DNA of 40,662 nt from Cytophagaceae bacterium. GTDB lineage: Bacteria > Bacteroidota > Bacteroidia > Flavobacteriales > Flavobacteriaceae. Every line of letters begins with the position of its first letter. Positions within the stretch are counted from its first letter, which is position 1. Positions 1 through 40,662 of this stretch are shown in pieces. The stretch is taken from positions 1 through 40,662 of the forward strand of contig PAUP01000041.1 of NCBI GenBank assembly GCA_002712765.1, given 5' to 3'. The notes beneath the pieces are model-generated. The model was given only the letters and a program-made list of their open reading frames with translations, was not told the origin of the DNA and made no database searches. A program made the translations under genes and the position numbers.

Positions 1-105
1 CAGCAACAACAAACTGTCGCTATAAACGATCTTCCTTCAGGAATCTATCTCGTAGAAATAGCAAACAAATTTACCACGACAACCAAGAAGTTGATTGTAG
101 AGTAA
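1..105 (+). CDS. C-terminal end of a T9SS-secreted protein (partial)
   Basis: The frame is open from the first base of the window to the TAA at 103-105 and gives 34 residues. They read TVAINDLPSGIYLVEI, then a Thr-rich stretch, then KKLIVE at the very end. This is the pattern of the last two beta strands of a type A T9SS C-terminal sorting domain (L..GIY.v.i......kkliv), which targets cargo across the outer membrane of Bacteroidota and is then cleaved. The body of the protein lies outside the window, so its function cannot be given. A strong terminator follows directly, so this is the last gene of its transcription unit. Confidence 0.8.
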   Translation, partial: QQQQTVAINDLPSGIYLVEIANKFTTTTKKLIVE

Positions 106-126
106 CCCAAACTGACTTAAATGCTC

Positions 127-161
127 AAAAAACGGTCACAAAGGTGTGGCCGTTTTTTTTT
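127..161 (+). terminator. Rho-independent terminator, probably bidirectional
   Basis: AACGGTCAC (131-139) pairs with GTGGCCGTT (146-154) around a six-base loop, with one G-U pair, and runs into nine T. The A-run on the 5' side makes it usable from the minus strand too, where the TerB-like gene ends at 180. Confidence 0.8.
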
Positions 162-179
162 GTGATAAACCCAGGATGA

Positions 180-575
180 TTAATTGTAAAAACGTTGAAA
201 TATTTCTACCAAGCGTGAGGATGGTATCATTTTGTGCTCATAATCATTCATTTCAGAGAGTATTTGCTCTATGGCTTCGGGTCTAATCCCTAATTGAAGC
301 CCATAATTACGAAGGGCATCCACCTCAACTACGTGCGTATGATCATCTACATTCATCAGGAGCAATAATCGATGAAACTGAGTAATGCGCTCAAGCTCTG
401 TTTTGGCCACCACCGCTTTAAGTGGGTGTTTGAATAAATGTTCTACTTCTACTCGTTCTACCCCGAGACGGCTGGCCACTACTAGAATAAATTCATATTC
501 GCGTTCGTGAATCTTTTTGTCTGCACCGGCTAGTGCAATCATATCAGAAATGATTTGGTGTTTTTCGTTTTTCAC
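180..575 (-). CDS. TerB-like small protein
   Basis: A 131-residue, all-helical, soluble protein. The N-terminal pattern (MIALAGADKKIHEREYEFI, followed by ASRLGV) matches the TerB/DnaJ-associated helical fold: an early acidic/Lys turn (GADKKIHERE), then a hydrophobic helix and the LGV turn. Flavobacterial relatives of this size are often mislabelled as excinuclease subunits; nothing here resembles UvrB. TerB folds are linked to metal binding and stress responses, but no specific role can be inferred. The start codon is GTG (573-575 on the complement); the next in-frame ATG is at residue 12 and would cut the first helix, so I keep the GTG. It converges on the terminator at 127-161 and is transcribed away from yaaA. 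Confidence 0.6.
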   Translation of the reverse strand: MKNEKHQIISDMIALAGADKKIHEREYEFILVVASRLGVERVEVEHLFKHPLKAVVAKTELERITQFHRLLLLMNVDDHTHVVEVDALRNYGLQLGIRPEAIEQILSEMNDYEHKMIPSSRLVEIFQRFYN

Positions 576-703
576 TGGGATTGACTTAAAATAAGGTTTT
601 GCAATATACTTGGAATTTCTAAAATAGCGGCATAATTAAAATCAATAGGAAGACCGAAGTGCTTCTATGAGATTTCTTAATTTTACAAAAAGAAAAATGC
701 CCG

Positions 704-1468
704 ATGAAAATACTGTTGTCACCCGCCAAATCTTTGAATACAAAAGATGAGTTGCCTACTACAAAATCGTCTCAGCCTGCCTTTTTAAAAGAGGCCGAAT
801 CGCTCAATGCGAGCTTGTCAAAAAAATCGAAAAAAGCGATTGGCAAACTGATGTCAATTTCTGATACTCTGGCAGCACTCAATTATGAGCGTTATCAACA
901 GTTTGACACCCCATTTACCTCAGACAATGCCAGACCAGCGATGTATATGTTTGATGGAGATGTCTACACAGGGCTTGACGCCTACTCTATAGCACAAGAT
1001 AAGATTGATTTGATTCAAGACCGTTTGCGCATATTATCAGGGATGTATGGTATTTTGAAGCCCCTAGATTTAATGCAACCCTATCGTCTCGAAATGGGTA
1101 CCCAACTCAAAAAGGGACGCGCCAATAATTTGTACGAATTCTGGGGAGATCGCCTTACCGATTTTCTCAATGCAGAGATGGAAGAAGGAGAGCTATGTAT
1201 CAATCTGGCCAGTAATGAATACTTCAAGGCTATCAATGTCAAAAAATTAAACAGTCCTATTGTTACTCCGATATTCAAAGATTTCAAAAATGGCAAATTA
1301 AAAGTGATTTCTTTCTTTGCCAAAAAGGCAAGAGGTCAAATGGTGCGTTACATCATTGATTCCAAGGCCGAAAGTATTGAAGATCTCAAAGGTTTTGATT
1401 ACGACAATTATAGATTTAGCCCTACCGAATCTAATCTAGAAAAGAATGAGCTGGTCTTTACACGCTAA
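704..1468 (+). CDS. yaaA: Peroxide stress protein YaaA (DUF328/UPF0246)
   Basis: The 254 residues match the usual length of the YaaA family from end to end. Signature segments are MKILLSPAKSL at the N terminus, then RILSGMYGILKPLDLMQPYR near residues 110-130, NLASNEYFKAI near 168, and ISFFAKKARGQMVRYI near 202. In E. coli YaaA is induced by OxyR and limits free intracellular iron, and so oxidative DNA damage, under peroxide; the fold is related to DNA-binding proteins. ATG at 704 is the obvious start because the family begins exactly with MKILLSPAK. It stands alone on the plus strand, with 50 bp to the next gene. Confidence 0.93.
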   Translation: MKILLSPAKSLNTKDELPTTKSSQPAFLKEAESLNASLSKKSKKAIGKLMSISDTLAALNYERYQQFDTPFTSDNARPAMYMFDGDVYTGLDAYSIAQDKIDLIQDRLRILSGMYGILKPLDLMQPYRLEMGTQLKKGRANNLYEFWGDRLTDFLNAEMEEGELCINLASNEYFKAINVKKLNSPIVTPIFKDFKNGKLKVISFFAKKARGQMVRYIIDSKAESIEDLKGFDYDNYRFSPTESNLEKNELVFTR

Positions 1469-1518
1469 AACTAGACCTGGTATTTCTAAGGCTCGGGGCA
1501 TTTACATATCTTCGTTTT

Positions 1519-2247
1519 ATGTTGTATTATCTCATTATTGGGCTTCAGATTTACTGTGCCTACCACATTTATAAAACACAAAATCAACCTTACTGGTATT
1601 TAGTAATTTTATTGGTCCCGTTGTTGGGCTCTGCGATTTATCTCTTTACCCAAACCACCAAAAGATCAACCGTTACTACCCTTACCAAAGAACTCCAAGA
1701 CAGTTTTCAGCCTTCTAAAAAGATTGAAAAACTCGAAAAGCAGCTCGCCTTTGCCGATACATTTCAAAATCGCATTTTACTGGCCGAGGGCTATCTTTCT
1801 GTTAACGCTTTCGCGAAAGCGGAACAAGCCTACCTCCATGCCTTAGAAGGAAGTCATGCCTCCGATTATGACGCACAATGCAAATTGTTATGGTGCTATT
1901 TCAAACAAGATAAATTTGAGAATGCAGTGGCCCTAGGAGAAAAACTCGCCGAGGCTCCCAATTTTGAAAAAAGTCACTCCCAGTTTATTTATGGGTTATC
2001 ATTGGCCAAACTAGATCAACACCAGAAAGCCCTACCGATCCTACAGAAAGTAGATCAGCGTTATTCCAACTACAAAGAACGCTTACAATTGGCCCAGTAT
2101 TACCTCACTCTAGAACGTAAAGAGGATGCCTTGACACTGCTTACCGAGCTATTGACAGAGGCCGCCAATATGACTCCTGCCAATAAGAAGAAATACAGAG
2201 CTACTATGGCCGAAGCTGAGCGTTTACAAGCCTCTTTAAGCGCTTAA
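1519..2247 (+). CDS. Membrane-anchored tetratricopeptide-repeat protein
   Basis: A 242-residue protein. Two hydrophobic segments at about residues 2-18 and 27-45 (ending YLFTQ) form a hairpin like the PLDc_N-type membrane anchor. From about 60 on there are helical TPR-like repeats (for example AKAEQAYLHALEG, then KFENAVALGEKLAEAP, and QHQKALPILQKVDQ). TPR domains hold partner proteins, so this is probably an inner-membrane scaffold with its TPR in the cytoplasm; the partner is unknown. Residues AFAKA near 97-101 are encoded by the 14-bp palindrome described separately. The UDG-family gene starts 2 bp after the stop, so the two are probably co-transcribed. Confidence 0.75.
   Translation: MLYYLIIGLQIYCAYHIYKTQNQPYWYLVILLVPLLGSAIYLFTQTTKRSTVTTLTKELQDSFQPSKKIEKLEKQLAFADTFQNRILLAEGYLSVNAFAKAEQAYLHALEGSHASDYDAQCKLLWCYFKQDKFENAVALGEKLAEAPNFEKSHSQFIYGLSLAKLDQHQKALPILQKVDQRYSNYKERLQLAQYYLTLERKEDALTLLTELLTEAANMTPANKKKYRATMAEAERLQASLSA
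1807..1820. repeat. 14-bp palindrome copy 1 (GCTTTCGCGAAAGC)
   Basis: Perfect palindrome inside the TPR gene, read as Ala-Phe-Ala-Lys-Ala. It is followed by GGA, like copies 2 and 8. Confidence 0.95.
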
Positions 2248-2249
2248 AT

Positions 2250-2909
2250 ATGGGGCGGTTTCTCCATAAACATCCTTTTCCTCCCTTTAATCTAGAGGCA
2301 GCCCAAAAATTAATTGTAGGTACCCTACCTCCTCCTCGATTTACAACGGGCAATTTAAAACCGGGCGATGTCAATTTTTCGTATGGCAGTATAGACGGAC
2401 AACTCTGGCCTATATTAGAACGCATTTTTGACTTAGGACTTAGCTATGAAAATACCCAACAGGCCATAAAAGAACGACAAGCCTTTTTGATCTCACGTAA
2501 CATTGGAGTATGTGATATTGTCAATGCGGCCTACCGCGATAAAATAGATGCCTCCGATATTGGTTTGCTCGAGGTGAGCTTGCGACCTATGTTTGAGATT
2601 TTGTCAAATTTTCCTCAAATTGACACCTTGCTCTTCACGGGAGGCAATAGCAAAAATGGTCCAGAGTATTTTTTTCGCAAACTATGCCGAGAATATGATG
2701 TTAGCCTAAAGGTCGTCTCACCTAAGGTACCACGTATACATCAGCTAAATTGGGCGTCTCGTGAGATCACTACCGTATCTTTAACCGCCCCTTCTGGAGC
2801 AGCCAATCGCGCTGTAGGAAGTATGAAAGACTACAAGGCGTTTAAGACCGAAAACCCAGCCTTTAACACCATAGACTATCGGGTCATGCAATATGCCCCT
2901 TACTTTTAA
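2250..2909 (+). CDS. Uracil-DNA glycosylase-family protein
   Basis: A 219-residue protein that resembles the UDG superfamily. Residues 22-28 (IVGTLPPP) occupy the place of the catalytic GxxPG-type motif after the first strand. Then come GQLWPIL near 50, a ..GVCDIV.. strand near 87-95, LLFTGGNSKNG near 127 and the C-terminal SPxxxxxHQLNW segment with a histidine in the position of motif 3. UDG enzymes remove uracil or other deaminated bases from DNA. The acidic or Asn residue that defines each known subclass is not clear from reading alone, so substrate is open (uracil or hypoxanthine are the plausible choices). It begins 2 bp after the TPR gene and ends 12 bp from a convergent gene, with no obvious terminator between. 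Confidence 0.65.
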   Translation: MGRFLHKHPFPPFNLEAAQKLIVGTLPPPRFTTGNLKPGDVNFSYGSIDGQLWPILERIFDLGLSYENTQQAIKERQAFLISRNIGVCDIVNAAYRDKIDASDIGLLEVSLRPMFEILSNFPQIDTLLFTGGNSKNGPEYFFRKLCREYDVSLKVVSPKVPRIHQLNWASREITTVSLTAPSGAANRAVGSMKDYKAFKTENPAFNTIDYRVMQYAPYF

Positions 2910-2921
2910 ATGAGATAGATT

Positions 2922-5900
2922 TTAGTCAAACGTGAAGACTTCTAAGGCTTCATTATTACTCACAGCAATATAATGTGTTTTCCCATCAAGCTGAATAGAG
3001 GCAATATCTTTTACATCACTGTCTATAAATGGACTATAGGCTACACTGTTTGTAAAATTGCCTTTGCCATCTCCTAATAATACATATCCGTAATTACTAT
3101 CATAGCGTATGGTCTCGACCTCGGCATCATAAATCGCCCCAGCTCCAATAATATCTAAAAAGCCATCTTGATTGACATCCTTAGCCATAAGCGATAAGGT
3201 TGGGCCAGTTTGAGCCTCCATAGGTAATTTTGAATACGAAAAATTAAAATCTCCCAAGTTTTCAATGTAAATAGTTTCAAATTGATGCGCTACATATTGC
3301 AAGGCTCCTTTGAGCTTATCTTCTCCATAAATATCTTTGAGTTCTAATTTTGCAAACTGATTATAGGTTCCTATTTTTTCTAACAAAAATGGATTTTGTT
3401 CAGAACTACATTCCTTACCGCGCACGGGTACGCGCTTGCCGTTGTTGATCTTGCTAAGTGCCACATCAAAACTACCATTGTCATCAAAATCTTTGGCGTT
3501 GATATAGATAGGCTTGTCTTTTTTGGGTTGAAATTTATTATTGGCACCTAAATTACCAAGGATATAATCCTGATCACCGTCATTATCAAAATCGGCGGCG
3601 GTAACACTAAACCACCATCCTTCAGTTTTATCGAGCCCACTGGTGTTGCTTACTTTTTCTAAACGACCATCTACATTTGAGAAAAATTGAGGAGCCATCC
3701 ATTCTCCTACGAGCATCAGGTCAAGATCGCTATCGCTATCGGCGTCAGTAAATATGGCTTCAGACACCATTCCTACTTCTGCCAATCCTTCGATCTCTAT
3801 TGCTATATCTCTAAATTGCCCTTGCTCGTTAATGAGTAAGTAGGATCTCGGAGCTTCCGGATAGCGTCCAGGAGTAACATTACCCCCTACAAAAATATCT
3901 AAATCGCCATCTTGATCATAATCGGCGGTGGTGATCGCCTTGCCAGAGGTGAGCATTTTTGGTAATGCCTTAGTTGCTTTTGTAAAACTACCTTGCCCAT
4001 CATTGATGTACAATCGATCTTGTAATAGCGGGTCATCTATGGCGAGCTCATAACCAGCACTTACCACATAGAGATCTAGATCTTTATCGCCATCGGCATC
4101 AAAAAAGTGAGCATTGGCATCTTCGTACGGTGCCTCATTTCTCCACAAGTATTTATTGGTACTTTTAAAGGTATTATCGCTATTCTGAAGGTATAAGCCG
4201 GCGGTGGCGCCAGCAGCATTCCCTACAAAGAAATCGTCAAGCCCATCACCATTGACATCGGCCACGGTAATACCAGTTCCTTTTGTAGATTGCTTTTGAG
4301 GCAACAATAATTGCAGGTCGTAATCATTAAAGGTATTCTCTTGGTGCTCATAGGTCAAATGAAGTGCCTTGTTATCTAAGAGGGTCTTATTGGTCTTTAG
4401 GTTTTTGTCTTCGGCAGGCATGACCTCACTATCGCTATAAGCTACAGTTACCGCTTGATTGGCAGATACATCCTTGAGTAGACTTACCTTATTATCTGGC
4501 CAGATTACCTTTATGCTTGTTACATTTTGATCCTGTCCTAATCCAAAAAACAAATTAGGTGATACTGAAGACTCAAACCCACGGGTGAGGTAAAACTTCT
4601 GATGCTGTGTGTGAGTATCAGTCTGCACATATACCTCGGCACCTATACCCAAAAGATTAGTAGAAGGACCTTCTAAGTTTATTTTAAGATAATTGGCCGT
4701 ACTATTATTTTTATACAGTCCAATCCCATCGTTGACATTGTTGACAATTAGATCTAAATCTCCATCATTGTCAAAATCGGCATAGGCTCCACCATTTGAG
4801 AAACTTGGATCTTCTAGGCCCCAGTCTTTGATGACTTTGGCAAATTTAAAATCCCCTTGATTCTTATACATATAGTTGTCCAACTTTTGAGAGGGCATCA
4901 TATCTAGTACCGCCTGCAAGGTCATGGCCTCTCCTTTGGCATTTTTCGCTTTAAGCGCATTTCTAAAATCCTGATTATTATAATCTTTATACACCCCATT
5001 GGTAATAAAAATATCCTTTAAGCCATCGTTGTCATAGTCGGCAATAAGGGGTGCCCAACTCCAATCTGTTTTGACAATACCACTTAACTGGGCTGTCTCT
5101 TTAAATTTACCATTACCCACATTGGTGTGCAACATATTGGCCATATAGGCATGATGATACCCTACCTGTACAATTTTCATAAAATTCTCGGTACTCATAG
5201 AAGCCATATTCTCCTTGCTTCGCGCATAATTTTCGGCAAGCATATCAACGGTGATCAAATCTGGATAGCCATCGTTGTTGAGATCGGCATAATCTGACCC
5301 CATACTGTTAAAGGAGATATGATTCATACGATCCAATACCTCATCTTTAAAACTTCCATCCTTTTGATTGATATATAAAATGTCTGGTTCTAAATAATCA
5401 TTAGAAACATAAATATCATCCCAACCGTCGTTATTAAAATCGCCCACAGCACCAGAGAGCCCCCATGCCTTGTTGTAGACCCCAGCTTCTTTGGTCACTT
5501 TGGTAAATGAAGTTCCGTCATTGCGATACAACTGGTCACTGGTTGTTTCTTCGATTTGACTTTGTAATGCACCACTGATGCGTGTATTATTTTTAAAGTC
5601 ATAACGGTAATTGACAACATATAAATCGAGATCGCCATCCTTATCGTAATCCAATGAATAGGCTTGCGTCGAATAACCAGGGTCATCAATTCCCCATGAT
5701 TTTGCCTCTTCTTTAAAGGTACCGTCTTTTTGATTGACGTATAAAAGATTGCGTCTACCCTCATCGCTATTCATAGATCCTGCCTTGGCCACATAAATAT
5801 CGAGCCAACCATCGTTATTGACATCCATCATGGTTGTACCTGTGGCAAACCCTTGAGCGTCTCCCGTTTTAGAAGAAGTGGTGATATCTGTAAAGGTAAA

Positions 5901-6209
5901 ATCGCCATTATTTTTATACAGTTTATTCTGCCCAAAATTGGAGGTAAGGTAGACGTCTTCAAAGCCGTCTTGATCAATATCGCCTATGGCAACCCCTGCC
6001 CCAGTATACAGGTAAGGATAGTTGAGAAAATTAAATTCTAAATCTTCTCTAATCATATTTTTAAAATCAATATTAGAAGTCTCAGAAGAGATTTTGGAGA
6101 ACAAAGTAACGGTAGTACTTTTTGGTACAGATTCTTTTTTTTGGGTGTTTGTGTCAGAGCACGAAAACAAAACAAAAACGATACAAATAATAGGTAAGAA
6201 TTGACGCAT
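2922..6209 (-). CDS. FG-GAP/VCBS-repeat lipoprotein with ASPIC/UnbV domain
   Basis: A 1095-residue lipoprotein: the signal peptide ends in LFSC with the lipid-accepting Cys at 17. Residues about 65-500 carry repeated calcium-binding FG-GAP/VCBS blades of the type GDIDQDGFEDVYLTS and DFNNDGWDDIYVSND. Residues about 505-590 form the ASPIC/UnbV domain (GIGAEVYV, RGFESS, FGLGQ, IKVIWPDNK). A second set of blades runs from about 645 to 1090. Such CRTAC1-like beta-propellers are common surface lipoproteins of Bacteroidota, often coded beside SusC/SusD glycan-uptake pairs. No SusC/D pair is seen here, so the ligand is unknown. It is probably outer-membrane anchored and faces outward. The gene stands alone; a promoter element lies just upstream at 6234-6241. 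Confidence 0.9.
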   Translation of the reverse strand: MRQFLPIICIVFVLFSCSDTNTQKKESVPKSTTVTLFSKISSETSNIDFKNMIREDLEFNFLNYPYLYTGAGVAIGDIDQDGFEDVYLTSNFGQNKLYKNNGDFTFTDITTSSKTGDAQGFATGTTMMDVNNDGWLDIYVAKAGSMNSDEGRRNLLYVNQKDGTFKEEAKSWGIDDPGYSTQAYSLDYDKDGDLDLYVVNYRYDFKNNTRISGALQSQIEETTSDQLYRNDGTSFTKVTKEAGVYNKAWGLSGAVGDFNNDGWDDIYVSNDYLEPDILYINQKDGSFKDEVLDRMNHISFNSMGSDYADLNNDGYPDLITVDMLAENYARSKENMASMSTENFMKIVQVGYHHAYMANMLHTNVGNGKFKETAQLSGIVKTDWSWAPLIADYDNDGLKDIFITNGVYKDYNNQDFRNALKAKNAKGEAMTLQAVLDMMPSQKLDNYMYKNQGDFKFAKVIKDWGLEDPSFSNGGAYADFDNDGDLDLIVNNVNDGIGLYKNNSTANYLKINLEGPSTNLLGIGAEVYVQTDTHTQHQKFYLTRGFESSVSPNLFFGLGQDQNVTSIKVIWPDNKVSLLKDVSANQAVTVAYSDSEVMPAEDKNLKTNKTLLDNKALHLTYEHQENTFNDYDLQLLLPQKQSTKGTGITVADVNGDGLDDFFVGNAAGATAGLYLQNSDNTFKSTNKYLWRNEAPYEDANAHFFDADGDKDLDLYVVSAGYELAIDDPLLQDRLYINDGQGSFTKATKALPKMLTSGKAITTADYDQDGDLDIFVGGNVTPGRYPEAPRSYLLINEQGQFRDIAIEIEGLAEVGMVSEAIFTDADSDSDLDLMLVGEWMAPQFFSNVDGRLEKVSNTSGLDKTEGWWFSVTAADFDNDGDQDYILGNLGANNKFQPKKDKPIYINAKDFDDNGSFDVALSKINNGKRVPVRGKECSSEQNPFLLEKIGTYNQFAKLELKDIYGEDKLKGALQYVAHQFETIYIENLGDFNFSYSKLPMEAQTGPTLSLMAKDVNQDGFLDIIGAGAIYDAEVETIRYDSNYGYVLLGDGKGNFTNSVAYSPFIDSDVKDIASIQLDGKTHYIAVSNNEALEVFTFD

Positions 6210-6551
6210 GCGAAAAAATATAAGAGTATCTCACAAATATATTAAATCAGATAATATGACATAATAATGTGGAACCGAAATGGCTATTGCTTCAAATTCA
6301 AGACCTTATTTGAAACACTGTATTCCAAATTATACATGCATTTTATCGATTTTAACTTTTGACGGATTATTTTTTTGTTATATTTAACACGTTAAAGGCA
6401 ATAAAATCCTACCCACATATTGCTTTAAACATAGCCCAACTCCCCCTACAGGCTATAAAAACTACATGTTTAATTGAATTATCCACTATGATTTTTGATC
6501 ATGGTGCTAATTATATTCGTTTAACTTAATTATTATTTAAATCAACCAAGT
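6210..6551. other. Divergent intergenic region with promoter signals and two inverted repeats
   Basis: This AT-rich 342-bp gap separates two divergent genes for surface proteins. It holds TATATTTG on the minus strand (6234-6241), an imperfect inverted repeat at 6391-6430 (GTTAAAGGCAATA with TATTGCTTTAAAC, one bulged base) and a second at 6484-6506 (CACTATGAT with ATCATGGTG around TTTTG). No reading frame of note is present. Confidence 0.6.
6234..6241 (-). promoter_or_regulatory. Bacteroidetes-type -7 element for the FG-GAP lipoprotein
   Basis: On the minus strand the sequence is TATATTTG, an exact TAnnTTTG match, 24 bp upstream of the start codon. I find no TTG at the proper -33 distance, so this is a partial promoter match only. 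Confidence 0.4.
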
Positions 6552-8789
6552 ATGAAAAAAATTACTTTATTAACCTTTCTACTTCTGAGTTATGTGGGCT
6601 TTGCTCAAATCTCAGAGACTGGAACCCCGCTAGGTCAAGCAATTGTGACCTCGGCCAGTTCGGTAGCAACAGTAGAGCCTAGTGGTACCATCGGTACTAA
6701 CTTTGACCTCTCTAGTGTTGAAATTGACATTAACCACACCTTTGACGGTGACCTGAATATTACCTTAGTTGCTCCATCTGGTGCAACCTTAGATTTATCT
6801 AGTGGTAATGGTGGCGCTGGAGACGGTTACTTAGGGACGGTCTTCGAAGATGGATCTCCATCAATTACAACGGGTACGGCTCCATTTACAGGAAGTTTCC
6901 AACCTGAAGGTGGCACCTTTGCAGCGGCCTTTGCAGGAGAACCTATTCAAGGAGATTGGACATTACAAATCAATGATACATTTACTGCTGGTGATGATGG
7001 GGTACTAAACGACTACGTTATCAACTTTGACTCTACCGTATTGCAGGTTATTTGTCCTGCAGATATTACAGTAGATAGTGATGCAGGCGCTTGTGGCGCT
7101 GTAGTCACTTTTGACACACCATTTGCAGCAGATGCTATGGGTAATGAGTTGACAGCAACTCAAACCATGGGTCTTGCGAGTGGAAGTGAATTCCCAGTAG
7201 GTACAACCGTTGTAGAATATACTGCTACCGATGGTGGAGGAACCTCTACAACCTGTTCTTTTAACGTTACAGTAAACGAGGTTTCTATGCCTGTATTAGT
7301 ATGTCAAGATATCACTGTAGAATTAGACGCTATGGGAATGGCTTCTGTTACTGCTGCCGATCTTATTACTAACGGTACATTCCAACCTACAGCATTACCA
7401 CCGGTTTCTGGTGCTGGCTTGCCAGCTTCTATTCCAGTAACGGGTACAGGAGGTTTTCCTTGTGTAGGTGGACCAACCGAGTCTATTGCTACAGTAACAG
7501 AAACTGGATTAATCGGGACCGATTATGAAATTGACAATGTTGAAATTAGCTTAAATCACACCTTTGACGGAGATTTAGAGATTTCTCTTGTTTCTCCTTC
7601 AGGAACGTCATTAGACTTGAGTTCTGACAATGGTGGTGCTGGAAACGACTTTATCAATACTGTATTTCAAGACGGGGCTCCTTCTGTAACTACAGGATCT
7701 GCTCCTTTTACTGGTACATTCCAACCAGAAGGTGGTACTTTTGCTAGCACATTTGCTGGAGAGGAAGTAAACGGAGACTGGACTCTATCTATTTGTGATG
7801 ATGCTGGTGGAGATACTGGTACTTTGACAGATTTTTCTATCACACTTGCTACAAACGCTCTCGTAGTATCTACGGGTTGTGATGTAACTTCTCTGATTAC
7901 CCTTGATGTTTCTTCTTTTGACTGTGATGACTTAGGTGCAAATACTGTAACAATTACTGCCGATGACGGTATGGGTAATATCGCTACTTGTACTCCTACA
8001 GTAACGATTACTCCAATTCTTGACACTCAAGGTCCTGTAGATATCTTTACAGGTACGGGTCCAGGAGATGGTAACTGTTCTACAGTAGTTAACTACGATC
8101 CTGTGACATCATCTGTAACAGGATGTACTACGGTTCTTGACATTGTTCAAACAGGAGGTCTTGGAAGTGGAAGTATGTTCCCAGTAGGAACAACTACAGA
8201 AGAGTATACAATCTTTGATGACAATGGAAATAACATCGGATCGTATAGCTTTGATGTAACCATTACAGATTCTTCAGATCCAGTATTTGACTGTCCATCT
8301 TCTTTGGCGGTAAGCCCAGATGATACAGGCAACTATACGATTATCGACTTTGCTGCCGATGCTACAGATAACTGTACGGCTAGCGCCGATCTTGTAATCA
8401 CTCAAGATCCAGCTGTTGGTACCGTTGTTGCTGATGGAAGTGTTACAGCTGTAACTGTAACAGTAACAGATGCTGCTGGTAATACAACAACTTGTGAATT
8501 TGACTTAACTGTTGATGCTACTTTAGGTGTCAATGATGTGGCTTTAGATCGTGCAATTAGCATGTATCCTAACCCAACCAATGGTCAGATCACTTTACGC
8601 AATGTTGGTGTTGCCGAGTTAACCGAGGTAACTATTTCTGATATTAACGGTCGTATTGTAGCTACTGTTGATCTTACAGATATGAACACGGAGCGTCAAA
8701 TTTCTTTAGACAATCTTGCTGCTGGCGTTTATTTTGCCAAAATTAGCAGTGAAAATGCGTCTACTGTAAAGCGCATTATCAAAAAATAA
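6552..8789 (+). CDS. T9SS cargo protein with two P-domains and HYR modules
   Basis: A 745-residue secreted protein. A Sec signal peptide ends at about residue 19 (YVGFAQ). Residues 20-160 and 310-433 are two copies of a proprotein-convertase P-domain: NHTFDGDL is followed by the hydrophobic I/L-V-A/S-PSG strand, then GTFQPEGG-like and GDWTL segments. Between and after them lie HYR-like immunoglobulin modules (about 166-243, 491-580 and 580-655), with the typical FPVGTT..EYTxxD pattern and paired cysteines. Residues 660-745 are a type A T9SS sorting domain (MYPNPTNGQITL ... AAGVYFAKI ... KRIIKK). P-domains normally follow a protease domain; none is present here, so this looks like a stand-alone adhesive or binding protein at the cell surface. 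A perfect terminator follows. Confidence 0.88.
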   Translation: MKKITLLTFLLLSYVGFAQISETGTPLGQAIVTSASSVATVEPSGTIGTNFDLSSVEIDINHTFDGDLNITLVAPSGATLDLSSGNGGAGDGYLGTVFEDGSPSITTGTAPFTGSFQPEGGTFAAAFAGEPIQGDWTLQINDTFTAGDDGVLNDYVINFDSTVLQVICPADITVDSDAGACGAVVTFDTPFAADAMGNELTATQTMGLASGSEFPVGTTVVEYTATDGGGTSTTCSFNVTVNEVSMPVLVCQDITVELDAMGMASVTAADLITNGTFQPTALPPVSGAGLPASIPVTGTGGFPCVGGPTESIATVTETGLIGTDYEIDNVEISLNHTFDGDLEISLVSPSGTSLDLSSDNGGAGNDFINTVFQDGAPSVTTGSAPFTGTFQPEGGTFASTFAGEEVNGDWTLSICDDAGGDTGTLTDFSITLATNALVVSTGCDVTSLITLDVSSFDCDDLGANTVTITADDGMGNIATCTPTVTITPILDTQGPVDIFTGTGPGDGNCSTVVNYDPVTSSVTGCTTVLDIVQTGGLGSGSMFPVGTTTEEYTIFDDNGNNIGSYSFDVTITDSSDPVFDCPSSLAVSPDDTGNYTIIDFAADATDNCTASADLVITQDPAVGTVVADGSVTAVTVTVTDAAGNTTTCEFDLTVDATLGVNDVALDRAISMYPNPTNGQITLRNVGVAELTEVTISDINGRIVATVDLTDMNTERQISLDNLAAGVYFAKISSENASTVKRIIKK

Positions 8790-8810
8790 TTTTTTTCAAT
8801 TATTCTTGGA

Positions 8811-8847
8811 ATCCCGAAGCAAGTTATTTGCTTCGGGATTTTTTTTT
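8811..8847 (+). terminator. Strong rho-independent terminator
   Basis: A perfect 12-bp stem, ATCCCGAAGCAA (8811-8822) with TTGCTTCGGGAT (8828-8839), is followed by a run of nine T. It ends the P-domain gene and separates it from the carboxypeptidase gene, which begins only 21 bp later. Confidence 0.93.
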
Positions 8848-8867
8848 GCAATTTGTATCTTTCCCAA

Positions 8868-10631
8868 ATGAAATCATTCTTTCCAACTATTCTTGTCCTA
8901 TCTGTTTTAGCTACAAGTTTGTATTCTTGCTCAGAGCGCGGTGACAATCCAGACGATATCGACTTTACCACAACTTTTGAAAAAAGTAACGGCACTCAAA
9001 CCCCAACCTATACCGAAGTCATTGAATTCTATAAAGCCCTTGATAAAGCATATACCTCCATCCAGACCTATGAGGTAGGTAGCACCGATAGTGGAGAGCC
9101 ACTTACCCTGATCACCTTTAATCCTAATCGCAGCTTTGACAGCGAGTTTGCCGATAATACCGATGTAAGACGAATACTCATAAACAATGGGATTCACCCA
9201 GGCGAATCTGACGGGATAGATGCCTCCATGTTGCTTTTTAGAGATTTGGCACAAGGCAAAATTAAAGCGCCAGAACACACCTGGATCTCTGCCATTGCTG
9301 TGTATAATATTGGCGGTGCACTTCATAGAAATTCGACCTCACGCACCAATCAAAATGGTCCTGAAGCCTATGGTTTTAGAGGTAATGCCCGCAACTATGA
9401 TCTCAATCGAGATTTTGTGAAACAGGATACCAAAAATGCCAAGGCCTTTGCAGAAATCTTTCACATGATAAAGCCCGATGTATTTATCGATAATCACGTG
9501 AGTAACGGCGCCGATTATCAATACACTCTAACCCATCTCTTTACCCAGCACAACAAATTAGGCGGTGTATTAGGTCAATTTTTACATCAGGATTTTCAAC
9601 CATTGATAGAACAAGATCTCAAAGCCAATGCTTGGGAGATTTCACCTTATGTCAATGTTTTTAATCGCACACCAGAAACTGGCTTTAGTCAATTCATGGA
9701 CTATCCGCGCTATTCTACAGGGTATACAGCCATGTGGAATACCCTTGGGCTAATGGTCGAAACCCATATGCTAAAACCCTATAAACCACGAGTAGAAGGC
9801 ACCTATCAACTCATGAAAAGTGTGATTGCAGTGACCGATGCCCAGCACGAAAAGATAAAGGCCTTGCGCAATGATGCTTTTAATGCTTTCGCGAAAGCGG
9901 ATACCTACCCCTTACAATTCCGCATAGATAGCACCAAGACCTCAACGCTCTCCTTTTTAGGGTTTGAAGGCGAATATCAAGCCAGTGAGCTTACCGGACA
10001 AATGCGTTTAAAATACGACAGAGATAAGCCCTTTACCAAAGCGGTGACCTATTATGACCACTTTACACCTACAAATGACATAGCCATTCCTAAAGCCTAT
10101 CTAATACCCAGAGGCTATCGCAATATCGCCCTACTTTTAAGAGCCAATGACATTCGCTTTAAGCAACTAAAAAGGGATACCACATTTACCGCAGAGGTCT
10201 ATCACATTGATTCCTATCAAACGCGTCGCAATGCCTATGAAGGTCATTACCCACACTACAACACCAAGGTAAATCGAGATCTAGAAGAAGTTACCATAGC
10301 CAAAGGCGGATACCTTGTCCCTACAGACCAAGACGGCCTGCGCTATTTGTTAGAAACACTAGAACCAGAGGCTGTAGACAGTTTTTTTAATTGGAATTAC
10401 TTTGACACCATCTTACAACAAAAAGAAGGGTTTTCTCCTTATGTGTGGGAAGATAAGGCCGCCCAGTTTTTGGAAGATCACCAAGAAATACGTCGGTCAT
10501 TTGAAGCCAAGAAACAGAGCGATCCTAATTTTGCGAACAATTGGTACGCCCAATTAGATTGGATACACAAACAGAGTCCAAATTACGAAAGCGCACATTT
10601 ACGCTACCCTATCGTTAGGATGCCGCGTTAA
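8868..10631 (+). CDS. M14-family zinc carboxypeptidase, lipoprotein
   Basis: With the ATG at 8868 the protein has 587 residues and starts with a lipoprotein signal (SLYSC, lipidated Cys21). An upstream TTG frame at 8853 would fall against the terminator and is rejected. Zinc ligands of the M14 fold are visible: H110 and E113 in NNGIHPGESDG, and H210 in FIDNHVSNG. A substrate Arg lies in NARNYDLNRDF, and the catalytic Glu (about E298) in LMVETHMLKPY. M14 enzymes remove C-terminal residues from peptides or cleave peptidoglycan peptides. The C-terminal 250 residues form an extra domain without motifs I recognise. Probable site: periplasm or outer membrane. AFAKA in the middle is coded by the 14-bp palindrome. 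Its 3' end overlaps the convergent Nudix gene by 33 bp. Confidence 0.87.
   Translation: MKSFFPTILVLSVLATSLYSCSERGDNPDDIDFTTTFEKSNGTQTPTYTEVIEFYKALDKAYTSIQTYEVGSTDSGEPLTLITFNPNRSFDSEFADNTDVRRILINNGIHPGESDGIDASMLLFRDLAQGKIKAPEHTWISAIAVYNIGGALHRNSTSRTNQNGPEAYGFRGNARNYDLNRDFVKQDTKNAKAFAEIFHMIKPDVFIDNHVSNGADYQYTLTHLFTQHNKLGGVLGQFLHQDFQPLIEQDLKANAWEISPYVNVFNRTPETGFSQFMDYPRYSTGYTAMWNTLGLMVETHMLKPYKPRVEGTYQLMKSVIAVTDAQHEKIKALRNDAFNAFAKADTYPLQFRIDSTKTSTLSFLGFEGEYQASELTGQMRLKYDRDKPFTKAVTYYDHFTPTNDIAIPKAYLIPRGYRNIALLLRANDIRFKQLKRDTTFTAEVYHIDSYQTRRNAYEGHYPHYNTKVNRDLEEVTIAKGGYLVPTDQDGLRYLLETLEPEAVDSFFNWNYFDTILQQKEGFSPYVWEDKAAQFLEDHQEIRRSFEAKKQSDPNFANNWYAQLDWIHKQSPNYESAHLRYPIVRMPR
9885..9898. repeat. 14-bp palindrome copy 2
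   Basis: Perfect GCTTTCGCGAAAGC followed by GGA, inside the carboxypeptidase gene and read Ala-Phe-Ala-Lys-Ala. Confidence 0.95.
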
Positions 10632-11222
10632 ATATTCTTTTGGAAATAATAATTTGATATTGGCATAGGATTTTTCGAGCGCCTTTTGACTCTTTTCAAA
10701 ACCTTTCCATTTGACCTTTTCTATACCTTCTTTCTCTTGTGGGATGAGCTCGCCATCGTAAGAGGTATGCATTTCATACCAATAGGTTTCTTTTAATCGG
10801 TACTTGCCGTTGCGTTTGAAAACGTGGTACGTCTTTGTGATAAATTTTTTAATAGACAGACCCTCCACCCCAGTTTCTTCTTCTACCTCGCGAATCGCAC
10901 AATTTTGGATATCTTCTCCTTTTTCAATTTTCCCTTTGGGTAAGTCCCACTTGTTATTGCGATAGATAAATAGGATCTCTTTGCGATCATTGTATACCAA
11001 ACCGCCCCCTGCAATGACTACTGGTAATTTCTTTTTTAAGAATTTGTGAAGCTTGTGCTCGTTTTCGTGATATAAGTTGACATAAGTGAGCTCACCCTTG
11101 ACAATTTTCTTGATGATTTTCTTAAACTTGGCTTTCTTTAATGGGATAGATGTGTACTTACTTCCTATCACCTTAGTAGTTGAGAGAATTATCGGAACAT
11201 CATTCACAAAAACTTTATACAT
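10599..11222 (-). CDS. Nudix hydrolase
   Basis: With the ATG at 11222 the protein has 207 residues; the frame extends to a TTG 21 nt further up, but that lies inside pyrE and is less likely. The complete Nudix box GX5EX7REUXEEXGU is present at residues 97-119 (GKIEKGE ... REVEEETGV), preceded by NKWDLPKGK. Nudix enzymes hydrolyse nucleoside diphosphates linked to another group; the substrate cannot be read from the box. An N-terminal extension of about 65 residues, Lys-rich, precedes the catalytic domain. Only 7 bp separate its start from the divergent pyrE start, so each promoter must lie in the other gene. At the 3' end it overlaps the carboxypeptidase gene by 33 bp in antisense. Confidence 0.88.
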   Translation of the reverse strand: MYKVFVNDVPIILSTTKVIGSKYTSIPLKKAKFKKIIKKIVKGELTYVNLYHENEHKLHKFLKKKLPVVIAGGGLVYNDRKEILFIYRNNKWDLPKGKIEKGEDIQNCAIREVEEETGVEGLSIKKFITKTYHVFKRNGKYRLKETYWYEMHTSYDGELIPQEKEGIEKVKWKGFEKSQKALEKSYANIKLLFPKEYLTRHPNDRVA

Positions 11223-11225
11223 TTG
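11218..11225 (+). promoter_or_regulatory. Possible -7 element (TACATTTG) for pyrE
   Basis: An exact TAnnTTTG match lies 5 bp before the pyrE ATG and overlaps the Nudix start codon. Transcription from it would give an almost leaderless mRNA. No TTG at the -33 distance was found, so this is weak. Confidence 0.3.
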
Positions 11226-11229
11226 CAGT

Positions 11230-11877
11230 ATGATTTTAGACAAAGAAACGGCAAAAAAAACTGCCGAACTATTATTGCAAATTAACGCAATAAAATTACA
11301 ACCACAACAACCTTTTACTTGGGCGTCTGGTTGGCAGTCTCCAATTTACTGTGATAATCGTATCACCTTGTCTTATCCAACCATCAGAAATTATATCCAT
11401 CAGGAAATGGCCAAACAAATCGAAACGATTTATGGCAAACCCGATGCTATTGTGGGTGTAGCCACTGGTGCTATAGGTATTGGAATGCTCGTTGCCGATT
11501 ATCTCAACCTACCTTTTGCCTATGTGCGCCCAGAGGCCAAAAAGCACGGAAGAAAAAATCAAATCGAAGGCCATATAGAACCAGGAAGTGCTGTTATTGT
11601 TGTTGAAGACCTCATTAGTACAGGAAAAAGCAGCCTATTGGCTGTCGAAGCGCTAAAAACCGCTAATATCTCGGTAAAAGGAATGTTGGCCATTTTTACC
11701 TATGGTTTTGACACTGCCACTACAAATTTTGAAAAGGCTGAGGTCGAGCTTCATACCCTAAGTGACTACAGTCATTTACTAGAACAGGCCGCCGATACCA
11801 ACTATATTACTCAAACTCAACAAGACGCTCTGGAAACTTGGCGTCAAGATCCCGCAAATTGGGACGCTAACAACTAA
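11230..11877 (+). CDS. pyrE: Orotate phosphoribosyltransferase
   Basis: The enzyme joins orotate to PRPP to make OMP in pyrimidine synthesis. The 215 residues starting MILDKETAKKTAELL are of normal family length. They show TWASGWQSPIYCDNR near the N terminus (orotate site), AIVGVATGAIGIG near 75-87, the flexible-loop Lys/Arg segment RPEAKKHGRKNQIEG near 98-112 and the PRPP-binding motif VIVVEDLISTGKSS near 121-134. The reading frame continues upstream of the ATG at 11230, but that part lies opposite the Nudix gene and lacks similarity, so the ATG is chosen. The SRPBCC gene follows after 4 bp and is probably in the same operon. Confidence 0.95.
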   Translation: MILDKETAKKTAELLLQINAIKLQPQQPFTWASGWQSPIYCDNRITLSYPTIRNYIHQEMAKQIETIYGKPDAIVGVATGAIGIGMLVADYLNLPFAYVRPEAKKHGRKNQIEGHIEPGSAVIVVEDLISTGKSSLLAVEALKTANISVKGMLAIFTYGFDTATTNFEKAEVELHTLSDYSHLLEQAADTNYITQTQQDALETWRQDPANWDANN

Positions 11878-11881
11878 AGAC

Positions 11882-12274
11882 ATGCAACTAGAAACACCTA
11901 AAAGAACCGTAGAACAGTCCAAAGAAACGGTCTATAACTTCTTGATGAATATTGAAAACTTCGAAAAACTGATGCCTGAGCAGACAAAATTCGAAAAAAT
12001 CAATGATACTCGTTTTTTATTCGCACTTAAAGGAATGCCAGAAATCGTTCTAGATCTCAAAGAGGGTGTTCCTCATTCTAAAGTAGTGTTAGGCGCGGCT
12101 AGTGACAAATTACCTTTCACCCTAACTGCGCTTATCGAAGAGCAGGCTCCAGAGCAGGCAGAGGTACAATTGCAATTTGAGGGTACCTTTAACCCAATGA
12201 TGACAATGATGATCAAGGGGCCTATTACCAAATTTATAGGAACCTTATCTGATAACATGGATCGCATTTCATAA
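11882..12274 (+). CDS. SRPBCC (START/Bet v1-like) domain protein
   Basis: A 130-residue protein with the helix-grip plan of the SRPBCC superfamily. An N-terminal strand (METP-like MQLETPKRTVEQSK) is followed by the VYNFLMNIENFEKLMPEQ helix, six strands, and a long C-terminal helix (MTMMIKGPITKFIGTLSDNMDRI). The family binds hydrophobic ligands; no ligand can be named. It lies 4 bp behind pyrE, an arrangement that suggests co-transcription rather than a shared reaction. Confidence 0.75.
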   Translation: MQLETPKRTVEQSKETVYNFLMNIENFEKLMPEQTKFEKINDTRFLFALKGMPEIVLDLKEGVPHSKVVLGAASDKLPFTLTALIEEQAPEQAEVQLQFEGTFNPMMTMMIKGPITKFIGTLSDNMDRIS

Positions 12275-12351
12275 GGCGATCGCTTTTTCAATTTTAAAGA
12301 CATAATTGTTTACTAAAACTACTTTTTCGTTAATAACCTAAGCCCACTTTT

Positions 12352-12382
12352 TTGGGTACAGGTATTGAAAAAAGTATTTTTG
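12352..12382 (+). promoter_or_regulatory. Bacteroidetes promoter for the transketolase operon
   Basis: TTG at 12352-12354, then 20 bp, then TATTTTTG at 12375-12382 fits the TTG/TAnnTTTG promoter with good spacing. Transcription would start near 12389, about 14 nt before the ATG at 12403, which supports that start. Confidence 0.65.
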
Positions 12383-12402
12383 CTCTCATATACAAGAATC
12401 AG

Positions 12403-13248
12403 ATGGCAGATATTCAACACTTAGAAAATTTTGTAACGCAGGTTCGCAGAGATATTTTGCGTCAAGTGCATAAAGTAAATTCAGGACATCCCGGCGGATC
12501 TTTAGGATGTGCCGAGTTCTTTGTAGTCTTGTACCAAGAACTTATGGATCGTAAAGAAGGCTTCGATATGGATGGTAAAGGCGAAGATCTCTTCTTTTTA
12601 TCTAACGGACATATTTCTCCGGTCTTTTATAGTGTTTTAGCACGTTCGGGCTATTTTCCTGTAGAAGAGCTCAACACCTTTAGATTGCTAAACTCTAGAC
12701 TTCAAGGCCACCCAACTACACATGAAGGATTACCAGGAGTAAGAATAGCTTCGGGTTCGCTGGGTCAAGGGATCAGTGTTGCTCTGGGTGCTGCCGAGAC
12801 AAAAAAACTCAACAATTGCGATCACCTCATCTATGCCCTAATGGGAGATGGAGAATTGCAGGAAGGCCAAAATTGGGAAGCTATTATGTATGCTGCGGCA
12901 AACCGTATTGACAATATCGTTGTAACGGTAGACTTGAACGGGCAGCAAATCGATGGCAGTACAGACAACGTACTTCCTATGGGTAGTGTCAAATCTAAGT
13001 TTGAAGCCTTTGGGTGGGATGTGCTAGAGATAGAAAAAGGAAATGATATTCAGGCCATTATTGACGGTCTTACAGCCGCCAAATCTCGCACGGGTAATGG
13101 TAAACCCATTTGTGTTTTACTACACACGGTAATGGGTAATGGTGTAGACTTTATGATGCACACACACGCTTGGCATGGTAAAGCACCCAACGACGAGCAA
13201 CTTGCCATAGGTTTAGAACAAAATCCTGAAACCTTAGGCGATTATTAA
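12403..13248 (+). CDS. Transketolase, N-terminal (TPP-binding) subunit
   Basis: This is the N-terminal half of a split transketolase, 281 residues from ATG 12403 ([11 protein letters not shown]). An upstream TTG frame overlaps the promoter and is rejected. Visible motifs are [11 protein letters not shown] near residues 26-36, the [12 protein letters not shown] segment, [14 protein letters not shown], and the thiamine-diphosphate motif [13 protein letters not shown] near 148-160, followed by [13 protein letters not shown]. The active enzyme is a complex with the product of the next gene and moves two-carbon units between sugars in the pentose phosphate pathway. A 56-bp spacer with a 12-bp form of the palindrome separates the halves. 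Confidence 0.94.
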
Positions 13249-13255
13249 GGAGTCC

Positions 13256-13267
13256 GCTTTCGCGAAA
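13256..13267. repeat. 12-bp form of the palindrome (GCTTTCGCGAAA)
   Basis: Lies in the 56-bp spacer between the two transketolase genes. Read on the minus strand it is TTTCGCGAAAGCGGA, the same right flank as copies 1, 2 and 8. Confidence 0.8.
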
Positions 13268-13304
13268 TAGATTACAACCCACATTAACCGAAGACATCAA
13301 GAGC

Positions 13305-14258
13305 ATGAAAACATACGAAAATACAGGAAGTAAGGATACACGATCAGGATTTGGAGCTGGTCTGGAGGCCTTAGGAAAAATCAATGAAAACGTGGTTGCC
13401 CTATGCGCCGATTTGACCGGATCTCTAAAAATGGACGCTTTTAAGGAAAATCATCCTGAGCGATTTTTTCAAGTAGGAATTGCCGAAGCCAATATGATGG
13501 GGCTCGCCGCTGGAATGACTATAGGCGGAAAAATTCCATTTACAGGTACCTTTGCCAATTTTTCTACAGGTCGCGTCTATGATCAAATAAGACAAAGCAT
13601 CGCTTATTCTGATAAGAATGTCAAGATATGTGCCTCTCACGCTGGCCTCACCCTTGGTGAAGATGGGGCTACACACCAAATTTTAGAAGATATTGGGCTG
13701 ATGAAAATGCTGCCTGGTATGACGGTAATCAACACTTGTGACTACAATCAAACCAAAGCCGCGACTATGGCTATTGCCAATCATCACGGGCCGGTATATT
13801 TGCGTTTTGGAAGACCAAAAGTGGCTAATTTTACTCCTGAAGATCAGCATTTTGAAATAGGTAAAGCCGTGCATCTGCAAGAAGGAACGGACGTTACTAT
13901 TGTTGCTACAGGTCACTTAGTTTGGGAAGCCTTAGAAGCGGCTAAGACCCTACACAACGATGGGATTAGCGCAGCCGTGATTAATATTCACACCATTAAG
14001 CCATTGGATGCAGCCGCAATACTTGAGTCTGTCAAGACTACGGGCTGTGTGGTCACTGCCGAAGAACACAACTTTTTAGGAGGGCTTGGAGAAAGTGTTG
14101 CAAGAGAGCTTGCCTTAGCTCATCCTGTACCTCAGGAATTTGTCGCTACCCAAGACACCTTTGGCGAAAGCGGTACTCCTGCAGAGCTCATGGAAAAGTA
14201 TGGTTTAAACGCCGAAGCTATCACCAAAGCTGCCAAAAAAGTAATGGCTAGAAAATAA
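13305..14258 (+). CDS. Transketolase, C-terminal subunit
   Basis: A 317-residue partner of the preceding gene, corresponding to the Pyr and C-terminal domains of transketolase. Motifs are [13 protein letters not shown] near the N terminus, [17 protein letters not shown] near 60-76 with the catalytic Glu that activates thiamine diphosphate, [16 protein letters not shown] near 108-122, and the C-terminal domain with [12 protein letters not shown]. The order N-half then C-half in one operon is the usual split-transketolase arrangement in Bacteroidota. ATG 13305 is the first ATG and matches the family start. A hairpin terminator follows at 14292. Confidence 0.94.
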
Positions 14259-14291
14259 GCCAAACACATTTACGTTAGTATTATAACTCAT

Positions 14292-14326
14292 AAAGGCAGA
14301 ATTGTTTGATTCTGCCTTTTATTTTT
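14292..14326 (+). terminator. Terminator of the transketolase operon
   Basis: A perfect 10-bp stem, AAAGGCAGAA (14292-14301) with TTCTGCCTTT (14310-14319), and an eight-base loop are followed by TATTTTT. The same T-run overlaps a TATTTTTG motif (14320-14327) that may be the -7 element of the next gene. Confidence 0.85.
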
Positions 14327-14351
14327 GATTGTAACATTTAAATCAGTACTT

Positions 14352-14954
14352 ATGAAAAATTTAATGATCGCTGTATTGTTTTTAGCAAGTATTACAGCTG
14401 TAGGACAGAGTTCTCATTTTGGTATTAAAGGCGGGCTTAACTTTGGTTCGACCGGAGAATTATCTGGAATTTTTGACAGACCCATCGATGCCGATAATAA
14501 GGTGGGCTACCACTTGGGCGCCTTTGGTCATGTAGAATTCTTAGGATTATTTTTACAACCCGAAGTTGTTTATACTAGGCTCAATAGTGAATATAAACGA
14601 TCTGGCACCTCGGCAGATTACAATTTATCAAAACTCGATATCCCCGTATTGTTAGGACTTGATATTTTGGGGCCTATTAATATTAAAGCGGGTCCGTCTT
14701 TTCAGGTTGTACTCAATAACGAATTAGATGGTGCCGGCGTTGATATCGAAGAACCTGAAAATACATTTACGGTAGGGTATCAATTAGGCGTAGGTGTCAC
14801 CTTAGGGCAACTTGGTCTTGATCTGCGCTATGAAGGAGCATTTCAAGAAAATGAAACCTTTGGAGATCAAACCCTACAAGATGCAGGCTTTGTGCTAGAT
14901 TCTAGACCTTCTCAATGGATTTTGAGTTTGTCTTATGCCTTTGATAGCAAATAA
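14352..14954 (+). CDS. Outer-membrane beta-barrel protein (porin/opacity type)
   Basis: From the ATG at 14352 the protein has 200 residues; a TTG further up at 14325 lies in the terminator and is rejected. A signal peptide (MKNLMIAVLFLASITAVGQ) is followed by SSHFGIKGGLNFG, the start of the small outer-membrane barrel family common in Bacteroidota (PF13568-like). Alternating strands end in FVLDSRPSQWILSLSYAF, with the usual aromatic residue near the C terminus. These are 8-stranded barrels of mostly unknown role. A single gene: terminators stand on both sides. Confidence 0.85.
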   Translation: MKNLMIAVLFLASITAVGQSSHFGIKGGLNFGSTGELSGIFDRPIDADNKVGYHLGAFGHVEFLGLFLQPEVVYTRLNSEYKRSGTSADYNLSKLDIPVLLGLDILGPINIKAGPSFQVVLNNELDGAGVDIEEPENTFTVGYQLGVGVTLGQLGLDLRYEGAFQENETFGDQTLQDAGFVLDSRPSQWILSLSYAFDSK

Positions 14955-14975
14955 TCGAGATCGCTTATTAGCGCT

Positions 14976-15010
14976 AAAAAAAAGCCATTTCAAGTTGAAA
15001 TGGCTTTTTT
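14976..15010. terminator. Bidirectional terminator between convergent genes
   Basis: AAAAAAAAGCCATTTCA pairs with TGAAATGGCTTTTTT around a three-base loop. A-runs and T-runs on both sides let it work for the barrel gene (+) and the FKBP-like gene (-). Confidence 0.9.
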
Positions 15011-15031
15011 AATGCTATTTTTTATGTTCTA

Positions 15032-16063
15032 TCAACTATCAGAATCTAGATAATTTGGTGTACCATCTTGATCGGTATCAGGAAAAACGACAGTCCCATC
15101 TGGCTCAATCTCTATCTCGTCAATCGTATCTATACCATCACCATCATCATCGGTGTCTAAATGATCGGGAGTACCGTCATTGTCGGTATCCAAAAATCCT
15201 GCAAAAACCGTATTTCCTTCACTATCTACTTCTGTCAATACCTCTAGACTCGTCAAGACACCATCATTCTCATCATTGGGGTCTCTGAAGTTAGGTACGG
15301 CATCACCATCGGTATTGTCTTCTTCTTGGTCAAATAAGAAACCGTTGTTGTTTACATCTTCTAAAATGGAAGGGATAAAATCATTATCGTGATCGGCTTG
15401 ATCGGCAAGTAAAGTATCGTAGGTAAATACTAAATTGGCATATAAGCCAATTGATGAATTGGCAGGAGGTGCTGCATAATAAGCCACCCCACTAGGCATA
15501 AATACGGCACCAATACCATAATCCTGTTCAAAAGTAGTCGTCCCATCAGGATTGACCATAAAACCAGAACCGGGTTTAGATCCAGCCACTCCTTTGGCAA
15601 AACCTTCGATAGTACTTACCAAATCTAACCATATAGGACTGGCCGTACTGTCAAATACGTCTCCATAAATTTTTTGACCGCTAAATGATAAAAAAGTAGA
15701 ATCGGCAAAGGTGGGAACAAACTCTCCTACACCTTCTCTAGCAGTCAATATGTAAATAGTCTGATCTGTTTCAACACGATTAAAAGTCTTGGTGGTTACC
15801 TGATCAATTAAAGGTGTTTTATCAGCATTGTCATTGGCAATAGTATCAAAAACAATTTTGTAATTAAAATCTGCTGGAGGATTAGCAAACTCTTCATAAT
15901 TGTAAAAGTGGGTTTGCAAATACTCACGTATGAGCTCATCGTCTTCGGCAGCTTGTTCCCCGCGATCACGCAAAGGTATAGCTTCTGGCCCATCGTCATC
16001 ATTTGGACAAGCCGTACAAACTAACAATACCGCAATTAATCCAAGGTAATTTTTAATATTCAT
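15032..16063 (-). CDS. FKBP-like lipoprotein with C-terminal calcium-binding repeats
   Basis: A 343-residue lipoprotein with lipidated Cys19 (LVCTAC). Residues about 100-235 look like a divergent FKBP peptidyl-prolyl isomerase. There is an F/W-type strand ending in IEGFAKGVAGSKPGSGFMV, then the VFMPSGVAYYA loop and IGLYANLVFTYDTLL as the closing strand (compare GVxxGSK..IPP.LAYG..PPN..LVF). Residues about 237-343 are Asp-rich thrombospondin type 3-like repeats (DTDNDGTPDHLDTDDDGDG), which bind calcium. FKBPs help fold envelope proteins; in Bacteroidota some are gliding-associated lipoproteins. Several active-site aromatics are not obvious, so catalysis is uncertain. It is divergent from the S4 protein gene. 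Confidence 0.75.
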   Translation of the reverse strand: MNIKNYLGLIAVLLVCTACPNDDDGPEAIPLRDRGEQAAEDDELIREYLQTHFYNYEEFANPPADFNYKIVFDTIANDNADKTPLIDQVTTKTFNRVETDQTIYILTAREGVGEFVPTFADSTFLSFSGQKIYGDVFDSTASPIWLDLVSTIEGFAKGVAGSKPGSGFMVNPDGTTTFEQDYGIGAVFMPSGVAYYAAPPANSSIGLYANLVFTYDTLLADQADHDNDFIPSILEDVNNNGFLFDQEEDNTDGDAVPNFRDPNDENDGVLTSLEVLTEVDSEGNTVFAGFLDTDNDGTPDHLDTDDDGDGIDTIDEIEIEPDGTVVFPDTDQDGTPNYLDSDS

Positions 16064-16151
16064 GTTTTAAATTTTGAAGGCGCAAGATACAATTTTGACG
16101 TATTTTAGCGCTATTCTACTGTTAGATTAACGCGCTTTTAAGCAAAATTAT

Positions 16152-16547
16152 ATGAGGGTTGATAAATATTTGTGGTGTATAAGATATTATAAGACGAGAT
16201 CTATTGCCACAGCGGCGATCAAAAAGGGTCATGTCAAGGTAAATGGTGCTGTTGTCAAACCATCCAGAGAGGTTTATGCCACCGATCAGATATCGGTGCG
16301 CAAAAACCAGGTAGATTATCAGCTTGTTGTCTTAGACACGCCAGATAGTCGTCTTGGAGCCAAATTAGTGGATATCTATAGAAAGGACGTTACCCCAAAA
16401 GAAAATTTGGAAAAATTGGAGCTCTTAAAATACTCCAAAGATTACTACCGAAAAAAAGGTACGGGAAGACCTACAAAAAAAGATCGGAGAGATATTGATG
16501 AAATTTATGAAAACGACGACTTCTTTAGCAAAGATGAAGAAGAATAA
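16152..16547 (+). CDS. S4-domain RNA-binding protein (Hsp15-like)
   Basis: A 131-residue basic protein that begins with the S4 domain itself: MRVDKYLWCIRYYKTRSIAT, then KKGHVKVNG and KPSREVYATDQISV. E. coli Hsp15 has the same domain and recycles stalled 50S subunits with nascent chain-tRNA. The C-terminal 50 residues are charged (KKGTGRPTKKDRRDIDE, then an acidic tail), as in Hsp15. ATG 16152 is required by the domain start. Next gene after 41 bp. Confidence 0.87.
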   Translation: MRVDKYLWCIRYYKTRSIATAAIKKGHVKVNGAVVKPSREVYATDQISVRKNQVDYQLVVLDTPDSRLGAKLVDIYRKDVTPKENLEKLELLKYSKDYYRKKGTGRPTKKDRRDIDEIYENDDFFSKDEEE

Positions 16548-16562
16548 GCGTATATTTTGATT

Positions 16563-16570
16563 TACATTTG
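16563..16570 (+). promoter_or_regulatory. Possible -7 element (TACATTTG) for the phosphoribosyltransferase gene
   Basis: Exact TAnnTTTG match 18 bp before ATG 16589. No well-spaced TTG was seen, so support is partial. Confidence 0.35.
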
Positions 16571-16588
16571 TGACTTAGTCTTTTACGT

Positions 16589-17092
16589 ATGAAAGTTAAA
16601 CTAGATAAGATACTCGATCATCAAGCCATAGGGCATAAAACACGTCGCATTGCCTATCAAATTTACGAGAGTAATGTAGCCGAAAAAGAGATTGTATTGG
16701 CCGGTATCGCAGATAACGGTTATAAATTTGCCGAACGCCTCGCGCAAACCCTCGAAGAGATCTCTTCTATCAAGGTAATTTTATGTAAGGTATCGATGAA
16801 CAAAAAGGATCCATTAGGCACGGTTACTACCTCACTTGATCCTGCTGCCTATAAAGACAAATCTGTAGTTTTAATTGACGATGTACTCAATTCGGGCACC
16901 ACTTTAGTCTATGGGGTCAAACACTTCTTAGAAGTGCCGCTAAAGCGATTTAAAACAGCAGTACTCATCAACAGGAATCATAAAAAATTTCCTGTAAAGG
17001 CAGACTTTAAAGGCGTATCGTTAAGCACCTCACTCAACGAATCGGTCAAAGTGCGTTTTCGCAAAGGCAATGATATGGCCGTATTAGAATAA
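16589..17092 (+). CDS. Phosphoribosyltransferase, PyrR-like
   Basis: A 167-residue type I phosphoribosyltransferase. The PRPP motif VVLIDDVLNSGTTL lies near residues 91-104, with IVLAGIADNGYKFAERLA near 33-50 and a hypervariable basic hood. Length and pattern recall PyrR (uracil phosphoribosyltransferase and pyrimidine regulator) more than hypoxanthine or adenine enzymes, but the base cannot be fixed by eye. If PyrR-like it might act on pyrimidine salvage; no RNA attenuator was found near pyrE. The last 9 bp overlap the convergent shikimate kinase gene. Confidence 0.8.
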   Translation: MKVKLDKILDHQAIGHKTRRIAYQIYESNVAEKEIVLAGIADNGYKFAERLAQTLEEISSIKVILCKVSMNKKDPLGTVTTSLDPAAYKDKSVVLIDDVLNSGTTLVYGVKHFLEVPLKRFKTAVLINRNHKKFPVKADFKGVSLSTSLNESVKVRFRKGNDMAVLE

Positions 17093-17608
17093 ACGCGATA
17101 CTATAGCTTCAACAACAGTATCTACAGTATCATGTTGACCTACTTTAATTCGCGTGTCTGCCTGATTGTAAAAATAGGAACGCTCAAAAAGGTGCTTACG
17201 CACATATGTTTCTAGCTCGTCATAAGATTCAAACCTGGTGAGTAGCGGCCTGCCCGAGCGCGCCTCCCACAATCGTTTACCCAGAACCTCAACAGCTACA
17301 TTTAAATAAATACTCTGAGCTTCAGATTTTTGCAAGATCTCCATGGCATTACCGTAGCAAGGCGTACCTCCACCCAGCGCGATTACATGTTTTTGTAGAT
17401 TGGTATCAAGTAATTCTTGAAGATAAAGTGCTTCTTTTTTTCTGAAATAAATTTCGCCGTGAGCGTCAAAAATAGCCGAGATAGATTTAGATTCTTTGGC
17501 AACGATATAATCGTCAAAGTCTATGAAACTATAACCAAGACGGCTGGCCAATTGAGAACCAATAGTCGATTTTCCCGACCCCATATATCCTAATAGAAAA
17601 ATAGTCAT
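17084..17608 (-). CDS. aroK: Shikimate kinase
   Basis: A 174-residue enzyme of normal length that phosphorylates shikimate with ATP in the chorismate pathway. The Walker A motif GYMGSGKSTIG lies at residues 7-17. The shikimate-binding DFDDYI follows near 31-36, with EIYFRKKE (Arg for shikimate) near 52-59 and HVIALGGGTPCY near 74-85. The lid Arg lies in ARSGRPLL near 115. It stands alone on the minus strand and converges with the phosphoribosyltransferase gene with overlapping stops. Confidence 0.95.
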   Translation of the reverse strand: MTIFLLGYMGSGKSTIGSQLASRLGYSFIDFDDYIVAKESKSISAIFDAHGEIYFRKKEALYLQELLDTNLQKHVIALGGGTPCYGNAMEILQKSEAQSIYLNVAVEVLGKRLWEARSGRPLLTRFESYDELETYVRKHLFERSYFYNQADTRIKVGQHDTVDTVVEAIVSRLF

Positions 17609-17678
17609 GTGCTAAACTTTTGAAAAACAAAGGTATTCGCTTCTGAGAAAATAAAGTCAAAAATAATTTTAAAAAGGC

Positions 17679-17710
17679 TTGTAGAAATTAATTAAATGGC
17701 TGTATATTTG
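17679..17710 (+). promoter_or_regulatory. Bacteroidetes promoter of tRNA-Lys
   Basis: TTG at 17679-17681, 21 bp, then TATATTTG at 17703-17710 matches the TTG/TAnnTTTG consensus. The tRNA begins at 17732. Confidence 0.75.
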
Positions 17711-17731
17711 CACCCGCATTCAGGGAATGAA

Positions 17732-17804
17732 GACCTGGTAGCTCAGTTGGTAGAGCATCTCCCTTTTAAGGAGAGGGTCCTGGGTTCGAGCCCCAGCCAG
17801 GTCA
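17732..17804 (+). tRNA. tRNA-Lys (anticodon UUU)
   Basis: A complete 73-nt cloverleaf: acceptor GACCTGG/CCAGGTC, D arm 17741-17756, anticodon stem TCTCC/GGAGA with loop CTTTTAA (anticodon TTT at 17765-17767), T arm CTGGG/CCCAG around TTCGAGC, discriminator A. CCA is not encoded and is added later. A terminator hairpin lies at 17829. Confidence 0.97.
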
Positions 17805-17828
17805 CTAAAAAAGACCATAAAATGCAGT

Positions 17829-17863
17829 AAAAGTCCGTAAACAAATTGTTTACGGACTTTTTT
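17829..17863 (+). terminator. Terminator after tRNA-Lys
   Basis: AAGTCCGTAAACAA pairs with TTGTTTACGGACTT around one to three bases, followed by a T-run. The A-run on the left means it could also act on the minus strand. Confidence 0.9.
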
Positions 17864-17961
17864 AATGGATTACATTTATGGCGTTGGATAGTGTTTAATC
17901 ACCTGGCAAATGCCGATTCTAACAGTATTTATTTTTATGGCTATTATAAAGGTAGCCAGCA

Positions 17962-18939
17962 CTACATGCTCGAGTTGATATAGACCTCCAAAAATCTGGC
18001 CTTAGAAGATGTAAAAGTAGCTTGTAAAGCTTGGGCAGGAAGCAAAATACTCGTACCCATCTCGATTTTTTCCTGCTGATCATGAACTGTTATTGTTGCT
18101 TCACCCTCCACACACATGAGAATGACAAATGAATCGAGCGTGTCATACTGTCGCTCTAGTGTAGAATTGACCGCTAGGACATTAGTTGTAAAATAGGGGC
18201 AAGACACTACCTCTGTACTACCGTTGCCAGAATTGGCATACTTCTTTTTAGCAGTATTATGGGTTTGTTTTGTGGCTGCAATCGATTGTGGGATATGTAG
18301 GGCTCGTTTTTGGCCTTGTGCATCTACTCGATCCCAATCGTAAACTCTATAGGTGATGTCAGAAGTTTGTTGGATCTCGGCCGCCAAAACACCAGCTCCT
18401 ATGGCATGTACTTCTCCAGCGGGAATAAAATATACATCACCTTTACATACTTGTTCCACATTAAATACATCATAGACATTTTGTTTTGTTATATCTGCTA
18501 GTACTCGAGTTGAGTGTATCGTTTTATCAAGTCCTACAATGATTTCGGCGTCTTTTTCGTGATCTACCACATACCACATTTCAGTTTTGCCTTTGGCATT
18601 GTGTAAGGCCTTGGCCATAGTGTCGTCGGGGTGTACTTGAACCGACAAATTTGATTGGGCATCAAGAAATTTAATCAAAAGTGGGAACTCGTTGCCAAAG
18701 CGTTTGTAATTTTTTTCTCCTAATAACTCTTGACCAAATTGGGCGATTAGAGAAGAGAGTGTTCTATCGCGATACCTGCCGTTATTCACTAGGGTTTCAT
18801 CTCCTTGGAGTCCGGATATTTCCCAGCTTTCGCCAATGGGTTGATCACTTGCCTTTTTGTGAAGTAGGGTGTTTAATTTTGATCCTCCCCAGGGCTTTTC
18901 TTTTAAAATAGGATCAAATTTGATGGGATAGATTTGCAT
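17962..18939 (-). CDS. manA: Mannose-6-phosphate isomerase, class I
   Basis: A 325-residue zinc enzyme that interconverts fructose-6-P and mannose-6-P. The metal ligands of the cupin site are visible: Q101 and H103 in SVQVHPDD, E120 in GKTEMWYV, and H178 in PAGEVHAIGAG. The N-terminal KEKPWGGSKL motif and the length are typical of the short bacterial type. The product feeds GDP-mannose and mannose-containing polymers, which fits the glycosyltransferases that surround it. The GT2 gene ends 27 bp upstream on the same strand, so the pair is probably one operon (GT2 then manA). Confidence 0.93.
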   Translation of the reverse strand: MQIYPIKFDPILKEKPWGGSKLNTLLHKKASDQPIGESWEISGLQGDETLVNNGRYRDRTLSSLIAQFGQELLGEKNYKRFGNEFPLLIKFLDAQSNLSVQVHPDDTMAKALHNAKGKTEMWYVVDHEKDAEIIVGLDKTIHSTRVLADITKQNVYDVFNVEQVCKGDVYFIPAGEVHAIGAGVLAAEIQQTSDITYRVYDWDRVDAQGQKRALHIPQSIAATKQTHNTAKKKYANSGNGSTEVVSCPYFTTNVLAVNSTLERQYDTLDSFVILMCVEGEATITVHDQQEKIEMGTSILLPAQALQATFTSSKARFLEVYINSSM

Positions 18940-18966
18940 GAGAATATCGATTAGAGCTAGGTTACT

Positions 18967-19782
18967 TTAGGCGGCTATGGCTATATTGTCTTCGGATGAG
19001 ACTAGGGTAAAATTGGCTTCTGCCGTAGCCAATGTGCGATCTGTAGTGTTAATAACATTGTAGTTGAACCAAATATGGGCCAATCTTCCAGGTATCTCAA
19101 TAGCGTCGCGCATTCCTAGTTTTGAATCTTCAACATGAACCCAACGCATCAATGGCTGTTCTGTAATGTTTGACATCACATTTGCAGCGCCCATGAACTT
19201 TTTGAGTCTTAAGAAAATTTCGACATCAAACAACCATCGGCTCACAAAGGCTTCTTCATATACTACTGGCACTATACTTCTAGAAAAAACCTTAGCGCCA
19301 CATTGGGTGTCACGTATGGGCAAACCCAGAATTAATAGAATAAATTGTTTGACAAATTTGGAGAAGACATTGCGCATAAAATTACGCTCAATAGCCCCGC
19401 TTCCCTGGGCATTTCTGGACCCAAACACGACCAATTTGTTTTCGCGTTTTAAGGTCTTAACCAAATCTTTGAAATCTCTAAAATCTGTAGAGAGATCGGC
19501 ATCCATAAATCCGATATGGGCAATCTCGGGCATACTAAACAAAAATCGCGCTCCTGCTCTAACGGCCGTAGCCTTACCAGAATTCTTCTTAACATCTACA
19601 ATACTAATAGCCTGAGGTGCTTGGGCTTTCATATCATATAATACCTCTAGGGTATTGTCTTTACTGCCGTCGTTTACAAAACATAAATGATACTCTGAAT
19701 GCTCCTGAATAAAGGAAACAAATGCTTTGGTATTTAGTCTCTTCTCTTCGTTATAACAAGGTATGATGATGCCTGTTTTCAT
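18967..19782 (-). CDS. GT2 glycosyltransferase, dolichyl/polyprenyl-phosphate sugar synthase type
   Basis: From the ATG at 19782 the protein has 271 residues and begins MKTGIIIPCYNEEKRL. A TTG 39 nt upstream only adds an odd leader and is rejected. GT-A fold motifs are FVNDGSKDNT near residue 36, KNSGKATAVRAGA near 66-78, the metal-binding D94-A-D96 (GFMDADLST), and RDTQCGAKVF followed by RWLFDVEIFLR. The last two are characteristic of dolichyl-phosphate glucose/mannose synthase-like enzymes, which load a polyprenyl phosphate with one sugar. No C-terminal membrane helices are present. The lipid-linked sugar would be the natural donor for a GT-C type membrane enzyme such as the divergent neighbour at 19969. 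Confidence 0.87.
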   Translation of the reverse strand: MKTGIIIPCYNEEKRLNTKAFVSFIQEHSEYHLCFVNDGSKDNTLEVLYDMKAQAPQAISIVDVKKNSGKATAVRAGARFLFSMPEIAHIGFMDADLSTDFRDFKDLVKTLKRENKLVVFGSRNAQGSGAIERNFMRNVFSKFVKQFILLILGLPIRDTQCGAKVFSRSIVPVVYEEAFVSRWLFDVEIFLRLKKFMGAANVMSNITEQPLMRWVHVEDSKLGMRDAIEIPGRLAHIWFNYNVINTTDRTLATAEANFTLVSSEDNIAIAA

Positions 19783-19968
19783 AATGTACTTTTTAAGTGT
19801 TATTGATAAATTACAGGACAAACTTAGCTTGAGAGCGCTTGCTCTTGCTGGCCTTTTCGATGGATGGACTTTTGCTGTAGATTAAAACCACTCGTCGACA
19901 GATGAACCATTTATCGAAAGAATTATCTTTGAATACTCGTAAAAAGGCTATCTTTTCACCCCCATATA

Positions 19969-22900
19969 ATGCAGTCAAAAACCAACAAATACTTAGTTAC
20001 CGCCCTGCTCTTAGGAATTATTTTCCATGGCACAACGATGTTTTTTACTGTAGAAAGGACCTACGATGCCCTTATCCATCTCTTTTTTGCAAATCATTAC
20101 GCAAACAGTTGGTTCGAACCCTGGAATTATAGTTGGTATACAGGATTTACAGTAACAGGGTATCCACCCTTGGTGCATCAGGCCATTGCAGCTTTTTCCT
20201 ATGTTGGCGGTCTAAAGTTTGGGATGTTTACCGTGGCATTAATTGGGGTTGTTCTTTTTATTACGGGTGTTTATCGCTTTACTCAAGTACTTATTCCTAA
20301 CAAAAAAGTGGCTGGTTATGCGGCAATACTCGCCGTTTTTTCTTCATCCTTTGTAGAAACCCTTCACATTTTTGGACAATTGCCAAGTATCATCGGTATT
20401 TCGGTATTGATGCACTGCCTGCCCGAGATTTACCTCTGGGTCAAAACGGCTCACAAAAAACATTTGATCAAAGCTTTAGCGCTTTTGTCTGTCACAGTAA
20501 CATCCCACCACGTCACTCCTATTTTTGGGATGGTATTTTTTATATTTCCGCTTCTAGGTATGGTCATCATGGATGCGGCCAGAGAAGAAGTTGGTAGTTT
20601 TCAAAAGGTGACTTTTATTGCTTTCGCGAAAGCATTAAAAACACATATATTGCGTATTATCGGTTTTGGGGGAAGCGCGTTAGTCCTTATTATTGGTTGT
20701 ATTTTGCCTTATTGGTTGAATACCAAAAACAACCCTATTACACAGGTTCCTATTCCGCATGGATCTCGTGACAACTTTTTAGAAGTACTATCATCGGGGC
20801 TTGTATTTTTTGTAATCCCTTGGGGGCTCTTACTATTTCTACTTCCCTATTTCTTTTACCGTTATTTTAGTAAACGGCTGCTATTTTTTGGCATCTCTTT
20901 TTCGTTATTACTGATTTTGGGGACGGGTGGTACCACCCCTATACCTTTGGCGATTTTGGGTGATAATGCATTTAATATATTGACCCTCGACCGTTTTACA
21001 CTTTGGGCTTCCATTATGGCCTTGCCTGTCTTTGGAGAGTTTTGTTATCGCTTTGTTGAGGGCGATTACAAAAGCTATTTACAGCAAAAATGGGGTGTGA
21101 TGGTGCATCGTTGCGCTGGTGCTTTTTTGGCTTTGCTCTTTATCCTTATGTCTATATTTACTATGACTTTGGGCAAGTTTAGACCTAGCCAACCCGACCC
21201 GATCAAAATGACACCGATCGTCAATTTTCTCAACGAAGACGAACATTATAAGTGGCGGTATTTGCCTTTGGGTTTTGGCGATCAGATGGCATGGCTCTCT
21301 GCACAAACCAAAGCGACTACTGTAGATGGCGACTATCACTCTGCACGACGTCTGCCCGAACTTACTACACGCGCTGTAGAACGACTAGAAAATTCAAAAT
21401 ATCGCGGTATAGAGGGCATTGGGTCATTACAACAATTTCTCACCGTGCCTGAGAAATACCACCTCAAATATGTTTTTTCTAATGACAAGTTCTACGATCC
21501 CTTGCTTTATTTTACAGGTTGGCACCGTTTGAGTCTATTAGAAAATGGAATCATGGTATGGGAAAAAGCGGGTATTGCGCCACTGCCTAGTGTGCTGCCT
21601 AAGGAAGACCTTCCCCTCTACCTCAAATTGATGTGGGGTATCATTCCTTTTGCTACCGTACTGCTATCCTTTCTGATATATCTCAATACACTGTGGCAGC
21701 GATCTTTTATTCGAAAAAATAAACGAGCCATCTATTTTAACTTTAGTGCCCCATACAAAACGGTTTCTACAATAGTTTATAAAGGGTCTGTACTTTGGGC
21801 CGTCCTATTGTTACTTAGCGTTTTTTATGGTGCTTACCGCTTGTATATAGAGAATACAGCACAACTTTCGCCAAAAAATGTATTGACCGCCTACTACGAT
21901 GCGCTAGATTTTAAAGAATTTGAGCGCGCACATTCTTATATCAACCCAAACAGCGGTAAGTCGCTTTCGCAATTTATGCTAGAAATTTCGGTATCTGATG
22001 GTTTGTTGAGTTCTTATGCCAAATTGGACAGTCTGCATATTGATGTTGAGACTACTTCAGACACTACGGCAATTGGAAGGATTAATGCCAGCTGGATTAC
22101 ACCACTTAAGGAAATTGAGACAGGTGATAAGTTATCGCTAGAACGTTTGGATGATAAATGGTTTATAACCCCTAAAGTTACCGATCCCGATATACCGCCA
22201 GACCAATTGCTAATTCAAAGTAGTACCGCCTACTACAATCATGGAAAAAGAACAATTACATCCCAAAAAACATTTCATAAAGATGTGCTCAAACAACCCG
22301 TAGTCGAAATAATATCTGCTAAGCTCGTCGTTATAGACAGCACTTATGCTCTTGTAGGTGAAATTCAAAATGTAGATAACATCCCTGCCGATATTTCTGT
22401 TGCAGGGGCCCTTTACAATAGTAGTGATCAAGAACTAGCTCGCTTTAACGCCAAAGATATTATCAAACACAAGCTCTTACCAAAAGAAACAACTTTGTTT
22501 CGAGTAAACTTTGAAGAAGTTGCGTGGCGCTCAGCTACCGACAAAAAACCAAGTACCTTTGATCCTAAGGCTTTCTCTGCTATCCATCTGGCTGGCATTC
22601 CAGAAAAATTTGAAATTCAGGTAAGTGCCAATGTTGCGACTGAGGAAATATACCCTACTGTGGGCATCTCTCAAATAAGACAGTTAGACAAAGACATTGG
22701 TGGTGCTCTTTTTAATACGAGTATTCATCAGGCAACCATTGCACAGCTACTCATTGGCTATTACAACGAGCAAAAAGACTTATTATGGGTGGAGGCAAAA
22801 TATATAGATGAAAGTGTGCGACAGCAACGCAAGCGTCCTTTTAAAGAACCGCTGTACAAAGATCAATTACCCATAATAATTAGTGATCGTATGGATAACG

Positions 22901-23055
22901 CCCTTGTCAACGGATTGACCAATAGCAGTATTGCTACCAAGGTAGTACCCCATAGAAAAGATACAGACTCCTTACTTCAATTTATTGAAATCAAGAACAT
23001 GCCATACCGCTACATTACCTTGCACACCAACAGTTATATAGGTAATCCTAAATGA
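19969..23055 (+). CDS. Large multi-pass membrane protein, PTPS-related / GT-C-like
   Basis: A 1028-residue protein. Residues 1-400 contain about ten hydrophobic helices; the first extracytoplasmic loop holds the acidic/His signature ERTYDALIHLFFANHY, followed by GYPPLVH. This is the layout of the 6-pyruvoyl-tetrahydropterin-synthase-related membrane family and of GT-C glycosyltransferases, which use polyprenyl-phosphate sugars. Two more helices lie near 549-568 and 606-625. The C-terminal 390 residues are extracytoplasmic; about 645-740 look like an NTF2-like fold (LTAYYDALDFKEFERAHSYI ... DKWFITPKV), then two beta domains. Despite the family name, nothing relates it to pterin chemistry. The stop overlaps the next ATG by 4 nt, so the trio 19969-25794 is translationally coupled. 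The palindrome encodes AFAKA near 218. Confidence 0.65.
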   Translation: MQSKTNKYLVTALLLGIIFHGTTMFFTVERTYDALIHLFFANHYANSWFEPWNYSWYTGFTVTGYPPLVHQAIAAFSYVGGLKFGMFTVALIGVVLFITGVYRFTQVLIPNKKVAGYAAILAVFSSSFVETLHIFGQLPSIIGISVLMHCLPEIYLWVKTAHKKHLIKALALLSVTVTSHHVTPIFGMVFFIFPLLGMVIMDAAREEVGSFQKVTFIAFAKALKTHILRIIGFGGSALVLIIGCILPYWLNTKNNPITQVPIPHGSRDNFLEVLSSGLVFFVIPWGLLLFLLPYFFYRYFSKRLLFFGISFSLLLILGTGGTTPIPLAILGDNAFNILTLDRFTLWASIMALPVFGEFCYRFVEGDYKSYLQQKWGVMVHRCAGAFLALLFILMSIFTMTLGKFRPSQPDPIKMTPIVNFLNEDEHYKWRYLPLGFGDQMAWLSAQTKATTVDGDYHSARRLPELTTRAVERLENSKYRGIEGIGSLQQFLTVPEKYHLKYVFSNDKFYDPLLYFTGWHRLSLLENGIMVWEKAGIAPLPSVLPKEDLPLYLKLMWGIIPFATVLLSFLIYLNTLWQRSFIRKNKRAIYFNFSAPYKTVSTIVYKGSVLWAVLLLLSVFYGAYRLYIENTAQLSPKNVLTAYYDALDFKEFERAHSYINPNSGKSLSQFMLEISVSDGLLSSYAKLDSLHIDVETTSDTTAIGRINASWITPLKEIETGDKLSLERLDDKWFITPKVTDPDIPPDQLLIQSSTAYYNHGKRTITSQKTFHKDVLKQPVVEIISAKLVVIDSTYALVGEIQNVDNIPADISVAGALYNSSDQELARFNAKDIIKHKLLPKETTLFRVNFEEVAWRSATDKKPSTFDPKAFSAIHLAGIPEKFEIQVSANVATEEIYPTVGISQIRQLDKDIGGALFNTSIHQATIAQLLIGYYNEQKDLLWVEAKYIDESVRQQRKRPFKEPLYKDQLPIIISDRMDNALVNGLTNSSIATKVVPHRKDTDSLLQFIEIKNMPYRYITLHTNSYIGNPK
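20620..20633. repeat. 14-bp palindrome copy 4
   Basis: Perfect GCTTTCGCGAAAGC in the cytoplasmic loop of the large membrane protein, read Ala-Phe-Ala-Lys-Ala. Confidence 0.95.
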
Positions 23056-24287
23056 TAAAAAACGTATCTCATATCGTCATTACGCTACTCTTTTTTATGG
23101 GAGGCTTGTTTATCTGTGGGTGTACCAATACTTCAAAGCTGAGTCATACCACTTCAAAAAAAGTGACCATTGCTTCTGTAAAAAATAACCGAGTTACCAA
23201 TCAAGGGATAAGAATATCTCTAACTAATGTAGAAGCAGCAATACCGCAGCACACTTTTCTAAGTGTTAGTACAGCTCTTGGGGCTACTATACTCACCCCA
23301 AAACATACTGAAACAGGGGATCATTTTTACATCCCCTCAGAAATTTCCAAAAACGCTGGTATAGTAAACTATAGCCTTATCGTAGATGGTGAACTACTCG
23401 AAAAAGACAGTTTTTTGCTACGGCCAGAAGTATCTCAATTGGCAACGGTAGAGACCTACGCTGGCCCGAGAAGTATTATGGCCACTACTAGAGATTATTC
23501 GATGTTGGTGAGTATCCCCACAGACACCTATGACAACCTCCTTCCCGATGACACCTCAATAAAGCTGTATTCCCAATTTAAAAACACCATTACTAAAAGT
23601 GATAAAAAGTTACGATTGGGGTTTGCTTGGCAACGCATCCCAGCACCACTTGAAACAGGCCGAATAAGCACTGCTAGCACCATTAAAAATATCGCCTCTC
23701 AAGAGCTAGCCATTGATGTGTTTCCAGATCTGGCGCAAGATTTTTCGATTGCCGTTTCTAGAAATCACACCTATGCCGATGGCAACCAAATTTGCACCTT
23801 TTCTACCTCCCAGATTAAAGACCAATACAACAATATTGTACCTGATGGTACTCTGGTCACTTTTTTTGTAAACGATGATCATGAGCGCTACTGGCAATTT
23901 ACGGCAACTACTGTTAATGGTTATGCTTTCGCGAAAGCGTTACATCCAGAAATACCGTCTACTTGGACAGTACAGGCCACTATGATGGGGATTGCCAAAA
24001 GCCAACAAACCGACATCACTTTTGACGCTATTCTAGACATGCTACCAGTGACCATAGAGGAAAATAAAATTATGGTGGGGCCACTTCACAGTTATATGGG
24101 GCAACTCGTACAAGATGGAGTAAGAGTTGATCTTATTTTAGGGGATGTGGTAAATACTGCCTTGACCAAAAATGGAATGGCAACCTTTGAATTGGAAGGG
24201 CAAGCCAAGCGACAAAAACCATATCAAATTGAAGTCAAAACTCTAGGACTAATACAAAGCATTACCGTTCCTTTAAATGAAAAGTAA
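23052..24287 (+). CDS. Lipoprotein of unknown function
   Basis: A 411-residue protein whose signal peptide ends in FICGC, with the lipidated Cys at about 24. The rest looks all-beta; I see two or three immunoglobulin-like modules (for example NRVTNQGIRISLTNVEA and GTLVTFFVND) and no enzyme motif. It starts inside the stop of the membrane protein gene (ATGA overlap) and ends 11 bp inside the GH5-like gene, so the three products are made in step and probably act together in the periplasm. The 14-bp palindrome encodes AFAKA near residue 293. I do not recognise the family. Confidence 0.75.
   Translation: MIKNVSHIVITLLFFMGGLFICGCTNTSKLSHTTSKKVTIASVKNNRVTNQGIRISLTNVEAAIPQHTFLSVSTALGATILTPKHTETGDHFYIPSEISKNAGIVNYSLIVDGELLEKDSFLLRPEVSQLATVETYAGPRSIMATTRDYSMLVSIPTDTYDNLLPDDTSIKLYSQFKNTITKSDKKLRLGFAWQRIPAPLETGRISTASTIKNIASQELAIDVFPDLAQDFSIAVSRNHTYADGNQICTFSTSQIKDQYNNIVPDGTLVTFFVNDDHERYWQFTATTVNGYAFAKALHPEIPSTWTVQATMMGIAKSQQTDITFDAILDMLPVTIEENKIMVGPLHSYMGQLVQDGVRVDLILGDVVNTALTKNGMATFELEGQAKRQKPYQIEVKTLGLIQSITVPLNEK
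23925..23938. repeat. 14-bp palindrome copy 5
   Basis: Perfect GCTTTCGCGAAAGC in the lipoprotein gene, read Ala-Phe-Ala-Lys-Ala. Confidence 0.95.
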
Positions 24288-25794
24288 TAAGACGCTATAC
24301 CGTATTTTTATTATCCTAGGCTTTCTAGGAATCAATGCTGCTGTGCTTTTTGGCATCAGTCAGGTGATGGCCTATTTGAACACCGGAGCCGATAGAGCAA
24401 AAATGCTTCATCTAGACAGCAATGAGAAACGTCCTTATATTCCAGAGACCATTTGGACATCGCTAGACAATCCAGGTAGGCCTATAGAAAAGGCAAACTT
24501 AACAAAAATTGAACGTGATTATCTCGATGCTTGGCAGGCCAAAAATGATGCCTTTTTCACTGGGGATACTCGTGGTATTTTTGATCATTATACCACTAAG
24601 GCACGAGCAAAAATTGAAGCACTTATCACCGCCAATTCGGATACTAAAACGTTTATAGAAACTACGACCCATAGACATCACTTGGCGCTTGAGTTTTACA
24701 GCGCCGATGGCACTTTGGTAGTCCTTACCGATAAAAATGTATGGGGTACACAAAGGTTCTATCAAAGCGAGAATTTGATAAGTCAGCAAGACTTTAATGA
24801 CGATTACAAAGTCATACTTTTACTTGAAGACGGATTTTGGCGTGTTAGGCATATAGAAAAAATCGCCACTCACCCTATACCCGTCTCAGCAACGGTAGAT
24901 GTAGCTCGACTAGCGCAAATGCAAGGAGTCAATTATTACCCACAACATAGCCCCTGGGACACCTTTGGGCCTAGCTTTGATACAGACACTCTAGATCGCG
25001 ACTTCAAAATCATTAAGGATCTCAGGCTTAATACGATTAGGGTTTTTATAGGGTATAAAGATTTTGGCAAGGCCTATGTGCCTCAAAAAAAACTAGAAAG
25101 ACTCCAACTACTGCTCAATCAAGCACACTCAAACAATCTGGGGGTGGTTGTTACACTTTTTGATTTTTACGGCGATTACAGTATGCAAGATTGGACCCAC
25201 ACCAATGCCCACCTCAAACAAATAGTAACAGCGGTCAAGGAGCATCCCGCGCTTGTAGGGTGGGATATAAAGAATGAACCCGATCTTGATTTTGATAGTC
25301 GCACTAAAAGCAATGTCCTCTCTTGGTTACAACAAAGCATTAGATATTTAAAGAGCATAGACAACACCCATTTTGTGACTATTGGTTGGTCCAATCCAAC
25401 GGCAGCCTTACTCTTGGAAGATCAGGTAGACCTTGTGTCCTATCATTACTACAAAGAACTTCAAGATCTAGCAACAGTACATCAAAGGTTGTCTAAAGCA
25501 ACTACAAAACCTGTATTCCTTCAAGAATTTGGGTTATCTAGCTATCACGGCTTTTGGAATATGTTTGGCCCAGACCAAGAAGATCAAGCGGCCTACTATC
25601 AAAAATTTGTCGAAATACAAAAAAGAGATAGTTTGCACTATCTCTTCTGGACACTTTACGATTTTGAGAATATACCGCAAAATGTCGCGGGGGATCTTCC
25701 GTGGCGTAAAAATAAGCAGGCCTATTTTGGAATAATTAATAAATCAGGGGTAAAAGACAAGGCCTATACTATTCTTAAAAATCGCCTGGACTAA
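24277..25794 (+). CDS. GH5-like (cellulase-fold) glycosidase with membrane anchor and NTF2-like domain
   Basis: A 505-residue protein. An uncleaved N-terminal helix (about 7-30) anchors it. Residues about 75-205 look like an NTF2-like domain (LDAWQAKNDAFFTGDTRGIF ... DGFWRVRHIEKI), similar in plan to the one in the large membrane protein. Residues 210-505 are a TIM-barrel glycosidase of clan GH-A: GVNYYPQHSPWDTFG, LRLNTIRVFIGY, then acid/base E334 in WDIKNEPD and nucleophile E417 in FLQEFGLSS. Substrates in this clan are beta-linked glucans, mannans or related polymers; none can be assigned. A tethered glycosidase coupled to a polymer-related membrane protein suggests trimming or release of the polymer, as PelA or BcsZ do elsewhere. 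The stop overlaps that of the convergent GT4 gene by 4 bp. Confidence 0.82.
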   Translation: MKSNKTLYRIFIILGFLGINAAVLFGISQVMAYLNTGADRAKMLHLDSNEKRPYIPETIWTSLDNPGRPIEKANLTKIERDYLDAWQAKNDAFFTGDTRGIFDHYTTKARAKIEALITANSDTKTFIETTTHRHHLALEFYSADGTLVVLTDKNVWGTQRFYQSENLISQQDFNDDYKVILLLEDGFWRVRHIEKIATHPIPVSATVDVARLAQMQGVNYYPQHSPWDTFGPSFDTDTLDRDFKIIKDLRLNTIRVFIGYKDFGKAYVPQKKLERLQLLLNQAHSNNLGVVVTLFDFYGDYSMQDWTHTNAHLKQIVTAVKEHPALVGWDIKNEPDLDFDSRTKSNVLSWLQQSIRYLKSIDNTHFVTIGWSNPTAALLLEDQVDLVSYHYYKELQDLATVHQRLSKATTKPVFLQEFGLSSYHGFWNMFGPDQEDQAAYYQKFVEIQKRDSLHYLFWTLYDFENIPQNVAGDLPWRKNKQAYFGIINKSGVKDKAYTILKNRLD

Positions 25795-26993
25795 GCCGAA
25801 ATGGCGTATTTGGTTTTGAGATCGACGGTGTTGTTGGTAAATACATCCATATACATTTGTGCGATTTTGCTCATGGGGAAAGCTGTAGCAGCTGCATAAT
25901 TGGCCTTTGCAAGACTATTTCTGTAGGCCTGATTGACCACCAGTGCCGAGATGGCTTCGGCAAGGCTCTCACTGTTTTCTGGTTCAAAGAATTCGCCTCT
26001 ATACCCCTCTTCTCTAACCAATATGCTAAGATCTCCCAAATCTGGCATCACTACAGCTTTCCCATAACTACCCGCCTGATGAAGCACACCAGAGCTTCCC
26101 GTAGTCGAGGTATAAGGAAATACAACCATCGCACTTTCAGAAAAGAGTCTAGGCACATCTTCTTCGGCTACGTATCCTGTAAAGGTAATATCTGCTAAGT
26201 GGCTATACTTCTCTTTGACCGATGCCAAATAACCCAAGGTATTCGGGTTATCGGTACCTGCGATAACCACCTCGAGGGGTTGCCCCGTCTTAACTCTGGC
26301 TTTTTCTACCGCCTCGATAAGTACTTCTACTTTTTTGTAAGTTCCAAATTTACCAAAGGTCATTATCTTTAAAGGACCATCTGCTGGGATATAAGAAGGC
26401 TCTTGAGGTATTTCAAAAGTACCATGCGGAATAAGCACACAATTAGAAGCTTTGTACTTTTGCTCTAAAATATCCACATATTTACTTATGGTTAAAGCTA
26501 CGGGGTCTGCTTTTAAAACCACTCTTGGGAGCATCTCGCCAATAAAATTATAGGCTTTCTTTTTTAGCACATTTTTGGTAAAACCAGCGCTGTCCAAGTC
26601 TACGGTTTCCATAATATTGTGTAGTAAGACGGTAGTCTTTACTTTCATACACTTTGAAAGCCACGGAGAAAACAACCCCAGGGCCGCTGCTGCTTTGTTG
26701 TCGCCAAATTTCATAAACTGCAAATTGTACAAAATGGCATCGGGCTTTGTTTGCCTTACAGCCCTAGCTATAGAAAAAAGGTTGAACATACTATTAAATG
26801 TCCAGCATTGCTTAACCGTTATAGCGCAACCAGCCTCTTCAAAAGAAATAGCTGCTTGGCTTGGAGCGATGTCTGTAAGTAAGATCAATTCTGACACTTT
26901 CTGATGCCTACGAAATTGCTTGACCAAGTGGTAGGCATATTCATTAAGCGTTACTTTACTAGGGGGGTATGCGGTGACAATTGCGAGTTTCAT
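25791..26993 (-). CDS. GT4-family glycosyltransferase
   Basis: A 400-residue GT-B enzyme. The N-terminal domain begins MKLAIVTAYPPSKVTLNEYA. The C-terminal nucleotide-sugar domain has IMTFGKFGTYKKVEVLIEA near 212-230, LADITFTGYVAEEDVPRLF near 276-294, and FPYTSTTGSSGVLHQAGSYG near 303-322, where the usual E-x7-E motif is altered (Gly-Ser-Ser-Gly in place of the first Glu region). It lacks the N-terminal DUF3492 of PelF. It would transfer sugars in the cytoplasm to build a surface polymer. It lies on the minus strand with the STAS-like gene (35 bp) and flippase upstream, so these probably form one unit. Confidence 0.85.
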   Translation of the reverse strand: MKLAIVTAYPPSKVTLNEYAYHLVKQFRRHQKVSELILLTDIAPSQAAISFEEAGCAITVKQCWTFNSMFNLFSIARAVRQTKPDAILYNLQFMKFGDNKAAAALGLFSPWLSKCMKVKTTVLLHNIMETVDLDSAGFTKNVLKKKAYNFIGEMLPRVVLKADPVALTISKYVDILEQKYKASNCVLIPHGTFEIPQEPSYIPADGPLKIMTFGKFGTYKKVEVLIEAVEKARVKTGQPLEVVIAGTDNPNTLGYLASVKEKYSHLADITFTGYVAEEDVPRLFSESAMVVFPYTSTTGSSGVLHQAGSYGKAVVMPDLGDLSILVREEGYRGEFFEPENSESLAEAISALVVNQAYRNSLAKANYAAATAFPMSKIAQMYMDVFTNNTVDLKTKYAISA

Positions 26994-27028
26994 AATGGAT
27001 GTTTTTAAATTAAAAAGAATAAACCCTT

Positions 27029-27325
27029 TTAGGCTGCCTGATAAAAATTAGCTTCGTTTTCGATGGCCATAAAGAGCTGTTGAACTCGAGCCTCGGTAAA
27101 GCCATAGTAAATGAGTTGCTTTTCTTCGGGTAATTGACCTTGTAGCTCATTTAGAATTATCTCTAGAGACTCCTTCCCTTCTCTGAGTTCACAAAGGTTG
27201 ATGGTTAAGGTATCTTCAAACTTTAATAAGGCTTTAAAGTAGTTTGTCAATTCGAGCAGGTGTTCGCTTCCTACTTTTCCTTTTAAACAGATCACCTTGT
27301 CGATAGTGTTGATTTGTAATGCCAT
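27029..27325 (-). CDS. Small STAS-like protein
   Basis: A 98-residue soluble protein. The order strand (DKVICLKGKV), helix (SEHLLELTNYFKALLKF), strand (TLTINLCEL), helix (ESLEIILNELQG), strand (KQLIYYGF), helix (EARVQQLFMAIE) matches STAS domains, which act as anti-sigma antagonists or regulatory modules. The usual DSSG phosphorylation turn is replaced by a GKES-like turn, so a Ser is nearby but the motif is not standard. It sits between flippase and GT4 on the same strand and may regulate the export machinery. The start is ATG 27325; a palindrome copy lies 71-84 bp upstream. The family assignment is by fold pattern only. Confidence 0.5.
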   Translation of the reverse strand: MALQINTIDKVICLKGKVGSEHLLELTNYFKALLKFEDTLTINLCELREGKESLEIILNELQGQLPEEKQLIYYGFTEARVQQLFMAIENEANFYQAA

Positions 27326-27395
27326 AGTTCATTGTGCTTAGTGTGGTGTTATATCTTGTTGTTGTCATATGTTGACAGTACAAATTTGCATTTTT

Positions 27396-27409
27396 GCTTT
27401 CGCGAAAGC
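27396..27409. repeat. 14-bp palindrome copy 6 (intergenic)
   Basis: The only perfect copy outside a gene. It lies in the 128-bp gap between flippase and STAS-like gene, next to CAAATTTG (27381-27388), a 7/8 match to the -7 element. Confidence 0.95.
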
Positions 27410-27453
27410 GTGTACAATACGATAGATCTACCATTCGTATAGACCAATGGTCA

Positions 27454-28719
27454 TCATCTTTCGATAAAACATTTTTTTGAAGCAGGTAACGACCATCTAA
27501 AATAGATGAGCTGAGCTATTAAGAGCCCACCCATAGCGATAACTTGAGCAAGCACCACTTCGAATAAACTATTGTGAAAGCCTGTTATTAATACCATCTG
27601 CAGAACTCCAAAAATCGCTGTGATCACAATGGGTTTGAATTGATCTAAGGACAAAAAGTAATAAGCAAAAACATTGGCCAAAGCAAAAAATGAAGTAGCC
27701 AGCGCATACCAGCCCAGTAGAGGTGCTATAGCGAGGTAGTCTGACCCAAACAACAGTTGTACTGATAGCGTTGGGCATAAAAAAGTAAAAAGCACTATGA
27801 CCATAGTAAGTATCCCTATATATGTAAGATATTTCATCAATACTGGTACTGCATTATGCCCTTGTTTTCTAAGCTTGACTACCGTAGGTAGCAATAGCAT
27901 AACAAACATCCAGGTTACAAAATACACCACACGACCTATTAATGCTAATGAGGCATAAAGTCCAGCTTTGTACGACGGGAAATAGTATTTGACCAAAAGA
28001 ATATCGCTGTTATTACAAATAATTTGAGTGAGTTCGTAAGATGCTGTGAGCAAAAAAAATTGCAGCACTCTCTTGGTCTCGGCTGTTGTTAGAACAGTTT
28101 TGACAGGAACTTTTGTCCTAAATTTTCTAAAGGGAAACACACCAGCTATAAATGAAATAGCTATTGCACTTGAAACTATTATAGATGAGTTGACATCAAA
28201 CAGTACTAATAGTCCAAAGGTCAATCCTAACCTACAGATCATCTCAAATTGATAGGTAAGGGATAAGGAAACAAACGCTTTTCGCCCTTGCAAATTACCA
28301 CGGTTAGTACTCATTACAAAATACACCGGTATTGCCATTCCAAATATGGTAAACATGGCTGCTGTATCGGTTTGAAACACCAGCTGTAACTCTTTGGCAA
28401 AAACTACGATAGCACTTCCCAATACCATCCCACAAACTGTAGCCTTTTTATAGGCCTTTTTAATAAAGATAGCTTGTTGTGATGGCTCGTATTCGGTGAT
28501 AAATTTGGCCACTGCGAGTTGAAAAGTCATGGCTATAAAAGACAGTACCAACATCAGGGTAATCAATATAGCTGCATCGGCAAAGGCCTTAGGTCCTAAT
28601 ATTCTGCCCAAACCCAAATTATAGAAGTAGTTTCCTGCATTTACAATGAGGGCACTACCCATAAATATTTGCTCTGAAGTTAGCCTGAATTGACGTAATT
28701 GTGATAGGGCAATCATCAT
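27454..28719 (-). CDS. MOP-superfamily polysaccharide flippase (Wzx/PelG-like)
   Basis: A 421-residue integral membrane protein with about 12 predicted helices. It starts with a short cytoplasmic segment and then GSALIVNAGNYFYNLGLGRI, followed by GPKAFADAAILITLMLVLSF, the typical beginning of O-antigen/polysaccharide flippases. The conserved charged turn EYEPSQQAIFIKKAY follows helix 3. It would move lipid-linked saccharides, or help secrete polymer as PelG does. Two adjacent ATGs at 28719 and 28716 can serve as start. A 44-codon ORF ends 3 bp upstream, so the two are probably co-transcribed. Confidence 0.85.
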   Translation of the reverse strand: MMIALSQLRQFRLTSEQIFMGSALIVNAGNYFYNLGLGRILGPKAFADAAILITLMLVLSFIAMTFQLAVAKFITEYEPSQQAIFIKKAYKKATVCGMVLGSAIVVFAKELQLVFQTDTAAMFTIFGMAIPVYFVMSTNRGNLQGRKAFVSLSLTYQFEMICRLGLTFGLLVLFDVNSSIIVSSAIAISFIAGVFPFRKFRTKVPVKTVLTTAETKRVLQFFLLTASYELTQIICNNSDILLVKYYFPSYKAGLYASLALIGRVVYFVTWMFVMLLLPTVVKLRKQGHNAVPVLMKYLTYIGILTMVIVLFTFLCPTLSVQLLFGSDYLAIAPLLGWYALATSFFALANVFAYYFLSLDQFKPIVITAIFGVLQMVLITGFHNSLFEVVLAQVIAMGGLLIAQLIYFRWSLPASKKCFIER

Positions 28720-28722
28720 ATC

Positions 28723-28857
28723 TTAATGTCTATATAATTGAATGACCGGTTTGTCAATTCTTTTGTAAGCGACACTCATATGATCCAGACGATCACTATG
28801 ATTGGCATTGTAAACGATGCGTAATGCTTTTTTGTTATTGATAAGTGTAAGTCCCAT
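28723..28857 (-). CDS. Small ORF of 44 residues upstream of the flippase
   Basis: Starts at the ATG on the complement of 28855-28857 (MGLTLINNKKALRIVYNAN) and ends with DKPVIQLYRH and TAA, 3 bp before the flippase start. Composition is like a real soluble protein (charged, no low complexity) and the spacing fits an operon. No family is recognised. It could be a small regulator or a leader peptide. The main doubt is size. Confidence 0.45.
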   Translation of the reverse strand: MGLTLINNKKALRIVYNANHSDRLDHMSVAYKRIDKPVIQLYRH

Positions 28858-29165
28858 ACTGTTGGATTTTTATTGCGCTACAAATATCATGGCTATTGGA
28901 TGTCACAGGTGGTATAATTCGATGAGTTGAATTTTACTGTAGGTGAATGGTAGGCTATGCTCTTTTAAGGAAAATAAACGCAGCCGTAAAAAATGTAAGC
29001 GTTTCACCCACGTAGTAGGAGCAACTCATACGGTTGTAATCCCGATGACAGGGGTATGCCAAACCCTTCCCTCCTTCAATCGACCAAAAGTGTAGACGAA
29101 CTGCAACTATCCTCAGATTGAATCTGCTTACCCTCCACCTAACTTGCACTTGTAAAATAACAAGG
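28858..29165. other. Divergent intergenic region before the TPR-barrel gene
   Basis: 308 bp with no convincing gene. It holds a perfect inverted repeat CAGATT-G-AATCTG at 29114-29126, about 40 bp before the plus-strand start, and GATATTTG (7/8 of the -7 consensus) on the minus strand towards the 44-codon ORF. Confidence 0.5.
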
Positions 29166-31190
29166 ATGAGAACAGCAATAATTACTATAATAATTTTAAT
29201 GAGTGTCACTCTAAAAGCTCAGGATATGTCTTCTGGATTTGCCTTATTGGAAACTGGAAACTACAAGGCCGCTCAATTCTTTTTTGAAAATATCTTAAAA
29301 GATCATCCAGAAAATAAAACAGCCCGACTTTGTTATGGACGCGCCGTAGGTCTTAATGGGAATAGCAAAGAGGCAAAATCTTTATTTACAGCGCTTAAGA
29401 CAGCATATCCCAACGACTTTGAGGTAGGTTTGAATTATGCAGAAGCATTGCTTTGGGATCAAGACTACAGCAGTGCCAAAATGGCCTACCAAGAACTCCT
29501 TGTTCAAGACAGTACGAACTTTTCTGCCTTGCTAGGCTATGCCAATACGTTGTCCAATCTCAAAGAGTACGACTTGGCCATCAACTATGTAACCCGCGCA
29601 CTAAAAGTAAAGCCTGCCAATGCCAATGCCATGACCTCAAAAAAATTCATGTTTTTAGGAAAAGCGTCGCAATTGGCTTCAAAAGAAGATTATGACCCAG
29701 CCATTAAATTATTGCGCTCACTACTACTCACAACCCCCTCTGATCAAGACCTAAAAGCTGCATTGGCAAACATATACATCGCCCAAAAAGACTTCTCAAA
29801 AGCGAGAGAAACCTTTAGCACACTCACAGATAGTCTAAATTCTTTTGTGGGCTTATCACTCGTTGCCCATCTTCAAAAAAACGATAGCCAGGCACTAAAT
29901 TTTGCAGAGAAAGGGCTCGCTTTCGCGAAAGCTGACACGACCCAATACCTCTTGGCACAAGAACGATATATACAAGCCCTAATCTGGAAGGGAAAGTATC
30001 GTCAAGCGCAAAAGGCTATTGCTGCGCTCTCAGAAGTATTTCCAGATAATTCTAGAATTGCCGCGCTAAAAGCTACCCTAGGCATGTATACGGGTAGGTT
30101 TACCAAGAGTATCGCCGTCTATCAATCGATACTCAAACAAGACAGTACTTCTTTTGACGGAAACCTAGGGATTGCCAATGCCTATAGGGCTCAAGGCAAT
30201 CTCAAACTCGCAAAGGCCTACGCCCGTAAAACACTTGTGTTTTACCCCAATCAAAAAGATGCAAAAAGTTTGCTTCAAACGCTAAATAAAGAAATGGCTC
30301 CTGTGATAGAAACCCTGGGAGCATTTACCTCTGACAACGGAGACAATCAAGCCTATAGTTCAGGGTTACGAGCACATATTTCAATTTCAGATCGTTTTAA
30401 ATCGAGTTTCTCGTATCAGTATCGCACTACAGAAAACAAAACGACAAACACCATGGCTTATAACACCTCAGCCAGTCTTGGTGCACAATACCGCCTGGTT
30501 AACAATACTTGGGTTGCTGGCAATCTCGGTTTTATTAAAGCAAATGCAGTAAGTAACGATTATACCGATCTCAATGGATCTTTATTTGTCAAATCCAGAC
30601 CGCTACCCCTACAATATCTCGAGCTGGGTTACAGCCGCAGCTTACAAGATTTTAATGCAGCCCTGGTAGACAAAAAGATCTTTATGAATAATTACACCCT
30701 CAATTACAATATGGGCACCAATATTAACTTGGGATGGTATACAGGGCTAATGCACACCCAACAAACCGATGGTAATACACGTAATTTGCTGTTTAGCTCT
30801 TTGTATTACACCTTTACCAAAAGCCCTGGGCTTAAAGGTGGAATCAATTTTCAATACCTCAGTTTTAAAAACCAAGTCCCTACGCTTTACTTTAGCCCTT
30901 CGCGCTATCGTGCTACAGAAGTTTTTTTGGATCTCACTGGCCAGACAGGATCTTGGTCATACAGTGCCAATGCCGCGGCAGGTCTCCAGATGGTAGAACG
31001 CGAAAAAGCGACCACCCTATTTAGATTAGAGGCCAAAGTACACTGCGCCATCTCTGAGCGCTTTGTATTAGGCGGCTATGGCAAATACAGTAATATTGCC
31101 TCTGCTACTGCTGTTGGCTTTGAATTTATGGAGGTAGGTTTAACCTTGAGGTGGCAGCTAAAGAAAACAGCCTTATTTTCATTAGATTAG
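29166..31190 (+). CDS. TPR protein with C-terminal outer-membrane beta-barrel (YaiO/PgaA/BcsC-like)
   Basis: From the ATG at 29166 (preceded by AAGG) the protein has 674 residues; a TTG frame 48 nt upstream would spoil the signal peptide. A signal peptide (ILMSVTLKAQ) is followed by about ten TPR units at residues 20-375 (for example GNYKAAQFFFENILKDHPEN and YPNDFEVGLNYAEALLWDQD). From about 390 to the end, alternating amphipathic strands with many Tyr/Asn resemble the YaiO-type barrel. The combination of periplasmic TPR plus barrel is the exporter design of BcsC, PgaA and PelB. It probably exports or binds the polymer made by the neighbouring genes. The palindrome encodes AFAKA in a TPR linker. 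No obvious terminator follows. Confidence 0.78.
   Translation: MRTAIITIIILMSVTLKAQDMSSGFALLETGNYKAAQFFFENILKDHPENKTARLCYGRAVGLNGNSKEAKSLFTALKTAYPNDFEVGLNYAEALLWDQDYSSAKMAYQELLVQDSTNFSALLGYANTLSNLKEYDLAINYVTRALKVKPANANAMTSKKFMFLGKASQLASKEDYDPAIKLLRSLLLTTPSDQDLKAALANIYIAQKDFSKARETFSTLTDSLNSFVGLSLVAHLQKNDSQALNFAEKGLAFAKADTTQYLLAQERYIQALIWKGKYRQAQKAIAALSEVFPDNSRIAALKATLGMYTGRFTKSIAVYQSILKQDSTSFDGNLGIANAYRAQGNLKLAKAYARKTLVFYPNQKDAKSLLQTLNKEMAPVIETLGAFTSDNGDNQAYSSGLRAHISISDRFKSSFSYQYRTTENKTTNTMAYNTSASLGAQYRLVNNTWVAGNLGFIKANAVSNDYTDLNGSLFVKSRPLPLQYLELGYSRSLQDFNAALVDKKIFMNNYTLNYNMGTNINLGWYTGLMHTQQTDGNTRNLLFSSLYYTFTKSPGLKGGINFQYLSFKNQVPTLYFSPSRYRATEVFLDLTGQTGSWSYSANAAAGLQMVEREKATTLFRLEAKVHCAISERFVLGGYGKYSNIASATAVGFEFMEVGLTLRWQLKKTALFSLD
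29919..29932. repeat. 14-bp palindrome copy 7
   Basis: Perfect GCTTTCGCGAAAGC in the TPR region of the exporter-like gene, read Ala-Phe-Ala-Lys-Ala. Confidence 0.95.
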
Positions 31191-31622
31191 GTAAACCTGT
31201 ACTAGGTGCTACCTGTTGAAAAGCCTCTTAAAAAGGGGCAACCCTTAATTATCAGTGTTTCTAAATTCCGGACAACTGCCTGGCCTGACGTTGTAGATAG
31301 ACTAATCATCTTCTCATGATGTTTACCTTGAAAAATAAGCCTGTAGTATGAATCTATCGGCAGGCGCTATAGCATAGGTATAATATTGCGTTTACCCTCT
31401 CATTCTCAGTTAATCCTTACCGTATCATATCGGATAAGTTCTTAAGAACATAGATCTGCGATCACGGTAGGTATAATCGCTCTAAGTTGATACTTGATTA
31501 GGGCACTTCCCTATTTCAAGCCATGTCAAAACCTCAGTGGAGTCATGATTGCTTCAAAAACGTACAACACAATAAAACCGAGTACTTTTGAATAAACCAA
31601 CTTGAATCGATTCTTGGGGCTG

Positions 31623-31802
31623 CTATTTAAAAGAAATGACGGCCTTTTTCTTTCGCTTCAAAACCAAGACTGGCAGCTTGTATTTCGTTTTATTGACAAT
31701 ACTGAGAAGATTAGCAGCTTTTATTTTGCCTAGCCTTTGGCTGGTAAGGATGTACTCGTCGTAAATGATTTGTAGCGTAGTCCTTATTGGGTCAGAATAA
31801 TA
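31623..31802 (-). pseudogene. Possible remnant of a gene (no start codon)
   Basis: About 59 codons with protein-like composition, including IYDEYILTSQRLGKIKAANL and LPVLVLKRKKKAVISFK, but no ATG/GTG start and stops in all frames just upstream. I do not recognise the family. Another short open piece (LISRDFAIRLIV ... NNIILTQ) precedes it in a different frame, as a frameshifted gene would show. Confidence 0.2.
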
Positions 31803-31917
31803 TTATTTTCTATAGCCGTCATTGCTACATTCAAGGCGGCTTTTTTAAGATCTATTACAATAAAAACGCATGACACAATCAATCGGATGGCAAAATCTCT
31901 TGATATAAGTCTATTTT

Positions 31918-31949
31918 AAAAAAAAGCCACCACCGCTTAGGGTGATGGC
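31918..31949 (-). terminator. Terminator of the large T9SS protein gene
   Basis: On the minus strand GCCATCACC pairs with GGTGGTGGC around a six-base loop (one G-U pair) and is followed by eight T. It lies 25 bp after the stop codon. Confidence 0.88.
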
Positions 31950-31973
31950 CAACCATCATTATCAAAGAAATCA

Positions 31974-34571
31974 TTACTTTGATATAAAAAACTTGCCGCT
32001 ATAGCGTGTACCCTTTGAGGCTTCTATGGTATATAGGTATAATCCGCTCTGAACATTGGGAGCCTGATAAGGTAACGATTTTCCATCGGCTGTAGCGACA
32101 ACCTCTTGTACATCAACAACGCGACCTTGAAGATCAAAAACCGTTATTTGAGCCCTAGTGATAGCCGTAGGTAACCTAATAGTAGTTTGAAGAACAAAAG
32201 GGTTAGGATAATTACGTAGAATCACCGCGGTATCGTCTGTAGGGGCACTTGCGACATCTTGGATTGAAGAGAATCTCAAATCTTCTATAGCAACCTCCTT
32301 TTCTTCTATAGTACCATTGGTAGCATAAAGGGTAAACACCACCGAAACGAGATCATCTAATTCAAGTATCGTTTCTAATGGGCTTTTAAATTGCGTCAAG
32401 GGCAAACTTACTTCCTGGCCATCTCTAGTTAATGCAAGCCTGGTCTTAAACTGATCCTCCCACTGAGAAATACTCTTTTTAATGAGCGTGATTTCCATAG
32501 TGCCTAAACCTTTGGCATTAAAGCGTAACGCATTAAATTGGCTCACATCCACGGCTTGAAAACGAGGCGTCAAAGCTCTGTAAATTCCTATGGCAGTACT
32601 TGTACTACCCTTTAAGGCGATATTTCGTTCTAAGGGCAAGCTATTGTTCTCAAAATTTGTAGTATTAGCACTTACTTCAAATCGATTAATGGTGGTGTTG
32701 GGCTGAGCATCATCTACACCCCAAGGGCCATCAGACAGAAATAAGTCATCAGGTGTTTGTATGCCATCACCAATTCTGAATCCAATATCAAATAATCGAG
32801 ATGTAGGTATTGTAATTTCTGAGATATAGTCTGGGGCTATAGGTAGTAGTCGAGAAATAGTTTGTGTTTCGCTTGTCTCTGTGGTTCTAATTCCTGCATC
32901 TAAAGTAAGATTTTGGGTCGCATTGGTGTTGACTATTTCCAAATACAAGGCGCCATTTTTATAGTTGCCCTTCTTGACAAAAACCGGAGGTGGACTAGAT
33001 AAATTGTAACCAGAAATTGGTTTTTGCACTTCTAATAGTGCTACAACACTTTCTCCCAAGCGATGCAAATCATCTATAGAATTGGCCCATATTTGAAAAT
33101 TATAAAAGCTGGTCTCTGCCTGATACTTATCCAAGTTCCAATGACTCTCTACACCAAATGAGGATCCGTTATTGGTTACTTTTGCCGACAGGCTAAGTAC
33201 AAATTCTACACTCCCATCTGTGTTTTTGATCAAGGATTTGATAAAGGTTTGTCCATTAATATCTATGGTTGACACCGATAGTAATGCAGCACCTAATAAT
33301 CTGTCGCAAATGTATTTGGTATGTTCATAAACTCCATGGTCTGTTTTAAGAGCTAATATGCTTGCTACGGCCAACTCGTCTCGTATGTAATCAACAGCAA
33401 AGACTTGGGTAGCATTAGTAATTGCGATAAGGTCTATAGGAGTTGACTCTACTACATAATCTTCGTCTATTTCGTCCAATGGGATGAAATCTTGAAGATG
33501 TATGCTAGAAGATTTGTTTGCATAGGACGACCCTTTTTCTATCAAAGGTGCTAAATCACGTTCAAAACTATAATTGTTCTTTGCGCGATTGTAATTGCGT
33601 TGAGCGATAGCCGAAGACAGCCTGTTATTACTCTCCAAACCGCCTTGATCACCAGAAGATGCTTGAGGGTCTATGGTATCACAACTGCCATAACCAGAAC
33701 ACGATGGGTCCTGGCAATCTATAAGACCATCGCCATCATCGTCTATACCGTTATCACAAATTTCTTGAGGTACTGGTGCTGTAGGACAACGTGCTCCGTC
33801 ATTACTCGCACTTGAAGGACCAAAGGCAAAGAGATTAGAGTCTATCGCAGACGATCCAGTCAAAGCCTGTACACTTTGAATGACATAAATAGTCCCTGTT
33901 TGATTAGCAGAGACGTAAAATCGTCCAGAAGCATCAAAATATACCGCACCATAGGTATAGTTGAGCCCCGATAAAATGGGCACTTCTCCCAAGGTAGTTA
34001 CTTCACCGTTTAACGGGTTGATACGATATAAGATGTTGGAGTTTTTCGCTACAGCATACAATTGATTGTCTACCGCATTAAAGGCCCAGTCATGAATATT
34101 AATGCTTTGAGAAAGACTCGCTGTCTCGATCAATTCGAGATAGGTAGCTGATGATGGATCTACATCTACGATATAGTAAGTAGCCCCGCCCGCTTTCACA
34201 TAATACTGGCCAGCTGTATTGATATCACCCACATAGCGATTGCCAGAAGGAAGCGCATCAATGGTATAGGTGGTGGTCGTAAAATTTTTTCCTATACGTA
34301 CGATTGATCTTGATGGAGACGACAAACTACCCCATATAAATCCATCTGCAGGATTATACGCCGCTGCATTTATATTACCACTAGTTATGTTTGAAGCGGC
34401 CAGTATAGCATTACCCGATGCAAGATCGATGGCATATACATCATTGTATTGAAAGAGGTAGGCGCTGTAGTCGCAATTAAAGGGTACATCTTGAGCCTTG
34501 CTTTTTATAGGTATTAGGATAAAAAGAAGTGCAAAAATTGATAGCCTTACTGTATTGTTTTTTAGTTTCAT
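31974..34571 (-). CDS. Large T9SS cargo protein with N-terminal propeller-like domain
   Basis: From the ATG at 34571 the protein has 865 residues; a TTG 30 nt upstream is inside a promoter-like inverted repeat and is rejected. The signal peptide ends in IPIKSKAQ. Residues 28-265 have repeated strands like a beta-propeller (YAIDLASGNA, YRINPLNGEVTTLGEV). Residues about 270-297 hold the Cys/Asp-rich CDNGIDDDGDGLIDCQDPSC motif frequent in Bacteroidota surface proteins. A long middle part ends in a carbohydrate-binding-like jelly roll (about 640-780). Residues 782-865 are a type A sorting domain (LRNYPNPFVLQTTIRL ... GLYLYTIEASKG). The gene follows the LytTR regulator on the same strand after 128 bp, so it may be a target of it. 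Function unknown. Confidence 0.85.
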   Translation of the reverse strand: MKLKNNTVRLSIFALLFILIPIKSKAQDVPFNCDYSAYLFQYNDVYAIDLASGNAILAASNITSGNINAAAYNPADGFIWGSLSSPSRSIVRIGKNFTTTTYTIDALPSGNRYVGDINTAGQYYVKAGGATYYIVDVDPSSATYLELIETASLSQSINIHDWAFNAVDNQLYAVAKNSNILYRINPLNGEVTTLGEVPILSGLNYTYGAVYFDASGRFYVSANQTGTIYVIQSVQALTGSSAIDSNLFAFGPSSASNDGARCPTAPVPQEICDNGIDDDGDGLIDCQDPSCSGYGSCDTIDPQASSGDQGGLESNNRLSSAIAQRNYNRAKNNYSFERDLAPLIEKGSSYANKSSSIHLQDFIPLDEIDEDYVVESTPIDLIAITNATQVFAVDYIRDELAVASILALKTDHGVYEHTKYICDRLLGAALLSVSTIDINGQTFIKSLIKNTDGSVEFVLSLSAKVTNNGSSFGVESHWNLDKYQAETSFYNFQIWANSIDDLHRLGESVVALLEVQKPISGYNLSSPPPVFVKKGNYKNGALYLEIVNTNATQNLTLDAGIRTTETSETQTISRLLPIAPDYISEITIPTSRLFDIGFRIGDGIQTPDDLFLSDGPWGVDDAQPNTTINRFEVSANTTNFENNSLPLERNIALKGSTSTAIGIYRALTPRFQAVDVSQFNALRFNAKGLGTMEITLIKKSISQWEDQFKTRLALTRDGQEVSLPLTQFKSPLETILELDDLVSVVFTLYATNGTIEEKEVAIEDLRFSSIQDVASAPTDDTAVILRNYPNPFVLQTTIRLPTAITRAQITVFDLQGRVVDVQEVVATADGKSLPYQAPNVQSGLYLYTIEASKGTRYSGKFFISK

Positions 34572-34606
34572 GTCGCTTATATGTACGTTATATAGCGACA
34601 AATTTA
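34571..34606 (-). promoter_or_regulatory. -7 element and inverted repeat at the start of the T9SS protein gene
   Basis: On the minus strand TAAATTTG (34599-34606) matches TAnnTTTG. Directly after it TGTCGCT (34594-34600) and AGCGACA (34571-34577) form a 7-bp inverted repeat whose last base is the first base of the start codon. It could be an operator or an mRNA hairpin that hides the start. Confidence 0.5.
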
Positions 34607-34699
34607 GCCCGATCTCTGGCTCCCCTTAAGACATTTCGATTTTTGCCGTATTCTACCAGATAGGTGGTACTAAAGTATAGACCAATGGGAAGTGCTTGG

Positions 34700-35425
34700 T
34701 TATAAAAGATTCAACCGTTTCATCAATTCAGGTCTATTAGATCTACTTATCGGAATGACATCACGCGCTATAAGGACACTGTTATCTTCAATATCTATGA
34801 TCTTTTTAAAATTGATGATAAAGGATCGATGTACTTTGAGAAAAGAACTTTCTGGCAGTTTTTCTTCAATTTTTTTTAAGGTAGAGTGCACCGTGTAATT
34901 TTTATCTTCAGTTTTAATAAGGATATAGTCTCCTTTTGCCTCAATGAGATAAATTTTGCTGAATTCTATTTTGATCAGTCTACGATCAATATTGACATAC
35001 AGCTCCTTCTCTGAGGGAGACGGGGCTGGTGTTGCCAGATCAGCATTCGATGCAGTTATTGAAGCCGTCTTTGCCTTAAAACTCTTAACCTTTTCGGCCG
35101 CTTTAATAAAACGGGGTAGGGTGATAGGTTTGACCAAATAATCTACGATACAATCGTATTCAAAAGCTTCGATAGCAAAGTTGCGATCTGAGGTAGTCAA
35201 GACAATCTTAGGCGGGTTTTTTAAGGTATCGATAAAGTCAAAACCTGTAAAATCAGGCATATGAATATCCAAGAAAATGACATCCACTTTATTCTTGTTG
35301 AGGTACTTTATCGCTTGGAGCGCATTGGGAAACTCATCTACTACCCGCAAGCCATCTACTTGTTCACAAAGGTGAGCAACAATAGCTCGTGCAGCGGCTT
35401 CATCATCTACGATAATACAATTCAC
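34700..35425 (-). CDS. LytTR-type response regulator
   Basis: A 241-residue two-domain regulator. The receiver domain has the acidic pair in IIVDDEA (D7, D8), phospho-acceptor D53 in IFLDIHMPD, the Thr/Ser switch in LTTSD near 78 and K99 in DYLVKPIT. A linker of about 30 residues leads to a LytTR DNA-binding domain (about 138-241: IYLIEAKGDYILIKT, STLKKIEEKLPE, LKVHRSFIINFKKI). This domain binds direct repeats in promoters. It is the last gene of the NO-sensing/phosphorelay operon and is the likely output. Phosphate would arrive from the Hpt protein encoded 39 bp upstream. Confidence 0.94.
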   Translation of the reverse strand: MNCIIVDDEAAARAIVAHLCEQVDGLRVVDEFPNALQAIKYLNKNKVDVIFLDIHMPDFTGFDFIDTLKNPPKIVLTTSDRNFAIEAFEYDCIVDYLVKPITLPRFIKAAEKVKSFKAKTASITASNADLATPAPSPSEKELYVNIDRRLIKIEFSKIYLIEAKGDYILIKTEDKNYTVHSTLKKIEEKLPESSFLKVHRSFIINFKKIIDIEDNSVLIARDVIPISRSNRPELMKRLNLL

Positions 35426-35464
35426 AATTTGAGGTCTTTTAAATAAACATTAGCAATTTACGTA

Positions 35465-35782
35465 TTATAAATCACTAATAAAATCTACACACTGCTCAAG
35501 GATCTTTTCAAATTGAGCACGCAACCTGCTATTTCCGTGTTTTAATTCTTCTTCGTAGGCGATAGCGAGTTCATAAGCTTGTTCGAGACTTAATATGCCC
35601 AGTTTGTGTTTGATTTTGTGTACGTCTTCGGCCGCTTTCGCGAAAGCGGAATCACGCATATGACCTTGGTATATCTTGATTTCTTCGGGCAACTCTTCTT
35701 TAACCACTGCGATTAACTTGTCCTGAAATGCAGCATCTCCTCCTGATAATTCGATGATGTAGTTTAAACTTGGTCGTTCCAT
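35465..35782 (-). CDS. Free-standing Hpt phosphotransfer protein
   Basis: A 105-residue four-helix protein. The Hpt signature is VHKIKHKLGIL, with phospho-accepting H55 and the usual basic residues after it, preceded by SGGDAAFQDKLIAVVKEE, the typical first helices. Residues 46-50, just nine before His55, are AFAKA and are encoded by the 14-bp palindrome. Hpt proteins carry phosphate between two receiver domains; since neither kinase in the operon is a hybrid, the donor receiver is probably the response regulator cut by the right window edge, and the acceptor the LytTR regulator. One base separates it from the kinase gene upstream. Confidence 0.9.
   Translation of the reverse strand: MERPSLNYIIELSGGDAAFQDKLIAVVKEELPEEIKIYQGHMRDSAFAKAAEDVHKIKHKLGILSLEQAYELAIAYEEELKHGNSRLRAQFEKILEQCVDFISDL
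35634..35647. repeat. 14-bp palindrome copy 8
   Basis: Perfect GCTTTCGCGAAAGC in the minus-strand Hpt gene. On that strand it too reads Ala-Phe-Ala-Lys-Ala and is followed by GG. Confidence 0.95.
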
Positions 35783-35783
35783 A

Positions 35784-36938
35784 TTAAAGCGTATCTGGTA
35801 AGGTAAAAAAGAAACGAGTGCCTACACCCTCCTCACTTTCAAGCCATATGTTACCCCCGTAAAAATGCACTATTTTTTTTACGATAGACAATCCTATACC
35901 CGTACTAGTCGAATTGTTCTCTAACTTCTGAAAAATCTCAAAAATTTTATTAAAGTAGGAAGGGTTGATTCCCTTACCATTATCTGACACTATAAAATGA
36001 CCCTCGCCTCCATCGTTTTCAAATTGTATCTCTATATGCCCCTGAGGCTTGTCTAAATTGACTATGGCGTTGGTTAGAAGATTTTGAAACAGTTGCTGTA
36101 TTTTAAAGCGATCTGCGGTGATGGTGGGTAACTTTTGAACCTCTACGCTTATGTGGTGGGGAGGTCGCAATACCCCCACAATTTCATCGAGCAAAAGGTT
36201 CAAATCTATAGGCCGTTGTTTACTCAAGTCTCTATCTATAGAAGAGTAATGCAGTATCCCGGTAATCAAGGCTTCCATTTTCTCAAGATGCTTCCCAATA
36301 TGATCTATTTCCTGCACTCCTTTGGCCCCTAAAGCCTCTTTGTAATCTTCTTTTAACCAGCTCAATAGGGCCTCAATACTACGCAGGGGCGATTTCAAAT
36401 CATGAGAAACCATATGGGCATAATCACTGAGCTCTTGATTTTGCGCCTCCAAATCTTTAAGTAAATTTTCCTGTTCTTTAAATGCGTTACAGGCTTTGAG
36501 ATGCACACAAAACTTATCAATAACGGGTTGGATTTGTGCCATATCCCTACTAGAAATATTGTCCTTTTTGGAATACAAAAACAAATATCCCTGTTCTTTA
36601 AGTGAAAATATAGCTAGTCTTCCTTCTTCTAAGGTAATAGGTGTCAATTCTTGCAAGTGGTCAAAGCTTTTCAAGATAAGGTGATCGTTTATGTCATCCA
36701 ACATCTCAAAATCTTTTATCAATACCCTAGGTTGTGGTTTATTGCCAATAGGTATGGCATAAGTGGTTAGAAGTTGGGCATCCTGCTTTTCAATAATCCA
36801 GGCCGCATTCAAATTTTTGCGTTTGAGTAATAAGGTCAAAAATAAGTCACAACTTTTCTTGTATTCGAGAGTTTGGCCTATTGCCATACCATACTCGTGC
36901 AGCTGTAAAATATCAAGAATATGATGCTCTGTTTTCAT
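35784..36938 (-). CDS. Sensor histidine kinase (GAF-like sensor, HisKA, HATPase)
   Basis: A 384-residue soluble kinase, no membrane helix. Residues about 10-150 look like a GAF-type sensor. The dimerisation helix has H179 in MVSHDLKSPLRS, and the ATPase domain shows the N box (QQLFQNLLTNAIVN), G1 (SDNGKGI) and G2 (TGIGLSIVKK). There is no receiver domain. Its start overlaps the stop of the FIST gene by one base, so it is the natural partner of that protein, as NosP and NahK are coded together in other bacteria. It shares its kinase core closely with the kinase at 38037. Confidence 0.93.
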   Translation of the reverse strand: MKTEHHILDILQLHEYGMAIGQTLEYKKSCDLFLTLLLKRKNLNAAWIIEKQDAQLLTTYAIPIGNKPQPRVLIKDFEMLDDINDHLILKSFDHLQELTPITLEEGRLAIFSLKEQGYLFLYSKKDNISSRDMAQIQPVIDKFCVHLKACNAFKEQENLLKDLEAQNQELSDYAHMVSHDLKSPLRSIEALLSWLKEDYKEALGAKGVQEIDHIGKHLEKMEALITGILHYSSIDRDLSKQRPIDLNLLLDEIVGVLRPPHHISVEVQKLPTITADRFKIQQLFQNLLTNAIVNLDKPQGHIEIQFENDGGEGHFIVSDNGKGINPSYFNKIFEIFQKLENNSTSTGIGLSIVKKIVHFYGGNIWLESEEGVGTRFFFTLPDTL

Positions 36939-38035
36939 TATTCGAACAAACCTACTACGGTAGTTTTATTATAAAATTCTAAAAAACCTTCTCCATAGGA
37001 AGAAATCTCACCTAAGGTAAGTGCACCTCCTATTGAAACCTCAGGAAATGCCTCTTTAATCGTTGAAGTTATTGCTTTTAATTCACGGTCAAAATCTTCT
37101 TCTAAAAACAAAATCCTAGAGATACAATCTATGATTATTGCCTTTTTTGGAGCACTCGCCTGGGTAACGCTGTCATAGGTCGCCGTGCGCGCTGCCTCTA
37201 TTAAGGATGTCGTATTACCGTGTAAAATATCGACCAGCATATTGTCTTCTAATTCACCTACACACACCAACTCCTGTTGCTCGTTGAGCATTAAAGGATC
37301 CCTTACGACACACTCAGCATCTTCTTTTAATATTCCAAATGGGTACCCCTTGGCAATATCAAAGAAATTATCATCTGTAAACACTCGACCAGAATGAGTT
37401 TCTACGATTTGTCTATACACCTCAAAAGGATTCTTCCAATTGATCTCTTTTATGATATTACCATCGGCTTTTGTGACTATAAATGGACCTCCTACTTTTT
37501 TCCAGCCATGTCTTACCCCTATTCTCGATGCCATCTTAAGAATAGCTACTACGGCTGCATCTTTAAAAATACCTTCGTTAGTAAAGACACAAGGCTTTTG
37601 TTCTAGACTAAGACTTCCAGCTCCTCCCCCCAAATAGTTGGTTTGCATGCCGTATTTGATATACAGCGCGCTGAGATAGTTAGAAATATTTGAGGTTAAC
37701 CCATCCACATAGGTAAATAGACTGTAGTCGTTATTGGGGTTAAAATCAAAATCAGGAATATCAAATACGGCCGTACTAATACCTTTTATTACAAATAGTG
37801 ACTCCAGATTATCTAGCGTATTTATTACTATACCCTTATCCAAAATGGTATTACCATGTATCACTTTTGGAAAAAGCCCTCCCATAAATGGAATACCTGC
37901 CTCCTTTAAGGCCTTAACCAAGTGCTCAAGATCAATCTCGGTGTGTTCTGCGATAGTAATGAGTGCCGCTTTGTCTTTGACATGACTAGATATGGCGGTC
38001 ACTATATCGGTTATGGTGGTCTTTGTAATGAGCAT
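36938..38035 (-). CDS. FIST-domain protein (NosP-like candidate NO sensor)
   Basis: A 365-residue protein of the FIST family: FIST_N over about 20-215 (GIPFMGGLFPKVIHG, YSLFTYVDGLTSN, NYLGGGAGSLSLEQKPCVFT) and FIST_C over about 225-345 (FFDIAKGYPFGI, the CVGELEDNMLVDIL segment, and SIGGALTLGEISSYGEGFLEFYNKT at the end). FIST proteins bind small ligands; NosP proteins are FIST hemoproteins that sense nitric oxide and control a co-encoded kinase. I cannot confirm heme binding from the sequence. It sits between two kinases in the same operon as an H-NOX, with gaps of 1 bp upstream and a 1-bp overlap downstream. Confidence 0.87.
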   Translation of the reverse strand: MLITKTTITDIVTAISSHVKDKAALITIAEHTEIDLEHLVKALKEAGIPFMGGLFPKVIHGNTILDKGIVINTLDNLESLFVIKGISTAVFDIPDFDFNPNNDYSLFTYVDGLTSNISNYLSALYIKYGMQTNYLGGGAGSLSLEQKPCVFTNEGIFKDAAVVAILKMASRIGVRHGWKKVGGPFIVTKADGNIIKEINWKNPFEVYRQIVETHSGRVFTDDNFFDIAKGYPFGILKEDAECVVRDPLMLNEQQELVCVGELEDNMLVDILHGNTTSLIEAARTATYDSVTQASAPKKAIIIDCISRILFLEEDFDRELKAITSTIKEAFPEVSIGGALTLGEISSYGEGFLEFYNKTTVVGLFE

Positions 38036-38036
38036 A

Positions 38037-40010
38037 TTATTTTTTTAGGGTAAAATAAAACGTAGTTCCTTCACCTGGCGTACTATCAAGCCATATATCA
38101 CCTCCGTGCATTTCGACAATTTTTTTTACGATAGAAAGACCAATCCCGGTAGAGTCTTTGTGTTTATTTAGCGATTGAAATATTTTAAAAACCTTATCGT
38201 GGTACTCCTTCTCAATGCCAATACCATTATCACGAACCCAAAAGGTAAATGTTTGATCATTTTGAGTCCAATCAATTTCGATCAAACCTCGGGCTTTGTC
38301 GCAATAGCGTATCGCATTACTTAATAAATTCTGAAACAATTGCTGAATCTTAACTCGGTCTGCCATTAAAACAGGCATGGGCTTTTTTAGTGTAATCTCG
38401 ATATGATCTGGGCAGTGAAGTAAGGTTTGTATGTCTTCTAGCACTTGGTTGAGATCAACTTCGGATTTTGCTGTAGATTCGCCTAAACTAGAAAAACGCA
38501 AGACATCCGAGATAAGTTGCTCCATTTTTTCTAAAGTAATCTCTATCATAGCTAGATGCTCTAGAGTCTGCGTATCTAGTTGCTCCTGATTGTCGTCTTT
38601 TATCCAATTTACCAAGGCGTTGATACTACGCAGCGGGCTTTTGAGATCGTGAGAAACCACATGAGCATACTCCTCCAATTCATCATTACTCTTCTCCAAT
38701 TTTTTAAGGAGTTGTTCTTTTTGAATTTCTAGCGTTTTAAGATCTGTAATATCCAGATGAATCCCGATAGAACCTACTACTTGCCCATTTATATTATAAT
38801 TAGGAGCACCGCTTATAAGCCAATGTCGCAGTTCTCCTGTCTTGGTACGTCCTGTGACTTCATAAGAATTTGACTCACCTTTTAATCTATTTTGATTCTC
38901 TTGTGACAGCTTCACTCGAGATTCTGGGGTGAGCAGTAGTTCTTTACCCTTTTTTCCAAGGAGCTCTTTCTCGCTATAGCCCGATATGAGTTCAAAGCTT
39001 TGATTGACCATTTGGATCTCATCTTCCGTATTTACCTCGATAAGTCCCAAATTCATATTGGCTATGATTCTACTGTATTTTTCGCGTTCTGCTTCTATGC
39101 TTTCGCGAAATTTTCTACGCACCGTAACATCTCGATATGTCCATAAATGACCCTTATACACGCCGTCTTCCAACATGGGAATAAAGTCTCGCTCTAGTAT
39201 ACGACCGTCTTTTAAGATGAGTTCATCGGCCAGAACCTGTTGTTTTTTTCGCGTAAGCGTATGTATTCTATCTACAAATGCGTTTGGATCTTGAAATAGG
39301 TGTTTACTGTTTTCGGCAGCGTTTTTACAGTTTTGACCAATAAGCTGGTCTGGGGTGGCTTGAATCTCGAAAAAATCACAAAACCTTTGATTGGCTATGA
39401 CAATATTGCGGTCTTCGTCTTCTAAAAGAACACCGCTCTCCAAATTTGAAATGAGCGCAGACAATCTATTCTCTGAATCAATCAGCCTTTGCTCTGCGGC
39501 TTTTTCCTTTGTAATATCTCTTACGATGCCTTGGGCTGCAATAGGCCGGCCCTCTTCGTCATAAATCATACTGGCATTAATATGAACCAGTCTCACATCC
39601 CCATTGGCCACGATAATGTCGACAAAAAAATCTGTAATTGCGCCTTGCTCAAAGAGTACGTTGAATCCTTCGGCCACTTTATCTTGTCCATTGGGATGCA
39701 CAAGGCTCATCAAGTTAATCTCATCGGTTAATGTATAGCCCAAAAGTGTCTCGGCCGCCTCATTCATTTTAAGGACATCACCACTAAGGTTCATCACAAC
39801 ATAGGCATCGACAATGTTTTCAAATACACCCTCGAGCTCTGAGGTGGTTTGTTTTATAAGGCTTTCCAGCTTGGCGTTAGTAACTTTGAGCTCTTGAGAT
39901 TTTAGATAGAGCTCTCTAGATTTGTCTTCTAGAATGCGTTCGGCCTCTTTTCTGGCAGCCTTTTCGCGAGCAAGCGCTCGCATGTACATTTGGATTTGGG
40001 GGTCATTCAT
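38037..40010 (-). CDS. Multi-PAS sensor histidine kinase (HnoK-like partner of H-NOX)
   Basis: A 657-residue cytoplasmic kinase. An N-terminal coiled coil (1-58, rich in Glu/Lys) is followed by three PAS domains (about 60-180, 180-305, 310-430; for example VFENIVDAYVVMNLSGDVL and IIANMNLGLIEVNTEDEI), the HisKA helix with H454 (VVSHDLKSPLRS), then HATPase motifs IQQLFQNLLSNAIRY, DNGIGI and TGIGLSIVKK. No receiver domain is present. The first codons overlap the H-NOX stop by 8 bp, which makes it the probable direct target: H-NOX proteins inhibit their partner kinase when NO binds. A 12-bp palindrome copy lies between PAS2 and PAS3 and here is read in another frame (Phe-Arg-Glu-Ser). Confidence 0.92.
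   Translation of the reverse strand: MNDPQIQMYMRALAREKAARKEAERILEDKSRELYLKSQELKVTNAKLESLIKQTTSELEGVFENIVDAYVVMNLSGDVLKMNEAAETLLGYTLTDEINLMSLVHPNGQDKVAEGFNVLFEQGAITDFFVDIIVANGDVRLVHINASMIYDEEGRPIAAQGIVRDITKEKAAEQRLIDSENRLSALISNLESGVLLEDEDRNIVIANQRFCDFFEIQATPDQLIGQNCKNAAENSKHLFQDPNAFVDRIHTLTRKKQQVLADELILKDGRILERDFIPMLEDGVYKGHLWTYRDVTVRRKFRESIEAEREKYSRIIANMNLGLIEVNTEDEIQMVNQSFELISGYSEKELLGKKGKELLLTPESRVKLSQENQNRLKGESNSYEVTGRTKTGELRHWLISGAPNYNINGQVVGSIGIHLDITDLKTLEIQKEQLLKKLEKSNDELEEYAHVVSHDLKSPLRSINALVNWIKDDNQEQLDTQTLEHLAMIEITLEKMEQLISDVLRFSSLGESTAKSEVDLNQVLEDIQTLLHCPDHIEITLKKPMPVLMADRVKIQQLFQNLLSNAIRYCDKARGLIEIDWTQNDQTFTFWVRDNGIGIEKEYHDKVFKIFQSLNKHKDSTGIGLSIVKKIVEMHGGDIWLDSTPGEGTTFYFTLKK
39099..39110. 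repeat. 12-bp form of the palindrome (GCTTTCGCGAAA)
   Basis: Lies in the PAS kinase gene; here the frame gives Lys-Phe-Arg-Glu-Ser, the only intragenic copy not read as AFAKA, and the last two bases of the palindrome are changed. Confidence 0.7.
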
Positions 40011-40545
40011 CTATACGAATACTGAATTTAACCTCAGTACCATCTTGTTTTAATTTTTCTACTAATATAGTCGCTTTGGTGTCAAAATGTGCAAAGGTTT
40101 TGTTCATTAATCCGCGGCCAAAGGCATACATCGCTCTGCTCGATCGGTAAAACATCACCAAGCTAGACGCTGTTTTTGCTTCTACGGTAAAGGTAGGCAA
40201 TTCTGCATCTGGATATATCTTTCTCACCTCGACATGAATGTGATTCTCGATAGAAGATAACATCTCGATGGGATCTTTATATTGTTTGAGAAAGCTGCTG
40301 TAGTTTTGCTCAATGACACTAAAAAAGTGCTCGCCGTAGACCAGTAGTAACTCATCTGTGGTCAGATCGGTTTCTTCACTCAAATTAGTCAATAGACTCA
40401 ACATCTCTGCAAAACTGTAGGTACCTACTGCCGTATACACACCATTTGAAGGCAAGTCCGATTCGTTTACGATAGCATCTACCATTTCTAAACCAAACTT
40501 TTCTTCAACCAAATCGAGAAACTCGGTAAATACTATTCCTTTCAT
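40003..40545 (-). CDS. H-NOX (heme nitric oxide/oxygen binding) sensor
   Basis: A 180-residue stand-alone H-NOX domain of full length, homologous to the heme domain of soluble guanylate cyclase. The proximal heme ligand is H104 in HIHVEVRKIYPDAELP, and the propionate-binding YxSxR motif is Y133-R-S135-S-R137. Five residues after R137 is Phe142; in O2-binding homologues this place is a Tyr, so the protein is expected to favour NO over O2 (inference from remembered alignment). The N terminus MKGIVFTEFLDLVEEKFG is typical. The start codon overlaps the stop of the upstream response regulator (TAATG), and the stop overlaps the PAS kinase start by 8 bp. It probably changes kinase activity when NO binds. 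Confidence 0.94.
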   Translation of the reverse strand: MKGIVFTEFLDLVEEKFGLEMVDAIVNESDLPSNGVYTAVGTYSFAEMLSLLTNLSEETDLTTDELLLVYGEHFFSVIEQNYSSFLKQYKDPIEMLSSIENHIHVEVRKIYPDAELPTFTVEAKTASSLVMFYRSSRAMYAFGRGLMNKTFAHFDTKATILVEKLKQDGTEVKFSIRIDE

Positions 40546-40662
40546 TAGGCTTTAATTAATTCGTTCATACTCCAATATTGCAGGGCAGTGCTAATTTTCT
40601 GGACATAATGATCATACTTCAAGGGTTTGATGATATACCCAGCTATCCCTATTTCATAACAG
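40545..40662 (-). CDS. Response-regulator receiver domain, C-terminal end (partial)
   Basis: The last 38 residues of a protein that enters from the right edge: GIAGYIIKPLKYDHYVQKIS, then a short tail. The KP pair with its preceding hydrophobic residues is the conserved Lys loop of receiver domains, and the chain ends soon after the last receiver helix, so no output domain follows it. This suggests a single-domain (CheY/Spo0F-like) regulator that passes phosphate to the Hpt protein, though a domain before the receiver cannot be excluded. The TAA shares one base with the H-NOX ATG. Confidence 0.8.
   Translation of the reverse strand, partial: CYEIGIAGYIIKPLKYDHYVQKISTALQYWSMNELIKA

What the first reader, a model, noticed from the sequence alone, without database searches (positions are those of the whole stretch)
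1807..39110. Dispersed 14-bp palindrome GCTTTCGCGAAAGC, seven perfect copies in 40.7 kb
Perfect copies at 1807, 9885, 20620, 23925, 27396, 29919 and 35634, and 12-bp forms at 13256 and 39099. At an assumed 40% GC, random sequence of this length should hold about 1e-4 copies. Copies are spread over unrelated genes at 2.5-8 kb spacing, several near 3.4 kb. Several share an extended right flank (GCGGA, read in either strand), so the site may have an orientation. It looks like a genome-wide DNA signal: a nucleoid or segregation protein site, uptake or recombination signal, regulator site, or a tiny mobile repeat. I know of no named role.
Basis: seen in the sequence. Interest (0 to 1): 0.82.

Follow-up and report, generated by a model that had tools for sequence, protein, structure and literature searches.

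The report
Genome-wide palindromic landmark in marine bacteria
Two groups of marine bacteria, and one further genus, carry hundreds of perfect copies of one 14-letter DNA palindrome, evenly spread through genes and gaps and kept by natural selection on the DNA itself; what reads it is not known.

Summary
In detail: seven perfect copies and two 12-bp forms. The window's own genome holds 369, reversed control 0. All 17 congeners searched (Dokdonia, named by inference) hold 385-905; the three Nonlabens genomes searched hold 578-664, one further genus 408. Of 397 family genomes, 317 have none and 74 have 1-19.

The unit is larger than reported: about 22 bp (TTACGCTTTCGCGAAAGCGTAA in Dokdonia) plus two arms of about 25 bp in which the outward strand avoids G but keeps C. 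One-mismatch copies are rare, spacing is more even than chance, and half-sites are not enriched. At the best-covered coding site the 14-mer is identical in 10 of 11 species while neighbouring codons vary.

This is a DNA-level signal, probably read by a dimeric protein. The readers I could test (three methyltransferase families, ParB, RecC, a secretin) do not fit. I favour a distributed repair, recombination or replication station; neither reader nor role is shown. New variant of the highly-iterated-signal kind.

The parts
1807..1820 (.). Perfect site, inside ORF 1519-2247 (+, TPR-like), frame 0 (Ala-Phe-Ala-Lys-Ala)
9885..9898 (.). Perfect site, inside ORF 8853-10631 (+), frame 0
13256..13267 (.). 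12-bp form GCTTTCGCGAAA, intergenic, between the two transketolase ORFs 12352-13248 and 13305-14258
20620..20633 (.). Perfect site, inside ORF 19969-23055 (+), frame 0
23925..23938 (.). Perfect site, inside ORF 23052-24287 (+), frame 0
27396..27409 (.). Perfect site, intergenic between ORFs 25791-26993 and 27454-28719
29919..29932 (.). Perfect site, inside ORF 29118-31190 (+, TPR repeats), frame 0
35634..35647 (.). Perfect site, inside ORF 35465-35782 (-), frame 0
39099..39110 (.). 12-bp form GCTTTCGCGAAA, inside ORF 38037-40010 (-)
1782..1845 (.). Example of the whole unit: palindrome plus 25 bp on each side; the G-avoidance is a property of the arms pooled over the window's seven sites (single arms hold 1-5 G in positions 4-25)
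   Evidence: 40 G against 85 C over the 14 arms of the window, p = 7e-5; for other genomes

Best explanation
The palindrome is the binding site of an unidentified, sequence-specific DNA-binding protein that acts as a dimer and is needed about once every 4-9 kb throughout the chromosome. SHOWN: the sites are under purifying selection at the DNA level; nearly all copies keep the full 14 bp; they are symmetrical, spaced more evenly than chance, placed in genes and gaps alike, and flanked on both sides by about 25 bp in which the outward strand avoids G. INFERRED: palindromy without half-site enrichment means a dimer on duplex DNA; a preference that treats G and C differently over about 25 bp on both sides means that single strands, not only the duplex, matter in the arms; even spacing means that one site serves a few kb and a second nearby adds little. 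COMMITTED GUESS on role: a distributed repair, recombination or replication station, where the bound dimer opens or marks the helix and a strand-specific factor is loaded outward on both arms (my probability for this role about 0.35). Next: a nucleoid-organising protein (0.25), a self-DNA signal for transformation (0.15), a modification or self-recognition system (0.1), other (0.15).
For: Counts: 369 in own genome, control 0; 385-905 in 17 of 17 congeners, 0 in 23 of 23 genomes of other families of the order. Selection: 326 perfect against 58 one-mismatch sites in 1.68 Mb from 9 genomes; over-representation falls 413-, 271- and 354-fold from 0 to 1 mismatch in G016, four other Dokdonia and Nonlabens. 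At L251:10519 the 14-mer is identical in 10 of 11 Dokdonia (reference included) at 59-96% local protein identity to the reference while codons on both sides vary; the eleventh keeps AFAKA with synonymous codons (G010 is a twelfth whose fetched stretch did not reach this site). Synonymous shuffles give 0.30, 0.44 and 0.43 copies against 50, 40 and 32 in coding DNA of G016, G281 and G230. Dimer: 8-mers of one half barely exceed the whole palindrome (213 CGAAAGCG, 236 GCGAAAGC and 243 CGCGAAAG against 210 perfect, both strands). Range: gaps under 800 bp 7 against 42.5 +/- 5.6 expected; variance/mean of counts per stretch below 1 in 9 of 9 genomes. Arms: outward positions 4-25 hold 644 G against 1602 C (Dokdonia) and 306 against 1080 (Nonlabens), in coding sites too, with no excess of mirrored pairing between arms beyond position 3.
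Against: No reader protein was found. RecC was found in 0 of 32 genomes, so a RecBCD-type Chi reading has no enzyme here, and known Chi sites are not palindromic (recalled). The arm asymmetry could be a mutational footprint rather than selection. The 3-bp rhythm seen in intergenic arms weakened with more data and is not in register at coding sites of frames 1 and 2. The third genus, G230, has looser sites (37 perfect, 17 one-mismatch), only a 94-fold drop at one mismatch, weaker arms (252 G against 396 C) and little intergenic enrichment (5 of 37), which does not fit one uniform system. Positions turn over: in the orthologous region several Dokdonia lack reference sites or have sites where the reference has none.
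Confidence: 0.5

Rival explanations
1. Nucleoid organiser: a dimeric chromosome-binding protein uses the sites as evenly spread anchors for looping or compaction.
For: Palindrome, whole-chromosome spread and even spacing.
Against: Does not explain arms that treat G and C differently. The one segregation protein I could test, ParB, has a single gene in 14 of 15 carriers and Nonlabens keeps canonical parS. Other nucleoid proteins were not tested.
Confidence: 0.25
2. Self-DNA signal for natural transformation, like USS of Haemophilus or DUS of Neisseria.
For: Similar scale (recalled for USS and DUS), even spacing with little gain from a second nearby site, sites inside genes, flank dialects between Dokdonia and Nonlabens, absence from the Nonlabens phage P12024S (0 in 35.7 kb read in two pieces, about 7.0 expected, P about 0.001).
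Against: Known uptake signals are not palindromic (recalled). The over-representation drop from 0 to 1 mismatch is 271-413-fold in Dokdonia and Nonlabens against 92- and 82-fold reported for H. influenzae and N. gonorrhoeae (PMC1939737, passages read); G230, at 94-fold, does not differ. An outer-membrane secretin, used by known uptake machines (recalled), is missing from 10 of 15 carriers.
Confidence: 0.15
3. HIP1-type site kept by an orphan DNA methyltransferase and mismatch repair.
For: A highly iterated palindrome whose copies can arise by substitution, as proposed for HIP1 (PMC4390886: sections 15 and 17 and part 1 of 2 of section 18 read).
Against: G005, G008 and G281 lack any over-cut-off member of all three methyltransferase families tested. 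TCGCGA outside the motif is at background, 51 against 57.7 expected in Nonlabens and 81 against 92.8 in Dokdonia. Long G-avoiding arms are not expected of a methyltransferase site (inference). Other methyltransferase families were not tested.
Confidence: 0.1
4. Tiny mobile repeat (REP-, RPE- or MITE-like) spread by transposition.
For: Many dispersed copies.
Against: At the one site where orthologues with and without it could be compared closely, they align without a gap; the printed sites share no longer unit beyond the palindrome and a composition bias; spacing is more even than random.
Confidence: 0.02
5. By-product of codon or amino-acid usage.
For: Frame 0 (AFAKA) is preferred, 84 of 151 clear coding sites.
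Against: 144 of 326 sites are intergenic, although intergenic DNA is 7-15% of each sample; synonymous shuffles abolish the motif.
Confidence: 0.01

Closest known systems
HIP1 and other highly iterated palindromes of cyanobacteria (PMC4390886)
   Same: Palindrome found hundreds of times per genome, clade-restricted, extended in some genomes, role unproven.
   Different: 14-22 bp instead of 8; 112-262 per Mb in my stretches instead of 300-2700 per Mb; arms of about 25 bp that avoid G on the outward strand; no member of three methyltransferase families shared by all carriers tested; Bacteroidota.
DNA uptake sequences (USS, DUS)
   Same: Density, spacing and presence in genes (recalled for USS and DUS); dialects between related groups.
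   Different: Palindromic and symmetrical; steeper loss of one-mismatch forms in Dokdonia and Nonlabens (not in G230); secretin missing from 10 of 15 carriers.
Chi recombination hotspots
   Same: Dispersed through the chromosome (recalled); here the strands entering the site are poor in C.
   Different: Chi is short and directional (recalled); this is symmetrical and long, and RecC was found in none of 32 genomes.
parS and Noc-binding (NBS) sites
   Same: Palindrome of similar length built on TTTC...GAAA (recalled comparison).
   Different: Hundreds of copies; TTTC and GAAA lie 2 bp apart instead of 4 (recalled); ParB single-copy in 14 of 15 carriers and canonical parS kept in the three Nonlabens.

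Membership tests
HIP (highly iterated palindrome) class | Palindrome vastly over-represented across the genome | tested here: met
HIP (highly iterated palindrome) class | Cognate methyltransferase recognising an inner sequence in nearly all carriers | tested here: not met
   PF00145 absent from 9 of 15 carriers, PF01555 over cut-off in 2 of 15, PF02086 absent from 6 of 15; G005, G008 and G281 lack all three over cut-off. Other methyltransferase families, and methylation itself, not tested
HIP (highly iterated palindrome) class | About 300-2700 copies per Mb (HIP1) and at least 75% GC (50% for one supplementary form) | tested here: not met
   112-262 per Mb in stretches of 9 genomes; the 14-mer is 8 of 14 G+C; HIP figures from PMC4390886
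DNA uptake sequence (USS/DUS) | Preferential uptake of DNA that carries it | not testable with these tools
   needs transformation assays
DNA uptake sequence (USS/DUS) | Secretin-based uptake machinery in carriers | tested here: not met
   PF00263 absent from 10 of 15 carriers, present in 5; also in 2 of 17 others
DNA uptake sequence (USS/DUS) | Non-palindromic, directional signal | tested here: not met
   perfect palindrome, symmetrical arms; the feature of the family is recalled
Chi site | Recognised by RecBCD or AddAB, directional | tested here: inconclusive
   RecC found in 0 of 32; AddAB not tested; the site is symmetrical
ParB/parS or Noc/NBS | Bound by ParB or a ParB paralogue | tested here: not met
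   one ParB gene in 14 of 15 carriers (G010 has two), so no carrier-wide paralogue; two exact parS in each of 3 Nonlabens. Exact parS was found in only 1 of 11 Dokdonia and in G230 not at all, so the test is weaker there; binding itself not tested
Mobile repeat (REP, MITE, RPE) | Insertion that makes a gap against empty orthologous sites | tested here: not met
   ungapped at the one site compared closely, L251:18072 in G004 and G017 against G230 and G281; in the reference and five others extra residues follow the site

The most novel reading that the evidence does not exclude
A bidirectional loading station: a dimeric protein binds the palindrome, the helix opens, and a recombinase or helicase is loaded outward on strands that have been purged of G, about 900 times per chromosome in the best-sampled species. 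This would be a symmetrical counterpart of Chi (or a distributed replication-restart site) confined to a few flavobacterial genera, with no known relative.
Probability: 0.2. Interest if true: 0.92.

Novelty: new variant of a known kind. Interest (0 to 1): 0.76.

Why it matters
Dokdonia and Nonlabens are cultured marine flavobacteria (recalled), yet a signal repeated up to about 900 times per chromosome was not described in any paper that my ten searches of the open library listed, judged by title and start of abstract (most subscription papers and all bioRxiv preprints are missing from it). HIP1 of cyanobacteria is an old puzzle without a settled role. This is an independent case with more anatomy (strand-specific arms, even spacing, few imperfect copies) and without a methyltransferase of three families shared by all carriers, which makes the question testable in a culturable organism by affinity pull-down. 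The site is also a practical fingerprint: clusters of perfect copies in other genera suggest DNA that passed through these hosts, such as a shared metal-resistance island.

Tried and rejected
Mobile repeat: disfavoured by an ungapped empty site. Codon by-product: rejected. ParB or Noc: disfavoured. RecBCD-Chi: RecC in 0 of 32. C5, N6/N4 and D12 methyltransferases: no family is common to the carriers. Secretin-based uptake: secretin absent from 10 of 15. Extended hairpin or cruciform: mirrored positions of the arms beyond 3 do not pair more than expected, and at coding sites slightly less (0.275 against 0.296, sd 0.007); five of six RNA folds of 66-nt stretches have z between -1.0 and -1.6, the window's own stretch -1.92; outward positions 3-13 are mostly A-rich rather than T-rich, which does not fit an intrinsic terminator. 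A family-wide system with other palindromes: nine other genera, 40 kb each, show no comparable palindrome; the highest are short (TTTTAAAA 29 against 6.2 expected in G031, CGTTAACG 10 against 0.5 in G254), while the same script finds the motif in G016, G281 and G230. A 10-11 bp rhythm, as for wrapped DNA, was not seen; the best period for A and T in intergenic arms was 3, and that weakened with more data. A stricter intergenic subset gave low p-values but was chosen by in-frame stop codons, which by itself makes a 3-bp rhythm, so I discard it. One-sided (polar) sites: arms nearly independent, G counts at or slightly above binomial variance. Plasmid search with 5 kb of window DNA: no match. Phage-record searches with two viral contigs: one weak match to Cellulophaga phages (13% of the query, 66%), one none.

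Limits: gene calls are simple longest-ORF calls of my own; stretches cover about 12% or less of any one genome; outward-flank statistics pool both orientations; named loci were chosen for holding the motif, so they were used for flanks, not for the density and spacing; the reader protein could not be sought by gene content.
Full report
WHAT WAS CHECKED. The window holds GCTTTCGCGAAAGC at 1807, 9885, 20620, 23925, 27396, 29919 and 35634, and 12-bp forms at 13256 and 39099, exactly as reported; 10 matches with up to two mismatches against 0.16 expected. Six of the seven perfect copies lie in ORFs, all six in frame 0 (Ala-Phe-Ala-Lys-Ala); one is intergenic. Synonymous shuffling of the 31 genes I called in the window gives 0.03 copies against 6.

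WHERE IT OCCURS. The window's own genome (2.77 Mb, 78% complete) has 369 copies and 0 of the reversed control. All 17 other genomes of the genus that were searched have 385-905; of 18 other family genomes in that call one (G027) has 578, one has 6 and 16 have none; 23 of 23 genomes from other families of the order have none. In a draw of 397 family genomes (own included) 6 have 369-857, 74 have 1-19 and 317 have none; the reversed control gave one copy in one genome. Names are inferred: contig lengths of G010, G281 and G433 equal those of Dokdonia pacifica, Nonlabens xylanidelens and a Nonlabens MAG, so I take g1 as Dokdonia and g11 as Nonlabens; the third genus (G230, 3,163,819 bp, 408 copies) I could not name. 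In those 34 the site is flanked by G at +1 on both sides in 10 of 35 copies by my count, so chance copies are likely among them. Nine other genera of the family, 40 kb each, have no palindrome of comparable length and frequency.

ANATOMY. In 400 kb of G016 there are 105 perfect copies and only 12 with one mismatch (both-strand counts halved). Over nine genomes (1.68 Mb) there are 326 perfect and 58 one-mismatch copies, 17 of the latter in G230. Over-representation falls 413-fold (G016), 271-fold (four other Dokdonia), 354-fold (Nonlabens) and 94-fold (G230) from zero to one mismatch. Half-sites are barely more frequent than the whole, and TCGCGA outside the motif is at background. The palindrome extends: position +1 is G in 0.86-0.87 of flanks, and in Dokdonia +2 T (0.59) and +3 A (0.84) give TTACGCTTTCGCGAAAGCGTAA; Nonlabens has A, G or T at +2, then A at +3 and +4. 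Beyond this, the outward strand on both sides avoids G while C stays at or above background: positions 4-25 hold 644 G against 1602 C in Dokdonia, 306 against 1080 in Nonlabens and 252 against 396 in G230; beyond position 25 the bias is small. It is present in coding sites read on the gene strand. Arms on the two sides are nearly independent, and mirrored positions beyond 3 do not pair more than expected, so the arms are not an extended stem. A 3-bp rhythm of A and T in intergenic arms was seen in both genera but was weaker in the larger set and absent in register at coding sites of frames 1 and 2; I treat it as unexplained.

PLACEMENT. Of 326 sites, 144 are intergenic, although intergenic DNA is 7-15% of each sample; 151 lie well inside genes (frame 0: 84, frame 1: 35, frame 2: 32), 29 overlap or lie near gene edges and 2 lie at stretch ends. 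G230 differs: 5 of 37 intergenic. Gaps below 800 bp number 7 against 42.5 +/- 5.6 for random placement within stretches, and the variance/mean of counts per stretch is 0.11-0.67 in nine of nine genomes. In 230 contiguous kb of G016 (67 sites) the spacing CV is 0.615 against 0.98 expected.

SELECTION ON DNA. I compared one 20-kb reference stretch of G016 (L251, seven sites) with the orthologous DNA found in other Dokdonia. Site 10519 (coding): identical 14-mer in 10 of 11 Dokdonia, reference included, at 59-96% local protein identity to the reference, while codons on both sides differ freely; in the eleventh (G009) AFAKA remains but the codons are GCT TTT GCA AAA; the stretch of G010 did not reach this site. 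Site 18072 (coding): 8 of 11 Dokdonia have the full 14-mer, G014 and G010 have 13 of 14 bases, G013 does not have it. G004 and G017 carry the full site and align without a gap to G230 and G281, which lack it, so it was made by substitution; in the reference and five others extra residues follow the site. Site 12115 (near a C-terminus): 6 of 11 other Dokdonia have it. Site 15626 (intergenic): identical in G003 and G004, partly aligned in G017, not aligned elsewhere. Sites 1017, 3723 and 5712 lay outside the fetched orthologues of all but the near relative G003: two identical, one with a single change. Some Dokdonia have sites where the reference has none, so positions turn over. In coding DNA, 26 of 29 AFAKA peptides of G016 and 18 of 19 in G230 use the exact motif.

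MOBILE DNA. Among the low-count genomes whose places were listed, several show clusters: G118 has 4 copies in 11 kb and G127 5 in 22 kb, and G118, G127, G141 and G254 share a pair 933 bp apart. The DNA in G254 and G127 is 89-99% identical over 9.6 kb (and about 72% over a further 2.7 kb), and a third record (L056, an Aquimarina MAG) matches G254 at 99.98% over 8 kb. In G254 it encodes RND efflux proteins, a multicopper oxidase and a heavy-metal ATPase, a copper-resistance-like island with 4 sites in the 20 kb fetched. That it passed through Dokdonia or Nonlabens is inference. The Nonlabens phage P12024S has 0 sites in 35.7 kb against about 7.0 expected (P about 0.001), so the site is not simply stamped on all DNA that replicates in the host; one phage is a small sample.

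WHO READS IT. In a panel of 32 genomes (15 with at least 400 copies, 2 with 16-19, 15 with none): ParB is single in 14 of 15 carriers and 13 of 17 others, and canonical parS occurs twice in each of three Nonlabens, once in one of 11 Dokdonia, not in G230, and once in one of the 17 others. RecC was found in 0 of 32. C5 methyltransferase is absent from 9 of 15 carriers, the N6/N4 family is over cut-off in 2 of 15, D12 is absent from 6 of 15, and three carriers (G005, G008, G281) lack all three over cut-off. Secretin is absent from 10 of 15. AddAB, other methyltransferase families and unknown proteins were not tested.

MECHANISM. A symmetrical site that needs both halves points to a dimer on duplex DNA. 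Arms that avoid G but not C over about 25 bp on both sides point to strand-specific contact, which a simple duplex anchor would not need. Even spacing points to a function that covers a few kb per site. I therefore favour a distributed repair, recombination or replication station with outward loading on both arms (about 0.35), ahead of a nucleoid organiser (0.25), a transformation signal (0.15) and a modification system (0.1). The role is inference; selection, anatomy and distribution are shown. If the arms are a mutational footprint instead of a selected feature, the argument for strand loading falls and the nucleoid reading gains.

KNOWN KINDS. HIP1-class palindromes are the nearest (PMC4390886: sections 15 and 17 and part 1 of 2 of section 18 read, passages for the rest), but a shared methyltransferase was not found in the three families tested, and size, density and arms differ. 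Uptake sequences resemble it in spacing and scale (recalled); the two reported drops in over-representation at one mismatch are 92- and 82-fold (PMC1939737, passages read), and the drop in Dokdonia and Nonlabens is about three to five times larger, in G230 about equal. Chi and parS resemblances are recalled and fail at the points tested. None of the papers listed in ten searches of the open library describes the site by its title or start of abstract; the library lacks most subscription journals and bioRxiv.

Noticed in passing
L319 (G254:C1:1154000-1173999) and L320 (G127:C1:2540000-2559999): Laterally shared metal-resistance island (in L319: RND efflux, multicopper oxidase, heavy-metal ATPase), 89-99% identical over 9.6 kb between genera, carrying the palindromes, perhaps as a mark of earlier hosts.
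   Followed up: partly
L319:14693-19114: A single 1473-aa reading frame joins an AcrB-type RND pump and an outer-membrane efflux domain; L320:5040-9485 holds a 1481-aa frame in the corresponding part, not scanned for domains.
   Followed up: no
G230 (L264-L278): The third genus has looser sites: 17 one-mismatch for 37 perfect, all 17 in coding DNA, and weaker arms, as if selection were relaxed or the system partly lost.
   Followed up: partly
Intergenic arms, Dokdonia and Nonlabens: A 3-bp rhythm of A and T in register with the palindrome in both genera; it weakened with more data and is absent in register at coding sites of frames 1 and 2.
   Followed up: partly
L365 and L366 (Nonlabens phage P12024S): The phage has no site and also no TCGCGA in either of the two pieces read, 35.7 kb in all.
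   Followed up: no
L309-L310 (G254): Strong ACGGCGACGG-type repeats, 16 copies in 40 kb, probably a repeat-rich gene.
   Followed up: no
Dokdonia G004, G010, G013, G017 and Nonlabens G281: A secretin gene is present in 5 of 15 motif genomes and 2 of 17 others; its system was not identified.
   Followed up: no
L175, L205, L158, L176 (viral contigs): Several AT-rich viral contigs carry the palindrome, some with host-like flanks, possibly prophages of these genera; L175 is weakly similar to Cellulophaga phages.
   Followed up: partly
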